Part shown: positions 1 to 64,000 of the stretch, piece after piece | Layout of the letters: each line of letters opens with the position of its first letter | Position numbering within the stretch: position 1 is the first letter of the stretch | NCBI GenBank assembly: GCA_017619835.1 | Contig: JAFZRN010000029.1 | Span: 1 to 64,000 of the forward strand | Origin: Eubacterium sp. | GTDB taxonomy: Bacteria; Bacillota; Clostridia; Lachnospirales; Lachnospiraceae | Length of the DNA: 64,000 nt | Direction of reading: 5' to 3' | Position numbers and translations under genes: made by a program | Notes under the pieces: model-generated | What the model saw: the letters and a program-made list of their open reading frames with translations, nothing else | Database searches by the model: none | What the model was told of the DNA's origin: nothing

Positions 1-32
1 AAGCCCTGCTTCGGATTGATTTCAAGAAGAAA

Positions 33-413
33 ATGAAGTATGAAGAGGTATATCTTTCTGAGTTCAGTGATGTTTTCTATGTAGAGGAAAAGAATGTTGC
101 TTTGGTACACTGGAAGAAATACTGTGAGCTGGAACAATACCGAACACCTCTGAAAAATGCCCTAAAGGTTATAAAAGACCATACTGCTTGCAATTATGTG
201 GCGGACACCAGAGACGGCTTTGAAGATAATCCGTTGGATACCAAGTGGGTGGCGGAGTATTTTATGCCGAAAGCAAAAGAGTATGGATGCAGGATCATTT
301 ACTTTATCATTGATGAAAACAACTCTCTCAAAGAGGAACTTGAAGGGCAGAAGAAGGATTCGGAACAGCTTTTGGAATTCAGGTATATTTATGGAATAGA
401 TGAAGTCGGATGA
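33..413 (+). CDS. STAS/SpoIIAA-like small protein, possibly 5'-truncated by the window
   Basis: The protein is 126 residues from ATG 33. The beta-alpha-beta layout and the stretch VEEKNVALVHWKKYCELEQY recall the SpoIIAA/STAS-like fold found in small regulatory proteins of Lachnospiraceae, but this is a resemblance and not a motif-level match. The reading frame stays open to base 1 with no stop, and the site before ATG 33 lacks a clear Shine-Dalgarno, so the true start may lie outside the window. It ends 45 bp before a membrane hydrolase on the same strand. Function is not assignable from sequence alone. It belongs to the left chromosomal flank. Confidence 0.5.
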   Translation: MKYEEVYLSEFSDVFYVEEKNVALVHWKKYCELEQYRTPLKNALKVIKDHTACNYVADTRDGFEDNPLDTKWVAEYFMPKAKEYGCRIIYFIIDENNSLKEELEGQKKDSEQLLEFRYIYGIDEVG

Positions 414-458
414 TTTTTTATCTTTCAGTTTAAATGAATAACGAGGTGCAGATTACTA

Positions 459-1550
459 ATGGTTGAGAAAAAGAAAAAATCGAAAAAAAAGATAGTTCTC
501 ATTGTGTTATTAAGCATCATCATTTTGCTGATTGTCGGATGGTGGGCTTTTTGTGTGAAAATGTACAATGATAATTTTGATATAAGTGCAGACAGCTATG
601 CGCCTCTGATGTTGCGCGTTGAGGATTTTGATGGCTTGGAGTGCGCAGAGTACTTTTTTCCCTCGGATAAAGGACAGAAGCTTGCCGGTTATCTTTATAC
701 TAACGGAGATAATCAGCATGGGATAGTAATAATTGCTCACGGATTCGGTGGCGGTGGTCATAATTCTTATATGGATGTAGCGGATTATTTTGCGAGGAAC
801 GGATATTATGTTTTTGCATATGATGCAACTGCAATGGATAAGAGTGAAGGAGAAGGTCTGGGCGGTGTTCCACAAGGAGTGATAGATCTTGACCACGCCA
901 TATCTTTTGTAGAATCGAATAATGATATTCCCGACCTTCCGATTGTATTATTTGGTCATAGCTGGGGCGGATACTGTGTTAGTGCTGTTTTGACTTATCA
1001 TCCGGAAGTTAAGGCTGTTATCGAGTGCTCCGGCTTTAACAGTTCACCGGATATGTTTGAATCAGGTGGCAAGTCGCAAGCCGGGAGTGTTATTTATACA
1101 ATGAGGCCGTTTATTGGACTTCATGAGCGTTTCAAATATGGAAAGTATGCGACAAATACAGCAATGGACGGTTTTGATTCTACGGATGCTTCTGTGATGA
1201 TTGTACACAGCGCTGATGATGGTGTGATAGGGATAGAATACGGATTAGATAAGTATTATGAGAAGTATAAGGATGATTCCCGTTTTACTTTCGTAAGGTT
1301 TGAAGACAGAGGTCATAACGAGATTTTTAACGATCCAGGCAATACCTATAAAGATGAATTCAACACAGAATTTGATAAGTGGCTTGAAACACTTGATTAT
1401 GATTATAATGCCGAGGAAAATAAAGAACGATTCATAGAGGATAAGGCAAACTATATAACTATAAACCTTGATCATGAAAAATGGAGTCATAGATTGGATG
1501 AAGGATTATTTGCGCAATTTTTGGGCTTTTATGAACAGGCGCTAAGATAG
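459..1550 (+). CDS. membrane-anchored alpha/beta hydrolase
   Basis: A 363-residue protein with a lysine-rich N-terminus followed by one hydrophobic helix (about residues 12-33), which places the catalytic domain outside the membrane. The hydrolase signature is complete: oxyanion-loop HGFGG (94-98), nucleophile elbow GHSWGG (166-171, Ser168), a probable acid in SADDG (Asp253/254) and His286 in RGHNE. It should act as an esterase, lipase or peptidase of the serine hydrolase class; the substrate cannot be read from sequence. GAGGTG lies about 12 bp before the ATG, a weak site. It is the last recognisable chromosomal gene before the mobile element. Confidence 0.85.
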   Translation: MVEKKKKSKKKIVLIVLLSIIILLIVGWWAFCVKMYNDNFDISADSYAPLMLRVEDFDGLECAEYFFPSDKGQKLAGYLYTNGDNQHGIVIIAHGFGGGGHNSYMDVADYFARNGYYVFAYDATAMDKSEGEGLGGVPQGVIDLDHAISFVESNNDIPDLPIVLFGHSWGGYCVSAVLTYHPEVKAVIECSGFNSSPDMFESGGKSQAGSVIYTMRPFIGLHERFKYGKYATNTAMDGFDSTDASVMIVHSADDGVIGIEYGLDKYYEKYKDDSRFTFVRFEDRGHNEIFNDPGNTYKDEFNTEFDKWLETLDYDYNAEENKERFIEDKANYITINLDHEKWSHRLDEGLFAQFLGFYEQALR

Positions 1551-1790
1551 AACCATGCCTATAGTCGCTTTATTGATCGTACATAATACCGGAATATAAC
1601 TTGCTAAGGAAAACAGAAAGTTACTGTTACTAGTGCACCGGAAATATATTTAATACGAATACCATTTGCGACAACAAAAATACAACTTACAACAGATTAT
1701 AACCTCTGATGATTTATCTGATGTATTATGCATACATAAGATAAATGAAACGCGAACGAATCGCAGAATAATAAATCGGAGGATATGAAA
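1551..1790. other. intergenic region containing the presumed left ICE boundary
   Basis: About 240 bp of A+T-rich DNA between the hydrolase and the first small ICE gene. It holds no ORF with a ribosome binding site. ATAATACCG at 1583-1591 is found in inverted orientation at 54428-54436, near the other end of the element. An A-rich stretch at about 1671-1686 partly resembles 54310-54322. Neither match is long enough to name the attachment site. The sequence just before the next gene (GGAGG at 1778-1782) is a strong ribosome binding site. Confidence 0.4.
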
Positions 1791-2024
1791 ATGAAGAATA
1801 CAAATAAGGAAATCGTAATTACAGGAAAGATGGTAGTAAAGGCAGCTATGATAGTAGCACTTGTAGCAACAGTAGTTATTATGGGACTTGGTATTTATCA
1901 TGCAGATAGCCGTTTAATTGGAGAGGCATCATTGTTTGCTTGTGTTCAGTGTGGATACTGGTCAGCATTAGAGCTTAAGAAGAAAAGTGCTAAGAAAGTT
2001 GAAAAGAATGAAGTAGTTGCATAA
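1791..2024 (+). CDS. small single-span membrane protein of the ICE
   Basis: A 77-residue protein with one hydrophobic helix (about residues 16-36, KAAMIVALVATVVIMGLGIY) and a short basic C-terminus. Two in-frame ATGs exist at 1785 and 1791. GGAGG at 1778-1782 is only 2 bp from the first but 8 bp from the second, so 1791 is chosen. It is followed by a strong terminator and so is probably its own transcription unit. No family is recognised. It may be the first gene inside the element, though it could also belong to the flank. Confidence 0.55.
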   Translation: MKNTNKEIVITGKMVVKAAMIVALVATVVIMGLGIYHADSRLIGEASLFACVQCGYWSALELKKKSAKKVEKNEVVA

Positions 2025-2050
2025 TAATATATGAATTAGATACAGCGCTA

Positions 2051-2088
2051 GGGCATCATGAGTAGATTTACTCGTGGTGTCCTTTTTT
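2051..2088 (+). terminator. rho-independent terminator
   Basis: A 12-bp stem (GGGCATCATGAG at 2051-2062 with CTCGTGGTGTCC at 2071-2082, three G-U pairs) is followed by TTTTTT. It closes the small membrane protein gene ending at 2024. Confidence 0.85.
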
Positions 2089-2106
2089 CGTGGAAAGGAG
2101 AATCAT

Positions 2107-2283
2107 ATGTGGAATATGGATTATATCTATGATTTACCGCTGGTCGTCAAAATCATAATCCTGATCATTGGATTAGACATATTTTTTATAGCATACTGGA
2201 CCGGTGCTAAGAAAAAGGATATAGAAGACGATGTAACGGAAAAACCTTTGGACGAAAAGTCCAGAAGTTCAATTGATGACTAA
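2107..2283 (+). CDS. small membrane protein at the head of the transfer region
   Basis: A 58-residue protein with one hydrophobic helix (about residues 12-33) and an acidic C-terminal tail. AAAGGAG at 2094-2100 is 6 bp before ATG 2107, which decides this start over an in-frame upstream GTG/ATG at 2074 that overlaps the terminator. No family is recognised. Its last codons contain one copy of an element-specific 27-bp palindrome (2243-2269) that recurs in two intergenic spots of the transfer operon. Confidence 0.55.
   Translation: MWNMDYIYDLPLVVKIIILIIGLDIFFIAYWTGAKKKDIEDDVTEKPLDEKSRSSIDD
2243..2269 (-). repeat. 27-bp palindromic element, copy A (inverted orientation)
   Basis: AACCTTTGGAC, gaaaa, GTCCAGAAGTT. 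This is the reverse orientation of copies B (7084-7110) and C (12322-12348), with the same GGAC-N5-GTCC core. Unlike the other two it lies inside a coding region, at the end of the 58-residue protein gene. Confidence 0.75.
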
Positions 2284-2343
2284 GTGTATATCACCTTATG
2301 GTGTTTATAAATATACAAATCTGAAGAGAGGAGGAAAAGAAAA

Positions 2344-2751
2344 ATGAGTTATGCAGATATTCGTGCCAAGAAGGGTACAGCAAGTCCGCTGATAAAGCCG
2401 GGAGATAAGAAGCTTACAACAGATGATGTTGAGAATAAGATTCTTACTGTTACAGGTGTAGATCTGATTTCTACAAAGGGAAATGGTGAATGCGGTCTTA
2501 TCACTTTTAAGGAGATTCCGAATGCATTTTACTTTTGTGGCAAGTTTCTTACTGATATGTGCAGAGATTTCCTTAATGATGAGGAAGCTCTAAGTGATCT
2601 TAATGCTGGCAAGGTCAGAATCAGAATCTATCGTACTAAATCCAAGACTGGGAATACTTATGTTACATTTGAATATGTAACAGAAGAAGCTGAGCAGAAC
2701 TATGGATTTGTAGATGCAGATGTTGATGACTTGCCATTTAAGACTGAGTAA
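2344..2751 (+). CDS. SSB-like ICE protein with acidic DDLPF tail
   Basis: A 135-residue protein, strong AGAGGAGG site before the ATG. The body reads as beta-rich (ILTVTGVDLIST, GLITFKEIP, TYVTFEYVTEE). It ends in ADVDDLPFKTE, close to the C-terminal tip DDDLPF/DDDIPF that SSB proteins use to recruit partner enzymes, except that three residues follow the Phe. That suggests a single-strand DNA-binding or SSB-mimicking protein that protects or routes transferred DNA. The OB-fold itself cannot be proven by eye. It heads the VirD4 operon, 12 bp before the DUF3801 gene. Confidence 0.5.
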   Translation: MSYADIRAKKGTASPLIKPGDKKLTTDDVENKILTVTGVDLISTKGNGECGLITFKEIPNAFYFCGKFLTDMCRDFLNDEEALSDLNAGKVRIRIYRTKSKTGNTYVTFEYVTEEAEQNYGFVDADVDDLPFKTE

Positions 2752-2763
2752 GGAGGTTGACTA

Positions 2764-3549
2764 ATGGTTGATGAATTAACTCAGGAAAGCTTTCAGACCG
2801 GAAAGGCTATTGTTACAGTCAGTGTTGATATCATTCAGGCTATTGCTGATGCCTGCAGAAAGTCTGAGGAAGCAAAGGCAAATATGACACCGGAGCAAAA
2901 AGAAAATGTACTTAAGAAGGTTGTCGGACTGGTGACTTCAAACTATAAGGAAACACATGGCTCTTTAAAGACATTCAATAAAGAAGGTGCTGATGTTGCT
3001 CATCTGGACGTATCAGATGAGAGAACGGCAGAAATAATAAAGGATGTCTGCAAGAAGAGCCATATTCCTGTAGATATGAAAGAAACTCCAAGGGCTGACG
3101 GAAGCTGCAGTTATGTGGCATTTTGTGAGGTGAAGAGCGTTGATCAGTTAACTGCGATTATCGAGATGGCGTCGAAACAGGTAGCAGAGGAACAAGAAGC
3201 GATGACCAGGACAGTTGTAGTATTTAACGAAAAAGGCGAAGAGCTTGTTTCTGAAAACTTTGTAAAGGAATCTGACATAGATTATGAGAAGATCTCCGAG
3301 GTGCAGGATAAAGCAGTAAGATTTGAAATCAGGGATAACAATAAAAATGTTCTTGATAAGGGGGATATGATTCCTGGAGAGGATTCAAAAGAAAAGATAA
3401 AGGAAAAGGCTGTTGAACATGGTCTAAAAGAAAAGAAATCACTAAAAGAAAGAATCAAATCCAAGAAAGAGCTGTCACAGAAGAAGGATAAGAACAGACA
3501 GCGTGAGAAAGTTAAACAGAAGACGAAGAATCGGAATCAGTCGAGGTAG
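2764..3549 (+). CDS. PcfB-like DUF3801 protein
   Basis: A 261-residue cytoplasmic protein; GGAGG lies 7 bp before the ATG. The central part (about residues 75-140: SLKTFNKEGADV, then a segment ending SYVAFCEVKSVDQLTAIIE) follows the pattern of DUF3801/PcfB proteins, which are encoded directly upstream of the coupling protein in Gram-positive conjugative elements. PcfB of pCF10 is an accessory factor that links processed DNA to the coupling protein PcfC. The last 45 residues are a run of Lys/Glu/Arg, probably unstructured and nucleic-acid-binding. The stop at 3547-3549 overlaps an upstream GTG of virD4, so the two genes are coupled. Confidence 0.6.
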   Translation: MVDELTQESFQTGKAIVTVSVDIIQAIADACRKSEEAKANMTPEQKENVLKKVVGLVTSNYKETHGSLKTFNKEGADVAHLDVSDERTAEIIKDVCKKSHIPVDMKETPRADGSCSYVAFCEVKSVDQLTAIIEMASKQVAEEQEAMTRTVVVFNEKGEELVSENFVKESDIDYEKISEVQDKAVRFEIRDNNKNVLDKGDMIPGEDSKEKIKEKAVEHGLKEKKSLKERIKSKKELSQKKDKNRQREKVKQKTKNRNQSR

Positions 3550-3554
3550 TGCCT

Positions 3555-5603
3555 ATGGGTAGTAACAAGATTGTGAAAGGTATTCTAAGCGATATTGGGC
3601 AACTTCCAAGGAAAGCACTTAAGCCATATATGAAGAATGGGAAGATTAATGCCAATAAGGTCGCAATAGATTTGATACCATTCCTGGTTCTTTTTTATTT
3701 TGTTAATAAGTTTCTCCAAGCTGCTGAGGCAAGTACTAAAACAGATCTGCTGGATAAATGTGTTGACGGCTTCCAATTGTTCTTTCAGGTAAAGCCTTAT
3801 ATAGCTCCAAGTATAAAACTGTTTCCTTTGCTTGGTGGAATAACAGCAGGTATCGCATTTAAGCTTTATATGAATGCCAGGAAGAAAAATGCAAAGCAGT
3901 TCAGGAAAGGTGAGGAATATGGTTCTGCCAAGTGGGGAAATGATAAGGACTTTGAACCTTATGTGGATCCGAATAAGTGGAACAATATACCACTTACCGC
4001 TACTGAATGGCTTCGCATGACCAGACCGAACCATCCTAAGTATGACAGAAATAAAAATATCCTGATCGTAGGTGGATCCGGGGCCGGAAAGACCAGAGGT
4101 TTTGTAAAACCGAACCTGATGCAGATGCATAGTTCATATTGCATTACTGATCCCAAGGGAACAATCCTGGTTGAATGCGGAAAGATGCTGCAGAGAGGAT
4201 ATTATCTTTTTGATAAGGATCTTACACCTGAACAGCAGAAGTATTACAAGGATCATCCAAGGGATAAATCCGGAAGGATCCTGAGTAAGAAAAACAAAGT
4301 TCCAATTCGTATTCCTTATAAGATAAAAGTGTTTAATACAATAAACTTTAAAAAGTCCATGCATTATAATCCGTTTGCTTACATTAAAACAGAGCAGGAC
4401 ATTCTTAAGTTCGTAAATACTCTTATAGCGAATACAAAGGGTGAGGGAGCTCAGGCAGGTGAGGATTTCTGGGTTAAGGCGGAAAGGCTGCTGTTTACTG
4501 CACTGGTGGCTTATATAGTCAGTTACTGTAAGCCAAGTGAGAGGAACTTCGTATCGCTTCTTGCAATGATAGATGCCTCAGAAACCAGAGAAGATGATGA
4601 AGCATTTGAGAATGCTATAGATCTCATGTTCAAGGATATTGAGTTTGGAAATGAGGAAGAAGGGATAGAAAAGGATCCTGATTCATTTGCTGTAAGGCAG
4701 TATAAGAAGTATAAGCTTGCTGCAGGCAAGACTGCAAAATCAATCCTTATTTCATGTGGTGCGAGACTAGCGCCATTTGATATTGAAGAGATAAGAGAGA
4801 TAACAGCGTATGATGAACTGAATCTGGGTGATATCGGGATCCATAAGACAGCACTATTTGTCATTATTTCCGATACTGATGATTCAATCAATTTCCTTGT
4901 ATCAATAATGTATACGCAGCTTTTTAATCTGCTTTGTACCATAGCGGATGATAAATATAATGGTAAGCTGCCGGTCCATGTCAGGTGTATCCTCGATGAG
5001 TTCGCCAACATCGGACAGATTCCCAAATTTGATAAGCTTATAGCAACCATCAGAAGCAGAGAGATATCTGCTTCTATTATTTTGCAATCAAAAGCGCAGC
5101 TTAAGGCGATCTATAAGGATAATGCCGAAACGATTGAAGGAAACTGTGACACATTTTTATTCCTTGGAGGCAAGGAGAAGTCAACACTTAAAGACCTGGC
5201 AGATGTGCTGGGTAAGGAAACGATAGACACATATAATACCTCGGATACAAGAGGTACAAACCTGTCCTATGGTCTGAATTATCAAAAGCTTGGACGGGAA
5301 CTTATGAGCCAAGACCGCCTGGCTCTGATGGATGGCGGCAAATGTATCTTACAGGTGCGTGGTGTAAGACCTTTCTTTTCAGATAAGGTCGATATAACCA
5401 AGCACGATATGTATAAGGAGCTTTCAGATGCAGATAAGAAAAATGAATTCGACATTGAAAAATATGTTGCGAATTATGGAATGCCGAAGATACCGAAGGA
5501 TACTAAGTTTATGGAACTTGATTTTAATGGAGTTACGATTCCGGATGATCTGGTTAACCTTGCGTATGAAGAGGCAGTTGCTGCATGTGAAGACTCAGAA
5601 TAA
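3555..5603 (+). CDS. virD4: VirD4/TcpA-type conjugative coupling ATPase
   Basis: A 682-residue type IV coupling protein. Two membrane helices near the N-terminus (about 36-56 and 90-108) are followed by the TraG/VirD4 ATPase domain with Walker A GGSGAGKT (173-180) and Walker B CILDEFANIG (478-487). It recognises the relaxase-DNA complex and feeds it to the secretion channel. A GTG at 3549 is in frame, but GAGG at 3543-3546 is better spaced (8 bp) for ATG 3555. It sits between the PcfB-like gene and maff2, the usual order in clostridial CTns. Length is normal for the family. Confidence 0.95.
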   Translation: MGSNKIVKGILSDIGQLPRKALKPYMKNGKINANKVAIDLIPFLVLFYFVNKFLQAAEASTKTDLLDKCVDGFQLFFQVKPYIAPSIKLFPLLGGITAGIAFKLYMNARKKNAKQFRKGEEYGSAKWGNDKDFEPYVDPNKWNNIPLTATEWLRMTRPNHPKYDRNKNILIVGGSGAGKTRGFVKPNLMQMHSSYCITDPKGTILVECGKMLQRGYYLFDKDLTPEQQKYYKDHPRDKSGRILSKKNKVPIRIPYKIKVFNTINFKKSMHYNPFAYIKTEQDILKFVNTLIANTKGEGAQAGEDFWVKAERLLFTALVAYIVSYCKPSERNFVSLLAMIDASETREDDEAFENAIDLMFKDIEFGNEEEGIEKDPDSFAVRQYKKYKLAAGKTAKSILISCGARLAPFDIEEIREITAYDELNLGDIGIHKTALFVIISDTDDSINFLVSIMYTQLFNLLCTIADDKYNGKLPVHVRCILDEFANIGQIPKFDKLIATIRSREISASIILQSKAQLKAIYKDNAETIEGNCDTFLFLGGKEKSTLKDLADVLGKETIDTYNTSDTRGTNLSYGLNYQKLGRELMSQDRLALMDGGKCILQVRGVRPFFSDKVDITKHDMYKELSDADKKNEFDIEKYVANYGMPKIPKDTKFMELDFNGVTIPDDLVNLAYEEAVAACEDSE

Positions 5604-5630
5604 TCAATATTTTAGAAGGAGATTTTTAAG

Positions 5631-6026
5631 ATGTTAAGTACAGTAATATCAAGTTTTGTTGGTTTTAAAGAGATGGTGCTTGCAAAGATGCTTACCTTTG
5701 TTGTATCGCTGAATATTGGTCAGTATCTGAATCCGGATACCTGTCCTGATTATGTGAAGAATAGTAAGCTGGGTTCTACAGCAGTTGCCCTCCTGGATTA
5801 CACTACATTTCTTCAGAGTGGTGTCAAGGCACTGAAGGTTGTTATCATAGCAGTAGGCGGTGGTCTTGCAGTTCTTGGTGTAGTAAACCTTCTTGAAGGT
5901 TATGGTAATGATAACCCTGGTGCTAAGTCACAAGGAATGAAACAGTTCATGGCTGGTGCCGGCGTTATGCTTATAGGAGCACTTCTTGTACCAAAGCTTT
6001 CAGATCTTATACCATCAACACTGTAA
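5631..6026 (+). CDS. Maff2-family membrane protein of the transfer channel
   Basis: A 131-residue protein with an AGAAGGAG site. The stretch GGGLAVLGVVNLLEGYGNDN followed by GAKSQGMKQFMAGAGV is diagnostic of the Maff2 family, small two-helix membrane proteins found between virD4 and virB6-like genes in clostridial ICEs. Hydrophobic helices lie at about residues 66-84 and 105-122. It is thought to act in the type IV channel, in the position where VirB2/TrbC pilin-like proteins sit in other systems; that role is inference. A strong hairpin follows and may limit read-through so that this gene is expressed more than those downstream. Confidence 0.85.
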   Translation: MLSTVISSFVGFKEMVLAKMLTFVVSLNIGQYLNPDTCPDYVKNSKLGSTAVALLDYTTFLQSGVKALKVVIIAVGGGLAVLGVVNLLEGYGNDNPGAKSQGMKQFMAGAGVMLIGALLVPKLSDLIPSTL

Positions 6027-6043
6027 AAGATTATTAATGTTAC

Positions 6044-6081
6044 GGCAGTCATTACAGATAGTAGTGGCTGCCTTGATTTTT
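6044..6081 (+). terminator. intercistronic hairpin, possible partial terminator
   Basis: GGCAGTCA (6044-6051) pairs with TGGCTGCC (6065-6072), with TAC/GTA extending the stem inward, followed by TTGATTTTT. It sits between maff2 and the virB6-like gene in the same operon, so it probably attenuates and does not fully stop transcription. Confidence 0.6.
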
Positions 6082-6094
6082 AAGGAGATGAAAT

Positions 6095-7075
6095 ATGTTT
6101 CAATTCACACCGGTTTTTCTTGGGCTGTTTGATAGTACGGTCCAGAAACTGATGAATGGATTCAGGGACATTTTCTACGAGCTTGCATATATGAATCTGG
6201 ACAACATGCTTTCTGATATGAATGAGAAAGTGGCGACCATAAGCACGGAGCTCTCGACATCACCGGAAAGCTGGCAGGGCGGCACCATATGGACTCTGAT
6301 AAAAAGTATAGCGGAAAATGTAGCTCTTCCGGTTGCCGGAACAGTATTCACATTCGTTGTGCTCTGGGAGCTTATATCGATGCTGATCCAGCCAAATAAC
6401 CTGGCAGATGTTGATTTTGTATCAGTACTTATGAAGTGGCTGATTAAGACGATAGTGGCAGCATGGTTCATTTCCAATTCACTGATCATATGCAACTGTT
6501 TCTTCGGCCTTGGGGCCTCGATGGTGGGAAAGACCACAACGACGCTTAATACCATAACGACGGAGAATACACAGGGCTCGACGCTGCTTACATATCTGAC
6601 GGATAACTACGGGGATCTGGATGCAGATGCGGAACCGGGTGATGTATCGGGGCTTATTAGTCTTACCATATCAACCTGGTTCATAGATCTGATAATCAAG
6701 TTCATGGGAATACTCATAACTATAATCCTGTATTCCAGAATGATTTCCATTTACTTGCATTGTGCCGTGGCGCCTCTGCCTCTGGCGACGATAACGAATC
6801 ATCAGTTATCAAATATCGGTCAGGGGTATCTGAAGAATCTTTTTGCGCTGGCAATGCAGGCAGTTCTCATGATGATATGCGTGGCAATTTACGGTGTGCT
6901 CGTAGCACATGTTTTTGATCCTAATACCATAACCGTTGATCCGGAGAACGGAGTAACGGCACTTAAACTATTAACAAAAGCGTGTTGGAGTACAGTAGGT
7001 ATTTCAATACTTCTTGTATATACCATGTTCAAATGTGAAGGAATCACCAAGCAGATATTTGCGATACAGACTTAG
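6095..7075 (+). CDS. VirB6/TrbL-like polytopic membrane protein
   Basis: A 326-residue protein with a hydrophilic N-terminal segment and about five to six membrane helices from residue 70 on (for example LPVAGTVFTFVVLWELISML and the clusters near 190-220, 245-270 and 290-312). Position between maff2 and prgI, topology and length fit the VirB6/TrbL-like channel subunit of clostridial ICEs (CD0411-like). It would line the inner part of the conjugation pore. AAGGAG lies 6 bp before the ATG. Sequence motifs are weak in this family, so the call leans on context. Confidence 0.75.
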   Translation: MFQFTPVFLGLFDSTVQKLMNGFRDIFYELAYMNLDNMLSDMNEKVATISTELSTSPESWQGGTIWTLIKSIAENVALPVAGTVFTFVVLWELISMLIQPNNLADVDFVSVLMKWLIKTIVAAWFISNSLIICNCFFGLGASMVGKTTTTLNTITTENTQGSTLLTYLTDNYGDLDADAEPGDVSGLISLTISTWFIDLIIKFMGILITIILYSRMISIYLHCAVAPLPLATITNHQLSNIGQGYLKNLFALAMQAVLMMICVAIYGVLVAHVFDPNTITVDPENGVTALKLLTKACWSTVGISILLVYTMFKCEGITKQIFAIQT

Positions 7076-7083
7076 TGATCCAT

Positions 7084-7110
7084 AACTTCTGGACGAAAAG
7101 TCCAAAGGTT
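7084..7110 (+). repeat. 27-bp palindromic element, copy B
   Basis: AACTTCTGGAC, gaaaa, GTCCAAAGGTT, located 8 bp after the virB6-like stop and 26 bp before prgI. In RNA it folds into an 11-bp stem with one A-C mismatch and one G-U pair. The same sequence recurs at 12322-12348 and inverted at 2243-2269. Confidence 0.8.
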
Positions 7111-7135
7111 TGAAACATGGGGAAAGGAAATATAA

Positions 7136-7564
7136 ATGGCATATGTAGATGTACCCAAGGATCTGACTAACATAAAGACCAAGTTCATAGGGAACTTCAC
7201 CAAGCGGCAGTGTGTCTGTTTTGGTATCGGTATAGTGGTCGGTTTCCCGGGATATTTCATAGTAAGGAGCGTCGCAGGGACAACACCGGCGTTTTATTCT
7301 CTTATCGCGCTGATGGCTCCGTTCTTCCTTTTTGGACTTGTGGAAAAGGACGGACTTCCCCTGGAGGTTTACTTACTGAATTATATAAGACACCGCTTTG
7401 CCTATCCCCAGATACGCCTCATGGGTTCGGAAAATATATATGAATACTATGAGGATAAACGTAAAGTTGAGATAGAACAGAGACGTCTTGAAAAAATGAA
7501 TAAGAAGGGGGGTGAGACGGAAAAATGGCACAGGATATTCAGAAATCCCGAAACACTCCCGTAG
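7136..7564 (+). CDS. prgI: PrgI-family membrane protein
   Basis: A 142-residue protein with two adjacent membrane helices (about residues 25-45 and 50-72) followed by VYLLNYIRHRFAYPQIR, typical of PrgI-family proteins that precede VirB4 ATPases in Gram-positive transfer systems and correspond to VirB3-like subunits. The start has GGAAAGG 8 bp upstream. Its 3' end overlaps virB4 by 40 bp in another frame, which implies translational coupling between the channel subunit and its ATPase. Confidence 0.85.
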   Translation: MAYVDVPKDLTNIKTKFIGNFTKRQCVCFGIGIVVGFPGYFIVRSVAGTTPAFYSLIALMAPFFLFGLVEKDGLPLEVYLLNYIRHRFAYPQIRLMGSENIYEYYEDKRKVEIEQRRLEKMNKKGGETEKWHRIFRNPETLP

Positions 7565-10065
7565 GAAATAAAAGTATAAAGGGGGCAAAGAATCCCACAT
7601 ATCAGTCAGCTTATCATGGACAGCAGGCATCGGATCCGCTGACGAAGTTTTTCACTTGGCTGATAGAAAAGATTGATAAAGCAAAGGTTCCAAAGAATAC
7701 ACTTGATACACTTCCATTTGAACAGATATATTCTGACGGACTCTGCAAGGTGAAAGGTAATTACTACAGCAGGATGGTACAGTTCTTCGATATCAATTAC
7801 CAGCTGGCACAGAATGATGAAAAGCAGCATATCTTTGGTGAATACTGTCAGTTCCTGAATTACTTTGATGAGACCATACACTTTCAGTTCTGCTTTATAA
7901 ATCAGAGAGTGGATATGGAGGAGTATAAAAAGGTTATCACTATTCCTGATCAGGATGATGAGTTCAATGTTGTCCGTCAGGAGTATGCAGAGTATCTGAG
8001 GAATCAGCTGGAAAAGGGTAATAACGGAATAGTCAAAGCAAAGTATATCGTTTTCGGTATTGAGGCAAGGGATAAGAAACAGGCTGTCTCAAGGCTTGCG
8101 AAGATAGAGTCGGATATCATGAACAAGTTCAAGATACTTGGCTGCAGGGCGCTTCCTGTAAACGGTATCGAAAGACTTAAGATAATGCATGATTACATGA
8201 ATCAGGACAGCTTAGAGAAGTTCGCAATGCATTCTTTTAGGGATGTGGCGAAAAGCGGACTTACACCTAAGAACTTCATAGCACCGACATCATTTGATTT
8301 CAGGGCAAAGGATTATTACAAGATTGGGGATATGTTTGCAACAACTAATTATCTCATCATATCAGCTCCGGAAATATCAGATGAAATGCTGGCAGATATC
8401 CTTAACATGGAAGACGCACTGTCAGTTACGATGCATATAGATGCATTAAACCAGACTGAGGCTATGAAGTACATTAAGGGCAAGCTTTCAGATATCAATA
8501 AGATGAAGATCGAGGAGCAGAAGAAGGCGATAAGAGCCGGTTACGATATGGATATAATCCCTCCGGATATAGAGACTTATTCAAATGAGGCACATAGTCT
8601 TCTGAAGGAGATGCAGTCAAGAAATGAAAGACTCTTTAAGGTGACATTTCTCATTACATCATTTAATGAAAACCTGCAGAGAATGAAGGATTTCAGATTC
8701 ACGCTATCAAATAATATCCAGTCTGCAAACTGTGTTCTGAGAAAGCTGGATCATCAGCAGGAGCAGGGATTCTGTTCGTCACTACCTATAGGGAAGAATT
8801 TTATAAAGCAGAGCAGATTTCTCACTACAAGTTCAACCGCTGTATTTGTTCCATTCACAACTCAGGAGCTTTTCATGGAGTCAAAGGAAAGCCTTTATAT
8901 GGGGCTTAATTCACTTAGTAATGGAATGATAATGGCAGACAGGAAGCTGCTTAAGAATCCGAACGGACTGATACTTGGAACACCCGGTAGTGGTAAATCA
9001 TTTGCCACCAAGAGAGAGATACTTAATACATTCCTTGTAACTACAGACGATATTCTCATCTGTGATCCTGAGGCTGAGTATTATCCACTGGTTAACTACC
9101 TTGGTGGTCAGATCATAAAGATAGGGCAGTCTTCAAAGCAGTATATAAATCCGCTGGATATAAATCTGAATTATTCGGATGATGACGATCCTGTATCACT
9201 TAAGGCAGACTTCATACTTTCATTTATGGAGCTGGTAGTGGGTGGTAAATCAGGTCTTAAACCGGAAGAGAAGTCGGCGATAGACTTTGCAGTTTCAAGG
9301 ATATATACAAAGTATTTTCAGAATCCTACGCCTGAAAATATGCCGATACTTCAGGACCTTTATGATGAGCTTCTTTCACATAAGGAAGACATGGTATCAC
9401 AGCATATAGCACAGTGTATGTATCTGTACGTAGAAGGATCCAACAATCTGTTCAATCACAGGACAAATGTTGACCTGAATAACCGTATCGTATGCTTCGA
9501 TATCAAGTCGCTTGGAAAGACTCTGAAGAAGCTTGGAATGCTTGTAGTTCAGGACGCTGTATGGAACAGGGTAACAGTAAACAGAGAGCAGCATAAGTAC
9601 ACCAGATTCTATATAGATGAGTTTCATCTGCTGCTGAAGGATGAACTTACAGCAGCGTATTCAATGGAAATCTGGAAGCGTTTCAGAAAGTGGGGAGGAA
9701 TACCGACAGGTATAACACAGAACGTTAAGGACTTCCTTGCTTCAAAGGAAATCGAGAACATTTTCGATAACTCGGACTTTGTATATATGCTGAATCAGGG
9801 TGCTGATGACAGAGACATCTTAGCTCAGAAGCTTAATATCTCACAGCATCAGATCAAGTATGTGACTAACGTAGGACAGGGTGAAGGACTTATCTTCTTT
9901 GGAGATATCGTACAGCCATTTGTGGACAGATTCCCGAAAGATACAGTTATGTATTCACTGCTTACAACTAAACCTGCAGAGACGAAGACTGAAACGGAGA
10001 CAAGGAAGGAATCAATCAATTTAATAAAAGAGGTTGAAGATGCTTCAGGTGAATCTTCTGAATAA
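7525..10065 (+). CDS. virB4: VirB4/TraE-type conjugation ATPase
   Basis: An 846-residue cytoplasmic ATPase that powers the type IV channel. The N-terminal CagE/TrbE/VirB region (about 40-450) precedes the ATPase domain with Walker A GTPGSGKS (485-492) and Walker B FYIDEFHLLL (695-704), followed by KRFRKWGGIPTGITQNVKD, a conserved VirB4 segment. The start overlaps the end of prgI. Eleven bp separate it from the cell-wall hydrolase gene. Length is normal for the Gram-positive family. Confidence 0.95.
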   Translation: MAQDIQKSRNTPVGNKSIKGAKNPTYQSAYHGQQASDPLTKFFTWLIEKIDKAKVPKNTLDTLPFEQIYSDGLCKVKGNYYSRMVQFFDINYQLAQNDEKQHIFGEYCQFLNYFDETIHFQFCFINQRVDMEEYKKVITIPDQDDEFNVVRQEYAEYLRNQLEKGNNGIVKAKYIVFGIEARDKKQAVSRLAKIESDIMNKFKILGCRALPVNGIERLKIMHDYMNQDSLEKFAMHSFRDVAKSGLTPKNFIAPTSFDFRAKDYYKIGDMFATTNYLIISAPEISDEMLADILNMEDALSVTMHIDALNQTEAMKYIKGKLSDINKMKIEEQKKAIRAGYDMDIIPPDIETYSNEAHSLLKEMQSRNERLFKVTFLITSFNENLQRMKDFRFTLSNNIQSANCVLRKLDHQQEQGFCSSLPIGKNFIKQSRFLTTSSTAVFVPFTTQELFMESKESLYMGLNSLSNGMIMADRKLLKNPNGLILGTPGSGKSFATKREILNTFLVTTDDILICDPEAEYYPLVNYLGGQIIKIGQSSKQYINPLDINLNYSDDDDPVSLKADFILSFMELVVGGKSGLKPEEKSAIDFAVSRIYTKYFQNPTPENMPILQDLYDELLSHKEDMVSQHIAQCMYLYVEGSNNLFNHRTNVDLNNRIVCFDIKSLGKTLKKLGMLVVQDAVWNRVTVNREQHKYTRFYIDEFHLLLKDELTAAYSMEIWKRFRKWGGIPTGITQNVKDFLASKEIENIFDNSDFVYMLNQGADDRDILAQKLNISQHQIKYVTNVGQGEGLIFFGDIVQPFVDRFPKDTVMYSLLTTKPAETKTETETRKESINLIKEVEDASGESSE

Positions 10066-10076
10066 GGAGGAAGCCT

Positions 10077-12323
10077 ATGGGTATTGATAATCTAAAACAA
10101 AAGGCTGCCGAAGTAAGCTCGGAGTCACTGAAAAGTACAAGACCGGCAGAAAAGCTTTCATCAGGAAATAGTGATGGTGGAGGAAAACTCAGATCCAGTG
10201 TAGTGACAGGCGATGTACTAAGAGCTTCTAACAGTGTCGCCCAGAGAAAAATGCAAAGGCAGATAAGTGAGTATCAGCATAGCAACATTTCAACAGCCAG
10301 TGATGTAATGCTCGGAACAACAGAGGATAAGGTAATAGACCTAACTGACCGTGAAAGAGTCCGTGAGAGTATCCATGATATGACGGATCTCAGGACAAGT
10401 GGAACTCTAAAACCGGAAGGAGAAGGAGTATTATATACAGCCTCAAAAAGAAGAGCAAAAGCAGAGGCGCTCCGGGAAGGACGTGAGAGTTCTCTTCTGG
10501 AAGGGATGGATGAGAGCTATGCGAAAAAGCTTAAAAGCAACCGAAGGAAGATGCAGGATAAACTGCAGAAGAACTATGAAGTAAAGACACAGTTAAAAGG
10601 TGGTCTTAAGACAGACCTTAAGGTAGAACAGACAGTTGAGCCGAAGCTTTCAGATGCACCGAAGCATAGACCGGCTGATGTGGCCGGAAGTATCGGGCAG
10701 AGAGCACTTCACGGACTTGACTCAGCTATGGAGACTGATGAGAACAGTACACAGAATGCATGGATCACTACTGCCAGTAATGCGACAGATGGAGCTTCAA
10801 ACGTAATAAGTATTTCAAGGACTGCAAAGTTCTGGAGAATGCAGAAGTCTGAGGCAGAGATAGCAAAACTTGCGAAGCAGCAGGAAAAGATAATTAAGAA
10901 TAATTACAGGCTCCAGTATAAGACGGCACTTAAGAACGCTAAGGATACAGAGCTCTGGAAAAGTTCAAATATTTATCAGAGAGAGCTTCAGAAGAAGGCT
11001 ATCAAACGAAAATATATGAAGAATGCCATTAAGGAGCAGCAAAAAGCAAGGGCAGCAGGAAAGAGTGGCAAAGTAACTTATACAACCGGAATGAACATAT
11101 TTGATAAAGCAAAAGCAGGTGCAGAGACAATCGGAAAGCACCTGCTTAATTTCGTTAAATCACCAGTCGGAAAGATAGCGATCACATGTACGCTTGTAAT
11201 CGCGCTTATCAGTTCACTTATCACATCAGCCGGACCTATGCTGCTGCTTTCATTTGGCGGAGACGAAAATTATACCAAGAGTTCCACTGTATCAGGTGGA
11301 GGTTTTCCGGCAGAGGTCGAGCAGTGGAGGACATTTGTTACAGAGCGAATGAAAGCCTATGACAAAGAGGATTTTGTCAATGCGATACTGACCACAATCC
11401 AGCAGGAATCAAATGGTATCTCATCAAGCTGTGGTGGTGATCTGATGCAGAGCAAGGAAAGTGGATACTGGACTTCCGGGACTCCGGATGGCTGGGATTC
11501 ATATACCACGGAGCAGAAATCAATCGATGCCGGATGCAGATATTTCATAGATGCCATAAATACATGGGGCGTTGAAAAGGCGGATGATTATGACGGACTT
11601 CAGGTTGCTGCCCAAGGCTATAACTATGGACTTGCATTCCTTGACTGGATGGTAGCCCAGGGAGAGACAAAGTGGACGCTTGATCTTTCAACTACATATT
11701 CACAGAAGATGGCGAGTCAGATGGGCTGGTCATCCTATGGACATAAAGAGTATGGCGAGGAATGGCTTACAAAGTATAAAGCCGGAGGAACCATAGGAGG
11801 CGGAGTTGTAGTTGAAGAAAAAGGACCTGGCGGAGTAGTAAAAACTGCCAAGGGACAGATAGGTATAACTGAAAATCCGGCTGGCTCAAATACAGTTATC
11901 TATAACACAGAATACTATGGTACAGAAGTCAGCGGAGACGATTATCCATGGTGCTGCGTATTTGTCTGGTGGTGCTTCAACAAGAGTGGAAATGCTGATG
12001 CGTTCTATGGCGGAGGCAAGACCGCAGGCTGTTCGGCAGTACATACATGGGCGCAGAGTAACGGCCTTATAGTAAGCAGCAGTGAAGCCCAGTATGGAGA
12101 TCTATGTCTGTTCAGTACAGATGAGCATATAGAGATTGTTGTTGCCAATAACGGTGACGGAAGTTATACGACAATCGGTGGCAATACCGGATCCGGAGAC
12201 AGTGGTTCACAGTCAAACGGCGGTGGGGTTTTCATGAGGACTAGATATACCAGTGGAGACTTCCCTATAACGCTCTTTATCAGACCACCATATGAAACAG
12301 ATGATGATAAGAATAAAGATTAA
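10077..12323 (+). CDS. conjugation cell-wall hydrolase, lysozyme-like plus CHAP domains
   Basis: A 748-residue protein of the CwlT/VirB1 type. The first 360 residues are basic, coiled-coil-rich and presumably cytoplasmic. A membrane helix follows (about 365-392), then an external lysozyme-like domain (about 414-530, probable catalytic Glu444 in QQESNG) and a C-terminal CHAP/NlpC-type amidase domain from about 586, with Cys626 in YPWCC, His684 in DEHIEI and Asn703 in GGNTG. It would cut peptidoglycan locally for the transfer channel. AAGGAGG lies just before ATG 10077. The long cytoplasmic region may dock on the ATPases; that is inference. Confidence 0.9.
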   Translation: MGIDNLKQKAAEVSSESLKSTRPAEKLSSGNSDGGGKLRSSVVTGDVLRASNSVAQRKMQRQISEYQHSNISTASDVMLGTTEDKVIDLTDRERVRESIHDMTDLRTSGTLKPEGEGVLYTASKRRAKAEALREGRESSLLEGMDESYAKKLKSNRRKMQDKLQKNYEVKTQLKGGLKTDLKVEQTVEPKLSDAPKHRPADVAGSIGQRALHGLDSAMETDENSTQNAWITTASNATDGASNVISISRTAKFWRMQKSEAEIAKLAKQQEKIIKNNYRLQYKTALKNAKDTELWKSSNIYQRELQKKAIKRKYMKNAIKEQQKARAAGKSGKVTYTTGMNIFDKAKAGAETIGKHLLNFVKSPVGKIAITCTLVIALISSLITSAGPMLLLSFGGDENYTKSSTVSGGGFPAEVEQWRTFVTERMKAYDKEDFVNAILTTIQQESNGISSSCGGDLMQSKESGYWTSGTPDGWDSYTTEQKSIDAGCRYFIDAINTWGVEKADDYDGLQVAAQGYNYGLAFLDWMVAQGETKWTLDLSTTYSQKMASQMGWSSYGHKEYGEEWLTKYKAGGTIGGGVVVEEKGPGGVVKTAKGQIGITENPAGSNTVIYNTEYYGTEVSGDDYPWCCVFVWWCFNKSGNADAFYGGGKTAGCSAVHTWAQSNGLIVSSSEAQYGDLCLFSTDEHIEIVVANNGDGSYTTIGGNTGSGDSGSQSNGGGVFMRTRYTSGDFPITLFIRPPYETDDDKNKD

Positions 12324-12348
12324 CTTCTGGACGAATCGTCCAAAGGTT
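12322..12348 (+). repeat. 27-bp palindromic element, copy C
   Basis: AACTTCTGGAC, gaatc, GTCCAAAGGTT, overlapping the stop codon of the cell-wall hydrolase gene and 15 bp before the DUF4315 gene. Both arms are identical to copy B; only the loop differs. Confidence 0.8.
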
Positions 12349-12362
12349 GGAAAGGCAGATTT

Positions 12363-12704
12363 ATGACAGAAGAAGAACTAAGGGCAAAGATAGATAAGCT
12401 TGAGGAAAGTAAATCTTTGCAGGAAGAAAAGGTTCTTGGTATTTCAGAAAGCCTTGAAAAGCTTAGGACAAGGCATAATAAGGAAATAACCAAGTTAAAT
12501 GCTGTCACTTCTGAGATTGATAAATGCAAAGGTCGTCTCGGTGACATGATACTACTGGAATACGGCATTACAAGTCTTAATGAACTGGAAAAAGTTCTAA
12601 AAGATCTGAGAGATAAGAAAAAAGCAGATGATAAAAGCTTTGATAATGCCGACAAAAACAAGAAGGAGAATGTAACTAATGAAACTAAAAATGATGTTAC
12701 TTAG
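12363..12704 (+). CDS. DUF4315-type coiled-coil protein
   Basis: A 113-residue, highly charged protein. Residues 1-65 form a coiled coil (IDKLEESKSLQEEKVLGISE), followed by a short conserved segment (GDMILLEYGITSLNELEKVL) and an Asn/Lys/Asp-rich tail. Small coiled-coil proteins of the DUF4315 family precede the CD1107-like surface protein in clostridial ICEs, and the same order is seen here. Its end overlaps the next start by 26 bp. Molecular role is unknown; a scaffold function in the transfer complex is a guess. Confidence 0.7.
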   Translation: MTEEELRAKIDKLEESKSLQEEKVLGISESLEKLRTRHNKEITKLNAVTSEIDKCKGRLGDMILLEYGITSLNELEKVLKDLRDKKKADDKSFDNADKNKKENVTNETKNDVT

Positions 12705-14229
12705 TGTAACGATGATCCTATCAATGCTGGGAGGCAGTTCGTCTGGTATTGATAAAAATGCTCTTGCTTCAAAGCAGGAAACTAAGGTAGAGACAGGTAC
12801 CGAAACCACAGAAGATGAAGTAAGAGAAGATGCCTCTCATACAGGAGAGAATGAGGAGGAGAAGGATTCTGATAATACAGATAAGTCTGAAGATAAAGAA
12901 AAAGACGACCAGAAAACAGAATCCACGACACAGACTACAACTGAAGATGTTCCAAGTGTAGTTGTTCCGGATAATTCTGACACTACTAAGGATCCGGAAG
13001 TTGATACTACCAAGGGAAAGTACAAGATCACTATAAAGCCGGAACATATCGGATGGTTCAATGACGCTACGAATATTGTGGTTGAGTATGAGTATCTGTC
13101 CAGTGTCCTGGTTGAACCGAAAATCGAGAAGATTGAGGCAAAAGCCGGCTCCAATGGTACCTGGGTTGAGATCACTGATGAAATGAAATTCGAGATAAGT
13201 GAGAACTGCACTGTATATGTGAAGATCACTGATCAGTTCGGAAATGAGTATGAGAAATCCAAGCTGATAAAGATATTTGATACGGTTGCACCGACACTTA
13301 ATGCAGCAGTAAATGAAGGTCTTCTGACCGTTTTGACATACGATACAGAAAGTGGAGTGGATTGTGTATATATCAATGGTTACAAATATGAGCCTGATGA
13401 AAATGGTATCGTTTCTATAAGACTTGAAAAGTTCGATGCCACATATCAGAACTTCTATGTATATGCACTTGATAAAGCCGGGAATCCAAGCACAGTTTAT
13501 ACAATTTCAAATCCGTACTGGACGGATCCAAACGCCGAGACAGATGAGGATGATGAGGATAAGGAAAATCCAGCGGATTCGCTTCCGGATAATGCAACTC
13601 CGCAGACAACCGGAGAATCAAAGGCTGAGGTTACATCAGTAACTGATGAAGATGGTGAGGATATTACAAACGAGGTTAAGGGAAAACAGTTCTATTCCAT
13701 AATCACAGCAGACGGACAGCAGTATTTCTTTGTCATAGATATGACTGCAGCTCAGAGCAAATCGGGAGATACCGAGAGTACAGCATATGCAGGTGCCGGT
13801 TCTTCAGGCAAAAATAACAATCCTAATAATGGAACGGTTTATTTCCTGACTTCAGTATCAAATCAGAATCTGCTTAACTTCACAAATGATGGAGAACAGA
13901 CGCTTCCTCATAATTCAGTTGCAACTGCAAATGGTATAGATCCATATACAATGACACCTGTATCACAGGGGACACCGGCAACTGAAGAAGTGACAGAGGA
14001 ATCAACTGAGACTGATGCGGAGGAAGAAATAAAGAACTCAGATAAAGGTAAGTCAGATGGCATGGGAAATATACTTCTCATAGGACTTGTGGTTCTTGTT
14101 GGAATCGGAGTAGTCGGATTCAAGCTCGTGACCGGAAAGAAAGGAAAGCCAGAACAGAGTGATGACACAATGTATTCTGATAAGGAAGATGTTACAGATC
14201 TCGATGAATTGGATGAATCGGAAGAATAA
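12679..14229 (+). CDS. DUF4366/CD1107-like surface protein of the ICE
   Basis: A 516-residue exported protein. A signal peptide (about 1-22) precedes a long acidic Thr/Glu-rich linker (about 30-105), a beta-rich region with Ig-like character (about 110-275), a second acidic linker, and one C-terminal membrane helix (about 462-482) with a short acidic cytoplasmic tail. This matches the CD1107-like mobile element protein family (DUF4366) that follows DUF4315 in CTns. It probably forms part of the cell-surface side of the transfer apparatus or an adhesin; the family has no firm function. Low sequence complexity of the linkers is expected. Confidence 0.75.
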   Translation: MKLKMMLLSVTMILSMLGGSSSGIDKNALASKQETKVETGTETTEDEVREDASHTGENEEEKDSDNTDKSEDKEKDDQKTESTTQTTTEDVPSVVVPDNSDTTKDPEVDTTKGKYKITIKPEHIGWFNDATNIVVEYEYLSSVLVEPKIEKIEAKAGSNGTWVEITDEMKFEISENCTVYVKITDQFGNEYEKSKLIKIFDTVAPTLNAAVNEGLLTVLTYDTESGVDCVYINGYKYEPDENGIVSIRLEKFDATYQNFYVYALDKAGNPSTVYTISNPYWTDPNAETDEDDEDKENPADSLPDNATPQTTGESKAEVTSVTDEDGEDITNEVKGKQFYSIITADGQQYFFVIDMTAAQSKSGDTESTAYAGAGSSGKNNNPNNGTVYFLTSVSNQNLLNFTNDGEQTLPHNSVATANGIDPYTMTPVSQGTPATEEVTEESTETDAEEEIKNSDKGKSDGMGNILLIGLVVLVGIGVVGFKLVTGKKGKPEQSDDTMYSDKEDVTDLDELDESEE

Positions 14230-14278
14230 CAATATAACCAACTCACTTATGTGGGAAATAATTAATAAGAGTTCAGTC

Positions 14279-14306
14279 AGGGCAGGGTAAATATCCCTGC
14301 TCTTTC
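14279..14306 (+). terminator. intercistronic hairpin, possible partial terminator
   Basis: AGGGCAGGG (14279-14287) pairs with CCCTGCTCT (14295-14303; one G-U), followed by TTCTG. It lies between the surface protein gene and the next transfer gene on the same strand. Confidence 0.55.
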
Positions 14307-14329
14307 TGTACCCGGAAAGGACAAAAGAA

Positions 14330-14971
14330 ATGGATAAAGAATTAATGGATATCCTTGAAGGAAAGGATGAAAAGACAGCAGAGGCTGAGAAAAAGGAGTT
14401 TAAGGAAATCACACTTAAGTTCGGCAAAGGACTTGTAGGAGATGAATTCCAGGGAAAGGATGGTAATTCATACCGCCAGATTATGATTCCGCCGAATGAG
14501 GAAACCAAGCAGCCATGGCAGACGTTTGTAGTGAAGTCAAACCAGGTGCATGAGAACCAGTTCGGTAAGGGAATGTGGTGCAAGCTTCCTGCAGAGGGCA
14601 GCACGACAGTTACCAAGAGTGTTGCAAAAGGAGTTGATGAGCAGGGTAAGACCATCTGGGAGAATGAGAAGAGGAAAGTACCAAACACAGAGCTTAAATC
14701 TATGGTGGAAGCTTATAAGAATAAGGACAAATCTCAGGAGACTGAGCAGACATTAGATAAAGGACAGTCTAAGGAGAGCACCCAGGCCAAGACTAATGAC
14801 GAAGTGAAAGATAAGAGTCAGGAAAAGGGGAGTTCTCTCATGGAGAAGATAGAGAAGAAAAGTATGCAGGCTGCATCCAAAGATAAGTCAAAAAAGGAAG
14901 CTGAAAAAGGTGCTGAGAAAGATGCAAAAACTCCTAAGGCTCCCAAGAAGAAAAAGGAACAGACTTTGTAG
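14330..14971 (+). CDS. ICE protein of unknown function, globular head and Lys/Glu-rich tail
   Basis: A 213-residue protein. The first 125 residues look folded (TLKFGKGLVGDEFQGKDGNS, then KQPWQTFVVKSNQVHENQFG), and the remainder is a Lys/Glu/Ser/Gln-rich tail resembling that of the DUF3801 protein. Families with this head are commonly carried by clostridial ICEs next to topB, but I cannot name one with certainty. It ends 9 bp before topB, and GGAGG for topB overlaps its stop, so the two are co-translated. A DNA-processing role beside topoisomerase III is inference from position only. Confidence 0.6.
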   Translation: MDKELMDILEGKDEKTAEAEKKEFKEITLKFGKGLVGDEFQGKDGNSYRQIMIPPNEETKQPWQTFVVKSNQVHENQFGKGMWCKLPAEGSTTVTKSVAKGVDEQGKTIWENEKRKVPNTELKSMVEAYKNKDKSQETEQTLDKGQSKESTQAKTNDEVKDKSQEKGSSLMEKIEKKSMQAASKDKSKKEAEKGAEKDAKTPKAPKKKKEQTL

Positions 14972-14980
14972 GAGGCTTAA

Positions 14981-17116
14981 ATGAAACTAGTAATCAGCGA
15001 AAAGCCCAGTGTGGCTAAATCAATAGCTGATGTTATCGGTGCTACAAGTAAGAATGATGGATACTATGAGGGGAATAGTTTCATAGTATCCTGGTGCATC
15101 GGACATCTGATAGAACTGGCACAGCCCCAGGATTATGATGTGTCTTTTGGTAAGTGGAACTATGAGAGCCTTCCTATCATACCTGATGAGTGGCGATATA
15201 CGATTAAGAGTGATACGGCTAAGCAGTATAGGATCCTTAAGGAACTGATGAATAGATCTGATGTAGAAACAGTTGTATGCGCCACGGATGCCGGGCGTGA
15301 GGGAGAACTGATATTCAGGCTTGTATATAACCAGGCAGGCTGCAATAAGCCCTTTGAAAGACTCTGGATTTCTTCAATGGAAGACAGTGCGATAAGGGAA
15401 GGAATGAATAGTCTCCATCCCGGACATGAGTATGATTCTCTTTATAATGCGGCTCTGGCACGTCAAGAAGCAGACTGGCTTGTAGGTATAAATGGAACAA
15501 GACTATTTACGGTCCTATATGGTGGAAAGCTCCTTAAGGTCGGAAGGGTGCAGACTCCTACACTTGCAATGTTAGTTGACCGGGAGACGGAGATAATGAA
15601 CTTTAAGAAGAAACAGTATTTCATGACTCATATACAGGCTGATATTCCTGTAAATGCTGGATTTTTTGAAAGAGTTGATGCGGTATCTGAAAGAATAGAT
15701 TCAAAAACCGAAGCTGATAGTCTGTCGGCAAGGTGCAGGGGGAATACAGCAGTTGTTACTTCCGTTATCAGGGAGAACAAAAAGACAGCTCCACCAAAAC
15801 TGTATGATCTTACATCGCTTCAGAGAGATGCAAATAAGTTATATGGCTTTACGGCAAAGAAAACTCTGGAATATACCCAGAGTCTGTATGAGAAGAAACT
15901 TGTAACGTATCCAAGAACCGACAGCTGCTATCTGACAGATGATATGGGAACTACAGCAGAAAATCTTATCAGAACAGTTAATAGTACATTTACATTTATC
16001 TCGGGTGTTATAGAGAGTTCGGATATCGGAAGGGTGCTGAACTCAAAGAAGGTATCAGATCATCACGCAATCATACCTACTGTGGAGATAGCCAATGCTG
16101 ATCTGAAGAGCCTAAGTGATGGAGAAAAGAAAATTCTGTATATGACAGCCATAAGGCTTCTTGAAGCAACTTCAAGACCACATTTATATACTTCAGAAAA
16201 GATCACATTTGAATGTGCCGGTAAGGATTTTATCGCAAAGGGAAAGAGCGTGATCGATGAAGGCTGGAAGAAATATGAGGAAGCACTCAGAGAGATTTTC
16301 AAAGCTTCAAAGGAAGTAGATGATACAAAACCGGATGAGAGTGATCAGAAACTGCCTCATATAGACGAAGGTCAAGTATTTGAGAAAGTCGGCAGTGATG
16401 TGACGGAGCATTTCACAAAACCGCCCCAGAGATACACAGAAGCAGGGATTCTCAGTGCTATGGAAAAAGCTGGATCCTCAGATATGGACTCGGATGTTGA
16501 GAGAAAAGGTCTTGGAACTCCGGCAACAAGGGCAGACATCATCGAAAAGCTTGTAAAGGACGGATTCATAAGTAGAGAGAAGAAGACACTTATTCCTACA
16601 GAAGACGGAATGAAGCTTATTACAATCCTTCCTGAAAAGGTCAAATCCCCAAAGCTTACAGCTGACTGGGAGAATGCACTCAGTCTAATGGCTAAAGGTG
16701 AACTGGGGATGGAAGGCTTCATGTCTGGCATCGAGGATATGGTAAGAGGGCTTGTAAGGACTTATCACAGTGTAAACGATGAGGATAAAAGGCTTTTTTC
16801 GAGAGGTGATGTTCTGGGTAAATGTCCTAACTGCGGTGGTGATGTAGTCAAAGGTGTTTATGGTTATTACTGCAAGAATAAATGCGGTATGTCCCTGAAT
16901 AGGATAATGGGAATCAGCATAAATGAATCCCAGCTGAGAAATCTGCTCGCAGGTAAGAAGATACTTGTAAAAGGTATCAGAAAGAAAAGCGGCGGGACAT
17001 TTGATGCTTATCTGGAACCTTCAGGTATAGAGGATTACAGATATAAAACAGCAAATGGTAATGAAATGAGTGGAAAACAGTTTAAGTTCAATATGACATT
17101 TCCAAAGAGGAAATAG
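14981..17116 (+). CDS. topB: DNA topoisomerase III (type IA)
   Basis: A 711-residue type IA topoisomerase. The TOPRIM domain opens with MKLVISEKPSVAKSIADVIG (Glu7) and contains DAGREGELIFR; the active-site tyrosine is Tyr310 in VTYPRTDS. The C-terminus carries a four-Cys zinc element (Cys615, Cys618, Cys631, Cys635). Plasmid- and ICE-borne TopB proteins decatenate or unwind DNA during conjugative transfer and replication of the circular intermediate. Length and domain order are normal. A hairpin follows the stop. Confidence 0.95.
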   Translation: MKLVISEKPSVAKSIADVIGATSKNDGYYEGNSFIVSWCIGHLIELAQPQDYDVSFGKWNYESLPIIPDEWRYTIKSDTAKQYRILKELMNRSDVETVVCATDAGREGELIFRLVYNQAGCNKPFERLWISSMEDSAIREGMNSLHPGHEYDSLYNAALARQEADWLVGINGTRLFTVLYGGKLLKVGRVQTPTLAMLVDRETEIMNFKKKQYFMTHIQADIPVNAGFFERVDAVSERIDSKTEADSLSARCRGNTAVVTSVIRENKKTAPPKLYDLTSLQRDANKLYGFTAKKTLEYTQSLYEKKLVTYPRTDSCYLTDDMGTTAENLIRTVNSTFTFISGVIESSDIGRVLNSKKVSDHHAIIPTVEIANADLKSLSDGEKKILYMTAIRLLEATSRPHLYTSEKITFECAGKDFIAKGKSVIDEGWKKYEEALREIFKASKEVDDTKPDESDQKLPHIDEGQVFEKVGSDVTEHFTKPPQRYTEAGILSAMEKAGSSDMDSDVERKGLGTPATRADIIEKLVKDGFISREKKTLIPTEDGMKLITILPEKVKSPKLTADWENALSLMAKGELGMEGFMSGIEDMVRGLVRTYHSVNDEDKRLFSRGDVLGKCPNCGGDVVKGVYGYYCKNKCGMSLNRIMGISINESQLRNLLAGKKILVKGIRKKSGGTFDAYLEPSGIEDYRYKTANGNEMSGKQFKFNMTFPKRK

Positions 17117-17122
17117 CTAGTC

Positions 17123-17149
17123 AGAGGCGGGAGAAATCCTGCCTCTTTC
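17123..17149 (+). terminator. intercistronic hairpin, possible partial terminator
   Basis: AGAGGCGGGA (17123-17132) pairs with TCCTGCCTCT (17137-17146; one G-U), followed by TTCAATATAA. It lies between topB and the next small gene. Confidence 0.55.
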
Positions 17150-17179
17150 AATATAAAAAATGAAAAGGAGACGAAAGAA

Positions 17180-17350
17180 ATGATTGATAACAATACGTAT
17201 ATTCCGGGTGCTTCCAATGACTTTTTCAGTGAGGAAGCATATAAGGCAAGAATGGCAGCCTATATCAAGGGTGTAAGGAAGTATAAGATGAAGGCTGCAG
17301 CAGATGCGGAGAGTAAGAGTAAAGCAGACAGGATTGGAGGTAGAGCATAA
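17180..17350 (+). CDS. small basic ICE protein, 56 residues
   Basis: ATG 17180 is preceded by AAAGGAG 8 bp upstream. The product begins MIDNNTYIPGASNDFFSEEA and has a basic helical middle (AYIKGVRKYKMKAAA). Its TAA overlaps the next ATG as TAATG, a typical translational coupling signal, which supports it as a real gene. Short proteins of this kind are often missed in annotation. Function unknown. Confidence 0.7.
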   Translation: MIDNNTYIPGASNDFFSEEAYKARMAAYIKGVRKYKMKAAADAESKSKADRIGGRA

Positions 17351-18210
17351 TGTTGGATTTTGAAAAGGTAAAAGACGATATAGCATTAAGACTTATGAAT
17401 ACTGAGAACAACCAGGAGAAACTTCAGGAGAGACCGAATGTTCAGATGGAGGATATGTCAGCTTCGCTGGTTATAGTAGTCGGAGAAACCAAGGAAGGTC
17501 TTGCCACAGCACCAATCACAAATGAGATAATGGCTGAGCTTGGAACTGATAAGGATACCCTTATGGAGACAGCCAAGGCTAATATGGCTGAGCAGGATTA
17601 TTCTTTCAAGAGCATGCGAGATGTTCTGATCGGAACAATGTTCCCTGATGGCGTACCGGAAAATGATCCTATGGTGGAAATGATGCTCCCGCCTGAAGAC
17701 GGACCTCAGATGTATGTGCTTTCTAATGAGAATAATCTTCATGGCGCAGCTGAGATAATGAACCAGAAAGCTATGGATGAGATAGCAGATAAGCTTGGCG
17801 GAGACTTTGTGGTTCTCCCAAGTAGTGTGCATGAGGTCATAGTTCTGCCGTATGATGATTCAATGGATTCAGCAACCCTCGACAATATGATCCAGGAAAT
17901 AAACGGTGGTGTAGTAAGTCCGGAAGATAAGCTCTCAGATCACGCCTTCATGTATGATTCCGAGGCTCATGAACTTGTCCGTATGGATAAGATGGAAGAG
18001 AGAAAGCAGGAGAAGGAAGCTTCTATCGAAAATACCGATAAAAGTCAGGATGATAGAAGTGAAAAGAAGGTAGAGGCTAAAACTGCGGAAAAGGCTGAGA
18101 AACAGCAGAAGTCACTTACAGACAGAATCTCCAATAAGAAAGAGAAAATTGCTCAACAGGAAGCGACTCGTCCACATCCTTCAAAAGATAAGAAAGTGGC
18201 ATTAGGGTAG
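17350..18210 (+). CDS. DUF5688-family ICE protein
   Basis: A 286-residue cytoplasmic protein. Features of the DUF5688 family are visible: an N-terminal helical part, then the middle segment MYVLSNENNLHGAAEIMNQK and VLPSSVHEVIVLPYDD with DAL/DSATLDNMIQEIN. The C-terminal 75 residues are a charged Lys/Glu-rich tail, as in several other proteins of this operon. The family is nearly restricted to clostridial ICEs and has no known activity. The start is coupled to the preceding small gene. Confidence 0.75.
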   Translation: MLDFEKVKDDIALRLMNTENNQEKLQERPNVQMEDMSASLVIVVGETKEGLATAPITNEIMAELGTDKDTLMETAKANMAEQDYSFKSMRDVLIGTMFPDGVPENDPMVEMMLPPEDGPQMYVLSNENNLHGAAEIMNQKAMDEIADKLGGDFVVLPSSVHEVIVLPYDDSMDSATLDNMIQEINGGVVSPEDKLSDHAFMYDSEAHELVRMDKMEERKQEKEASIENTDKSQDDRSEKKVEAKTAEKAEKQQKSLTDRISNKKEKIAQQEATRPHPSKDKKVALG

Positions 18211-18228
18211 TCAGGTCTTCGAAACGTG

Positions 18229-18256
18229 GAGGGTGTCAGAAATGGCATCCTCTATT
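18229..18256 (+). terminator. intercistronic hairpin, possible partial terminator
   Basis: GAGGGTGTCA (18229-18238) pairs with TGGCATCCTC (18243-18252; two G-U pairs), loop GAAA, followed by TATTTTAC. It is another member of the series of hairpins between transfer genes. Confidence 0.55.
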
Positions 18257-18280
18257 TTACAATAAGGAGGATTTGTAAAG

Positions 18281-18403
18281 TTGGAAAATGCAATTAATCA
18301 AATAAAATCCGTTCTGGATAAGATGGATAATGATGAAGAGTTTATAATCACAATTCCATTGATGGATGGAGAGGAGGATGGTGATGGCAGCGAAGAAATA
18401 TAA
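18281..18403 (+). CDS. small acidic protein, TTG start, 40 residues
   Basis: AGGAGG at 18265-18270 is followed 10 bp later by TTG 18281. The ORF encodes 40 residues (starting M/LENAINQIKSVLDKMDNDEE) and runs 20 bp into the next gene. Its codons carry the GAGAGGAGG ribosome binding site of the RadC-like gene, so translation of the small ORF could control access to that site. Without a strong AGGAGG and the overlap it would be dismissed; coding status is uncertain. Confidence 0.45.
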   Translation: MENAINQIKSVLDKMDNDEEFIITIPLMDGEEDGDGSEEI

Positions 18404-19727
18404 ACTGGATCAGGTGGCTATCCGGATGGTACGGGAGAAACCGCTGTATAGTACAGAACCTATTGACTCTCCTGAGAAGGCGGTTAAGCTTCTGTCGGAT
18501 GCTATCAAAGATTATGACAGAGAGGTTGTATGCGTTATAAATCTTAATTCGTCACTTCAGCCTATAAATCTTAATATATGTTCTATGGGAGCCATAGACA
18601 GGGCTATAGTGTGTCCGAGAGAGGTACTTAAGTCTTCGATATTGTCAAATGCATCTTCAGTAATGCTTCTTCATAACCATCCAAGTGGAAACTGCCATCC
18701 TTCAGAACAGGATGTGTATATTACGGACAGGATGCAGGAAGTATATAAGCTGATGGATATAAAGCTACTGGATCATGTGATCATTGGAGATGATCAATAT
18801 TATTCATTTACAGAGAATAGAGTTATGCCGGAAAGTCAGCTGTCATTTACCTCGATAATGGAACTGTATCAGCTAAAACATGGTATCGAAGCTCAAAAGC
18901 TCTCTGTTGAAAGTGAGAACAGAAAAGCTGAAGATAATAAAAGTGTAGTAGCTGAAAATGCAACATATCAGGAAAGTGATTCTCAAGAAAGAAAGCATGA
19001 GCATTCTCGTATGTCTCCTGAAGAAGAGAAGGATGTTGAGGCTGAAAAGATGACGGCTCACAAACTGGCTGCAATGTTGGATCAGTGGTACCAGGACTTT
19101 GATATGTATGAATATAAAGACACTGTCAGTAATACTGAAACCAATATATCAGAGCTTGAAATGGCGATAGAGGCCGGACAGATTGAAAAGATAAAGGAAT
19201 TCATCGAAGGTGTGATCGAAGAACATGAAGGCACCGAAGATGATATTGCAAAAGGAAAAGAACTTCTCAGTAAGCTTGATGATTATAAGCCTCTTGCCAA
19301 GGTTGAGGAAATAGAAGAACAGAACTACAACATGATTGATAACCGTATCAATAATATAGAACCCAAGGATGAGAAATCTCCGGAGAAAAAAGAAGAGAGG
19401 CGTACAAGCGCAGATAAGAAGTATCCGAATGCCAAGTATTCACATTTTCGTATCCAGCGTAAGGATGATGATCTGAAATATAATCTTATAGCTGATGTCC
19501 TTCTGGAAAATGGGAAGATTGAAAAAGATCAGCTTATCGGAGAATTAAAGGATAGAGAAACTGTTGTTGCTTTCTGTAAGCAGAATAATATAGCCTATGA
19601 TGATATTACAAATTATCTGCAGACAATGATCAATCATAAGAAAAAGAAAGTTGCTGAGAGAGAAGCAGCAGGTCAGGACAGCCCTGTGGTGGGTAAGAAA
19701 GGGAAGGGAGAGGTGGCTATTGACTGA
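18384..19727 (+). CDS. RadC/JAB-domain ICE protein with LtrC-like C-terminal region
   Basis: A 447-residue protein. Residues 1-155 form a RadC-type JAB/JAMM domain with the metal motif HNHPSGNCHPSEQD (His97, His99, Asp110). Residues 160-230 are a charged linker, and the rest contains segments (NYNMIDNRINNIEP, YPNAKYSHFRIQR) shared with LtrC/DUF4316-like proteins of clostridial ICEs. ATGs at 18366 and 18378 are also in frame; GAGAGGAGG at 18369-18377 fits only ATG 18384 (6 bp). JAB domains of this type may act as metalloproteases or in DNA metabolism; which applies here is open. Confidence 0.75.
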   Translation: MAAKKYKLDQVAIRMVREKPLYSTEPIDSPEKAVKLLSDAIKDYDREVVCVINLNSSLQPINLNICSMGAIDRAIVCPREVLKSSILSNASSVMLLHNHPSGNCHPSEQDVYITDRMQEVYKLMDIKLLDHVIIGDDQYYSFTENRVMPESQLSFTSIMELYQLKHGIEAQKLSVESENRKAEDNKSVVAENATYQESDSQERKHEHSRMSPEEEKDVEAEKMTAHKLAAMLDQWYQDFDMYEYKDTVSNTETNISELEMAIEAGQIEKIKEFIEGVIEEHEGTEDDIAKGKELLSKLDDYKPLAKVEEIEEQNYNMIDNRINNIEPKDEKSPEKKEERRTSADKKYPNAKYSHFRIQRKDDDLKYNLIADVLLENGKIEKDQLIGELKDRETVVAFCKQNNIAYDDITNYLQTMINHKKKKVAEREAAGQDSPVVGKKGKGEVAID

Positions 19728-20637
19728 GAAAGCATTTAACAAAATAACAGTTAGTACAGGAAAGAGAAAACCACGAAGGCTAAGAGATAATCCATCAGAT
19801 TATAGCCTTGTGAAAATGGCAAATATAACATTTTTATTCTGTATCATTTTCGAGGTGGTAGGGATAATGACTATAATGTTCTTTGGAACAGTGGGAGCAC
19901 AGATGTCGATATACTTTATGACATTTTTGTTCTCTCTTTTTTTATGGATGAAGCATAAGGAAGATATCGGTATTTCTGTAAGCGTAAAAGAGTTGTCACT
20001 AAAGAAAATGTTATATTTGGTTACTCTTACTATCTGTGGCATACCGGTAGCTGTAATACTGAATGCACTCGGAAGTGTAATGTCCGGATCCGGCTCGGAA
20101 AGCATAAATGAAGCATGTTTATTTCCGGTAATTCCAGCGTTGATTATATATGCACTTATACCGGCTGTGGTAGAAGAGTTCGTTTTTAGAGGAGTGATAC
20201 TTGGATTATACAGTAAGGTGGATGTAAGAGCAGGGATATTGATCAGCAGTTTGTTCTTTGCACTGCTTCATTTTAATCCAGGATCCGTATTATATGGCTT
20301 TCTATTTGGAGTTATCTTTGCTCTGGTAAAACTCAGTACTGAGAACATATTATATACGATGATAATGCATTTTATATTTAATGGAGTAAATGTACTGCTG
20401 TCATATGTGAATCTGGAATCAGTTCCTACGGTTGCAGTGGTTATCTTTATAGTCGCGATAACGACTATATTTATTATTTTGCTATTCGGCCTTGTAAAAG
20501 ATTTTGTGCAAACGAGTGTCAATCTTCCATCAATGACAAATGGAAAAAAGTATGCTATGCATAGGCTGATTACAAAAGAAGGGTATGTGACATTGGCTGT
20601 ATGCTTGACAGTTATGGGAATGCTACTCATGATGTAG
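19720..20637 (+). CDS. CPBP-family intramembrane metalloprotease
   Basis: A 305-residue polytopic membrane protein with about eight helices. The three CPBP (Abi/CAAX protease) motifs are intact: EEFVFRG (Glu152, Glu153, Arg157), FALLHF (His184) and MHFIFN (His217, Asn221). TTG 19720 is chosen because GGGAGAGG ends 6 bp before it and it overlaps the RadC-like stop by 8 bp. Longer in-frame starts lie inside the upstream gene. Such proteases sometimes give self-immunity to bacteriocins or process lipoproteins; here it ends the transfer operon and is closed by a strong terminator. Confidence 0.85.
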   Translation: MTEKAFNKITVSTGKRKPRRLRDNPSDYSLVKMANITFLFCIIFEVVGIMTIMFFGTVGAQMSIYFMTFLFSLFLWMKHKEDIGISVSVKELSLKKMLYLVTLTICGIPVAVILNALGSVMSGSGSESINEACLFPVIPALIIYALIPAVVEEFVFRGVILGLYSKVDVRAGILISSLFFALLHFNPGSVLYGFLFGVIFALVKLSTENILYTMIMHFIFNGVNVLLSYVNLESVPTVAVVIFIVAITTIFIILLFGLVKDFVQTSVNLPSMTNGKKYAMHRLITKEGYVTLAVCLTVMGMLLMM

Positions 20638-20652
20638 TATCAAAACAAATTT

Positions 20653-20698
20653 GCGTGTTGTGACAATGCCAGATGGTGTTGTTGCAATGCGTTTTTTT
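20653..20698 (+). terminator. rho-independent terminator of the transfer operon
   Basis: A long imperfect stem joins GCGTGTTGTGACAATGCC (20653-20670) to GGTGTTGTTGCAATGCG (20675-20691), loop AGAT, with several G-U pairs, followed by seven T residues. Confidence 0.8.
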
Positions 20699-20726
20699 AT
20701 TTGACTATGACGAATATAAATAGAGA

Positions 20727-20765
20727 ACTCTGCACAGCTTGCTTTTAATAGCAGCAGTGCAGAGT
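20727..20765 (-). terminator. hairpin, probable terminator of the reverse-strand small gene
   Basis: ACTCTGCAC (20727-20735) and GTGCAGAGT (20757-20765) are perfect complements. Read on the minus strand it lies 30 bp after the stop of the 89-residue gene and is followed by a moderately T-rich stretch. Confidence 0.5.
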
Positions 20766-20794
20766 CTGATGGCCTTGTCGATACTTGGCAGATA

Positions 20795-21064
20795 TTAGTA
20801 TATGCCTTCTTTTATTTTATATGCATCATGCTTCTTGATTTTATTTACGGCTGATTTTAATGAAGAAGCATTGCACTGGTCATGATATTTTTTGGCGCTT
20901 TTACGATATTTGTGCTTGATATGACAAGATTCAGAATTAGAAGATTTCTGAACAATCCAACAATGATGTGTGTTTTTGGATTGGAGTTCATACAGGTTAT
21001 TTTGGATACGGATTATTGAAAAGTAATCAGTGTCAATTTCCTGAGGGATTTTCTTTTTGACCAT
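20795..21064 (-). CDS. small basic protein of unknown function
   Basis: An 89-residue, lysine-rich protein (about one quarter Lys/Arg/His). AAAGGAGG stands 8 bp before the ATG on the minus strand, which supports it as real. Composition (IKHKYRKSAKKYHDQCNASS) suggests nucleic-acid binding, but no family is recognised. It faces the transfer operon tail to tail and is separated from the XRE regulator gene by about 360 bp. Confidence 0.6.
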   Translation of the reverse strand: MVKKKIPQEIDTDYFSIIRIQNNLYELQSKNTHHCWIVQKSSNSESCHIKHKYRKSAKKYHDQCNASSLKSAVNKIKKHDAYKIKEGIY

Positions 21065-21424
21065 AATAAAAACCTCCTTTCTTGGAATATTTCTGTTTAG
21101 AAATAATCTATGAAAGAAGGCTAATAACGCTCTTCAGCAACGTAAATCTGCAATATAATAAATATTACGGTGGGTTATAATTAACTATATGTTAACAGAA
21201 TAAAATATATATTCCGCCCGGTGATTTACTTCAGATAATAACTCTGGCCATGATTAGATCAGTGATGATAATCACATATACCTGCTCCACAAGAAACTAT
21301 AATCATAATGAGTTATCCATTATGTCTTGCATTGGAATAACAGATATACAAATAGATTATACGATATATGATATGATTAATGCAAAAGTTTCTTGAAAAA
21401 ATAATTGTAGATTCTTTTTGTGGC
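21065..21424. other. intergenic region, no gene seen
   Basis: About 360 bp of very A+T-rich DNA between two reverse-strand genes. No ORF with a ribosome binding site is visible on either strand. It should contain the promoter of the 89-residue gene, but I see no clear -35/-10 pair. Confidence 0.5.
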
Positions 21425-22120
21425 TTAGAAGTATTCACTCATTATTTCATTCAGTCTGTTATAAACGACTTCGTATCGTTCGTGGCAATACATTCCATCA
21501 TTATCATCGGTTATTTGATCTCTTTTATCTTCGTAATTAAGTTTTAAATCCCATATATCACAAAGATCACGACTGATAAAACTTTCAAGATTTGAATAGA
21601 TATCAAGTTTGTGAAGTATTATATATTCCTGCTGAAGGACAATTTCAACTTCGTGAAGAGAGTCGCTTGCTACTCCATATATCTCATTTCGAGCTTCATC
21701 ATCGGAAAGCCCGGCCTCTTTAAAATCATAAAAGTCTGTAAGATAAGCAAAAGATGTATCGAAATAATCAAGATAAAGTATTACTGCATCATATATTCTT
21801 TTTAATGAATCAAGTATTCTGTCATTTGCTGTCATATTCTGTTCTCCTATCTTTTTAATCAGTAAAATGCGATAGTCAGAAATATTCAGAAACTCAGCCA
21901 TGCTTTTTATGACTTCTATATCAGAAGGGCCATTCTTTTCGAAGCGCCAGCTATGAATAGCTTCCCTGGAAAGAGAGAGGGCATCCGCAATAGCCTGTTC
22001 AGTTTCTGTGATATTCCTTTTGGTTCCTGCTCTGTAAGACTTAAAGAAACGCCCAAATGCAGAGAAATTAAAGGAATAGTCTGAGCCATCTATATGAAAT
22101 GTTCTTGTTTCCTGTGACAT
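21425..22120 (-). CDS. XRE-type helix-turn-helix regulator
   Basis: A 231-residue protein with an N-terminal HTH of the Cro/C1 type (about residues 22-80: TETEQAIADALSLSREAIHS, then WRFEKNGPSDIEVIKSMAEF), and a helical C-terminal region rich in Asp/Tyr with no known family. AAGGAGG is 6 bp before the ATG. It lies downstream of the relaxase genes on the same strand and may control mobilisation or the element's excision; this is inference. Acidic C-terminal domains in ICE regulators often sense signals or bind an antirepressor. Confidence 0.75.
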   Translation of the reverse strand: MSQETRTFHIDGSDYSFNFSAFGRFFKSYRAGTKRNITETEQAIADALSLSREAIHSWRFEKNGPSDIEVIKSMAEFLNISDYRILLIKKIGEQNMTANDRILDSLKRIYDAVILYLDYFDTSFAYLTDFYDFKEAGLSDDEARNEIYGVASDSLHEVEIVLQQEYIILHKLDIYSNLESFISRDLCDIWDLKLNYEDKRDQITDDNDGMYCHERYEVVYNRLNEIMSEYF

Positions 22121-22271
22121 AGGAGTCCTCCTTATCTATTCTCACGTGATATGGTAATTGTAACAGTAAAGTGGTTAATAATACAGTTAGAATAAGTCTA
22201 CCAGTATCTACTAGAATTATAGTTGTCATTGTTATCAAATTGATGTGAGATTGCAAAATTGACTGATATTA

Positions 22272-23750
22272 TTATATTTCATCCCGATTTTTCTTATGAA
22301 ACTTATCAAGATTCTTTTGGGCCTTTCGTAGTTCTGCTATAGCTTTCTCATTCTTATTGATCTCTTCTTCAGCTGTGAGAACTGTATCTTCGGCTGCTTC
22401 AAGTCTGTTCCGAAGAGATGTCATGAACTTTTCAGATTTCTCTTTATCTCTAAGGAAGGAAGTATCAAATCCTTTCCTGGACAGATAATCCTCAGCTGCA
22501 GCAAATGCATTAAGTGCTATATCATGATTCTCATAATACCTCTCAGGATCCTTGGATGCCTCGTATCGTTCATTTATCTTAAAGGTATCAATATAAATCT
22601 GGCAGTTTTCTATCAGCTTCCTCAGCTCCTGTATAGGTTCTTTATAATCTCTGATTTCCTGAGCAATTCTTTTATTCTCAGCGGTAAATTTGCTGATTTT
22701 TGATTTTATTTCCGTATAAGATACTCCGTATTTCTTTTTTATTTCACCCTTGATGCGTTCAGCAAGCATGGCATTCTGCTTGTTATACCACATGATTTTT
22801 TTATAATTCTCAGATGTTATTTCCATTTTTGAAGTATCGACGATGCTACTAATTTTAAGCTGAGTCCGGTCAATAGCTTTCTCGGCTTTGGACATTGAAT
22901 CACGTCGGGCTTTGTTTGCTTCGGCTCGTTCCTTCTTTAGGGCTTCTCGGTCAGCCTCAAATTTGATTCTTCTTTCAATCCTCTTTGTGATCATCTGATT
23001 GCTGTAGCCACTTCCAAGGCGGTAGCCTCTGTTCCAATGATCATTTTCAGAAGCTTCCGGAAGTTTATATTTTGTAACCTGACCATATTTGTGAGAGGTT
23101 CTTGTTTCTATCTTTGCGCCTGCTTCCATCATATGATTTAGGAAATCATCAAAATCAGATGACAGCTTAATCTGGGAATCTATCAGATCACGGAGTTGCT
23201 GTTTCTTAGAACCTTTAGGATTATTTGTATCTTCAAACCATTCTTTATAACTTTTGCCTCTGCCTTTCGGCTTTTCGATTACATTTAATCCGTGTTCCCT
23301 GCAGAGCTGGTCACTTGTGCGTCTGAGCTTATGCAGAAGAGAGAGGTCGTCATTTATCATCTTGCCTGTGCGAGCACTTTCAACAGATGAAACAATTATA
23401 TGATTATGAATATGCCCCTTGTCAGTATGAGTGGCACATATAAAAATGTATTTTCCACCAAACATTCGTTCCATCATTTCAAGTCCGATAGCATTTGCCT
23501 CTTTGGGAGTGATCTTATCATCATTCGAAAATGACTGGATGATGTGATAAGCCTTGACAAGTTCAGAATCTTTATGGCTTTTATGATAGTCATTATTGGA
23601 TAATGCAGTCAGGAAGCTGTACTTAGCAGAACCCAATTCGCATCCGATACATTTGACAAGTTCTCCGTTATTTGTCTTCAGGCTGTTCGTGGCATAATCA
23701 ATACAGCTTTCAACGCTTGCTTTTATCTTGATTATCTTAGTTACCGCCAT
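22272..23750 (-). CDS. MobP-type relaxase (PF03432 family)
   Basis: A 492-residue relaxase that nicks oriT and stays attached to the transferred strand. The N-terminal domain has Tyr19 in CIDYATN as candidate nucleophile and the metal motif HTDKGHIHNH (His108, His113, His115, His117). The C-terminal half (from about 270) is a long coiled-coil-rich region. Four in-frame starts (GTG, ATG, ATG, ATG) cluster at 23759-23750; GAGG fits the last one with 8 bp spacing. The gene overlaps MobC by 14 bp and reads away from the oriT-like region, as expected. Confidence 0.9.
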   Translation of the reverse strand: MAVTKIIKIKASVESCIDYATNSLKTNNGELVKCIGCELGSAKYSFLTALSNNDYHKSHKDSELVKAYHIIQSFSNDDKITPKEANAIGLEMMERMFGGKYIFICATHTDKGHIHNHIIVSSVESARTGKMINDDLSLLHKLRRTSDQLCREHGLNVIEKPKGRGKSYKEWFEDTNNPKGSKKQQLRDLIDSQIKLSSDFDDFLNHMMEAGAKIETRTSHKYGQVTKYKLPEASENDHWNRGYRLGSGYSNQMITKRIERRIKFEADREALKKERAEANKARRDSMSKAEKAIDRTQLKISSIVDTSKMEITSENYKKIMWYNKQNAMLAERIKGEIKKKYGVSYTEIKSKISKFTAENKRIAQEIRDYKEPIQELRKLIENCQIYIDTFKINERYEASKDPERYYENHDIALNAFAAAEDYLSRKGFDTSFLRDKEKSEKFMTSLRNRLEAAEDTVLTAEEEINKNEKAIAELRKAQKNLDKFHKKNRDEI

Positions 23751-24144
23751 CATCATCACCTCGCTCGTATTCTAAATTAGATGATATAGGCGTTCTTTGA
23801 TATTTGATGATTCGGGCACTGTTACGGATCTCATCATTTGCTATTTTCTTAATGTCTTTCAGAAGAGTAATCATTTGATCTATCTGACTTTCGGAAACAA
23901 TTTTACTTTCGTTTGCTACCTTGGCAATTTGATTCACATTGTTACCTAGACGGGATATCTGAGTCGCAACTTCATAAAGTCCGCCATAATCAACTCGGAA
24001 GCAGAAGCCATCCCTGATAAAAGAGCGAAGTAGTTCCCTATGAGTAGTGATGCCTTCAAAGTCTTCCTTTTTTAACATTTCTTTAAAATCCTCATCTGAC
24101 AAAACCAGATCAACGTGATGTTTATTATTCTTCAATTCTTCCAT
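23737..24144 (-). CDS. mobC: MobC-family mobilisation protein
   Basis: A 135-residue protein. The C-terminal two thirds (GLYEVATQISRLGNNVNQIA, then KVANESKIVSESQIDQMITL) matches the MobC family, relaxosome proteins that help open oriT for the relaxase. ATG 24144 is chosen (GAGG 10 bp upstream); an in-frame ATG at 24252 would add 36 residues but lacks a ribosome binding site. It is translated ahead of the relaxase and overlaps it. Confidence 0.85.
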   Translation of the reverse strand: MEELKNNKHHVDLVLSDEDFKEMLKKEDFEGITTHRELLRSFIRDGFCFRVDYGGLYEVATQISRLGNNVNQIAKVANESKIVSESQIDQMITLLKDIKKIANDEIRNSARIIKYQRTPISSNLEYERGDDDGGN

Positions 24145-24272
24145 TTCTGCTATTCCTCGCTTTTCAAATATTAAGGGTTTGGGATTATCCCAAGTTTCAA
24201 AATCTCGAAAAATGGATTCTGAAGGATTTTTATTTTTGAGATTTTGGGGCAAAACAGGTGTTTGCCCAATGC

Positions 24273-24349
24273 TTGCGTCTTTGCAAAATCCTCGAGGAAT
24301 TTTGCCGGATAGCAGAAAAACGAAAACTGCTACTTCCTTCAGGACGCAA
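24273..24349. other. oriT: candidate origin of transfer (oriT)
   Basis: This short stretch upstream of mobC holds nested inverted repeats: TTGCGTC (24273-24279) with GACGCAA (24343-24349) as outer arms; a near-perfect palindrome centred on CTCGAG (24283-24305); and TAGCAG (24310-24315) with CTGCTA (24327-24332) around an A-rich loop. Location next to mobC and relaxase genes and this hairpin layout are what one expects of an oriT. The nick site cannot be placed by eye. Confidence 0.6.
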
Positions 24350-24522
24350 TTTGCCTGTTGGATAGTAGCAGTTATATACGAGATTTATGGGCTGATTATA
24401 TCAAAGAAACCCAGTGTTTACAAGGGCTCATGAGGTGGCATTTTTATCGACCATGTGTAAGAGTAGAATGAAGATAAATAAAACATCAAAAGCCGGGTTT
24501 TAAGTAATTGGAGGATGTAGCA

Positions 24523-24669
24523 ATGTGGGAAAGATTTAAGTTTTGGATACAGAGGAAGAAAACTTGTAAATGCTGCTGCATGACCTGCAAGTATTATAAA
24601 GAATGCAGAAGCGACCTGCTATATTCAAGAATGTATTTGCAAAGTAAGCAAAGGTTGGGAAGGGGTTGA
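24523..24669 (+). CDS. small cysteine-rich protein, 48 residues
   Basis: ATG 24523 has GGAGG about 8 bp upstream (with a few extra bases). The product has six Cys, with a CKCCCMTCKYYKEC cluster at residues 15-28, suggesting metal binding. It is below usual gene-length cutoffs but has a good ribosome binding site and is followed 4 bp later by another small gene. No family recognised. Confidence 0.5.
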   Translation: MWERFKFWIQRKKTCKCCCMTCKYYKECRSDLLYSRMYLQSKQRLGRG

Positions 24670-24673
24670 GATC

Positions 24674-24811
24674 ATGATCAGATTTTTTGTAGAGATATTT
24701 ATATTACCATTCAGAATTATGGGGTGGTTCTTAAAGGCAATATTCTGGATTCCACTTATACTGCTCGGGCTTATATTTGATGATGGTGGACCGGGACCAG
24801 GAAGATGGTAG
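24674..24811 (+). CDS. small membrane protein, 45 residues
   Basis: Starts 4 bp after the Cys-rich gene, with GGAAGGGG upstream. The product is almost entirely one or two hydrophobic helices (MIRFFVEIFILPFRIMGWFL, then IFWIPLILLGLIF) with a DDGGPGPGRW tail. Very likely membrane-inserted. Function unknown. Confidence 0.5.
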   Translation: MIRFFVEIFILPFRIMGWFLKAIFWIPLILLGLIFDDGGPGPGRW

Positions 24812-24889
24812 ACAAGATTTGAATGCTACAAGCATACACTTTATTAAATACAAAATGATAGAATAAAATGAAAGTGAGGAACAATTATT

Positions 24890-25186
24890 ATGAAGAAGAT
24901 ATATTTTACGATTTCAGGTATGAGACATTATTTTGGAACTGACTTCCTTGAGAGGGGTGACGAAGTAAAGCTGATCAAGGAACCAGACAACGACTATGAT
25001 AAGGAAGCAATAAAAGTTGAGGTGGATGGACTCGGAAAAATTGGTTATGTTGCGAATAGTGTAAATACAGTTCTAGGCGACTGTTACAGCGCCGGAAGAC
25101 TGTATGATCACATTAAGGATAAGGATACTGCGACTGTAAAGTATATAACTGACAGAGGTGTGGTATGCGAGATTAAGAAGAAGTAG
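24890..25186 (+). CDS. stand-alone HIRAN-domain protein
   Basis: A 98-residue protein that consists only of a HIRAN domain: FTISGMRHYFG at the start, then LIKEPDNDYDKEAIKVEVD and GKIGYVANS. HIRAN domains bind DNA ends and are usually fused to SWI2/SNF2 helicases or nucleases; single-domain forms are common in mobile elements and phages. It stands just before the defence operon but is separated from it by the operon promoter. Confidence 0.8.
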   Translation: MKKIYFTISGMRHYFGTDFLERGDEVKLIKEPDNDYDKEAIKVEVDGLGKIGYVANSVNTVLGDCYSAGRLYDHIKDKDTATVKYITDRGVVCEIKKK

Positions 25187-25263
25187 GAAGAAGAGATGTG
25201 TGTTAATCACAATTTTACATTTTGCCTTAAACGTCAAATACAACAACGTATTGCACTTGTCCC

Positions 25264-25292
25264 TTTATTAACACTCGTGATTATGGTATAAT
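25264..25292 (+). promoter_or_regulatory. extended -10 promoter of the defence operon
   Basis: TGGTATAAT (TGn extended -10, hexamer at 25287-25292) with a weak -35 TTTATT at 25264-25269, spacing 17 bp. It is the only clear promoter seen before the WYL gene and should drive the operon starting at 25340. The predicted start near 25299 leaves a leader of about 40 nt. Confidence 0.7.
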
Positions 25293-25339
25293 TTACCCAT
25301 GTTTCTGTTGTTTTTTATGGGGATAAAGGAGCAATAGAT

Positions 25340-26320
25340 ATGAGGGGTAAAAATCAAAAACTTAAACTATTATTTTTAGCTAAAATAATGCAAGAGCAGA
25401 CAGATGATACACACATGCTTACTATGTCCCAAATCATTGACGAACTCGCTAAGTACGACATCGAAGCGCAACGGAAAAGTGTGTATGATGATTTGGCTGC
25501 TCTTAATTTTTATGGAATTGAAATAATCAAGTATCAGGAATTTGGAAAAACATTTTATTACTGCGGTGCCAGAGATTTTGAATTGGCTGAGCTTCATATA
25601 ATCATCGATGCCATAGCATCATCCAAATTTATTACAGAAAAGAAATCCAAAGAGTTAATTGAAAAGCTGGAACATATGGCAAGCAACTATGATGCAAAAC
25701 TCATAGATAGAGATGTTTATGTATCCGGCAGAGTCAAAAACATGAATGAAAGCATCTTCTATACAGTTGATGCTATCCAGAATGCTATAGCAAATAATCA
25801 CCGTATCACATTTCAGTATTTCAGCTGGAATGTAGATAAAGAAATGGAACTTAAGCATGATGGAAAGGTTTATGATATCAGTCCATGGGCTCTCCTTTGG
25901 GATAATGAGAACTATTATCTGCTTGGATATGATAACGAAGTAAAGGACTTCAAGCATTATCGTGTGGATAAGATGCTTCATACCGAGGAGACAAAAGATA
26001 AAAGACAGGGTGAAGCTAAGTTCAATAAACTCGATAAAGAGATATACACCAAGAAACATTTCCGGATGTTTGGCGGAGAAGAGGAGAGAATATCGCTTCT
26101 CTGTAAGAATGAAATGGCTAATGTCATCATAGATCAGTTTGGTAGAGATGTAACACTTCGGAAAGTTGATGAAGAGCATTTCAAGGTGAATGTGGATGTG
26201 GTGGTAAGTAATCAGTTCCTTTCATGGGTGATTGCGTTGGAAGGAAATGTGATGATAATCGGTCCTGATAATGTGAAAGAAGAGTTAAAAGAATTATTAA
26301 AGAAAAAGTATATGGATTGA
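25340..26320 (+). CDS. WYL-domain transcriptional regulator
   Basis: A 326-residue protein with an N-terminal winged HTH (about residues 1-75, ending SVYDDLAALNFYGIEI) and a WYL domain (about 140-235: RITFQYFSWNVDKEMEL, ISPWALLWDNENYYLLGYD, FKHYRVDKM), plus the usual C-terminal WCX-like part (VNVDVVVSNQFLSWVIALEG). WYL regulators bind nucleic-acid or nucleotide ligands and control phage-defence loci such as BREX (BrxR) and CBASS (CapW). As first gene of the long operon it is likely its autoregulator. AAAGGAG lies 9 bp before the ATG. Confidence 0.9.
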   Translation: MRGKNQKLKLLFLAKIMQEQTDDTHMLTMSQIIDELAKYDIEAQRKSVYDDLAALNFYGIEIIKYQEFGKTFYYCGARDFELAELHIIIDAIASSKFITEKKSKELIEKLEHMASNYDAKLIDRDVYVSGRVKNMNESIFYTVDAIQNAIANNHRITFQYFSWNVDKEMELKHDGKVYDISPWALLWDNENYYLLGYDNEVKDFKHYRVDKMLHTEETKDKRQGEAKFNKLDKEIYTKKHFRMFGGEEERISLLCKNEMANVIIDQFGRDVTLRKVDEEHFKVNVDVVVSNQFLSWVIALEGNVMIIGPDNVKEELKELLKKKYMD

Positions 26321-26342
26321 TTTTATTGAGGAAAATTACTAT

Positions 26343-27161
26343 ATGGATTCTGTTTTAGATATATATAAAGAACTATACGAAGGGAATCTTTTTTATGCGT
26401 TAGCAAAATATGTGGCAAATTCACAAATGGGGCTAGTATATGATTTTGGAGGAAATATAATACCATGTGGTTCGACTTTTTATAGGATAAGAAGATATAA
26501 AAAAGATAAAGACTATTCAAATAATAAAGAATGGGGGCCACCTCCTCAGGGAAAACAAGGACGTTGCAATAGTGGAAATGAAACAGTTTTATATTTGGGG
26601 AGTACTGAACAGATATGTTTATTAGAAATGCATACTCCGATTAATGGAAAGTATGTGTTAGGAAAGTATACAACTGTAAAAGATATTGAAGTGGGTGGAT
26701 ATATATCTGTTGCCCCTAATGAATCTGAATGGAAAAAAGTGATAGCAATGGCCTTCAATGCTTTTTTAATTTCTCCGGCACGAGATGAAAAGAATACAGA
26801 ATTATTCAGTATTATAGATAAGCATTTTGGGAATGGAACTTTGAGTGACATAGTGTTAAAAGATGTTTGTTCTGCTGATAATATGAAGTTGCCATACAAA
26901 ATAGGTGGATTTTTTGAGGGCAAGAATTATTACGAACTAACAAATAGAATGTGTTCAATAATTAAAGAAAGATATCCAGAAGGTATAAGATATAGTTCTT
27001 GTTATATTCCAGTAGAAACAGTAGGTATTGAATGCTCTGATTATAATATTGCCATATATGAAAACGGTTTAAGTAAGGTTAAGTTTCAAGGTTATGAGAT
27101 AAAAACTAATACTAATAAAGCAACTCCTGAGGGAATTGCAGAGATTCTTTTAAATGTTTGA
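26343..27161 (+). CDS. RES-domain protein, probable NAD-targeting effector
   Basis: A 272-residue protein. The RES signature residues are recognisable: FYRIRR (Arg48/Arg50), then GRCNSGNETVLYLG and ICLLEM (Glu95), and IRYSSC (Ser218/219). RES toxins have an ADP-ribosyltransferase-like fold; known members degrade NAD+ or modify a metabolic enzyme, usually paired with a Xre-type antitoxin. Here no such antitoxin is adjacent; the WYL protein 22 bp upstream is the only regulator. It could be the abortive arm of the island. The ribosome binding site (GAGG) is modest. Confidence 0.75.
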   Translation: MDSVLDIYKELYEGNLFYALAKYVANSQMGLVYDFGGNIIPCGSTFYRIRRYKKDKDYSNNKEWGPPPQGKQGRCNSGNETVLYLGSTEQICLLEMHTPINGKYVLGKYTTVKDIEVGGYISVAPNESEWKKVIAMAFNAFLISPARDEKNTELFSIIDKHFGNGTLSDIVLKDVCSADNMKLPYKIGGFFEGKNYYELTNRMCSIIKERYPEGIRYSSCYIPVETVGIECSDYNIAIYENGLSKVKFQGYEIKTNTNKATPEGIAEILLNV

Positions 27162-27174
27162 AGAGGTATGAAAT

Positions 27175-29301
27175 ATGGATGTAAAAAAGACTGATATAAA
27201 AAGATTTATTACTTCGAGTGATATTGTCTTTGTAATTCCCGTTTATCAAAGAAATTATGACTGGAAAAAGGAAAATTGTACTCAGTTGTATATGGATATA
27301 AAAACGCTTATTGGTATGGATAAGACGCACTTTATTGGTACTGTATGCTATAAAATGGACGGAAGATATCAAAGCGTAATAATAGATGGGCAGCAGCGTA
27401 TAACGAGTGTGATGCTATTGCTAAAGGCTCTGTATGATGTATCTGACGATGAGAGGCTAAAAGATAAGATAAAGAATCAGTTTTTGACAAATCCATATGC
27501 TGATGGAGATTTAAAACTTAAACTTAAACCTATAAAGAAAGATGAGGAAGTGTTTAAGAAAGTTATGAATGCTTCTGATGCTGTTGATGAAGATTATTTC
27601 ACCAAGGAGGAGCTTAATAGTAATATTTACAGAAACTATAAATACTTCTACGAATTAATTACCTCGGATATAAGATCTGGAATTAATGGTCAGGATATAG
27701 AAGACGCCGTTGAAAGGCTTGAAGTGGTTGAAATTTGCCTGACTGAAGAAAATCCACAAGTTATTTTTGAAAGTTTAAATTCTACTGGTTTAGGTCTAAC
27801 TAATACAGATCTTCTTAGAAACTATCTTCTTATGTCGATGGATTATAAAGATCAAGAATATTTATATCAGAATTATTGGATGCAGATTGAGAATTTGTTG
27901 GATTCAGAGAATATGGAATTATTTATGGTTCATTATCTGATAATGAAACGTAAGAGTAATGACATATCTGAAAATGGTAAGTCCGCAAAGATAACAGCTA
28001 GAAATCTATATTATGCATTTAAGAAGCAATTCCCACAGATAGGAAAAGGGAATGCAAAAGAAGAAGTAGAAGAATGCTTTAAGGATATGTATAGATATGC
28101 TCGTTTCTATAAGCATTTTATATATGACGACAGTATAAATGTTAGAAATCTTCAGCCGGTTGATAAAAAACTGTATGAATTATTCTTTTTACTTGCTGAG
28201 AAAAATGCTGCCATTCTTGTGATGTACCTATTTGATAAGTTTGATCGTGAGCTTATAGATCAGGATACATTTATTAAAACGATAGATATATGTATATCAT
28301 TCTCTTTTAGAAGCAAAGTATGTAATAGAGGTGGTTTTTCACCACAGTTTGCAGCATTATCAGTTCAAAAGCTAGATCCCCAGCCAATAGATGATAAGTT
28401 TTTAAGCAGATTTTGGTCTGCAATGACTAGCGGAAGAGGAAGATACGCTTTCCCAACCAATAGTGAATTTAAGATTGCTTTGGTAAATGGTAATACATAT
28501 CAGTCGTTAAGAAGCGCAGGATCAAAATATTTATTATATTCAATAGAAAAGAATATGCCACATTCTAAGGAATTACCTGAATATAAAAACGGAACAGTAG
28601 AACATGTTATGCCACAAACATTAAGCGATTCCTGGAAAAAATACATAGCAAAGCATGGTGGTATCGAGAAGTATGAAAAATATACGCATTCTTTGGGAAA
28701 TTTGACTCTGACAAACTATAATAGCTCTCTTTCAAATAAAGAATTTGACATAAAGAAAGAAGAGTATAAGCAATCCAACTATGCATTTACAAAGGAGCTA
28801 GCTGATGTTAGCGAATGGACAAGTGAAGTGATAGTATCTCGTGGTGAAAGAATGGCTGATATAGCTACGCAGATTTGGATAATAGATGAAGACTACGATC
28901 AGAATCCTGGAACAGAAATAGGTGTTGTTTATGACTTAAATGCAGACTTTGCTGCATTCTTTGGTACAAAACCAGCTGTTGTATCTATTTTAGGCGAAGA
29001 ACATTCGGTTACTAATTGGTCAGATATTGTTAGTCTGGTAGCAGATAAGTTTTATATGCTTGCTCCAGATACCTTTAGGGGACTTATAAACTGCAATGAT
29101 TTTCCTGGTAAGAAAAAAGTTATTGACTTAGATGATAGCAATATGCCAGCAGCTCATAAGATTGATGATAATCTTTATATTAGTACAAAATATGATGTTG
29201 TTAATATGCTTAATATAGTCAAGACTATTGTATGTTACTTTGACAAGCATGATGACACAGATTTTATAAATGATGTATGGTTTACACTTAGAAAGAAGTA
29301 G
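27175..29301 (+). CDS. DUF262-DUF1524 (GmrSD-like) restriction nuclease
   Basis: A 708-residue protein. The DUF262 ParB-like NTPase domain shows IPVYQRNYDW and DGQQR (71-75). The DUF1524 HNH-type nuclease shows VEHVMPQT (His477) and LGNLTLTNYNSSLSNKEFD. About 135 further residues form an extra C-terminal domain often seen on restriction proteins. GmrSD-type enzymes are type IV systems that cut DNA with modified bases (for example glucosylated hydroxymethylcytosine) using NTP. It is 13 bp after the RES gene and 8 bp before the methyltransferase gene, so it may be the nuclease of a modification-sensing complex. Confidence 0.85.
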   Translation: MDVKKTDIKRFITSSDIVFVIPVYQRNYDWKKENCTQLYMDIKTLIGMDKTHFIGTVCYKMDGRYQSVIIDGQQRITSVMLLLKALYDVSDDERLKDKIKNQFLTNPYADGDLKLKLKPIKKDEEVFKKVMNASDAVDEDYFTKEELNSNIYRNYKYFYELITSDIRSGINGQDIEDAVERLEVVEICLTEENPQVIFESLNSTGLGLTNTDLLRNYLLMSMDYKDQEYLYQNYWMQIENLLDSENMELFMVHYLIMKRKSNDISENGKSAKITARNLYYAFKKQFPQIGKGNAKEEVEECFKDMYRYARFYKHFIYDDSINVRNLQPVDKKLYELFFLLAEKNAAILVMYLFDKFDRELIDQDTFIKTIDICISFSFRSKVCNRGGFSPQFAALSVQKLDPQPIDDKFLSRFWSAMTSGRGRYAFPTNSEFKIALVNGNTYQSLRSAGSKYLLYSIEKNMPHSKELPEYKNGTVEHVMPQTLSDSWKKYIAKHGGIEKYEKYTHSLGNLTLTNYNSSLSNKEFDIKKEEYKQSNYAFTKELADVSEWTSEVIVSRGERMADIATQIWIIDEDYDQNPGTEIGVVYDLNADFAAFFGTKPAVVSILGEEHSVTNWSDIVSLVADKFYMLAPDTFRGLINCNDFPGKKKVIDLDDSNMPAAHKIDDNLYISTKYDVVNMLNIVKTIVCYFDKHDDTDFINDVWFTLRKK

Positions 29302-29309
29302 GTTGATAT

Positions 29310-30239
29310 ATGAATGAGATTTTTAATCTTAATGAATATCCAGTTGTAAATGTTTTAGGTTTGTTATTAAAGGATAAAACTACAAAAAAGAATATTATTT
29401 TTGCAACTAATGCGTATTCAGATATTGATTCCAAGATTACTGAAAAAACCCAAATTACTGAAGCTCTTCTTCTTAAAATTGGTTTTGATAAAATCAAAAC
29501 TCGAGTTGATAAATCTGAAGAAGATCAGGTGAAGAGAACAAGAAAAAAAGCAGAAGTTTTCACTCCTTCTTGGATATGCAATAAAATGAATAATCATTGT
29601 GATACTGAATGGTTTGGAAGAGAAGGTGTGTTTAATACCGAAAAAGGTCAGACATGGGTTGTAAATGAATTACCAATTGAGTTTTCGAATGAAAACGATT
29701 GGAAAAAGTATGTTGATTCGAAAAGACTCGAAATCACATGCGGTGAGGCTCCTTATATTGTTTCAAGGTATGATGTGGCGACTGGAGAGTTTATTGAAAT
29801 AAACAATAGAATAGGCATACTTGATAGGAAGCTTCGTGTGGTTAATGAAAACACTGATACTAAGGAGCAGTGGGTTTTATGGGTTACTAGAGCATTTCAA
29901 AGCGTTTATGGATATGAGTTTCAGGGAGATAATGTCCTTATTGCAAGAGTGAATCTGCTTTTGACTTTTACTGAATATTACAAAGATAGGTGGGGAGATA
30001 CTCCAGAAGATAATGAATTAAAGAAAATTGCAAATATTATAGTATGGAATATTTGGCAAATGGATGGAATTACAGGTACTGTTCCATTTGGGAAACCAAA
30101 AGAAGAGAATAGACAACTAACATTTTTTGATTACATGCAGGGAATAAATGATACAGAAGATGAAGAGATGGACTGTATTATTAGAGATTGGAGAAGTGAC
30201 AGAACCCTAACATATAGAAGTATAAAGGAAGGAAAATAA
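29310..30239 (+). CDS. N-terminal half of a split DNA methyltransferase (SAM-binding part)
   Basis: A 309-residue protein with AEVFTPSWICNKM (81-93, motif X-like) and LEITCGEAPYI (140-150, motif I-like SAM loop), then the conserved segments RIGILDRKLRVV and YGYEFQGDNVLIARVNLLL. It lacks the catalytic NPPY motif, which begins the next ORF after a stop and a single base (30240). The two ORFs together have the order X-I-IV of an N6-adenine methyltransferase of the Eco57I class. The downstream gene has its own ribosome binding site (AAGGAAGG), so this looks like a natural two-subunit form and not a recent nonsense mutation. Confidence 0.75.
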   Translation: MNEIFNLNEYPVVNVLGLLLKDKTTKKNIIFATNAYSDIDSKITEKTQITEALLLKIGFDKIKTRVDKSEEDQVKRTRKKAEVFTPSWICNKMNNHCDTEWFGREGVFNTEKGQTWVVNELPIEFSNENDWKKYVDSKRLEITCGEAPYIVSRYDVATGEFIEINNRIGILDRKLRVVNENTDTKEQWVLWVTRAFQSVYGYEFQGDNVLIARVNLLLTFTEYYKDRWGDTPEDNELKKIANIIVWNIWQMDGITGTVPFGKPKEENRQLTFFDYMQGINDTEDEEMDCIIRDWRSDRTLTYRSIKEGK

Positions 30240-30240
30240 A

Positions 30241-31326
30241 ATGAAATTTGATTTTGTGATTGGCAACCCACCTTATCATGAGGAGGTTGAGGGTAATGAT
30301 AAAGGAAAACCTTTATATAATTATTTTTATGATGAGGCAGAGAAAATTGCTGACTGTTATGAGTTTATTTCTCCGGGGAGATTTTTATTTAATGCTGGAA
30401 TGACTTCGAAAAAGTGGAACGAAAAAATGTTAAATGATAAGCATTTTAAAGTTCTGCAGTATATGTCTGATAGTAAAGAAGCTTTCCCTAATACTGATAT
30501 AAAGGGTGGCGTAGCTATAACTTTTAGAAATGCAAATGAAGAGTATCAAGCGATAGAAGAATTCATTGTAGATGAAAATCTTAGAAACATAGTTCAAAAA
30601 GTTAAATCCAATGATTCTGAAAGTATTTCTAATTATATGTATGGGGGGAGAGCAGATTTAAAGTTCAATGATTACTTCCTTAATAAGTTTCCAAATTATG
30701 TATCGGATAGAATAAAAGCAACTCAAGTTAAGCATCCTACGGTAACATCATTACCTCCTGGTGAAGAATATGAAATCAGAAATCGAATATTTGAGGATGC
30801 ACCATATATTTTTTCTTCGGATTTTCCTGCAGAAGAGAAAGAAGAGTATTATAAGATATTAGGCTTATATAAGAGTAATAGAGAATATAGGTGGATAAAA
30901 AAGGAATATTTAATTATTCGATATCCAGAAAACAATAATATATTTGATTATAAAGTGTATATTTCAAAAGCGTCTGGAACAGGAGCTTTTGGAGAAAAAA
31001 TAGGAGAACCGGTGATAGGTTATCCAGGAGAATTTTCTACTCCAACTTTTATTGGGATCGGAAAATTTAATAAGAAAATAGAAGCAATAAATGCGTCTAA
31101 GTACCTAAAAACAAGGTTTGTTAGAGCCTTATTAAGTGTATTAAAAATAACACAAGACATTGTCCCTACAAAGTTTAAATATGTTCCTATGCAGGATTTT
31201 TCTGATAATTCTGATATTAATTGGAACGTTTCTATATCAGATATTGATAACCAATTATACAAAAAATATGATTTATCAGAAAATGAAATAGTTTTTTTAT
31301 TAAATAATGTAAAGGAGATGGAGTAG
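30241..31326 (+). CDS. Eco57I-type methyltransferase, catalytic NPPY part
   Basis: A 361-residue protein that begins almost at the catalytic motif: MKFDFVIGNPPYHEE (NPPY 9-12), followed by FISPGRFLFNAGMTSKKW and KGGVAITFRN, all typical of the Eco57I/type IIG N6-adenine methylase family. The rest should contain the target recognition region. No SAM-binding motif I is present, so it must pair with the upstream 309-residue protein, or with the methyltransferase-like tail of the next protein. Its stop is directly followed by the next ATG (zero gap). Confidence 0.8.
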   Translation: MKFDFVIGNPPYHEEVEGNDKGKPLYNYFYDEAEKIADCYEFISPGRFLFNAGMTSKKWNEKMLNDKHFKVLQYMSDSKEAFPNTDIKGGVAITFRNANEEYQAIEEFIVDENLRNIVQKVKSNDSESISNYMYGGRADLKFNDYFLNKFPNYVSDRIKATQVKHPTVTSLPPGEEYEIRNRIFEDAPYIFSSDFPAEEKEEYYKILGLYKSNREYRWIKKEYLIIRYPENNNIFDYKVYISKASGTGAFGEKIGEPVIGYPGEFSTPTFIGIGKFNKKIEAINASKYLKTRFVRALLSVLKITQDIVPTKFKYVPMQDFSDNSDINWNVSISDIDNQLYKKYDLSENEIVFLLNNVKEME

Positions 31327-34300
31327 ATGGAAAGACCAAACATTAAAACAACTGAAAAAGTCGTTCCGATGATATATGCCTACACTACTCCAGGGATTAC
31401 TTATCATGATGGCTATATCAAGATAGGATATACTGAGCAAGAAGTTGATAAAAGAATATGGCAGCAGACACACACAGCCGGAATAAAGGCAAAAAAGGAA
31501 TGGCAGGGTAATGCTGTTTTTGATGATGGATCAAACGAGAGATTTACTGATCATCATTTTCATGCATATTTGAGAAAAAACGATATTAAACAGCCGCAAG
31601 ACCTAGGCAATGATTATTTTGATAAAGACGATAGGAATGAGTGGTTTTATATATCTCCTTCTGATTCAAGGAATATGTTTTACGATTTTAGGCAAAACAG
31701 AGGAATATTAGACAACATTTCTGAGGTGATTCCTTATGAGTTAAGAGATGAGCAAAAGGATGCAGTTTCTAAAACCGTAGAATACCATAATAATCATGAC
31801 AGAGGAGAGTTTCTATGGAATGCCAAACCGCGTTTTGGAAAGACTTTGGCTGTATATGATTTTGTAAAAAAAATTGATGCAAAAAAGGTTTTGATTGTGA
31901 CGAATAGACCTGCAATAGCTAATTCATGGTACTCAGATTATATGAGATTTATGGGCAGAGAATCTGGATATGCTTTCGTTAGCGAGGTTGATGCTCTTAA
32001 GAACAGGGATGGAGTTCTATCAAGAAATGAATATATATTGCAATGTGACTTTAAGAGTGGTCTTACTAACATTATTGAGTTTGTAAGTCTTCAGGATATG
32101 AAAGGATCAATCTATTTTGGTGGTGAATACGATAAGCTGAAGGAAGTGAGTCGTAAATCAGGAATGGTTTGGGATGTTCTAGTTATAGATGAAGCTCACG
32201 AGGGAGTAGATACATATAAGACAGATGTTGCTTTTGATCAGATAGATAGATTGTTTACTCTTCATTTGTCTGGAACTCCATTTAAAGCACTTGCTAATAG
32301 CAAGTTTAACAGCAATGCAATATATAATTATACATATGCTGATGAACAACAAAGAAAGCGTGATTGGGATGAGACAAAGGGAGTAGAAAATCCATATGAA
32401 TCTCTTCCTAAGTTGAATTTATATACTTATCAAATGTCTGAAATTATTCGGGATGAGTTATCACAGGGAATTGAAATACAAGGCGAAACTGTTGAATATG
32501 CGTTTGATTTGAATGAGTTTTTCAGTACACAAAATGGGCGATTTGTTCATGAGAGTTCAGTTGATAAATTTTTAGATGCATTAACTTGTCAAACAAAATT
32601 TCCGTTTTCAACAGAAGAACTTCGCACAGAGTTAAAACATACTTTCTGGCTACTCGATAGAGTGGAGAGTGCTAGAGCACTGGTAAAAAAACTCAATGAA
32701 CATCCAGTATTTCAGTATTATAAGGTGATTCTTGCAGCTGGAGATGGAAAGATTGATGATAATGATGAGACTATGAAGTCATATGACAAAGTAGTAAAAG
32801 CTATTGAAGAAAATGACAAAACTATTACGGTATCCGTTGGTCAGCTAACAACTGGAATAACTATTCCTGAATGGACTGGTGTTCTGATGCTTAGTAATAT
32901 TAAATCTCCTGCTTTATATATGCAGGCTGCTTTCAGAGCTCAAAATCCATGTATATTTGAAAAAGATAACGTTTTTGAGAGGAAAGAAAATGCTTATGTA
33001 TTTGATTTCGATCCAGCGCGAACACTTGTAATATTTGAAGAGTTTGCAAATGATTTGTCTCCAAATACATATGCTGGAAGGGGCGATGTTGAAACTAGAA
33101 AGAATAATATAAAAGAGCTTCTTAATTTCTTCCCAGTAATTGGTGAAGATGAAGATGGTGAACTAATAGAGCTTGATGCTGAGAAGGTTTTAACAATCCC
33201 TCGAAAGATAAAATCCGTTGAAGTAGTTAGAAGAGGATTTATGAGTAACTTCCTTTTCCAAAATATCAGTAATGTTTTCTCAGCTCCAAAGGAAGTATTA
33301 GATATTATAGAACAATTTGAAGCTATTGAGGAACCAAAGCGTAAGATTGAAATATCTAAAGAAGTTCAGGAAGAACTTTCTTTAGACGAAAATGGTGAAG
33401 TGTCCCTTAGTGATGAATATGTCATTGGAAAAGAAACTGAGCTTTTTGGTAATAAGCATTATGATATCTTGGATGAGGTACATGAGGCTGTTGCAGAATA
33501 TAATACCAAGAATGATAATAAGGATTCTTTTAGTAACAGATTGAAGCAAATGGTTAAAGATAATATCGTTAAGGATATTGTTGATACAGTTGAAGAAAAA
33601 TATGGGGAGAATATACGTAAATCTGACAAGAAACAGGTGGAATCCCAGCTAAATGCTGATGCTGAAAGAAAAATTGATAAAGCTGTAAGTGAATATAATA
33701 TAGAAAAGAATCTTGTTGAAAAAGATCGTTTAGAAGCAATGAGATCGCGTCATGATACTGGAAAAACCTCTGAAGAAATAAATGACGAATTTGATAAAAA
33801 ACAACAAGAAATCATGGAACGATTTAAAACTGGACTTGATAATGTTGTAGAGGAATTCACTAAGACTTCTATTCATGAAACTGTAGAAAAAGTTGAAACA
33901 AAAATAAAGGAAAGAGAAAGAGATACTATAGAAGATGGCATTAGAGATCATTTGAGAGGTTTTTCTAGGACAATTCCTTCGTTTTTGATGGCTTATGGTG
34001 ATGATTCTGTTACACTTGCAACATTTGATAATGTTGTTCCTGATAAGGTCTTTCCTGAGGTTACAAGTATAACTCTTGAACAGTTCCGTTTCCTTAGGGA
34101 TGGTGGAAAATATACTGATGAAGAAACGGGCGAAGAAAAAGAATTTTCTGGTCAGTTATTTGACTCTGTGGTATTTGATGATTCAGTAAAAGAGTTTTTG
34201 ACATTAAAGAAGAAACTTGCGGATTACTTTGATGAAAAGAGTATCGAAGATATTTTCGATTACATTCCACCACAGAAGACTAATCAGATATATACACCTA

Positions 34301-34677
34301 AAGATGTGGTAAAAAGAATGGTAGATATGCTAGAAGAAGAAAACCCTGGTTGCTTTGATATGCCGGATAAAACATTTGCAGACTTGTATATGAAGTCTGG
34401 TTTGTATATTGCGGAGATTGTCAAGAGATTATATCAAAGTGAAAAAATGAAAGAGTTATATCCTGATAAGAATGATAGGCTGAAACATATTTTTGAAAAG
34501 CAGGTTTATGGACTCGCACCTACGGAGATAATATATAAGATAGCAACAAGCTTTATTCTTGGATTTGATGAAGATGTTAAGATTACAAAGCATAACTTTA
34601 AGCAGGTAGATGCGCTTCCTTATGCAAAGGAAGGAACATTAAGCGAAAAGCTTGATGAGATTTATGGGGAACAATAA
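31327..34677 (+). CDS. GIY-YIG/T5orf172 - DEAD helicase - methyltransferase-like fusion
   Basis: An 1116-residue protein. Residues 14-115 form a T5orf172-type GIY-YIG nuclease domain (IYAYTTPGI, YIKIGYTE, EWFYIS). A SF2 helicase follows with Walker A AKPRFGKT (166-173), DEAH box (288-291) and LHLSGTPF. After a coiled-coil region rich in Glu/Lys (about 690-880), the tail (about 985-1116) reads like the first half of a methyltransferase: IYTPKDVVKRMVDML (motif X), FADLYMKSGLYI (1017-1028, motif I-like) and VYGLAPTEIIYKIA. It stops before any NPPY motif. It is probably the restriction/translocation subunit that works with the two methyltransferase ORFs upstream. Confidence 0.8.
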   Translation: MERPNIKTTEKVVPMIYAYTTPGITYHDGYIKIGYTEQEVDKRIWQQTHTAGIKAKKEWQGNAVFDDGSNERFTDHHFHAYLRKNDIKQPQDLGNDYFDKDDRNEWFYISPSDSRNMFYDFRQNRGILDNISEVIPYELRDEQKDAVSKTVEYHNNHDRGEFLWNAKPRFGKTLAVYDFVKKIDAKKVLIVTNRPAIANSWYSDYMRFMGRESGYAFVSEVDALKNRDGVLSRNEYILQCDFKSGLTNIIEFVSLQDMKGSIYFGGEYDKLKEVSRKSGMVWDVLVIDEAHEGVDTYKTDVAFDQIDRLFTLHLSGTPFKALANSKFNSNAIYNYTYADEQQRKRDWDETKGVENPYESLPKLNLYTYQMSEIIRDELSQGIEIQGETVEYAFDLNEFFSTQNGRFVHESSVDKFLDALTCQTKFPFSTEELRTELKHTFWLLDRVESARALVKKLNEHPVFQYYKVILAAGDGKIDDNDETMKSYDKVVKAIEENDKTITVSVGQLTTGITIPEWTGVLMLSNIKSPALYMQAAFRAQNPCIFEKDNVFERKENAYVFDFDPARTLVIFEEFANDLSPNTYAGRGDVETRKNNIKELLNFFPVIGEDEDGELIELDAEKVLTIPRKIKSVEVVRRGFMSNFLFQNISNVFSAPKEVLDIIEQFEAIEEPKRKIEISKEVQEELSLDENGEVSLSDEYVIGKETELFGNKHYDILDEVHEAVAEYNTKNDNKDSFSNRLKQMVKDNIVKDIVDTVEEKYGENIRKSDKKQVESQLNADAERKIDKAVSEYNIEKNLVEKDRLEAMRSRHDTGKTSEEINDEFDKKQQEIMERFKTGLDNVVEEFTKTSIHETVEKVETKIKERERDTIEDGIRDHLRGFSRTIPSFLMAYGDDSVTLATFDNVVPDKVFPEVTSITLEQFRFLRDGGKYTDEETGEEKEFSGQLFDSVVFDDSVKEFLTLKKKLADYFDEKSIEDIFDYIPPQKTNQIYTPKDVVKRMVDMLEEENPGCFDMPDKTFADLYMKSGLYIAEIVKRLYQSEKMKELYPDKNDRLKHIFEKQVYGLAPTEIIYKIATSFILGFDEDVKITKHNFKQVDALPYAKEGTLSEKLDEIYGEQ

Positions 34678-34697
34678 AGCATAGAAGGGTGTATCAT

Positions 34698-37600
34698 ATG
34701 ACGGATAATGAGAGGGCGTTATTTGAAAAGCTTGCAAAAGACCGAAAAGAAAGTGCTGTAATGCTCGAAAAAAGATCTATGAGGGGGCTTAAATCGAGTG
34801 TTGTAGAGAAATATTCAGATCAGGCTCATTTTATATATGAGCTTATTCAGAATGCGGATGATGTTGGAGCTACAGAGGTAAGATTTGAGTTATTTGAAGA
34901 TAGGTTGGTTTTTATTCATAATGGAACAAGATTGTTTACAGTAAGTGATCTTGATACAGAGGAAGAGGATTCTCAAACCGGCGCTCTTGGTGATATAAAT
35001 GCAATTACATCTATAGCAAATTCAAATAAAACGTCATCATCGATTGGTAAGTTTGGTGTTGGATTCAAAGCAGTTTTTCAATATACGACCACTCCTGTAA
35101 TATATGATCCAGATATTGCTTTTCGTATTGAGAGATTTATTGTACCTGTATTAATAGAAAATAATTGCGACTTTAAGAAAAGTAATGAAACTGCCTTTGT
35201 ATTTCCGTTTAATCATCCAGACAGGAAAAAAGATGAAGCATATGAAGATATTTTGCATAAGCTACGCAACTTATTATTTCCTACGCTATTTTTAAATAGT
35301 TTGAAAAAGGTTAGTTATAGGTGTGGACGTGAATATGGAGAGTATGAGAAGACAGTTGTAGAAGAGAAATATTTTGATGATACTAAGGCCGAGTATTTAA
35401 CTTTTAAGAATGGTAATGACCAAGATGCTACAAATAAAATGTGGCTCTTTTCTAGAACCTCTGAAGAAGGGCATACATACTCATGCGGATTCTTTATTGA
35501 TGATAATAATATACTTGTAAATACGGACTATTATGCCTTTTGTTTCTTTCCTACCAAAAAAGATACTAATCTAAATTTCATTATAAATGCACCTTTCTTA
35601 CTTACAGATAGTCGAGAGGGTATAAAAGCCACAGACAGTCATAATATAAGAATGATTGAATGCTTGGCTTCTCTTGCGGCGGATTCATTTATATATCTTC
35701 GTGATATTGGTAATGAAATTGGCGTTCAAATTCTCGATGATGACATCTTTAATTATATTCCAATACATAAAGATCTATATACTCCAAGGAATCCAAGGGA
35801 TGATCTTTCCTTACTTCCATTTTATGAAGAAATAGAGAAGGTTTTTTCAACTGAAGAGATTCTACCGAGTTACGACGGTTATGTAAGAGCGAAAGATGCA
35901 TATTTAGCGTATGCCTCTACTACAACCGAGATCATATCAAATGATCAGTTAAAACATCTTGTAAAAAACCCGAAGGCAAAATGGGTGATTCCTTCAAAGG
36001 GTGGAGAAGCTTTATATCGTACATCTGATGGCCGTTACGCATATCTGTCCAGTCTTATAAGTAAAGCAATGATATATGATTATCAGATATATGAAATGAT
36101 ATCGGCAGGATTTACTGAAAAACAGTCAACGGATTGGCTATATGAGCTTTATGAGTTTACCTTAGATAAATCATCAAGAATAGAAAAATGCAAATCTTCA
36201 CCTATTTTTATAGACAAGAATGGGGAAGCTGTATCTGCTTTTGATTCGAAGGGGAATGCTATTCTTTTTATAGATGAAGATGCGAACAGTGACTATAGGA
36301 CCATTTCTGATTCATTATTAAATAATAAATACGCAAAGGAATTAGTTGAAAGATTAGGTATAAAGTCCCCAGAATTAAAGGATAAGATTTACAATGTTAT
36401 ATTGAAGAAAGAAAAGTTAGATCCGATAACTGATTTTAGAATCTTTTTGGATTATTATATAGAGCTAATTGAAAATAATAAGGATACGCAATCCTTTATT
36501 AATGAAATACGCAATCGTGAATTTGTCATTGGGGAATCAGAAGATAAATCTATTAAAGATGTGTATAAGGGGAGTGATTTATATTTACCATCAGATGAAT
36601 TGTTATATTATTTCAAAGGCGCCGGTCAGAATGCTTATTTTGTAGCGTCATCTGATTATATGAATGTACTTGAACCAAAGGAATTATTACATGTAGATAG
36701 GTTCTTAAAAGATTTAGGTGTAGATATTAATGTTCAATTAATAACAAAAACATACTCAAGAGAACAAGTTGAAAAACTATTTGGAACTGATTGGCATAGA
36801 AGTAATAGAACACCGGTTTGGTCTGAACAATATATTCATAATGACCAACTTGTTCTAGATAGAATTAGAGACAATAATGATAAGGATTTATCAGTATATT
36901 TATGGAATCAATTACTTTTAATATTTGAAGATAATTACTATTATTCGCAGTTTTATACGGGAACATATGAATACTTCTTTAGAACCGAATATATTCAGCA
37001 TTTTGAAGGAATAGGCGAATGCAGGCTTAAATATTCAAAATGGATTTTTGATAAAAACGGAAGGCTATGTTCTCCTGATGAAATATCTTTGCAAGATATG
37101 GCATATGAATATAGTTTGGCGGGGAATTATGCAAAGAAGCTGGTAGATTTTCTTGAAATAAGAGATGAACATCCAGAGTATGATGAGCTGGATGATGAAT
37201 TAAGAGTTAAACTTGAAAACTATGATAGATTGGTTAGCCTGGGGTTTGATAATCTAAGTGATGAAGAACTTGCATACATTGTAAGACATTTGAAAGAGCT
37301 TCGAAGCGTAGATAATGTTGTAGAAAATACAGAAAAAGAAGAATTAAAAAATCAAACTGAGAAAAAGATATTAGATGATATTAAAGAAAGGTTTGAGGAA
37401 AACAAGAATAAAGAAGAGACTGATATTGAAGAAAAGCTTATAAAGAACGACAAAAAAATTGAGAAGGAAAAAGATAATGATGAGATAACTAAGGCGCCTG
37501 TTGACTACTCAAAGAAAATAGAAGCAGCTAAAGAAAAATTCGAATCAGAAATTGAACTTTTGGCACAAATAGAAGAAGCGCAAGAAAAGGTCAATAATTC

Positions 37601-39773
37601 GAACAGATACTCATATGGTTGGTTTTCAGGATTGCTTGAACTTGAAGCTATTGAGAATGGCGAAGAAAATTCGAGAAGTCGTGAAGTATCGATATCTTTT
37701 TCAAAAGTAGTACGTGAAGAAGGTACCAACAGAACTCTTATTCTTAAACATCCTGATAAAAACATACCTCAGGTAATGGAGGAACTTGTTGATATTCCAC
37801 TTGAATTAACATTTAACGATGGTTCATCCAAAAGACTTATTATTGAAGTGGCTAATGTGAAATCATATACACTTAAAGTGAAGGTAAAACCTGATGATTT
37901 TATCAATACAGCAGATTTTGAGTCTGTAACTATGGCTAAAATAGTTACGCAAAATCCTTCTTTTTTGTTAAGAGAATTACAAAAACAATTCAAACGATTT
38001 GAAGAGAAACCTTATCAATTTAGTGATGAGTATGATATGCAGATGAATCTATGTGAGAATATAGATTTTATCTTTGGTCCTCCTGGAACTGGAAAAACAA
38101 CATACCTGGCAAATGAGACGATTATCCCTCTTGTGAATAAGAACAAAAAGCTGAGAATGATAGTATTAGCGCCGACAAATAAGGCGGCAGATGTTCTTGT
38201 TTCTAGAATCATGGAATCGATGGGGGATAATCATAGCTATGAAGAATGGCTTGTAAGATATGGGATTACCGGTGATGAAAAGATTGAGAGTAGTCCTGTA
38301 TTCAAGGGTAAAGAATTTGAAATAGATGATTATGAAAAATGTGTTATTGTCACTACAATGGTGCGTTTTCCATACGATTTTTTTATTGATTCGGATGGCG
38401 ATTTTAATTACCTTTACGGAATTAATTGGGATTACATAGTTGTGGATGAAGCATCTATGATTCCGCTTATTTATATGGTGTATATGTTGTATTTAAAAAC
38501 CCCAAAGAGGTTTATTATAGCCGGAGATCCGTTTCAAATTGAACCGACTGTAGCTGTATCAGAGTGGAGTGGTGAAAATATTTATAAAATGGTTGGTTTG
38601 ATGAATTTTTCGGATGATGTAGATACCGTTCCATATAAGTACAGCATAAAACTACTTACTACTCAGTATAGAAGTATTCCGAGCATAGGAGATGTTTATA
38701 GTAAGTTAACATACAATGGGGTTCTTAAGCACTATCGTATAGAGGAAACGCAGAGAAAACTAAATATTGATGATTATATTGAATCAGAGAGTTTGAATAT
38801 TATTAAGTTTCCAGTCAGTAGATATGAGAGTATATATAGAGCTAAGAGATTAAAGTTTAGTAATTATCAGGTTTATTCTGCTCTGTTTACTTTTGAGTTT
38901 GTGTCTTTCTTATCGAAAGCTATTGCAAGAAAGCAGCAAGACAAATTTACTATTGGGATAATAGCACCTTATAGTTCTCAGGCAGGGTTAATAGATAAGT
39001 TAATTGCATCTGCTGATATTCCGAATAACATTAATATACAAAGTGGAACAATACATGGTTTTCAAGGTGATGAGTGTGATGTGATTATAGCTGTATTTAA
39101 TCCACCTCCATATATATCTACCAACAAGGAGATGTTTTTGAACAGACAAAATATCATCAATGTTGCAATCAGTCGAGCTAGGGATTATTTGTTTGTGCTT
39201 ATGCCGGATGATAAAACTGAAAATGTATCAAATTTGACTTTGATTAAGAATTTGGAACGATTAATAAAGAGTCATGATTATTCTTTATATGAAGCTCATG
39301 AATTAGAAGAGTTAATGTTTGGAGATTCTTCATATCTTGAAGATAACGCATTTTCAACCGGTCATCAGTTGGTTAATGTGTATGGTCTTCCTGAAAAACG
39401 CTATGAGATCAGGAGTGAAGAAAATGCTCTTGATGTTCAGGTGCATGGAAAATCAGAATACATCATTTTTGATGATGATATAAATACAGATAAAGATGAT
39501 AATACTGATGAAGTACCTGAATACGATGAGGTTGCTAATAAGTCAGAAGATGATATTTTAATTGCGATAAAACAGTTAATTATTGGTGAACAGGTGTTTA
39601 ATCTGAAATTTGGATATGGGACAATAAAAGATCTTGATGGATTTTCTATTTGGGTTGATTTTAATTCGGTAAAGAATAAAAAATTCCCATTTCCGGATTC
39701 TATTGGTCGGATGTTAAGATTTAAGGATAAAAGAATTGAGCGCGATTATAATACGATTATTAATGGACGATAA
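34698..39773 (+). CDS. sacsin-type HATPase - SF1 helicase fusion
   Basis: A 1691-residue protein. The N-terminus carries a GHKL/sacsin-like ATPase domain: FIYELIQNADDVGATEVRF (Asn52) and GKFGVGFKAVF (117-127). A large middle region of unknown fold follows, with a charged coiled coil near residues 880-960. The C-terminal third is a DNA2/UPF1-type SF1 helicase: GPPGTGKT (1127-1134), VVDEAS (Asp1250-Glu1251), GDPFQIEP, GTIHGFQGDECD and NVAISRARDYLFV. The end (about 1640-1680, QVFNLKFGYGTIKDLDG) resembles the Tudor-like tail of UvrD/PcrA. ATG 34698 fits AGAAGGG (8 bp); a GTG at 34689 is also in frame. Probably a defence NTPase sensing foreign DNA or replication. Confidence 0.75.
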   Translation: MTDNERALFEKLAKDRKESAVMLEKRSMRGLKSSVVEKYSDQAHFIYELIQNADDVGATEVRFELFEDRLVFIHNGTRLFTVSDLDTEEEDSQTGALGDINAITSIANSNKTSSSIGKFGVGFKAVFQYTTTPVIYDPDIAFRIERFIVPVLIENNCDFKKSNETAFVFPFNHPDRKKDEAYEDILHKLRNLLFPTLFLNSLKKVSYRCGREYGEYEKTVVEEKYFDDTKAEYLTFKNGNDQDATNKMWLFSRTSEEGHTYSCGFFIDDNNILVNTDYYAFCFFPTKKDTNLNFIINAPFLLTDSREGIKATDSHNIRMIECLASLAADSFIYLRDIGNEIGVQILDDDIFNYIPIHKDLYTPRNPRDDLSLLPFYEEIEKVFSTEEILPSYDGYVRAKDAYLAYASTTTEIISNDQLKHLVKNPKAKWVIPSKGGEALYRTSDGRYAYLSSLISKAMIYDYQIYEMISAGFTEKQSTDWLYELYEFTLDKSSRIEKCKSSPIFIDKNGEAVSAFDSKGNAILFIDEDANSDYRTISDSLLNNKYAKELVERLGIKSPELKDKIYNVILKKEKLDPITDFRIFLDYYIELIENNKDTQSFINEIRNREFVIGESEDKSIKDVYKGSDLYLPSDELLYYFKGAGQNAYFVASSDYMNVLEPKELLHVDRFLKDLGVDINVQLITKTYSREQVEKLFGTDWHRSNRTPVWSEQYIHNDQLVLDRIRDNNDKDLSVYLWNQLLLIFEDNYYYSQFYTGTYEYFFRTEYIQHFEGIGECRLKYSKWIFDKNGRLCSPDEISLQDMAYEYSLAGNYAKKLVDFLEIRDEHPEYDELDDELRVKLENYDRLVSLGFDNLSDEELAYIVRHLKELRSVDNVVENTEKEELKNQTEKKILDDIKERFEENKNKEETDIEEKLIKNDKKIEKEKDNDEITKAPVDYSKKIEAAKEKFESEIELLAQIEEAQEKVNNSNRYSYGWFSGLLELEAIENGEENSRSREVSISFSKVVREEGTNRTLILKHPDKNIPQVMEELVDIPLELTFNDGSSKRLIIEVANVKSYTLKVKVKPDDFINTADFESVTMAKIVTQNPSFLLRELQKQFKRFEEKPYQFSDEYDMQMNLCENIDFIFGPPGTGKTTYLANETIIPLVNKNKKLRMIVLAPTNKAADVLVSRIMESMGDNHSYEEWLVRYGITGDEKIESSPVFKGKEFEIDDYEKCVIVTTMVRFPYDFFIDSDGDFNYLYGINWDYIVVDEASMIPLIYMVYMLYLKTPKRFIIAGDPFQIEPTVAVSEWSGENIYKMVGLMNFSDDVDTVPYKYSIKLLTTQYRSIPSIGDVYSKLTYNGVLKHYRIEETQRKLNIDDYIESESLNIIKFPVSRYESIYRAKRLKFSNYQVYSALFTFEFVSFLSKAIARKQQDKFTIGIIAPYSSQAGLIDKLIASADIPNNINIQSGTIHGFQGDECDVIIAVFNPPPYISTNKEMFLNRQNIINVAISRARDYLFVLMPDDKTENVSNLTLIKNLERLIKSHDYSLYEAHELEELMFGDSSYLEDNAFSTGHQLVNVYGLPEKRYEIRSEENALDVQVHGKSEYIIFDDDINTDKDDNTDEVPEYDEVANKSEDDILIAIKQLIIGEQVFNLKFGYGTIKDLDGFSIWVDFNSVKNKKFPFPDSIGRMLRFKDKRIERDYNTIINGR

Positions 39774-39797
39774 TTTACTTAATAAGGGGAATGAATC

Positions 39798-41258
39798 ATG
39801 GCAAATGGTTTAACACTTGGCATAAGTACAATAGGTGATTTGCTATTACAAAACAAGATATCGATGATATCAGACGGAAGTTCATTGAACGATATAAATC
39901 TGGTTATTCCAGAGTATCAGCGTCCATACAAGTGGTCTGCTAAGAATGCAAATCAGCTACTAGACGATATTGAAGAATCCAAGAATGCAAATAAGGAAGT
40001 TTATAGAGTTGGAACGCTTATCCTCCATCATGATGAACATGATAACTACAACATAGTTGATGGACAGCAACGTACTATAACTTTTTCTTTATTGCTAAGT
40101 GCTCTTAAACAGGGACCTATTTCATTCATTAGTCAGAAATTATCTAGTAATAGTTTTAACCTCCATAATGTTATGAATAACTATCGGGCTTTTGGTAGAA
40201 GAATAGATAAGCTTTTTGATGAGAAGGATATTAAAGACTTGACTGATTATATTATTAATCATTGTGAGCTGATTATAGTTATTACAAATGATTTATCAGA
40301 AGCCTTCCAGTTTTTTGATTCACAGAATGCTCGCGGAAAGTCTCTATATCCACATGATCTTCTTAAGGCATATCATCTTCGTGAGATGAAAGATATAGAA
40401 GTTTCTGAGATCGAACATGTCGTTAAGATGTGGGAGGAACTTAATCAAAAGCATCTGTCGGTACTTTTTAATGAATATCTTTACCGGCTGAAGGAATGGA
40501 TTAAAGGAAATAAAGCTGGAGAGCTTACTGAACATAATATAGAACTCTTTAAGGGGGTTAATTCTAGGGATAACCATCCTTATGCACAGTATTATAAAGG
40601 GGCCTTTTCGTATGCTTATGAGCTGAATCATTCGCATGTGCCATTTGTTACAGGAATACAGGATGTCAGTCCGTTCCAGCTGAATGCGCCTATCATAGCT
40701 GGAAAACCATTCTTTGAATATACTAAGCATTATTTTGATATCCTTGCCGATATCCAGAATAATGATAAGTATGAAGGTTATTTTATAAACGATAATGAGA
40801 TAGTAAAGACACTGGATTTGAGAAAGTATAAGAATGGTGTGGGAAATAGAATAACACGACTGATGTTTGATACTGCAATTCTTTTATATGTAGATAGATT
40901 TTGTCCGTCGATACCTTCTAGAACTGATCTGGAATATCTTGATCAGTTTGTAGTATTTACGTTTGTTTGGGCTTATTCAATGCGTGCCCAGTACAGAAAT
41001 GTAGGTTGGCAAGTGGCTCAGAATTATGTGATGGGTGAGGTGAGCAAAGAAGGGATAGTTAATGGTTTTAATATATATAAGGTAATCTCTGAATCCGATT
41101 CGCCAAGTGTTCTGCTAAGTAGATTGGCAGATATGGTAGTTCCGCTTGAAAATTCTAAGATTAAAGCAAATATGGAGAATTATAACGAAGACGTAGATGG
41201 TGTTTATCAAAACTATCTGCATTATTTTGAAGTACATAAATTCTGGGAGGGCAGATAG
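39798..41258 (+). CDS. DUF262-domain protein (GmrS-like)
   Basis: A 486-residue protein. DUF262 motifs are clear: IPEYQRPYKWS (38-48) and IVDGQQRTITFSLLL (DGQQR 88-92). The C-terminal half is helical and lacks the HNH signature of DUF1524. It is followed with zero gap by a DUF262-DUF1524 protein, so the two probably form a complex in which this one supplies NTPase or regulatory function. DUF262 domains bind and hydrolyse NTPs (GmrS half of GmrSD). Confidence 0.8.
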   Translation: MANGLTLGISTIGDLLLQNKISMISDGSSLNDINLVIPEYQRPYKWSAKNANQLLDDIEESKNANKEVYRVGTLILHHDEHDNYNIVDGQQRTITFSLLLSALKQGPISFISQKLSSNSFNLHNVMNNYRAFGRRIDKLFDEKDIKDLTDYIINHCELIIVITNDLSEAFQFFDSQNARGKSLYPHDLLKAYHLREMKDIEVSEIEHVVKMWEELNQKHLSVLFNEYLYRLKEWIKGNKAGELTEHNIELFKGVNSRDNHPYAQYYKGAFSYAYELNHSHVPFVTGIQDVSPFQLNAPIIAGKPFFEYTKHYFDILADIQNNDKYEGYFINDNEIVKTLDLRKYKNGVGNRITRLMFDTAILLYVDRFCPSIPSRTDLEYLDQFVVFTFVWAYSMRAQYRNVGWQVAQNYVMGEVSKEGIVNGFNIYKVISESDSPSVLLSRLADMVVPLENSKIKANMENYNEDVDGVYQNYLHYFEVHKFWEGR

Positions 41259-43289
41259 ATGGCCAAAACAGTGCTTCCTCTTAGAGAGGTATCAATTGAA
41301 GAATTATTCTGTGGAAGTGAACCATGCACATATGAGATTCCTATATACCAGAGGAATTATGCCTGGGAGAAGGATGAGATTTCGGCTTTAGTTCAGGATG
41401 TATATGATGCATATAAGAAGAATACTGGTAGACCATATTATATAGGGACATTAGTTTCATATAATAAAGGTGATCGTGTATATGAAATAATTGATGGCCA
41501 GCAGAGACTTACAACTATAAGGCTTCTCCTTGGGGTATTAGGTATTACTCCAAATAATAAACTGACTTATAGAGCCAGAAGAAAGTCGGATGAGACAATA
41601 AAGAGTATTCCGGAATTCAAGATAGAGGAAAGAGACGCTGGAATAGAAAATGGATATAAATATGCAAGAGCTTCTGTAGGAGATATAGTCCCTAAGGATG
41701 AGATGACTGCTTATATCAATTTCTTTAAATCTAGCGTTCATATTATTCATTATCAGGTTCCGAAGGACATAGATTTGAATCATTATTTTGAAATAATGAA
41801 TTCTAGAGGCGAACAGCTTGAAAAGCATGAAATCGTTAAAGCTAAGCTTATGGAAAAACTTAATGATGACGAAGAAAGAAAAGTATTTAATCGTATATGG
41901 GAATGTTGCTCAGATATGAGTGTTTATGCACAGCAATCCTTAAGCGATTTTAAACCCGAGGAAGTATTTGGATATAATTTGTCTGAATTTAAACCACAGA
42001 GTTTTGAAGAACTGATTACTTTATATAGAAATCATAATAAAGAGACTTCAGCTAATCACTCAATTTCTATCTCTGAAATAATTGATATGGAAAGTAAAGG
42101 TAATTGGATACAGCTTGAGGCTGATTTTGATAAGAAGGATTCATTCTTACCAATAATTGATTTTCCCAATTTTCTTCTTATAGTTCTTAAGATTTCTAGA
42201 ATGAAGGAATGGAACTTCGAGCCGGAGCTCTTCAATCTCGATGATAAGGAACTCCTTAATGAATTTAATGATGCAAAGATGGATGCTGATGCCATAAAAG
42301 CATTCTCATTTAATCTGCTTAAATCAAAATGGTTGCTTGATAATTATATAGTTCATCATTCAAAGGAAGAGGATACGCTTGATAGTAATCCATGGAAACT
42401 TCAGGTATGGCGTAAAGACGAAGATACAAGAAAAGGTCAGCTGAGAAATCTTATTAGTGATTTGACTCTTCAGAATAAATTGACACATTTACTTTCTATG
42501 TTTGAAGTTTCTTTTACGCCAAGACAAAGAAAAAATTACTTATTCTATACGCTGTTTTATCTCCTTGGTAATGATATAAACGATTATCAAAGCTATGCTA
42601 CATTTGTTGAGAGTCTTGCGGATAAATACTTTTATAATGTTTATCTTGATGGAACAAAGCTCAATGCTATAAATACGCCTATGCCTGGCAGTTTTGATGG
42701 AGTTGTACTAAGAAATAATAAACTTGATATTATGAATATTGCACCAAGGACTACGGATGATTTCATACATGTATATGGAGATGGTGTGGAAGCTTCTAAG
42801 GGAGTTCCTCTGTTTGTATTTAACTATCTGGATTATAAGCTTTGGGAAAAATATGATGATGAGCTTAGAGGCGAAAGGAAGAAAGAAGGTAGCCGGGAAC
42901 GTAGAGATTTTTTTGATAAACTTGGCTGCGGAGATTTCGGACTGAAGGTATTTGATCAGTTTTATTTTTCAAGAACTAGAAGAAGTCTTGAACACTATTA
43001 TCCTCAGGCAACTGCAACTGGAGAACCTGGTGTACTTGATCAGAATCAGATTAATTGTCTGGGTAATTATGCAATGATTGGTAGTGAAGCTAACAGTTCA
43101 GGATCCAATTGGAGCCCGAAAACTAAGCTTGATCATTATCTGGATCCATCCGGAAAGATTGGACAAGTAAGTGTTGCGTCATTGAAATTTATGATAATGA
43201 TGCAGATATGCAAGGACAATCAGACCTGGGAATTTGAAGAAATAAAGAATCATCAAGATAAGATGATGGATATACTATTTAGTAAATAG
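41259..43289 (+). CDS. DUF262-DUF1524 (GmrSD-like) restriction nuclease, second copy
   Basis: A 676-residue protein with IPIYQRNYAWEKDE (27-40), IIDGQQRLTTIRLL (DGQQR 79-83) and the DUF1524-type HNH segment LEHYYPQ (His579) followed by NCLGNYAMIGSEANSSGSN. Architecture matches the protein at 27175, but sequence agreement outside the motifs is low and the second nuclease half-motif differs (N...S in place of N..SLSNKEF). ATG 41259 directly follows the stop of the DUF262-only gene. It is likely the nuclease of a two-component type IV restriction system. Confidence 0.82.
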   Translation: MAKTVLPLREVSIEELFCGSEPCTYEIPIYQRNYAWEKDEISALVQDVYDAYKKNTGRPYYIGTLVSYNKGDRVYEIIDGQQRLTTIRLLLGVLGITPNNKLTYRARRKSDETIKSIPEFKIEERDAGIENGYKYARASVGDIVPKDEMTAYINFFKSSVHIIHYQVPKDIDLNHYFEIMNSRGEQLEKHEIVKAKLMEKLNDDEERKVFNRIWECCSDMSVYAQQSLSDFKPEEVFGYNLSEFKPQSFEELITLYRNHNKETSANHSISISEIIDMESKGNWIQLEADFDKKDSFLPIIDFPNFLLIVLKISRMKEWNFEPELFNLDDKELLNEFNDAKMDADAIKAFSFNLLKSKWLLDNYIVHHSKEEDTLDSNPWKLQVWRKDEDTRKGQLRNLISDLTLQNKLTHLLSMFEVSFTPRQRKNYLFYTLFYLLGNDINDYQSYATFVESLADKYFYNVYLDGTKLNAINTPMPGSFDGVVLRNNKLDIMNIAPRTTDDFIHVYGDGVEASKGVPLFVFNYLDYKLWEKYDDELRGERKKEGSRERRDFFDKLGCGDFGLKVFDQFYFSRTRRSLEHYYPQATATGEPGVLDQNQINCLGNYAMIGSEANSSGSNWSPKTKLDHYLDPSGKIGQVSVASLKFMIMMQICKDNQTWEFEEIKNHQDKMMDILFSK

Positions 43290-43340
43290 GACAATTGTTT
43301 TATAGAGAGAAGATACTGTTTTATCATAAGAGGATAGATA

Positions 43341-43787
43341 ATGAGTAATTCCGATAATCCTAAAAATGGAGCAGCTTTTCAAAGGGCTGTAAAAGTTTGG
43401 TTCGAAAATGAATATAATCATATATTTGTACTTGAAAAGAAAATTGCAATTGGAAAGCCTCCTAAGGATCATAAATTTGATTTAGTTTGTGATGAAGAAA
43501 ATATTGTTATTGAATGTAAGAGATATACTTGGACGAAAACAGGAAATGTTCCTAGTGCGAAAATGGGATTTACAAATGAAGCTGCATTCTATCTGTCTTT
43601 TCTTCCGCATAATAAAACTAAGTATATTGTGATGCTTTGTTCTTATCATCCTAAAAGAAACGAAAGTTTGGCAGAATATTATTATCGTACATATAAGCAC
43701 TTGATTGGTGATATTCATATTTTGGAGTATGATCCAGAAAAAAATGTGATGAGAGAAATAACGGATTGTGGAAAATCTGAAATATAG
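43341..43787 (+). CDS. PD-(D/E)XK nuclease-like protein
   Basis: A 148-residue protein. KFDLVCDEENIVIECKRYTW gives the D-(X)10-E-X-K core of the PD-(D/E)XK nuclease fold (Asp47, Glu58, Lys60), preceded by a helix starting GAAFQRAVKVWFENEY. Size fits a single nuclease domain. It may cut DNA as part of the island or mark a small stand-alone restriction factor. The 51 bp gap before it is the longest inside the operon; a weak internal promoter cannot be excluded. The flavodoxin gene follows after 13 bp. Confidence 0.7.
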   Translation: MSNSDNPKNGAAFQRAVKVWFENEYNHIFVLEKKIAIGKPPKDHKFDLVCDEENIVIECKRYTWTKTGNVPSAKMGFTNEAAFYLSFLPHNKTKYIVMLCSYHPKRNESLAEYYYRTYKHLIGDIHILEYDPEKNVMREITDCGKSEI

Positions 43788-43800
43788 GGAGGATTATTTA

Positions 43801-44283
43801 ATGAGTAAAGCATTAGTTGCATATTTTTCAGCTACTGGAACTACAGGTGTTATTGCAACAAAATTAGCTGAAACCATAAATGCAGATTGTTATGAGATAG
43901 TTCCAGCTGATTTGTATACAAACGCAGATCTCGATTGGCGTGATGAAAACTCTAGAAGCTCTATAGAAATGAAGAAGGAACCGAATTGTAGACCTGTTAT
44001 TGGTAGTGCTCCAGTAGACAATATGGATCAGTATGATGTGATCTTTGTCGGATATCCTGTGTGGTGGTATATCTGCCCTAAAATAATTAATACATTTCTT
44101 GAAAATTATAATCTTTCAGGAAAGACTATAGTTCTTTTTGCAACTTCTGGTGGATCTGGGTTTGGAAAATCCGTTGAGAGTTTAGAAGACAGTGCTCCTA
44201 ATGCAAGAATAGTTGAGGGAGCTGTTCTTAATGGCGTTAAGTCTGCTGAAGAATTAAAGGCGTTTGCAAAGAAGTATTTATAG
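43801..44283 (+). CDS. flavodoxin
   Basis: A 160-residue flavodoxin-like protein. The phosphate-binding loop is SATGTTGVIA (10-19) after the first strand ALVAYF, and the flavin-stacking segments include GYPVWWYICP and ATSGGSGFGKS. GGGAGG stands 7 bp before ATG 43801; a longer frame from 43768 overlaps the nuclease gene and is not favoured. It should carry FMN and transfer electrons. A flavodoxin inside a nuclease/helicase operon is unusual: it may be an acquired bystander, or supply electrons or redox sensing to the system. Confidence 0.88.
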   Translation: MSKALVAYFSATGTTGVIATKLAETINADCYEIVPADLYTNADLDWRDENSRSSIEMKKEPNCRPVIGSAPVDNMDQYDVIFVGYPVWWYICPKIINTFLENYNLSGKTIVLFATSGGSGFGKSVESLEDSAPNARIVEGAVLNGVKSAEELKAFAKKYL

Positions 44284-44307
44284 GTTTAATACTGTGGAGG
44301 CTTGTGA

Positions 44308-46698
44308 TTGGGCATATTTGATTCGATTATAAACAGATTTAAATCTAAAATTGAATATAAAAAAGAATTATCACAGAACATTAAGGAACTGGAAAGGGAA
44401 CTAAGAGCGTTCTTAAAACAGAATTCTAATGAATATATTTATAGATACAGTTATAAGGATCTTGACAATCGTTGTAAAGAACTGGAGCTTCTTTCTGTAA
44501 AAAATCATGTTTCTGTGAAATCCTTACAGTCTTCTGTTATAAGTTTTTATCGGGATATAGAACTACATAATAATCAGGTTTTAGATAAGAAGATAAAAGA
44601 AGGGTATTCAATAATAGGTGATGTGGAAGGACAACAATTGGATCCTCAGCAGATGGCTTGTATAGTTAAAGATGCGGATAGTCATATTGTTGTTGCGGGC
44701 GCAGGAACCGGAAAAACTACTACTATCCTGGGAAAGGTAAAATACTTATTAAATGTGTATAATGCTGATCCGCAGGATTTTCTTATTTTATCATTTACTA
44801 ATGCAGCTGCAGATGAAATGAAGAAAAGACTTCATAAAGAAACTAATAAAGATTTCTATGTAGCTACATTTCATAAACTTGGTTATGACATTATTAGAAG
44901 AACACAGGGCATTACACCTAAGGTTTTTGAAAACGGAATGAATAGCTTTGTGAATGATTATGTTTTCAAAGATTCTCTGGATGCAGCATATAAAAGAAAA
45001 ATGCTGAATTATGTTTTGTATCATAATGTAAAAGTTCGCTCGGAGTTTTCTTTCGAAGATGAGGATGAATATAAGGATTACCTAAAAACTAATCCGCCTA
45101 CAAGTATAAAGGATGAGGTGCTTAAGAGTTATGGGGAAATGGAAATAGCTAATTTCCTTGCTCAGCATGGAATTAACTATCAGTACGAGGCAGCTTATCC
45201 CCTAGATACAAGAGATGAAGAATATGGTCAGTATCATCCTGATTTTTATCTCCCGGATTATAATATCTACATAGAGTATTTTGGAATAGATAGAAAAGGA
45301 AATGTTCCGGATTATTTTTCTGATAAAGATGGAAAATCAGCGTCGGAAATTTATCGTGAAGGAATTGAGTGGAAAAGACGGATTCATAAAGAGAATGGAA
45401 CGACACTAATTGAGTGCTATGCGTATGAACATTTTGAGGGGATGTTATTAAACAATCTCAAGGAAAAGCTTTCTGGTGTTGAAATGAGAGATTTATCTCT
45501 TGAAGAAATAGTGGGTTCCAGAAAAGGTAAAAATATTCTGTCGACATTATCAAATACAATGGCCACAGTTATAACCCTTTGTAAGAATAGGCGTATTGAT
45601 TCCCAAGGTATCAAATCTATTAATTGTGATGCTGCGCTGGTTGAACTGATTTTTCCTGTTTTTGTAGATTATGAGACATTTCTTACAGAGAATAATTATG
45701 TTGATTTTGCAGATATGCTTAATCAAGCAACAGATGCTGTTGTGGATAACAAATTTGAGCATGTATTTAAATATGTTATTGTTGATGAGTACCAGGATAT
45801 ATCTACAGCACAGTATCAGCTGTTAAAAGCTTTAAGAAACCAGTCTCACTACAGCTTGTTTTGTGTTGGTGATGATTGGCAGAGTATATATAGGTTTGCC
45901 GGTAGTGACATAGGTTATATTTTGAATTTTGACAAATATTGGGGCGATTCTGAACTGAGCAGAATAGAAACTACATATCGTTTTTCTCAAAGACTTATAG
46001 ACATATCTAGCAACTTTGTTATGAGTAATCCTAACCAGATAAAGAAACAGATTCGATCTGGAAATAATATAGAACAATATGTTATTGGAAATATAAATGG
46101 ATATACAGAACAAAATGCGATCAGTTTTATGGTTGATAAAGTCAAAACACTTCCTCAAAACTCAACAGTGTATTTTCTTGGAAGATATCAATTTGATATA
46201 GATTGCTTAGGAAAAGGCTTTACTCTCAGATATGATAATGCTAATAAGGTTAATCAAGTAATACTGCAATCAAGACCTGATCTAAAAATGTATTTTTATA
46301 CTGTTCATAAATCGAAAGGTCTTCAGGCGGATTATGTGTTTATTCTTAATAACAAAAATACATACATGGGATTCCCCAGCAAGGTACAGAATCCTCCATT
46401 GATAGAATATCTTCTTGAGCAATCAGATGATTTCCCTGACTCAGAAGAAAGAAGACTGTTCTATGTTGCTTTGACAAGAGCAAGGAGGCGTGTTTATTTA
46501 GTGACTGAAGGCAAGAAGATTTCTTCTTTTGCAAATGAAATAATTTCAAAATATGGTGAGGAGATAAAGAAAGAGGCTTGGACATGTCCTCTCTGCGGAG
46601 GACAGCTGCGAAAAGTTAAAGGGCCATATGGTGAGTTCTATGGTTGTTCAAATTATAGGGTGAATGGCTGCAGATATAAGAGAAATCTGAAGGCTTAA
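44308..46698 (+). CDS. UvrD-like SF1 helicase with nuclease insert and zinc ribbon
   Basis: A 796-residue protein; TTG 44308 is chosen because GGAGG lies 7 bp upstream. Helicase motifs: LDPQQ Q-motif, AGAGTGKT (130-137), LSFTNAAADEM, VIVDEYQDIS, DDWQSIYRFAGSD and YVALTRARRRVYLV. Between the first motifs is an insert with a nuclease-like core HPDFYLPDYNIYIEYFG (Asp312, Glu323). The C-terminus is a four-Cys zinc element (CPLCGG...GCSN...GC) like those of topoisomerases. Such proteins occur in defence islands and may resect or unwind phage DNA. It ends the operon and its stop overlaps the terminator. Confidence 0.85.
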   Translation: MGIFDSIINRFKSKIEYKKELSQNIKELERELRAFLKQNSNEYIYRYSYKDLDNRCKELELLSVKNHVSVKSLQSSVISFYRDIELHNNQVLDKKIKEGYSIIGDVEGQQLDPQQMACIVKDADSHIVVAGAGTGKTTTILGKVKYLLNVYNADPQDFLILSFTNAAADEMKKRLHKETNKDFYVATFHKLGYDIIRRTQGITPKVFENGMNSFVNDYVFKDSLDAAYKRKMLNYVLYHNVKVRSEFSFEDEDEYKDYLKTNPPTSIKDEVLKSYGEMEIANFLAQHGINYQYEAAYPLDTRDEEYGQYHPDFYLPDYNIYIEYFGIDRKGNVPDYFSDKDGKSASEIYREGIEWKRRIHKENGTTLIECYAYEHFEGMLLNNLKEKLSGVEMRDLSLEEIVGSRKGKNILSTLSNTMATVITLCKNRRIDSQGIKSINCDAALVELIFPVFVDYETFLTENNYVDFADMLNQATDAVVDNKFEHVFKYVIVDEYQDISTAQYQLLKALRNQSHYSLFCVGDDWQSIYRFAGSDIGYILNFDKYWGDSELSRIETTYRFSQRLIDISSNFVMSNPNQIKKQIRSGNNIEQYVIGNINGYTEQNAISFMVDKVKTLPQNSTVYFLGRYQFDIDCLGKGFTLRYDNANKVNQVILQSRPDLKMYFYTVHKSKGLQADYVFILNNKNTYMGFPSKVQNPPLIEYLLEQSDDFPDSEERRLFYVALTRARRRVYLVTEGKKISSFANEIISKYGEEIKKEAWTCPLCGGQLRKVKGPYGEFYGCSNYRVNGCRYKRNLKA

Positions 46699-46725
46699 AG
46701 AATGGTTATTCTTTAAGGCCTTTTT
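46691..46725 (+). terminator. rho-independent terminator of the defence operon
   Basis: CTTAAAGAAT (46694-46703) and ATTCTTTAAG (46708-46717) are perfect complements, loop GGTT, and AGG/CCT extends the stem past a one-base bulge. TTTTT follows. It overlaps the helicase stop codon. Confidence 0.85.
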
Positions 46726-46753
46726 AAGGGACAACCTATATCGGATAATTAGA
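46721..46753 (+). repeat. 33-bp direct repeat, left copy, at the edge of a cargo cassette
   Basis: TTTTTAAGGGACAAC, then 11 bp, then AATTAGA. By eye it matches 50892-50924 at 26 of 33 positions without gaps. It begins inside the T-tract of the defence-operon terminator. Confidence 0.65.
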
Positions 46754-46793
46754 GTAGCTAATATATCTGGTTTGGTTGAGAGGAGTGCTGCTG

Positions 46794-48029
46794 ATGAAAT
46801 CATATGCTGATGTTTTTAGAGAAAAGCTAAGCCCAATATTTTCTGATAAAGAAACTGTGGAGTTACTATTGAAAACTTCATATAGGACAGAGGAATTAGA
46901 CTATATTATTGATTATGTTGAAGAGAATCCTGATGCTACAGAAAGTGATGTGATTCTATGTCAGCTATCATGGGATAATGAGTTTAAGGTTCATCGAGGC
47001 ATATCAGCTATGGTTGGATTAGTTGTAGGAGATGCATTAGGCGTACCAGTAGAGTTTTCTGACAGAGAAGAAAGAAAGCAGGATCCTGTTATTGATATGA
47101 GGGGGTATGGGACACATAATCAACCTCCAGGGACCTGGTCAGATGATTCAAGTATGGCGATTGCAACCTTAGATTGGTTCCGTGAATTTAGAAATGATGA
47201 AAATAATAAGTTTCTAGATGATCTGGATTATTCCAAATTGATGAATAGGTTTTCTGGTTGGATGATGAACGGAGAATACACTCCGCATGGTAGAAACTTT
47301 GATATAGGTATAGCAACCTCTAAAGCAATAATGAATTATGCCAGAGGAATGGAACCTTTAAAGTGTGGTGGTGTTGGAGAGTATGATAATGGAAACGGAT
47401 CATTGATGAGAATTCTTCCGGCATCTTTATTCTTTCATGTTGATTTTGGGATAAGAATCAATAAATCGTATGTATCATATATTTATAGTATCTCTTCTTT
47501 GACTCATGGACATGGTAGAAGCAGATTAGCGTGTCTTATATATACAACGGTAATTGCGAATATATTTAGATTCTCGCAGTTAAGTAAGCAAGAAGTTGTC
47601 ACAAATGCAATAGCTACAGTTCATGATTATTTATTAAATAAAGAGGATGATCCTACAATCAAATCTGAGATTAATTCATACAATAGATTATGGAATATAG
47701 ATTCCTTCTCGAATCTGTCCGAAAATGAAATTGGAAGTAGCGGATATGTTGTGGATACTCTTGAAGCGGCAATATGGTGCTTTCTTACAACAGAAAGTTA
47801 TAGAGAATGTGTGCTAAAGGCTGTTAATCTGGGGGAGGATACTGATACTGTTGGTGCTGTTGCCGGTGGTATTGCAGGTATGTATTATGGAATAGAGAAT
47901 ATTCCGGGTGAATGGGTAAATGTTATTCCAAAGATAGATCAAATTATGAAACTTACAAAAGACGTTATGAAGATGAAAATTGATTATGATGTCTCGATTG
48001 TTTGCGGAGATAAAACATATAATATTTAG
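46794..48029 (+). CDS. ADP-ribosylglycohydrolase (DraG/PF03747 family)
   Basis: A 411-residue protein. Family motifs: GDALGVPVEF (79-88), WSDDSS (115-120, metal ligands, normally TDDT) and the C-terminal GEDTDTVGAVAGGIAGMYYG. It should remove ADP-ribose from proteins or nucleic acids. GAGAGGAG is 8 bp before ATG 46794; a TTG at 46776 is rejected. The first 60 residues precede the hydrolase domain and are not recognised. It opens a four-gene cassette between two 33-bp direct repeats. With a RES-domain effector in the same element, a reversal role is possible. Confidence 0.85.
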   Translation: MKSYADVFREKLSPIFSDKETVELLLKTSYRTEELDYIIDYVEENPDATESDVILCQLSWDNEFKVHRGISAMVGLVVGDALGVPVEFSDREERKQDPVIDMRGYGTHNQPPGTWSDDSSMAIATLDWFREFRNDENNKFLDDLDYSKLMNRFSGWMMNGEYTPHGRNFDIGIATSKAIMNYARGMEPLKCGGVGEYDNGNGSLMRILPASLFFHVDFGIRINKSYVSYIYSISSLTHGHGRSRLACLIYTTVIANIFRFSQLSKQEVVTNAIATVHDYLLNKEDDPTIKSEINSYNRLWNIDSFSNLSENEIGSSGYVVDTLEAAIWCFLTTESYRECVLKAVNLGEDTDTVGAVAGGIAGMYYGIENIPGEWVNVIPKIDQIMKLTKDVMKMKIDYDVSIVCGDKTYNI

Positions 48030-48047
48030 TACACGGGAGGATTCTGA

Positions 48048-48479
48048 ATGAAAAGAATACTTTTTGAATATAAGTACTCAGTATGGTTGAGTTTTGATAA
48101 AAGCACAGAATTAACAGTGTATGAAGAAGATGGAAAATATTATGCGGATTGTCATAGCTTTTCACTTGAGCTGAGAGATGAAAAGGTGTCACTATCTGAT
48201 GTTGTAGTTGAAAAAATAAAAAAAATATATTCTAAGAATCCTACTATTTTTGAATTTGATGAACCGGAATTTCCACCTGTATTAGATGGATCATCACATG
48301 AATTTGTTTTTGGTAATGGCGAAGTTACACATGAGGTGAGAGCAAGTAATATCTGGTATTTCAAAGGAATTGATACATCTGATTATCCTAATGGGATTAA
48401 ATTACTAAAAACATTTGAAAGCATTCGCAGACAGCTTATTAAAGAAGGCGTAAAAAAGGAGTACTTAAGGATAAAATAG
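48048..48479 (+). CDS. protein of unknown function, 143 residues
   Basis: A soluble 143-residue protein with GGGAGG 7 bp before the ATG. Sequence such as LSFDKSTELTVYEEDGKYYA and FEFDEPEFPPVLDGSS suggests a small alpha/beta domain. No family is recognised. It is 18 bp after the ADP-ribosylglycohydrolase gene and belongs to the same cassette. Confidence 0.65.
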   Translation: MKRILFEYKYSVWLSFDKSTELTVYEEDGKYYADCHSFSLELRDEKVSLSDVVVEKIKKIYSKNPTIFEFDEPEFPPVLDGSSHEFVFGNGEVTHEVRASNIWYFKGIDTSDYPNGIKLLKTFESIRRQLIKEGVKKEYLRIK

Positions 48480-48531
48480 ATTCCGGATAAAAATATTATG
48501 GGGTTAGTATTATAAGTCTGAGGAGGTGCTT

Positions 48532-49584
48532 ATGGATTACAAGAATTTGATAGATGATTTTACAAAAAAAGGATTTTGTGACTGTGATATTGTTCAGGAA
48601 ATTGTATGGGAATCTGAAGATTATTGTGGTCTAAATGAAAGTTATAAGAAAAAGCTTTTGAAGTGCATTACAAAGGAAGCAGAAGATGGAAATGCCGAAA
48701 TGTGTAATAAGCTCGGAGCTATGTATGCTGAAGGCAAAATAGTTAAAGAAAACAAAGAGAAAGCCTTTGAATGGTATAAGAAAGGTGCGGATCTGGGCGA
48801 TGGTTTAGCTTCTAGCAATTTGGGCTTTTGCTATATGTATGCTATTGGTACAGATAAGAATGATGAAGAAGCATTTAAAGCGTTTTCTAAAGGTGCCTTA
48901 TTAGGATATACGGATTCGATTATTCGCCTTGGAGATATGTATTTGTTTGGTACATATGTTTCTGAAGATAAGAAAACAGCACTAAAACTGTATTTGGATG
49001 CATATTATTATTCAAAGGATGAATTACCTGAATGGGGATCTATGCAGGCATATTCTGATGTGTGTAGAAGATTAGGTGATTGTTATTATTATGGTTATGG
49101 AGTTAAAAAGAATAATCTGGAAGCCATAAGATATTATACGGAAGCTCTATACTATTATGAAAAAAGAATGGTCATTGGAGACTATTATGCGTCCGAAGGA
49201 CTGAATAAAACAAAAAAAAGATTAAAAGAAGCTTCAGGAGAATATTTCGGAACGTCTGATGACGGAAGTTTAGTGGAAAAGACAATTACAGTTAATGATA
49301 TTGCTGATGAAATAGAGCGGATAGTTTTGGCTAGTGAAAAAAGAATAGTAATATCGCCAATGGAATTTATCGCTAATGTATGCAGGGATAAATTTGGATT
49401 AGATGATCTTAAATCTTCAAATATTGAATGTACAAGTAATGATATATTTTTTGATGTATATGATATCCTGATTGAAAAATCACGTGATAAGTCTACTCCT
49501 TTTTCTATGAGACTTGTTCCGGAAAAAGAAGAGAGATGGGGAATGCCTTATGTTTTTGACTATATTTTCAAGAAAAAAGGATAA
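48532..49584 (+). CDS. Sel1-repeat protein
   Basis: A 350-residue protein. Residues about 45-210 contain four Sel1-like TPR repeats (for example AEMCNKLGAMYAEGKIVKEN then KEKAFEWYKKGADLGDG; LGDCYYYGYGVKKNNLEAIR). The last 100 residues are a separate, unrecognised domain. AGGAGG lies 5 bp before ATG 48532. Sel1 proteins serve as protein-binding scaffolds and occur in several defence or effector loci, where they link sensor and effector. It sits between two unknown proteins of the cassette. Confidence 0.8.
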   Translation: MDYKNLIDDFTKKGFCDCDIVQEIVWESEDYCGLNESYKKKLLKCITKEAEDGNAEMCNKLGAMYAEGKIVKENKEKAFEWYKKGADLGDGLASSNLGFCYMYAIGTDKNDEEAFKAFSKGALLGYTDSIIRLGDMYLFGTYVSEDKKTALKLYLDAYYYSKDELPEWGSMQAYSDVCRRLGDCYYYGYGVKKNNLEAIRYYTEALYYYEKRMVIGDYYASEGLNKTKKRLKEASGEYFGTSDDGSLVEKTITVNDIADEIERIVLASEKRIVISPMEFIANVCRDKFGLDDLKSSNIECTSNDIFFDVYDILIEKSRDKSTPFSMRLVPEKEERWGMPYVFDYIFKKKG

Positions 49585-49607
49585 TTCTTTGTTGGTGGAG
49601 TATTGTA

Positions 49608-50795
49608 ATGGATAAAGTTAATGAAGAATTAATTGAATATGGGATAGAGTTTCATGAATTGCCGGAAAAGAAATCATTTAAAGAAGTAATTCCTGTGAAT
49701 AAAGATGATGCTATCAGATTATCAGGAATTCTTTCTGCGGCTCCAACACTTATCTCTAATGCAGTGATCAACAATGAGCTTGGTGGTTGCTTATATACTA
49801 TTACAACAGAAGGAAAAAATGTTATTCCTGATATGCTTGTTGAAAAGAATAATGGAAAAATGATTTCAAATCTTAAGGGAGAAGGCGGTAAGTTTGGAAA
49901 GCAAGCGGATATAGAGGCATTTGATTCATCAATAATTGATGCAGCAACGATAGCAAGTTCTGTTTTTGCTATTGCCTCTGTTGCTACTTCTCAATACTAT
50001 CTTAAGAGTATTGATGACAAGCTTTCGGAAATTCAAAAAACTACTCGTGATATTCTGAATTTTCTTGAAGTTGATAAGCAAAGTAAGATAGAAAGTGATT
50101 TTGAAATACTTCACGAAATTATAGAACAAATGGATGTTATTAAGGCTGAAGATAATCTGAAATCCATAAAGCTCGAACAAATATCAGCTATCCAAAGAGA
50201 ATCTAAGGCAAATATTAAGTTTTACAAAAAGTTGCTTGAAAAAGCATTAAATGAGTATAAGTCAAATAAAATGGGTGGTAGACAGGATAATAAGATAATA
50301 GGATGGGTTCGACAGGATTATTTTTATTATAGATTGTCTTTGCAGGTTTATTCACTTTCAAAACTTGCTGAAATAATGCTTTTATCAAATTTTAATGAAA
50401 AGTATCTCCGAAATATTTATGAAGAGTTACATGATTATTCCATAGATATTAAAGATGACATTAATCGTATATTATCCATAATATATGATTATAGTTATGA
50501 CAAGTTTGAGAATAAAGTCAAACATGGATTTGCCAGTACAATGAAATCTGTTGGTGGTGCGGTTAACAAAACGCCTTTAAAGAAAACAGATCTGGGCGGT
50601 AAGCTTACTAAAATAGGCAATAATACAAATAGAGAAATACAAGGAGATACAAAACGTAAGGCAGATAGGATTGTTACAAAAGATGATTATGGAGTTTTAG
50701 AACCATATTCTGAGATGGTTGATAATCTGCTTAGGATGATTAACGGAAAAGTGAATATTGTTGGTAATGACGAAGGAACGTTTGTAATGTTCTAA
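49608..50795 (+). CDS. protein of unknown function with hydrophobic segment and coiled coil
   Basis: A 395-residue protein. A hydrophobic stretch (about residues 105-128, IIDAATIASSVFAIASVATS) is followed by a long helical coiled-coil region (130-300) and a Lys/Thr-rich end. GGTGGAG stands before the ATG. The layout is reminiscent of helical pore formers and of membrane-linked effectors, but there is no recognisable family, so this stays a structural comment. It is the last gene of the cassette and is followed by a strong terminator. Confidence 0.65.
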   Translation: MDKVNEELIEYGIEFHELPEKKSFKEVIPVNKDDAIRLSGILSAAPTLISNAVINNELGGCLYTITTEGKNVIPDMLVEKNNGKMISNLKGEGGKFGKQADIEAFDSSIIDAATIASSVFAIASVATSQYYLKSIDDKLSEIQKTTRDILNFLEVDKQSKIESDFEILHEIIEQMDVIKAEDNLKSIKLEQISAIQRESKANIKFYKKLLEKALNEYKSNKMGGRQDNKIIGWVRQDYFYYRLSLQVYSLSKLAEIMLLSNFNEKYLRNIYEELHDYSIDIKDDINRILSIIYDYSYDKFENKVKHGFASTMKSVGGAVNKTPLKKTDLGGKLTKIGNNTNREIQGDTKRKADRIVTKDDYGVLEPYSEMVDNLLRMINGKVNIVGNDEGTFVMF

Positions 50796-50823
50796 TAATC
50801 CTCTTGTATGAATAAAAAAGTGC

Positions 50824-50859
50824 AAAGAGTGGTGTTTAATATGGCACTGCTCTTTTTTT
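50824..50859 (+). terminator. rho-independent terminator of the Sel1/ADP-ribosylglycohydrolase cassette
   Basis: AAAGAGTGGTG (50824-50834) pairs with CACTGCTCTTT (50845-50855; two wobble pairs), followed by further T residues to 50859. Confidence 0.85.
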
Positions 50860-50891
50860 GTCCTCAAGCCGCTTCTCCTGATTACTAGGTA

Positions 50892-50924
50892 TTTTTTAGG
50901 GACAACTGATTCCGTAGAATTAGA
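50892..50924 (+). repeat. 33-bp direct repeat, right copy, at the edge of a cargo cassette
   Basis: TTTTTTAGGGACAAC, then 11 bp, then AATTAGA. Matches 46721-46753 in the same orientation; the first 15 bp differ at one position. Confidence 0.65.
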
Positions 50925-51003
50925 AGTGAAAGGATAGGTTTTTGATCTTTTAATGCGTCTAAAAATCCGTATTTTCCGGATGAGGAGCCGGTAGAGGGTA
51001 GAG

Positions 51004-51204
51004 ATGAGTGAAGAAGATTATAAGCTATTCCTACAAAGAGAATATGTTAGTGTTTTGAAAAAAGCTGAGACTGTGCTGAATTGCGGTCTTGGCTATTTTT
51101 TTATTTATCTATTCGTAAAAGATATCTTTTGCGAAAAGATAAAAAACTCTCATTGCTGTTTTTCTTTCCTGTATTGGGGAAGGGCGGTGGTGCCTATGAA
51201 ATAA
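51004..51204 (+). CDS. doubtful small ORF, possibly a decayed gene
   Basis: A 66-residue frame preceded by GAGGG. The start (MSEEDYKLFLQREYVSVLKK) looks like a real soluble protein, but after residue 27 the sequence turns hydrophobic and cysteine-rich, just where a T-run occurs (about 51099-51105). An overlapping frame from 51081 continues with a basic region. A frameshift in an older small ICE gene is a fair reading. No family recognised. Confidence 0.3.
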   Translation: MSEEDYKLFLQREYVSVLKKAETVLNCGLGYFFIYLFVKDIFCEKIKNSHCCFSFLYWGRAVVPMK

Positions 51205-51271
51205 ATCATCGAACCTATGACCTTAGTTGTCATAGGTATGGGGTATGTTATAGGAACAATGGGAGAATACT

Positions 51272-51508
51272 ATGAAAGAGGACAGGGAAAAAAGTCGAAC
51301 TGCCCTAAGGGTAGTACGGCTTATAAAAATGATGGACTTTTTTTCTGATCATAAGAAAACTACTTCTTCAGAGCTGGCAATAGAATTTGATGTCAGTCAA
51401 AGAACCATATTCAGAGACTTGGATATTCTTGAAAATGAGCTTAATGTCCCATTTATGAGTGTTGAGGGTTCTCATATAGAAGTTATGCCTGATTGGAAAT
51501 TTAGATAA
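51272..51508 (+). CDS. single-domain HTH_11/DeoR-type regulator
   Basis: A 78-residue protein that is only a winged HTH: TTSSELAIEFDVSQRTIFRD and LDILENELNVPFMSVEGSHI. This is the N-terminal domain type that normally precedes a WYL or sugar-sensing domain, which is absent here. Either a minimal regulator or a truncated one. The ATG has GGGAG 7 bp upstream. It precedes the structured leader of the excisionase-like genes and may act on that region. Confidence 0.7.
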   Translation: MKEDREKSRTALRVVRLIKMMDFFSDHKKTTSSELAIEFDVSQRTIFRDLDILENELNVPFMSVEGSHIEVMPDWKFR

Positions 51509-51528
51509 TGAATAATTCATAAATATAC

Positions 51529-51567
51529 TGCTTGCACTCTGTATTAGTAGTGCGCAGGGTGTAAGCA
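51529..51567 (+). terminator. 13-bp hairpin after the HTH gene
   Basis: TGCTTGCACTCTG (51529-51541) pairs with CAGGGTGTAAGCA (51555-51567) with two G-U pairs. The following sequence is only weakly T-rich, so it could be a terminator or a folded RNA element. Confidence 0.5.
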
Positions 51568-51700
51568 TAGCTCTTGTTGATCTGGCTGAGCATATGGAAT
51601 TAAAGGATAGTAGCAGTTGAGATTGATTCCGTGTGTTCATCAGGGTAACAAGTTAATCGTTCATTTACAATTTAATATAGAAAAAGACAACTGGACGTTC

Positions 51701-52018
51701 ATGAATAGCAGAGCCGCAAGAACCAGATGCGCCATGACTACATTATTGTAAGAGCGAGAAACATTGTTCGTAAGGAAGATACTGTGGTGGTATCGGGGCT
51801 TTGATGCTATTCATTAATAATGATACTTCTATGTGTTACAAGAATGATGATACATAGTCCATAGAGGGACGGTGCGAATCCGATGTGAGCTGTGCCAACA
51901 GCTACCAGTAGTTTTATTAATGAGTATGTATGCCGATAAGAGCTTATCTGTTGTGAGAGAGTTATCTATAATCCTGCCGGATAATAACATATGGGTAAGC
52001 TCTTATGGGCAGACATAC
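51701..52018 (+). ncRNA. structured RNA leader with competing stems upstream of the HTH genes
   Basis: About 320 nt without a supported ORF and with dense pairing. ATGAATAGCA (51701-51710) can pair with TGCTATTCAT (51805-51814), while TATTCATTAATAA (51808-51820) can instead pair with TTATTAATGAGTA (51914-51926). Inside are hairpins CTATGTGTT/GATACATAG (51829-51837/51849-51857) and AGCTGT/ACAGCT (51888-51903), and a GGTGCGAATCC box (51871-51881) like the B12-box of cobalamin riboswitches. A 23-bp stem follows (51924-51946 with 51996-52018), 10 bp before the AAAGGAG of the first HTH gene. It looks like a regulated leader; ligand or protein partner unknown. Confidence 0.55.
51924..52018. repeat. 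23-bp inverted repeat, 21 of 23 positions paired
   Basis: Left arm 51924-51946 (GTATGTATGCC...AGAGCTTA), right arm 51996-52018 (TAAGCTCT...GACATAC). Mismatches fall only at arm positions 7 and 12. The 49-bp loop holds a smaller hairpin (GTTATC / GATAATAAC). Its left arm shares 51924-51926 with the upstream stem, so both cannot be complete at once. Confidence 0.75.
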
Positions 52019-52041
52019 CTTACAGCGAAAGGAGCAATAGT

Positions 52042-52323
52042 ATGATTGATAGTGAAGCAAATATTAACGATATGATTAGATGTGATGATTCGGGTTGTGT
52101 ATATTATATTCCCAGAGATCTGTTTGCACATCTTGTTCTCAGAACCCAGTATCCCAGAAGAAAATATGTAAGATATAAGGAGGGGGCAGAGTTATATGGA
52201 ATGAGTTTATGTCATTTTAAGGCATTTGCTCATGAAGCAGGTGCGGTATCTAAGATCAATAAGATGGTTCTGGTCGATATGGATATATTAGATAAGTATA
52301 TTGAGTATTTTAGAGAAAAATAA
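52042..52323 (+). CDS. excisionase-like HTH protein, DUF6462 type, copy A
   Basis: A 93-residue protein. The N-terminal part CVYYIPRDLFAHLV is followed by a HTH-like region (YVRYKEGAELYGMSLCHFKA, then SKINKMVLVDMDILDKYIEY) as in DUF6462/excisionase-like proteins of clostridial ICEs. AAAGGAG lies 7 bp before ATG 52042; a longer frame from ATG 51991 runs through the hairpin and is rejected. It is a paralogue of the gene at 52475 (the two proteins agree at most positions). Likely a directionality factor or regulator of excision by the integrase. Confidence 0.75.
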   Translation: MIDSEANINDMIRCDDSGCVYYIPRDLFAHLVLRTQYPRRKYVRYKEGAELYGMSLCHFKAFAHEAGAVSKINKMVLVDMDILDKYIEYFREK

Positions 52324-52342
52324 AATGGCAGACTTTTATTGT

Positions 52343-52371
52343 TTGACTCTGTGACCATTTTAAACTATGCT
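52343..52371 (+). promoter_or_regulatory. promoter A, TTGACT-17 bp-TATGCT
   Basis: TTGACT (52343-52348), 17 bp, TATGCT (52366-52371). An identical hexamer pair with the same spacing occurs at 52778-52806. It lies just before a decayed RHH gene and now should transcribe the HTH copy B. Confidence 0.7.
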
Positions 52372-52375
52372 AAGA

Positions 52376-52434
52376 ATCAGATCATAGCACAGTTATACGA
52401 ATGTGGTCATAGAACAACTAATTCAGATTCGTAG
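52376..52434 (+). pseudogene. remnant of an RHH regulator gene
   Basis: The sequence CAGATCATAGCACAGTT-ATACGA corresponds to CAGACCATAGCACAGTTTATACGA at the 3' end of the intact RHH gene (52838-53008), with a 1-bp deletion that breaks the frame, and GATTCGTAG corresponds to its GAATCGTAG end. The downstream stretch TACGCATAAAG...CTCTTTCTA also has its match after the intact gene. The 5' part of the gene is missing. This is a decayed copy left by a tandem duplication. Confidence 0.7.
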
Positions 52435-52474
52435 TACGCATAAAGCTCTTTCTATGATGAGGAAGGAGACGTTT

Positions 52475-52759
52475 ATGAGAAATGATGATTCTGATACCAA
52501 AGATTTAATAAGATGTGAAGATGGGGAATGTGTATACTATATTCCAAAGAGTTTGTTTGCTGAACTTGTATTAAAAGCTCAAGCCCCAAGACATAGTAAG
52601 TATGTTCGCTATAAGGATGGGGCTAAAATATATGGGATGAGTGTAAGGCAATTTACTACATTAGCTCGTGATGCAGGTGCCATTTCGAAAATAAACAGAA
52701 TGGTTCTTGTAAATACGGAGCTGATCGATAAATTCATCGAATATTACAGGATGAAATAA
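52475..52759 (+). CDS. excisionase-like HTH protein, DUF6462 type, copy B
   Basis: A 94-residue paralogue of the gene at 52042: both share DLIRC/DMIRC, CVYYIP, LFA, KYVRYK-GA-YGMS, AGA-SKIN-MVLV and the IEY ending. AAGGAG lies 6 bp before ATG 52475, which is favoured over upstream in-frame starts. Both genes are followed by TGGCAGAC and a TTGACT promoter, showing that gene plus downstream DNA was duplicated. The two proteins may bind neighbouring sites as Xis-like factors, or one may have taken a new role. Confidence 0.75.
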   Translation: MRNDDSDTKDLIRCEDGECVYYIPKSLFAELVLKAQAPRHSKYVRYKDGAKIYGMSVRQFTTLARDAGAISKINRMVLVNTELIDKFIEYYRMK

Positions 52760-52777
52760 TTTGGCAGACAAAAAACA

Positions 52778-52806
52778 TTGACTCTATGACTGACATGAAG
52801 TATGCT
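52778..52806 (+). promoter_or_regulatory. promoter B, TTGACT-17 bp-TATGCT
   Basis: TTGACT (52778-52783), 17 bp, TATGCT (52801-52806), upstream of the intact RHH gene and the integrase. Duplicate of promoter A. Confidence 0.75.
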
Positions 52807-52837
52807 AATGGTTAGGTTGATATGGAGGTGCAAATAA

Positions 52838-53008
52838 TTGGCAAAAAGAGGACGCCCAAAATCTGATGATCCTAAAGCTGAACGTATTACGGTCAGATTC
52901 ACAGATGAGGAATATCAATTGCTTAAGGAACGTGCTGATAATAACAACCAGACCATAGCACAGTTTATACGAGAGGCTGTCAAAGAAAGGTTAGCCCAAG
53001 AATCGTAG
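52838..53008 (+). CDS. ribbon-helix-helix regulator, TTG start
   Basis: A 56-residue protein starting at TTG 52838, with GGAGG 9 bp upstream. The sequence KRGRPKSDDPKAERITVRFT followed by two helices (DEEYQLLKERAD, IAQFIREAVKERL) is a typical RHH (CopG/MobC-like) DNA-binding fold. Directly upstream is promoter B, directly downstream (46 bp) is the integrase, so it probably represses its own promoter and int. A decayed copy lies at 52376-52434. Confidence 0.8.
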   Translation: MAKRGRPKSDDPKAERITVRFTDEEYQLLKERADNNNQTIAQFIREAVKERLAQES

Positions 53009-53054
53009 TATGCATAATCATCTTTCTACATATTATTAGTAGGAAGGAGATCTG

Positions 53055-54284
53055 ATGGCTACAAGAAGAGATAAGCTTGGGAGAGTTCTTAGAAAGGGAG
53101 AGTGTTATAAAAGATCCAATAATCTATATGTCTATGCTTATACTGATTCATTAGGTAAGAGAAGATATATTTATTCTAAAGACTTAATGAGTCTTCGAGA
53201 TAAAGAAGATCAGATTCAGAAGGATAAGCTTGACAGATTAGGTGTGTATTGTATAGGAAAGGCTGATATCAATTATGTTTTTGATAGATATCTGTCTACG
53301 AAGAATAATCTTAGAGGACCGACCAGAGCTAACTACATTTATAATTATGATCGTTATGTGAGACCTGATTTTGGAAAAAAGCATATTTCCGATGTCAGGT
53401 ACTCAGATATTGTTCTGTATTATAATTCTCTTATGAATCAGGGATTAGGAATTAGTACAGTGGATAATGTCCATAGCCTGCTGCATCCGGCATTTGAGAT
53501 GGCTGTAAGGGATAATGTTATTCGTAATAATCCTACTAATGGTGCATTGGCTGAAATCAAGAAAAGCAGAAATAATTCTGAAAAGCGACATGCTTTAACC
53601 TATGAAGAGGAAAGGGCTTTTCTGGATTATCTTGATGATGACAAGAATAGAAGATGGAAGCCGCTGTTTACATTTATGCTGGGAACCGGAGTCAGAGTCA
53701 GTGAAGTCATGGGACTCAGATGGTGTGACCTGGATTTTGATCAGAGAGAGATTAGTATTAATCACAGGATAGTATATTATCAGAAAAATGAGAAAGATCA
53801 TAAGTGTGGGTATGATGTACTGGATGGTGCTAAGACCGAAGCAGGAATAAGAATGATTCCTATGCTGGATCTGGTATATGAAGCGCTCCTGGAAGAGAAA
53901 AATAATCAGAAAAAGTATGGTTATCACAGTATAGTTGAAGTTGGTGGGATGAAAGGCTTTGTTTTCTGTAATAGGAATGGGGGCATTCATAATGGATCCA
54001 CCTTAAACCGTAAGATAAAAAATATTGTTGATGACTATAATGCTGAGGAAGAGATTAAGGCAAAGAGGGAACATAGAGAACCTATATTATTGCCAAGATT
54101 CAGCTGCCACATTATGAGACATACTTTTTGTACAAGATTGTGCGAGAATGAAACTAATATCAAAGTGATTCAGTCAGTCATGGGACATAAGGATATTCAG
54201 ACAACACTTGATATTTATGCTGAAGTTTCTGAAAAGAAGAAAATTGATGTATTTAAGAGTTTAAATCAAAGTAATGTACTGTAG
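53055..54284 (+). CDS. int: Tn916-type tyrosine recombinase (integrase)
   Basis: A 409-residue integrase. The N-terminal arm-binding domain (GRVLRKGECYKRSNNLYVYA, then KRRYIYSKDL) matches the Tn916 Int family. Core-binding domain about 75-170. The catalytic residues are all present: Arg214 (GVRVSEVMGLRW), Lys260, His352-x-x-Arg355 (HIMRHTFC), His378 (MGHKD) and Tyr388 (LDIYAEVS). It excises and integrates the element. AGGAAGGAG stands 6 bp before the ATG. It is the last gene of the ICE. Confidence 0.95.
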   Translation: MATRRDKLGRVLRKGECYKRSNNLYVYAYTDSLGKRRYIYSKDLMSLRDKEDQIQKDKLDRLGVYCIGKADINYVFDRYLSTKNNLRGPTRANYIYNYDRYVRPDFGKKHISDVRYSDIVLYYNSLMNQGLGISTVDNVHSLLHPAFEMAVRDNVIRNNPTNGALAEIKKSRNNSEKRHALTYEEERAFLDYLDDDKNRRWKPLFTFMLGTGVRVSEVMGLRWCDLDFDQREISINHRIVYYQKNEKDHKCGYDVLDGAKTEAGIRMIPMLDLVYEALLEEKNNQKKYGYHSIVEVGGMKGFVFCNRNGGIHNGSTLNRKIKNIVDDYNAEEEIKAKREHREPILLPRFSCHIMRHTFCTRLCENETNIKVIQSVMGHKDIQTTLDIYAEVSEKKKIDVFKSLNQSNVL

Positions 54285-54529
54285 AAAGAGTCCTTGGATT
54301 CGATCCAGTACAACAAATACAAGCTGGTACCACAAAATTGCATTAAATATGCAAATGATAGTAGACTATAATAGTCGGAAATGGGGCTTCTGTGTAGGTG
54401 GAAAAACCAATAATATACTGTATTGTACGGTATTATATCTTTTACACTAGCCATCCCGACATTAAAGAGTATAAACTAGACTTAAAAAGATGGGAGTGCT
54501 CTAAGCAAAACTATTAAATAAACACATTA
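54285..54529. other. intergenic region containing the presumed right ICE boundary
   Basis: About 245 bp between int and the terminator of the flank, A+T-rich with no gene. It should contain the right end and arm-type sites for Int. GACTATAATAGTC (about 54364-54376) is a perfect palindrome-like motif. CGGTATTAT (54428-54436) is the inverted match of ATAATACCG at 1583-1591. The exact junction is unresolved. Confidence 0.45.
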
Positions 54530-54568
54530 AAGGGCTGTCTCAAAATATAATGAGATAGCCCTTGACTT
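54530..54568 (+). terminator. rho-independent terminator
   Basis: AAGGGCTGTCTCA (54530-54542) pairs with TGAGATAGCCCTT (54551-54563; one G-U), followed by GACTTTTT. It is the first feature that looks chromosomal after int; it may once have ended the gene interrupted or flanked by the element. Confidence 0.8.
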
Positions 54569-54609
54569 TTTCAGGTGATGGTTTAATAAATTATTAGTGA
54601 GGAAGAAAA

Positions 54610-55068
54610 ATGATTGTCAGAATAAATGATCCGAATGAAAAAAGAAAGATTGCCCGCTCTATCCTAGAAGCACTTACAGAATGGTTCGAGGTGGAGGAGA
54701 GCAGGGAAAAATATATAGCCGACTCTGCAGACTGGATATTCCTTGCGGCTAAGGAAAATGATGATTATAACGGTTTCTTATGTCTTAAGGAAACAGGGAA
54801 GGACACCATGGAGCTTGCTGTCATGGGAGTTCTGAAAACGAGTCACAGACAGGGACTCGGAAGACAGCTTTTCGAAAAGGCAAAAGATGTTGCCAAGGAA
54901 GAAGGCTATTCATTTATGCAGGTTAAGACTGTGAAGATGGGTGTATATGAGGATTATGATATAACAAATCGATTCTACCTGAGCTGTGGTTTTAAGGAGC
55001 TGGAGGTGATCCCCGAAATATGGGGAGAGGATAATCCCTGTCAGATATATATAATGTATCTGAAATAG
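54610..55068 (+). CDS. GNAT-family N-acetyltransferase
   Basis: A 152-residue GNAT protein. The acetyl-CoA loop is visible as LAVMGVLKTSHRQGLGRQLF (R/Q-x-x-G-x-G/A type, QGLGRQL) followed by AKDVAKEEGYSFMQVKT and the typical ending YDITNRFYLSCGFKELEV. It should acetylate a small molecule or protein amine; substrate unknown. AGGAAG precedes the ATG. First gene of the right flank. Confidence 0.85.
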   Translation: MIVRINDPNEKRKIARSILEALTEWFEVEESREKYIADSADWIFLAAKENDDYNGFLCLKETGKDTMELAVMGVLKTSHRQGLGRQLFEKAKDVAKEEGYSFMQVKTVKMGVYEDYDITNRFYLSCGFKELEVIPEIWGEDNPCQIYIMYLK

Positions 55069-55107
55069 AATAAGATGAATAATAAAAGAATAAAAGAGAG
55101 AGTTAAA

Positions 55108-55803
55108 ATGATCAAAGCATTGCTTACAATAGATGATATAGCTTCAAAGAATACTCCGGCTATAGTTGACTATCTGAATGAAAAAGGAATAAAGGCGCTG
55201 ATGTTCGCATGGGGCAGAAATGTCGAGTACTACCATGAGCAGGCAGAGTATGCGTTAAAAAACGGAATGATAGTCGGAAACCACAGCTACTCTCATCCTC
55301 ATTTTTCGGAGATCACTCTGGAAGAGGGTTTAAAAGAGATTGAAAAATGTGAAGAGGTCCTTGATGAGTTATATAAATCTGCCGGTGTGAGCAGAGTCTA
55401 CAGACCATTCAGGTTTCCTTACGGAGATAAGGGCGGAGGTAATAAAGATGCTTTTCAGAGTTATCTTATTGAAAATGGCTTCAACAAGGTTGATGACAGA
55501 GCTATTCCTTATCCCTTCTGGAAGGAGAAGGGACTTGATAAGGATATAGATACATCCTGGACCTTTGATTTTGAAGAATTCTGTATCAGACCCGGCAGCG
55601 GCTTTACAAAGGAAAATGTGATGGATAAAATGAATGATCCGAAACCGCCTTACGGTGCTCCGCTTTTTGAAGACGGAGGAGTACATATCCTGCTTCTTCA
55701 TGCTCATGATGAGACTGAAGAAATGGTGCCCGGATATTACAGGATGTTCATCGACTATCTTTTGGAAAAGGGCGTGGAGTTTGTTGATCCAACATTTTTA
55801 TAA
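55108..55803 (+). CDS. polysaccharide deacetylase family protein
   Basis: A 231-residue NodB-type deacetylase. The metal motif is seen as TIDDIAS (Asp-Asp) and HSYSHPHFSEI (His...His), with YRPFRFPYGDKGG as the third catalytic motif and ILLLHAHDETEEM near the end. It would remove acetyl or N-acyl groups from a sugar; no signal peptide, so the substrate may be intracellular. ATG 55108 is preferred (GAGAGAG upstream); an ATG at 55075 is in frame but lacks a ribosome binding site. Confidence 0.8.
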   Translation: MIKALLTIDDIASKNTPAIVDYLNEKGIKALMFAWGRNVEYYHEQAEYALKNGMIVGNHSYSHPHFSEITLEEGLKEIEKCEEVLDELYKSAGVSRVYRPFRFPYGDKGGGNKDAFQSYLIENGFNKVDDRAIPYPFWKEKGLDKDIDTSWTFDFEEFCIRPGSGFTKENVMDKMNDPKPPYGAPLFEDGGVHILLLHAHDETEEMVPGYYRMFIDYLLEKGVEFVDPTFL

Positions 55804-55833
55804 GATAAGTCCGCTTGTGAAAGAGAGGAAAAA

Positions 55834-56319
55834 ATGGAATACGAAATATTGATGGCGACGGAAGAGGATAGAAATGATATCCTGGCTCTCTATCAGCTTC
55901 AGAAGGGACGTAAGTTTTGTCCGTGGACTGAGGAATATCCATCGAATGAGACGATTGATTTTGATCTTTCGAGAGATGCGCTTTTTGTATTAAAGATAGA
56001 AGGAAAGATAAAGGCGGTAATATCCCTCGAAGAAGATGAAGACGTTGATAATCTTCCTTACTGGTCTGATGATCTAAGACCCGAAGGTGAGCTTGCCAGG
56101 CTTGCGGTATCACCTGAAGAACAGGGGAAAGGACTCGGAAGGGTAATGCTGCAGCATGGAATGGATGAGCTTAAACGACGGGGATATAAAGGAATTCATT
56201 TCCTTGTAAATAAATATAATGTAACGGCAATCCGTTGTTATGCGGCGTTCGGCTTTAATGTAGTCGGTGAATGCCATATGTATGAACAGGATTTTTTATG
56301 TTATGAGAAGGAATTATAA
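55834..56319 (+). CDS. GNAT-family N-acetyltransferase
   Basis: A 161-residue GNAT protein with LARLAVSPEEQGKGLGRVML (acetyl-CoA loop QGKGLG) and GIHFLVNKYNVTAIRCYAAF followed by GFNVVGECHMYEQDFLCYE, the classic C-terminal GNAT pattern. The ATG has GAGAGGA 6 bp upstream. Different in sequence from the neighbour at 54610. Substrate unknown. Confidence 0.88.
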   Translation: MEYEILMATEEDRNDILALYQLQKGRKFCPWTEEYPSNETIDFDLSRDALFVLKIEGKIKAVISLEEDEDVDNLPYWSDDLRPEGELARLAVSPEEQGKGLGRVMLQHGMDELKRRGYKGIHFLVNKYNVTAIRCYAAFGFNVVGECHMYEQDFLCYEKEL

Positions 56320-56335
56320 GATAAGCTGTTAACAG

Positions 56336-56364
56336 TTGACAGTTTACGAGTTTTTCTTTATTCT
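56336..56364 (+). promoter_or_regulatory. sigma-A promoter of the lemA operon
   Basis: Perfect -35 TTGACA (56336-56341), 17 bp, -10 TATTCT (56359-56364). It should drive the lemA-DUF3137 pair. Confidence 0.75.
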
Positions 56365-56403
56365 GATATCAGTTTATTGTTACAAAAAGAAGGGAGAAAA
56401 AGT

Positions 56404-56982
56404 ATGTTAGCTTTAGGTGCAGGAGTTATAGTATTGATCATTGCAGGTATAATACTGCTTATTCTGTTAGGCTGGTTTGTATCCACGTCTAACACTATAA
56501 ACCGTGTTAAGCTTAAGATCGAAGAATCACTCTCGGGTGTAGAGATACAGCTCAGACAGAGATATGATGTGCTTATGCAGGGTAAAAATGTTGCAGAGCA
56601 GTATGCACAGCATGAGCAGAAGGTATTTGAAGGCTTGAGAGGTCTTTCACAGGTTCCAACAAATGCAACCATTGAACAGCTTAATGCAGCATCCAAGTCT
56701 CAGGAGCAGGCAGTGAGAAGTCTTTTTGCTCTGGGAGAAGCTTATCCCGAGCTGAAGAGTGCGGAGCTTTTTAACAATCTTATCAACAAGCTTTCCGAAC
56801 AGTCACAGCAGTATTCTGCTTCAAGACGTGCGGTAAACGGAAACATAACAAAGCTTAATAATCTTATTGTATCATTTCCGTCATCGATCATATGCGGAAT
56901 CAAAGGTGTTACAAAGATGGATTATATCCATGAAGAGAATCTGGAACAGCTTAAGAATATTGATCTGAAGATGAATCTGTAA
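56404..56982 (+). CDS. lemA: LemA-family membrane protein
   Basis: A 192-residue protein with one N-terminal membrane helix (about 5-27) and a long helical bundle (NTINRVKLKIEESLSGVEIQ, then LRQRYDVLMQGKNVAEQYAQ), the LemA family layout, with the family's ending (NNLIVSFPSSIICGIKGVTK). AGAAGGGAG is 8 bp before ATG 56404; a longer in-frame start at 56377 is not favoured. LemA proteins are membrane helical proteins of unclear role, often encoded next to a DUF3137 protein, as here. Confidence 0.9.
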   Translation: MLALGAGVIVLIIAGIILLILLGWFVSTSNTINRVKLKIEESLSGVEIQLRQRYDVLMQGKNVAEQYAQHEQKVFEGLRGLSQVPTNATIEQLNAASKSQEQAVRSLFALGEAYPELKSAELFNNLINKLSEQSQQYSASRRAVNGNITKLNNLIVSFPSSIICGIKGVTKMDYIHEENLEQLKNIDLKMNL

Positions 56983-56993
56983 GGATGTGAGAT

Positions 56994-58085
56994 ATGGAAT
57001 TAAGCGCATTCAGAAAAAGACTTATCAATGGTGAACTGGATCAGAGCAGGATCGCTCTTCTGAAAAGTGAGCTGGATTACTTTTCATCAATTGCTCCAAG
57101 GTCACTTCTTGACAGGATTAAGTCTAATACTAAATTTGCAAATATGGAACAGGGCACAAAGGCGCTTTTTATTATTCTCGGTCTTATGATGATTCCTATA
57201 GCTTTGGCGGCTTTTTCGCTTTTTGCTCCACTGGTCATAATAGCATTCGTAGCTTATACGGCTATTACCAGGGGTAAACAGAATCCTGAGTTCAAGAGTT
57301 ATAATTTTATTGACAGGATAGCCACTCCGACATTGAAGATATTCGATGATAAGCTGGAAGCGAGATTTCATTATGACGCATTGGATCTGGTGGATACCGA
57401 TATGCATTATCAGGATGCACTGGTCGAGGCTCATATGATCAAGCCTGTTAAGAGTAAATGCTATGGTACCACATTTTCGACATGTTCCTATGACTGGGCC
57501 GAGAGACCTACTACGGATTCTTTTGAGTTTGCGGGCTACAAGGTTTCATACGAATGGACAGATTCCGATGGTGACAAGCATGAGGAAATCTATTTTAACG
57601 GAGTGATATTCAAGTTCCGCACAAGCTTTACCACTAATGGTATCGTAAATATCATGAGTACCAATTCAAGCAAGGGACTTCTCGGTGGCGAAAAAGAAAA
57701 GAATATATTCAAGCCAATTAAGGATAGAGAATTAAGAGTCATTGATACGGAGAATCATGAGTTCGCCGAGAACTTTGATACTATAGCGACTTTTGATGAT
57801 GAGGCCTACAGATTCCTGACTCCGACGATGATAGAAACATTGCTTAATCTTCGTAAGAAGTACTTCTTCAGTATCTGCATTAAAGGCAATGTTATGACCG
57901 TTACGATTGATAAAAGCGGTTATAAGGATGCTACGATGGATGCATTAAAACAGTCCAGACCGTTTTTTGGATTTAAGGATACAGAAGCAGAGGCTAATAA
58001 TCGTATCTGTAACTGCGGCAAGTTTCTTATGTCTGTATACGAGCTTAAAGATATCCTGGATCCGGGCGGTATATATGCCGGCTAG
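56994..58085 (+). CDS. DUF3137-family membrane protein
   Basis: A 363-residue protein with two close membrane helices (about 54-86) between a helical N-terminus and a C-terminal domain of mainly beta character (HYDALDLVDTDMHYQDALVE, then FAGYKVSYEWTDSDGDKHEE). This is the DUF3137 layout that commonly accompanies LemA. Eleven bp separate it from lemA, so the two are co-transcribed. Function unknown; a membrane stress or scaffold role has been proposed for the pair. Confidence 0.75.
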   Translation: MELSAFRKRLINGELDQSRIALLKSELDYFSSIAPRSLLDRIKSNTKFANMEQGTKALFIILGLMMIPIALAAFSLFAPLVIIAFVAYTAITRGKQNPEFKSYNFIDRIATPTLKIFDDKLEARFHYDALDLVDTDMHYQDALVEAHMIKPVKSKCYGTTFSTCSYDWAERPTTDSFEFAGYKVSYEWTDSDGDKHEEIYFNGVIFKFRTSFTTNGIVNIMSTNSSKGLLGGEKEKNIFKPIKDRELRVIDTENHEFAENFDTIATFDDEAYRFLTPTMIETLLNLRKKYFFSICIKGNVMTVTIDKSGYKDATMDALKQSRPFFGFKDTEAEANNRICNCGKFLMSVYELKDILDPGGIYAG

Positions 58086-58106
58086 TAGTATTGGAGGTAA
58101 CGTCTT

Positions 58107-60494
58107 GTGACGTCGAAAAACAACCTTTCTACAAAGATAATACTTATGGTTGAGGCGATATTGCTCATATCGAGTATTCTTTTCTGTGCGGTTTCAATTC
58201 ACAGATCAAAAAACGGTATCAGAAAAGCCATTCAGCAGAGAATGCTGGATATAGCAAACTGTGCTTCGGGCTCTGTCGATGGGGATATTCTTAAGACCAT
58301 ATCCGAAGACAATATCGGCAGCACCGAATATAAGGATGTATATAAAACGCTGGCAGTCTTCAGAGATAATGTCGAACTGGAATATGTTTACAGCATCAAA
58401 GAAGAAAGTCCCGGAAAGTTTATATTCACCATGGATCTTGATCAGGTTAGACCTGCAAGCTATGGAGACAGTGTCAAATATACCGAAGCGCTCGCCAGCG
58501 CCGGAAAAGGAATAGCCGCGGTAGATGAAGTTCCGTATTCGGACTCATGGGGTGACTTTTACAGTGCCTACAGTCCTGTTATGGATTCGGCCGGAAATGT
58601 GGCCGGAATCATTGCGGTTGATTTTAGTGCGGAATGGTTTGAGGATCAGCTTTCCACACAGACCCGTTCGACTATCTTAAGTTATATAGTGATTCTTATA
58701 TTGTCCCAGCTTCTGGCGGCCGTTCTTGCACTGCTTACGTTAAGACCGTTTGTACGGATGCAGGGCGAACTCTTCGAAGAAAAGGTTCGTGCCGAAAGTG
58801 CTAATCAGGCCAAGAGTGACTTCCTTGCCAATATGTCTCATGAGATCAGGACACCTATCAATGCCGTGCTCGGAATGAATGAGATGATATTAAGAGAAGG
58901 ACGTAAAGCCGAGGAGCTTCCCGATAAAGATGTGGAATCAGTGAAGGACGTTATCAGGAATATCGGATCATATGCAAATGATGTCAATAACGCCGGACAT
59001 AATCTTCTTGCAATAGTTAATGATATCCTCGATTTCTCGAAGATCGAAGCGGGACGTATGGATATCGTGGAATCACCTTATCAGCTGAGTTCACTTCTCA
59101 ATGATCTTAATAACATGATCCTTTTCAAGGCTCAGGATAAGAAACTGGATTTTAATATAGATGTGGATTCTTCACTTCCGGATGAACTTCTGGGCGATGA
59201 AGTCAGAGTCAGACAGATCCTTACAAATCTTCTGAACAATGCAGTCAAATATACGGAAAAGGGTTCCGTTAAGCTTACTCTTCGCGGCGAGAAGACCGAT
59301 GACAGAGTTCTTGATCTGACGGCAATCGTAAGCGATACCGGTATCGGTATAAAGCCGGAAGATGTTGAAAAGCTTTTCACAAAGTTCCAGCGTCTCGAGA
59401 TGGAACGTAACAGTACTGTCGAAGGCACCGGACTCGGGCTTGCGATCACACAGAGTCTTCTTGAGATGATGGGCGGAAGCATTGATGTTGAAAGTAAGTA
59501 TGGAAAAGGTTCGGCCTTTACCGTGACATTTCCACAAAAGATCATATCGGATGCTCCGGTGGGAGATTTTCAGGCTCATTTTGAAGAGAATCTTAAAAAG
59601 GCAGGAACCTATAAAGAGTCCTTCCGTGCGCCGGAAGCTCATATCCTGATCGTAGATGATACGAGAATTAACCTGACGGTTGTAGAAAACCTTCTGAAGA
59701 ATACCGAGATACAGATCGATACCGCAACAAGCGGAGCGCAGGCTGTGGAAATGGCTGAGAAGACGGTTTATGATCTGATACTTATGGATCAGCGTATGCC
59801 GGAAATGGATGGCACCGAGGCTCTTCATAAGATCCGTGAAAATGAGAACTGCCTGAGTAATGTGTCTCCCGTTATCTGCCTTACCGCTGATGCGGTAATT
59901 GGTGCCAAGGAAAAATATATGTCGGAAGGCTTCTCGGATTATCTGACCAAGCCGATCGACAGCTATGCTCTGGAAAAGATGCTTATAAGACATCTTCCCG
60001 TTTCCAAGGTTCAGAAGATTAAAAGGACTGAAAATGAGGTTAAGGCCGAAGCAGATAAGCCGAAGGGTGAATATGATATTCTGCGCGATTACGGCATTGA
60101 TCCCGATACAGGGCTTCAGTTTTGCCAGCATGATGAGGATATATATAAATCAATCCTTGCCGAATATGCTAAAGGTAAAGCAGATAAAGCTGAGAATATG
60201 CAGAAGTATTTCGAGGAGGAGAACTGGCATGACTATGGAATCCTGGTGCATGCACTTAAGAGTACTTCTAAAATGATCGGGGCTTCTGATCTTTCCGAAA
60301 GGACTGCATTTTTGGAAGAAGCGGCACTTAGTGGAGACGCTGAGGCTATAAGGAAGGTTCATCAGAGCATGATGAAGGGGTATGAAACTGTGACGGAGGG
60401 AATCATTTCCATGCTTCCCGAAGCAGCTTTGGATACAGAAGATGATGAGATAATGGAGTTTTATCCCGAAGAAGATACCATTTACGACAATTAA
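58107..60494 (+). CDS. hybrid sensor histidine kinase with REC and HPt domains
   Basis: A 795-residue protein; GTG start 10 bp after GGAGG. Layout: membrane helix (10-32), extracellular Cache/CHASE-like sensor (about 33-186), second helix (187-212), HisKA (His245 in SHEIRTPINAV), HATPase (DTGIGI, GTGLGLAITQSL), REC (AHILIVDD, phosphate site Asp561 in LMDQRMPEMDG) and HPt (His715 in HALKSTSKMIG). It senses an outside signal and passes phosphate along His-Asp-His. No separate response regulator is adjacent, so the final target is elsewhere. A long reverse-strand ORF over this gene is a shadow. Confidence 0.93.
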   Translation: MTSKNNLSTKIILMVEAILLISSILFCAVSIHRSKNGIRKAIQQRMLDIANCASGSVDGDILKTISEDNIGSTEYKDVYKTLAVFRDNVELEYVYSIKEESPGKFIFTMDLDQVRPASYGDSVKYTEALASAGKGIAAVDEVPYSDSWGDFYSAYSPVMDSAGNVAGIIAVDFSAEWFEDQLSTQTRSTILSYIVILILSQLLAAVLALLTLRPFVRMQGELFEEKVRAESANQAKSDFLANMSHEIRTPINAVLGMNEMILREGRKAEELPDKDVESVKDVIRNIGSYANDVNNAGHNLLAIVNDILDFSKIEAGRMDIVESPYQLSSLLNDLNNMILFKAQDKKLDFNIDVDSSLPDELLGDEVRVRQILTNLLNNAVKYTEKGSVKLTLRGEKTDDRVLDLTAIVSDTGIGIKPEDVEKLFTKFQRLEMERNSTVEGTGLGLAITQSLLEMMGGSIDVESKYGKGSAFTVTFPQKIISDAPVGDFQAHFEENLKKAGTYKESFRAPEAHILIVDDTRINLTVVENLLKNTEIQIDTATSGAQAVEMAEKTVYDLILMDQRMPEMDGTEALHKIRENENCLSNVSPVICLTADAVIGAKEKYMSEGFSDYLTKPIDSYALEKMLIRHLPVSKVQKIKRTENEVKAEADKPKGEYDILRDYGIDPDTGLQFCQHDEDIYKSILAEYAKGKADKAENMQKYFEEENWHDYGILVHALKSTSKMIGASDLSERTAFLEEAALSGDAEAIRKVHQSMMKGYETVTEGIISMLPEAALDTEDDEIMEFYPEEDTIYDN

Positions 60495-60590
60495 TTATCT
60501 GTTCGCAACAGAATCTGCTTATTCTTATGATGACTGTAGTATTATCAGCTCATCAAAAGAAAAACACTTTCTGGAAAAGGAGATATTAAA

Positions 60591-61286
60591 ATGGGATACG
60601 TTAAGGGTTGTGATATAACAAATTTATCAGGTTATGTATTAAAGAAGTTTGATAATCAGAAGATCATGATAGCCGATGAGCTTTCAGGCATTCTTTCACT
60701 TGAGCATCTTAAGGAGATGTTTGAAAAGACTAAGGAAAAGTACTATAACGGTAACAATGAAGAAGTAAAGGGCGCTCCTTCAGGTACTATATATGTACTT
60801 TACAAAAAGATAGATGGAGTTAAATATCTTCTGGGCGCAGTATTTTTCAGGAAGATGCCCGGTGAAGCAATTACCAAGAAAGGCCTTGCCAAGGTTTTTG
60901 CAAACTCCACAGACAGATATGTAATGGAAGAAAGATACTTCGCTCCCGGATATGAGAAGGAAGAAGAGTATTTCGATGAGAGCATACTCTCTTACCTTAA
61001 GGACCATGTCGGTATGGGACAGATTAAAGAGGGTGAGTATCTTGATAAGATGGTTGTTGCAACCGATAAGAAGAATTTCTTTGGGATTACAATAGGAAAA
61101 ACACTTTACTTCATATTTATGCTGGTCGTTTGGGCATATGTTTTCAAAAGCGTTGCATTGGGTATCTGCTTTGCATTTCTCTTTACATCAAGCTTTACGA
61201 TGATCACAGCCAGGACCAAGACAAAAGAGGAAAGTGTTCCCGCGGGAGAGGATTTTCCCGTAGAAGAGGAAGTCTTATCTGAATAG
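60591..61286 (+). CDS. membrane protein of unknown function
   Basis: A 231-residue protein. The N-terminal 150 residues are soluble and look folded (KYLLGAVFFRKMPGEAITKK, then NSTDRYVMEERYFAPGYEKE); two close membrane helices follow (about 164-203), with a short acidic tail. AAGGAG precedes the ATG. No family recognised. A terminator lies right after, so the gene is probably expressed alone or with the kinase upstream. Confidence 0.65.
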   Translation: MGYVKGCDITNLSGYVLKKFDNQKIMIADELSGILSLEHLKEMFEKTKEKYYNGNNEEVKGAPSGTIYVLYKKIDGVKYLLGAVFFRKMPGEAITKKGLAKVFANSTDRYVMEERYFAPGYEKEEEYFDESILSYLKDHVGMGQIKEGEYLDKMVVATDKKNFFGITIGKTLYFIFMLVVWAYVFKSVALGICFAFLFTSSFTMITARTKTKEESVPAGEDFPVEEEVLSE

Positions 61287-61300
61287 TAAATGATTCATTC

Positions 61301-61331
61301 AACCACTTATCTTTCGGGATAGGTGGTTTTT
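61301..61331 (+). terminator. rho-independent terminator
   Basis: AACCACTTATC (61301-61311) pairs with GATAGGTGGTT (61318-61328), loop TTTCGG, followed by more T residues. Confidence 0.85.
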
Positions 61332-61351
61332 GATTTTCGGAGGAAAAGATT

Positions 61352-63082
61352 ATGAAGGATAATCTTAAGAAGATGGTCAGTTATTACAGGCCTTATATGG
61401 GAACATTCCTGTTGGATATGTTCTTTGCTTTTTTAGCGTCCCTTATAAGTCTTGTCATCCCGCTTGCGGTAAGATATATCACTTCAAATATTAAAAATAT
61501 GGATACGGATGTTGCGGTCCGCCGCGTTATCATCATCGGTATCGTACTTATCGTGCTGGTGCTTATTCAGTTTGTTTCGAATTATTATATTACGAATATC
61601 GGACATGTTATGGGAGCAAAGATGGAGCGTGATATGAGGGCCGAGATATTCGGCCATTATCAGAAGCTTTCTTTCTCATTCTTTGATGAAGAGAAGGTGG
61701 GACAGCTTATGAGCCGTATCACTTCGGATCTTTTTGAGATATCGGAGCTTCTGCATCACGGACCCGAGAATCTTGCGATATCATTTATCAAGATCGTGGG
61801 TGCGTTTATCATTCTGATAAATATCAGCGGATATCTTACTGCTGCGGCTTTTGTGCTCGTGCCACTCATGTTCGTATATGCTTTCTACCTGAATAAGAGG
61901 ATGAAGAGAGCATTCAGGGAGAACCGTGTCAGGATAGCCGAGATCAATACGCAGATAGAAGATAATCTGTCGGGCATCAGAGTGGTCAAATCATTTGCAA
62001 ACGAAGATATCGAAAATGAAAAGTTCAGAGTCGGTAACGACGGATTCTTAAGCGCAAAAAAGAACAGTTATTTCTATATGGGATTTTTCCATTCGGGAAT
62101 GACTGCTTTTACCATGCTCATTAATGTCATCGTTATCATGGTAGGCGGAGTCCTGATGGCTAAAGGTAAGGTTGTGGTTTCGGACTTTGTTGCATTCCTG
62201 CTTTATATAAATATATTTACGGATCCTATCAGGACGCTCATCGATTTTACCGAGCAGTTCCAGAACGGTTACTCGGGCTTTGAGAGATTTGTTGAGATAC
62301 TTTCAATCGAATCGGATATCAAGGACAGCCCGGATGCGGTTCCTCTTACAGATGTAAAGGGAGATATTGTTTTTGATGACGTATCCTTTAAGTATAAGGA
62401 TACGCAGCACAGGGTATTAAGGCATATAGACCTTAATGTCAAGGCCGGTTCCTATGTTGCTCTGGTTGGTTCATCCGGCGGAGGAAAGACTACACTCTGC
62501 AGTCTTATCCCGAGGTTCTATGATGTGACCAAGGGACGTATCCTTATCGATGGTAAGGATATACGTGAGGTGACACTTAAGAGTCTTCGTAATAACATAG
62601 GAATAGTCCAGCAGGATGTTTACCTTTTTGCCGGAACGGTTTATGATAATATACTATATGGCAAGCCGGATGCTACGAGAGAAGAAGTTATCGAGGCGGC
62701 CAAGCTTGCAAATGCTCATGAATTCATCATGAAGCTTCCGAAGGGCTATGATACAGATATCGGTCAGCGGGGGATCAAGCTTTCCGGCGGTCAGAAGCAG
62801 AGGCTTTCAATCGCGAGAGTTTTTCTTAAAAATCCTCCGATCCTTATCTTTGATGAGGCAACGAGTGCACTTGATAATGAAAGTGAAAATATCGTTAAGG
62901 AGTCGCTTGAGAAGCTTGCATCCAACAGGACGACATTTGTGATCGCTCACAGGCTTTCGACTATAAGAAATGCCGAAAGGATACTCGTCCTTACCGAAAA
63001 TGGCATCGAGGAAACGGGAACACATGATGAGCTGATGGCTAAAAACGGAATATATGCACAGCTCTATAAATGGACAAGGTAG
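61352..63082 (+). CDS. ABC exporter, fused membrane and ATPase domains
   Basis: A 576-residue half-transporter. Six-helix membrane domain (about 15-305) followed by the nucleotide-binding domain: Walker A GSSGGGKT (373-380), signature LSGGQKQRLSIARV, Walker B LIFDEATSALD (Asp501, Glu502) and H-loop IAHRLST. It belongs to the MsbA/BmrA-like exporter group, working as a homodimer or heterodimer to export lipids, peptides or drugs. GGAGG lies 8 bp before the ATG. The acetyltransferase gene follows after 4 bp. Confidence 0.95.
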   Translation: MKDNLKKMVSYYRPYMGTFLLDMFFAFLASLISLVIPLAVRYITSNIKNMDTDVAVRRVIIIGIVLIVLVLIQFVSNYYITNIGHVMGAKMERDMRAEIFGHYQKLSFSFFDEEKVGQLMSRITSDLFEISELLHHGPENLAISFIKIVGAFIILINISGYLTAAAFVLVPLMFVYAFYLNKRMKRAFRENRVRIAEINTQIEDNLSGIRVVKSFANEDIENEKFRVGNDGFLSAKKNSYFYMGFFHSGMTAFTMLINVIVIMVGGVLMAKGKVVVSDFVAFLLYINIFTDPIRTLIDFTEQFQNGYSGFERFVEILSIESDIKDSPDAVPLTDVKGDIVFDDVSFKYKDTQHRVLRHIDLNVKAGSYVALVGSSGGGKTTLCSLIPRFYDVTKGRILIDGKDIREVTLKSLRNNIGIVQQDVYLFAGTVYDNILYGKPDATREEVIEAAKLANAHEFIMKLPKGYDTDIGQRGIKLSGGQKQRLSIARVFLKNPPILIFDEATSALDNESENIVKESLEKLASNRTTFVIAHRLSTIRNAERILVLTENGIEETGTHDELMAKNGIYAQLYKWTR

Positions 63083-63086
63083 AATT

Positions 63087-63899
63087 ATGAATAATAAAGA
63101 TATACTAAGAATTGCGATGGCACAGTCTGCTGAAGATATCGGCTGTGCCGTCGAAGATTTTACAAAGACAGAAAATGTAATAAAGAAGTTTCAGCTGGGA
63201 AAGAATGCCAGAAAATATTACAAGGAACCGATATATGCTGATTTTGTTTCATACGGAAGCAATACGGTGATCGCTGCTTCAGATGATGTCAGGGGGATAG
63301 TCGAGGAGTATTCGGCTAAGTATGAGTTTTATCATCTGTTTGAAACACCGAGTGTTTACTGGCTGAATGAAAGACTGGCTGATAAGGACTGTGCCGTGTG
63401 TTTTATGGCTGAGTATTATCTTCCCGATAAGGACAGATTCTTCGATAAGAAGCTTTATGAGAATCTTTCCGTGGATTATGAACTCCGGGTTCTGGAACAT
63501 GATGATTTTGAAGATCTTTATCTTCCGGAGTGGGGTAATGCTCTCTGTAAGGACAGGAGCGAACTGGATGTACTCGGTGTCGGAGCCTATGATAAAGATA
63601 AGCTTATCGGACTTGCGGCATGTTCTGCAGACTGTGACGAGATGTGGCAGATCGGTATAGATGTGCTGCCGGATTTCAGAAAACAGGGTATAGCTTCTGC
63701 GATAACAAGCAGACTTGCTGCTGAGATCTTTGAAAGAGGAAAGATACCATTTTACTGCTCGGCATGGTCAAATGTACGTTCGGTGAGAAATGCGATAAAA
63801 AGCGGATTCGTTCCATCATGGATGGAAATGACCGTAAAACCGATGTCGGTTATAGAGGAGGTTAAAAATGCTACAGGAACTAAAGGCGGAGATGATTAA
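63087..63899 (+). CDS. GNAT-family N-acetyltransferase, two-part
   Basis: A 270-residue protein. The N-terminal half is an unrecognised domain often fused to GNATs; the C-terminal half has DEMWQIGIDVLPDFRKQGIA (acetyl-CoA loop RKQGIA) and SAWSNVRSVRNAIKSGFVPS, a clear GNAT pattern. ATG 63087 follows AAGG with 8 bp; an in-frame start at 63054 lies in the ABC gene. Overlaps the next gene by 32 bp. Confidence 0.85.
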   Translation: MNNKDILRIAMAQSAEDIGCAVEDFTKTENVIKKFQLGKNARKYYKEPIYADFVSYGSNTVIAASDDVRGIVEEYSAKYEFYHLFETPSVYWLNERLADKDCAVCFMAEYYLPDKDRFFDKKLYENLSVDYELRVLEHDDFEDLYLPEWGNALCKDRSELDVLGVGAYDKDKLIGLAACSADCDEMWQIGIDVLPDFRKQGIASAITSRLAAEIFERGKIPFYCSAWSNVRSVRNAIKSGFVPSWMEMTVKPMSVIEEVKNATGTKGGDD

Positions 63900-64000
63900 C
63901 TATGACTGCGGTTTCATCAAGGGGGACCGAAAGTTCAGATGTCGTGCCGGAGGATTCATACGAAACAAAGACAGGCTGCTTTTTGTTAAGACCGATGAAC
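63868..64000 (+). CDS. partial gene, NUDIX-like N-terminus, cut by window end
   Basis: ATG 63868 has GAGGAGG 6 bp upstream and the frame is open to the last base (44 codons). The visible part (MINYDCGFIKGDRKFRCRAG, then LLFVKTDE) resembles the first strands of NUDIX hydrolases, which act on nucleoside diphosphate derivatives, but the NUDIX box itself is outside the window. It overlaps the acetyltransferase gene. Confidence 0.55.
   Translation, partial: MLQELKAEMINYDCGFIKGDRKFRCRAGGFIRNKDRLLFVKTDE

Follow-up and report, generated by a model that had tools for sequence, protein, structure and literature searches.

A probable modular defence operon behind a HIRAN-WYL head on a mobilizable island of Eubacterium sp.

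Does the long co-directed gene run that follows a WYL regulator gene in the 64,000-nucleotide stretch of Eubacterium sp. DNA analysed here (the window; contig JAFZRN010000029.1) encode one multi-layer defence system, or several systems brought together behind one regulator? The original prediction had left both readings standing. The features on which the answer depends are as follows (the evidence is given in brackets; L and G numbers below are handles of compared loci and genomes):

22272..24252, minus strand: relaxase and MobC, mobilization genes of the island (Pfam Relaxase 2.9e-30, MobC 1.8e-09)
24890..25186, plus strand: HIRAN-domain protein, 98 aa, missed by the original prediction (Pfam HIRAN 3.2e-13)
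25284..25292, plus strand: extended -10 TGGTATAAT, candidate promoter of the run, without a good -35 (sequence reading)
25340..26320, plus strand: WYL-domain transcription regulator, 326 aa (Pfam WYL 3.9e-12; PADLOC WYL 1.7e-27)
26343..27161, plus strand: RES-domain protein, 272 aa, putative NAD+-consuming effector (Pfam RES 3.2e-05)
27175..29301, plus strand: GmrSD-type protein, DUF262 and DUF1524, 708 aa (Pfam GmrSD_N 7.5e-35, GmrSD_C 8.1e-29)
29310..30239, plus strand: split methylase, N-terminal half, 309 aa (PADLOC MTase_II 2.9e-99 over nearly the whole protein; no Pfam match)
30241..31326, plus strand: split methylase, C-terminal half with NPPY and probable target recognition, 361 aa (Pfam Eco57I 2.9e-14)
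31327..34677, plus strand: GIY-YIG (T5orf172) and SF2 helicase, restriction subunit, 1116 aa (Pfam T5orf172 9.3e-05, ResIII 7.1e-13)
34689..39773, plus strand: sacsin/GHKL HATPase and UPF1-like SF1 helicase, 1694 aa (Pfam SACS 1.5e-12, AAA_12 1.3e-23)
39798..41258, plus strand: TgvA-like protein, DUF262 and DUF7834, 486 aa (Pfam GmrSD_N 3.8e-29, DUF7834 6.2e-58)
41259..43289, plus strand: TgvB-like protein, DUF262 and DUF1524, 676 aa (Pfam GmrSD_N 7.9e-33, GmrSD_C 1.1e-06)
43341..43787, plus strand: putative PD-(D/E)XK-like nuclease, 148 aa (motif by eye)
43801..44283, plus strand: flavodoxin, 160 aa (Pfam Flavodoxin_4 5.9e-59 on the ORF from 43,768)
44308..46698, plus strand: UvrD-family helicase with C-terminal zinc ribbon, 796 aa (Pfam UvrD-helicase 9.5e-49, Zn_ribbon_Top1 2.4e-08)
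46689..46723, plus strand: terminator-like hairpin overlapping the UvrD gene end (RNA fold -14.5 kcal/mol, z -2.1)
53055..54284, plus strand: Tn916-type tyrosine integrase of the carrying island (Pfam Phage_integrase 1.7e-25, Integrase_DNA 2e-16)

Layout of the run and the carrying island

The computed ORF coordinates agree with the original prediction of eleven co-directed genes after the WYL gene at distances of 0-51 bp: twelve plus-strand ORFs extend from 25,340 to 46,698, and the successive gaps from WYL to UvrD measure 22, 13, 8, 1, 0, 11, 24, 0, 51, 14 and 24 bp (the likely starts at 34,698 for the HATPase/helicase, then of 1691 aa, and at 43,801 for the flavodoxin change the sixth and tenth gaps to 20 and 13 bp). 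The predicted domain labels were likewise recovered by Pfam (WYL; RES; DUF262/DUF1524; split Eco57I-type methylase; T5orf172 with ResIII helicase; sacsin HATPase with AAA_11/12 helicase; DUF262 pair; flavodoxin; UvrD with zinc ribbon), and both the extended -10 ahead of the WYL gene and the terminator after the last gene were found, the latter as the listed terminator-like hairpin, which was equalled by 6 of 200 shuffles in RNA folding and was not reported by the consensus terminator scanner. For the PD-(D/E)XK label, the motif is visible by eye, but Pfam, PADLOC and NCBIfam yielded no match for the 148-aa protein. A homologue of 57% identity is encoded in L301; a fixed pair of nuclease and UvrD is not claimed, as the UvrD match of that locus is a 31-aa zinc ribbon. 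For the UvrD-family protein itself, the best NCBIfam model was helicase IV, under its cut-off.

From the sequence, we infer that the run is transcribed as one unit. A weak promoter-like site (9/12) lies inside the 51-bp gap (43,299-43,327), so that a single promoter for the run is unproved; promoter-like sites were rarer than in shuffled sequence (65 versus 94.6; 54 versus 70.3), and promoter scans therefore decide nothing.

The run is carried by a mobilizable genomic island. The G+C content of positions 26,001-50,000 is 31-35%, that of most flanking sequence 38-45%; the longest direct repeat between the compared flanks measured 14 bp, so the island ends remain approximate, and a search for the empty site within the genus gave scattered matches only. 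The third-position G+C of the HIRAN (0.41) and WYL (0.37) genes resembles that of ten flanking genes (0.35-0.50), whereas the other eleven genes of the run are lower (0.20-0.30); the HIRAN-WYL head and the cargo genes may thus have separate histories. The flavodoxin was considered as a host-like gene and dropped from that class: its value of 0.23 is that of the rest of the run.

Restriction modules and helicase units

Both methylase halves and the GIY-YIG SF2 helicase of a split-methylase restriction-modification (R-M) module are present. The N-terminal methylase half is also a separate gene in L031, L033, L035, L108 and the genus relative G276, a conserved split that rules out a frameshifted methylase. 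The C-terminal half is the most divergent R-M gene and has been replaced or has diverged in L108 and G276 while its partners were kept (identity to the window for N half, C half and helicase: 65, 23 and 70% in L108; 66, 42 and 68% in G276). Of 83 records, four plasmid loci were read; in these, and also in family genomes, the split R-M module is free-standing. Among viral contigs, the single-sequence GIY-YIG helicase query found no loci.

Two units of GmrSD type accompany it. The 708-aa protein holds the YQR, DGQQR, FxxxN and EHxxP/GNL motifs and matched Orf5 best in PADLOC (8.8e-109), followed by HEC-06 (5.5e-66). The two adjoining DUF262 genes have a 0-bp gap, GmrSD_N in both proteins and GmrSD_C in the second only, with DUF262 motifs in both and His-Me residues in the second; DGQQR of the TgvA-like and H579, N603 and N617 of the TgvB-like protein are invariant across 8 loci. 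The pair is predicted to form a TgvAB-like two-gene type IV restriction system. Its genes are adjacent in six plasmid loci read (L169, L170, L244-L247), complete and alone in L157. In L247 they follow HsdR-HsdM-HsdS at a distance of 2 bp, and in L245 they follow a type III pair; the single-sequence TgvA-like query found no loci among viral contigs. Where TgvAB is embedded in a type I R-M system, it targets phages whose cytosines are modified, according to the available portions of two reports (PMC11411939; PMC12409362).

The fused HATPase/helicase belongs to a conserved family (298 relatives, of which 80 were kept) that spans about a dozen phyla as labelled in the records; the profile found 2 loci among viral contigs. 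Of 85 loci, 41 show no operon partner for it, some of these lying on short contigs, and 8, the window included, have R-M genes directly upstream (<150 bp) (L046, L071, L083, L047 and L092 by domain check; L085 and L131 by BLAST cluster). On a tree of 79 rows, the 8 R-M-linked rows are scattered, with 7 changes against a mean of 7.8 after shuffling. In 12 of the 85 loci the operon partner is PDC-S68, a RecD-like PADLOC candidate (by PADLOC match in L080, by BLAST cluster in the remaining loci, 607-1,249 aa). No PADLOC, NCBIfam or Pfam model matched it at full length, and no description of the architecture was found in the accessible parts of the sacsin, anti-phage and helicase literature, nor anything in that on TOTE conflict systems with HATPase or on Tiamat, Mokosh and HATPase; "undescribed" below refers to the literature and model libraries searched here, and within these the family is a testable item. 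The RES match barely exceeded its threshold (24.4 bits, cut-off 23.2); a relative at E <= 1e-8 occurred in 1 of 199 other family genomes, and the plasmid search found none.

The HIRAN-WYL head and similar stacks

The HIRAN gene lies 153 bp ahead of the WYL gene. HIRAN directly before WYL recurs in family genomes, though in a minority of HIRAN loci: WYL was located less than 300 bp downstream on the same strand in 6 of 26 (chance expectation 0.03), and beside HIRAN on the same strand in 4 of 20 stretches of a second sample. Such heads precede type I-B CRISPR-Cas in L287 and a type I methylase operon in L286; four of the eight same-strand heads read (L226, L228, L289, L296) lead no recognised defence genes. 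None of the best 39 WYL neighbourhoods contained a downstream same-strand gene matching another gene of the run. When compared with the wHTH-WYL-WCX architecture of the BrxR type, the window protein scored above the Pfam cut-off for WYL and just below it for WCX, with HTH unreported. No operator-like dyad or k-mer rose clearly above shuffled sets in 40 WYL upstream regions; the dyads ahead of the window gene are of 5+5 bp only.

The full gene order was found in no other genome examined. A survey of 60 other genomes of the genus with the DNA query 27,175-46,698, which leaves aside WYL and RES, revealed the R-M module in one genome and the UvrD gene in two others, while HATPase/helicase, GmrSD gene and DUF262 pair were each matched over at most about 155 bp. 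In G276 the R-M module has fragments of UvrD and flavodoxin genes as neighbours, and neither WYL nor the HATPase/helicase nor DUF262 genes accompany it. On the question of co-occurrence elsewhere, the whole order is thus absent, but similar stacks exist: L031 combines WYL, the same split R-M module and a single-protein GmrSD gene 15 bp behind it; L282 combines HIRAN-WYL, type III R-M, McrBC and two DUF262 genes (the second short, 398 aa, without nuclease-domain match); and R-M genes directly precede the HATPase/helicase in 7 further loci. The stack design, a WYL head with several restriction modules, recurs; the exact order does not.

Layered restriction, alternatives and known systems

The run is a mosaic on a mobilizable island, not one new system; its parts are mostly of known kinds, the exact stack being seen in no other genome examined. 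The predicted fusion of two or three systems behind the WYL gene gained support from at least three separable restriction modules and two helicase units, whereas the alternative of one co-regulated system with obligate partners found none, as split R-M, HATPase/helicase and DUF262 pair each occur apart. We consider a modular defence operon, with separable layers behind a HIRAN-WYL head rather than subunits of one machine, the probable reading (roughly 0.7). Gene content, gene order, modules recurring apart and the head recurring with other defence cargo are observed; transcription as a single unit, induction, targets and all enzymatic activities are predicted.

Most likely, the run serves to restrict phage DNA, unmodified as well as modified, in several layers controlled by one regulator. 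The head would keep the long transcription unit low until a signal of infection or damage, either a nucleic acid or a nucleotide, binds the WYL domain and derepresses the unit; the HIRAN protein perhaps reports DNA ends to this step. Split methylase and GIY-YIG helicase would mark the cell's own DNA and cleave DNA that lacks the mark; DNA whose phage modifications defeat such R-M would be cut by the single GmrSD protein and by the TgvAB-like pair. Damaged or replicating DNA may be processed or sensed by the HATPase/SF1 helicase and by the nuclease together with UvrD, and RES could be an NAD+-depleting last resort. Points against the modular reading are the possible internal promoter, the 39 WYL neighbourhoods without a matching gene, the minority HIRAN-WYL linkage, the four heads that lead no recognised defence genes, the short second DUF262 gene of L282, the weak RES match, the G276 layout and the fact that defence genes cluster without coupling.

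A rather unlikely alternative is passive accumulation, in which unrelated defence genes were inserted serially at a tolerant mobile-island site and are read through without shared regulation or synergy. The R-M module beside UvrD and flavodoxin remnants in G276, the mostly different neighbours of WYL homologues and the half of the HIRAN-WYL heads read that lead no recognised defence genes fit this explanation, which is opposed by the WYL gene at the head, the 0-51 bp gaps throughout and the similarly composed stacks that WYL heads in L031 and L282. That methylase, GIY-YIG helicase, HATPase/helicase, DUF262 pair, nuclease and UvrD form one obligate DISARM-, Hma- or MADS-like machine appears quite improbable despite the tight one-strand spacing and the recurrence of R-M genes directly before the HATPase/helicase, as the modules occur apart, the full set was met in no other genome examined, and no Hma or mad PADLOC model was among the matches listed for the window proteins.

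Very improbable is an ADP-ribose/NAD+ stress operon, in which WYL senses ADP-ribose products, RES consumes NAD+, the ADP-ribosylglycohydrolase encoded at 46,794-48,029 reverses ADP-ribosylation and the restriction genes are companions. RES is second in the run, the glycohydrolase gene follows just past the hairpin, and in L061 a similar gene is located 172 bp ahead of the HATPase/helicase; the accessible part of one report describes WYL regulators in ADP-ribosylglycohydrolase operons and HIRAN and WYL each adjoining an ARPP gene (PMC9503650). Against it, a 95-bp gap with the hairpin separates the UvrD-ended run from the glycohydrolase run, RES and ADP-ribosylglycohydrolase were together in no other locus examined, and the RES match is weak.

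Beyond the modular reading, a doubtful extension would make HIRAN-WYL a portable two-gene infection sensor of the family, probably Lachnospiraceae. As such it would control entire, interchangeable sets of immunity genes (the window stack; type I-B CRISPR-Cas; type III R-M with McrBC and DUF262 genes; type I R-M), HIRAN reporting DNA ends to a WYL repressor, and the sacsin-HATPase/SF1-helicase would be an undescribed plug-in effector repeatedly recruited to R-M of different classes. The pair as possible switch of several immunity classes is a testable item. The modular reading suggests that layered restriction, of unmodified and then of modified DNA, is organised as a single co-directed gene run behind WYL in this family too, type IV genes following R-M genes of unrelated classes.

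Among known systems, Tiamat (TmtA) resembles the N part only of the 1694-aa protein, as in four of its relatives, and Mokosh (MkoA) its C-terminal part only, neither PADLOC match being full-length; PDC-S68, a partner elsewhere, is absent from the run. The type IIG-like R-M with GIY-YIG helicase (PADLOC REase_MTase_IIG) on plasmids of lactic acid bacteria and enterococci shares both methylase halves and the helicase; L028 and L029 have the second half fused behind the helicase, whereas the window has three separate genes, methylase halves first, within a longer run. The DUF262 pair has the gene order of TgvAB, an adjoining pair of which the first gene encodes DUF262 and a C-terminal domain of its own and the second DUF262 with DUF1524; the YQR, DGQQR and FxxxN motifs in both proteins and a frequent position beside R-M genes are shared as well. 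The pair is 33-36% identical to two Vibrio plasmid pairs and differs from TgvAB in lying 5 kb behind the R-M genes, after the HATPase/helicase. A regulatory parallel in the available text of PMC9122601 is the pEFER island, in which the WYL repressor BrxR controls BREX and the type IV GmrSD enzyme BrxU: as in the window, a WYL regulator accompanies a combined modification-based and type IV locus, whereas the window has another R-M class, no BREX genes, HIRAN before WYL and two GmrSD-type units.

Gene run, borders and island

The gene run headed by the WYL regulator is a stack of known modules. As the original prediction had it, the genes are co-directed and closely spaced (twelve genes, intergenic gaps of 0–51 bp); they encode, in order, the WYL regulator, a RES protein, a GmrSD-type DUF262/DUF1524 protein, two methylase halves and a GIY-YIG/SF2 helicase, followed by a sacsin-type HATPase joined to an SF1 helicase, a DUF262 + DUF7834 and a DUF262 + DUF1524 protein (the DUF262 pair), a 148-aa protein, a flavodoxin and a UvrD protein with zinc ribbon. 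The 148-aa protein had no library match, and its PD-(D/E)XK motif was read by eye. The further claim of one promoter and one terminator was upheld in part: a candidate extended −10 element lies upstream of the WYL gene and a hairpin of −14.5 kcal/mol at the end of the UvrD gene, but the 51-bp gap holds one weak promoter-like site; promoter scans were uninformative.

The window belongs to contig 35 of a genome in 44 contigs (2.75 Mb). Since the run lies between MobC/relaxase and a Tn916-type integrase in a stretch of 31–35% G+C, it is located on a mobilizable island, the ends of which are uncertain. The surrounding features were as follows.

24,890–26,320, forward strand: HIRAN and WYL genes, with third-position G+C near that of the flanking genes and unlike that of the rest of the run
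25,340–46,698, forward strand: run of twelve genes, WYL to UvrD
46,794–50,795: second co-directed run (ADP-ribosylglycohydrolase, 143-aa protein, Sel1-repeat protein, 395-aa protein)
50,824–50,855: strong terminator-like hairpin closing the second run
51,272–51,508: short HTH-type reading frame, by eye resembling an N-terminal piece of a WYL/DeoR-type regulator
51,991–52,759: two adjacent genes (110 and 118 aa), similar by eye, upstream of the integrase; perhaps duplicated excisionase-type genes
52,343 and 52,778: promoter-like TTGACT-17-TATGCT, one after each of these two genes

In a further locus (L301), the window's putative nuclease has a homologue (57%), which is preceded by a relative (31%) of the 395-aa protein.

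The HIRAN-WYL head and gene order in other genomes

A 98-aa HIRAN gene, missed in the original prediction, is situated 153 bp upstream of the WYL gene; third-position G+C is 0.41 for HIRAN and 0.37 for WYL, compared with 0.35–0.50 in ten flanking genes and 0.20–0.30 in the remaining eleven run genes. HIRAN matches at E ≤ 1e-12 were obtained at 52 places in 47 of 397 family genomes (own included), WYL matches at E ≤ 1e-40 in 119 of 200 genomes. Among the 26 HIRAN places in genomes where WYL was also searched, six, including the window, had HIRAN less than 300 bp upstream of a same-strand WYL gene (chance expectation about 0.03), and one had WYL 187 bp away on the opposite strand; HIRAN genes without adjoining WYL are the majority. 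WYL also followed directly on the same strand in four of 20 further HIRAN stretches, some of which had been picked for a known neighbour. Eight same-strand heads were read downstream: four led defence genes (the window, L282, L286 and L287), and none were recognised behind the others (L226, L228, L289, L296). In L282 the head is followed by an SNF2-type helicase, DUF4391, type III Mod and Res, McrB-like AAA, McrC, DUF262 + DUF7834 and a 398-aa DUF262 protein without nuclease-domain match; in L286 by an HTH gene and a type I methylase before the contig ends; in L287 by Cas6b, an unscanned gene, Cas7b, Cas5b, Cas3b, Cas4b and Cas1b. The last locus (L287:5,508–15,099) is a type I-B CRISPR-Cas operon preceded by a HIRAN-WYL pair. 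HIRAN is described as binding DNA 3' ends, and WYL proteins as binding ssDNA, in PMC9503650 and PMC12409362, and a statement in PMC11090510 terms prokaryotic HIRAN domains uncharacterized; that both act jointly is proposed here.

As to the gene order, which the original prediction could not name, no other genome examined had it in full; parts were found in the genus, and a shortened version occurred in L031. When 61 genus genomes, own included, were searched with the DNA of 27,175–46,698, G276 had the restriction-modification (R-M) genes, G279 and G295 had the UvrD gene, and many had flavodoxin-like DNA; for the HATPase/helicase, the GmrSD gene and the DUF262 pair, no match in the other genomes was longer than about 155 bp. 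The R-M genes of G276 stand between a gene that by eye resembles a recombinase, upstream, and fragments of broken UvrD and flavodoxin genes, downstream. Around the best WYL relatives, 39 of 40 stretches were read, and in none did a downstream same-strand gene match another run gene; these loci include a BREX locus with BrxC (L231) and one with Cas9 (L205). A broken WYL gene lies about 0.5 kb upstream of a GmrSD-type gene in G037 (L168). RES had a relative in one of 199 other family genomes; this relative (L283) stands amid genes resembling type I R-M by eye.

The restriction-modification module and the HATPase/helicase

In a family sample of 150 genomes, 15 (own included) gave some match to the GIY-YIG helicase at E ≤ 0.001, and five besides the own genome had near full-length relatives; among 83 plasmid records, 31 covered at least 80% of the query. 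Upstream of the helicase, the methylase halves form separate genes in L031, L033–L034, L035, L108 and G276; L028 and L029 have the second half joined to the helicase, behind it, in one protein. This second half was the most divergent part of the module (first half, second half and helicase: 65, 23 and 70% identity in L108; 66, 42 and 68% in G276; second half and helicase: 43 and 69% in L026), as would be expected of a half that presumably sets specificity. In L108 (599–5,891), the 23% identity of the second half versus 65–70% of its partners suggests that the specificity half may have been replaced; here the same split R-M is followed, after 420 bp, by a PDC-S68-like gene and a HATPase/helicase. 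No other window defence genes were found at E ≤ 1e-8 in the four plasmid R-M loci read. L026 carries two annotated WYL genes on the opposite strand, about 6 kb from the R-M genes. In L031, a short form of the window's plan, one strand carries in succession WYL (31%), the two methylase halves, the helicase and a GmrSD protein of 585 aa that has both domains.

A four-sequence profile of the 1,694-aa HATPase/helicase detected 298 relatives when run against the genome collection, and the top 80 were retained; the 79 tree rows comprised twelve phyla by record title, although MAG titles may be wrong. Identity was 29–55% over the first 1,000 aa (23 relatives) and 49–67% in the helicase half (19 relatives). 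In all five members scanned with PADLOC, the N-terminal part matched TmtA and the C-terminal part MkoA/MkoC, never over the full length; in NCBIfam, the sacsin ATP-binding domain scored above cut-off and helicase matches were weak. The relatives with solved structures, each matching in part, are sacsin and helicases of the Sen1/SMUBP2/Dna2/UPF1 type.

Among 85 neighbourhoods (80 genome, two viral, two plasmid and the window), 41 lacked a partner on the same strand within 150 bp, the contigs in some cases being short or cut, and a PDC-S68-like gene adjoined in 12. R-M genes lay directly upstream in eight (window, L046, L047, L071, L083, L085, L092, L131): N6_N4_Mtase + ResIII in L046, L047 and L092, MTase_III + REase_III in L083, MTase_III followed by a gene without PADLOC match in L071; L085 and L131 were assigned by BLAST cluster. 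One neighbourhood (L110) includes a Mod-like gene, which stands farther downstream. On the FastTree phylogeny, the R-M label, carried by 8 rows, required 7 changes, compared with a mean of 7.8 in 500 shuffles, 92 of which gave a number as low; the label is therefore scattered, and five of the eight rows fall within a single Bacteroidota-type clade that contains eight rows. In L080, the closest relative (about 60%), PDC-S68 lies upstream and a TOTE-type primase-helicase downstream, so that the R-M neighbour in the window is probably a later exchange. On the contig of L080 (L048:1,073–11,018), the genes downstream of the HATPase/helicase encode an AEP-TOTE primase-helicase that includes a PLD domain, an Abi_2 protein and a macrodomain protein; in L061 (566–6,476), the HATPase/helicase gene is preceded, at a distance of 172 bp, by an ADP-ribosylglycohydrolase-like gene.

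Comparison with known systems

The first gene of the DUF262 pair had relatives in five other of 150 family genomes searched. The pair is complete in L157 (64 and 54–57% identity), interrupted by the contig end in L159/L284, shortened in its second gene in L160/L282, reduced to the first gene in L161/L285 and cut inside the first gene in L164. It was present in all six plasmid loci read (L169, L170, L244–L247), picked from 1,049 records matching the second gene, most of them Klebsiella. In alignments of eight loci, DGQQR was kept in both genes and H579, N603 and N617 in the second. Upstream of the pair are HsdS of a type I system (L247, 2-bp gap), a type III pair (L245, 415 bp), a PDC-S37 helicase (L169) and an annotated PD-(D/E)XK protein (L170); HsdR is about 1.6 kb away in L244, and upstream R-M genes are absent from L246 and L157. 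TgvAB is described as two such genes within type I R-M, both required, that target phages with modified cytosines (PMC11411939, PMC12409362), whereas GrwAB, as presented in PMC12137116, has a different partner protein; the window's pair is filed here as TgvAB-like.

By analogy, the likeliest function of the run would be layered restriction under one regulator, an arrangement reported for BrxR, which regulates BREX and BrxU (PMC9122601); a regulator of a toxin-antitoxin system located within type I R-M is likewise reported (PMC12255303). Less usual are the length, the two GmrSD-type units, the HATPase/helicase inside the run and HIRAN ahead of WYL. As a parallel, L282 counts for less because its second DUF262 gene is short, and L031 for more.
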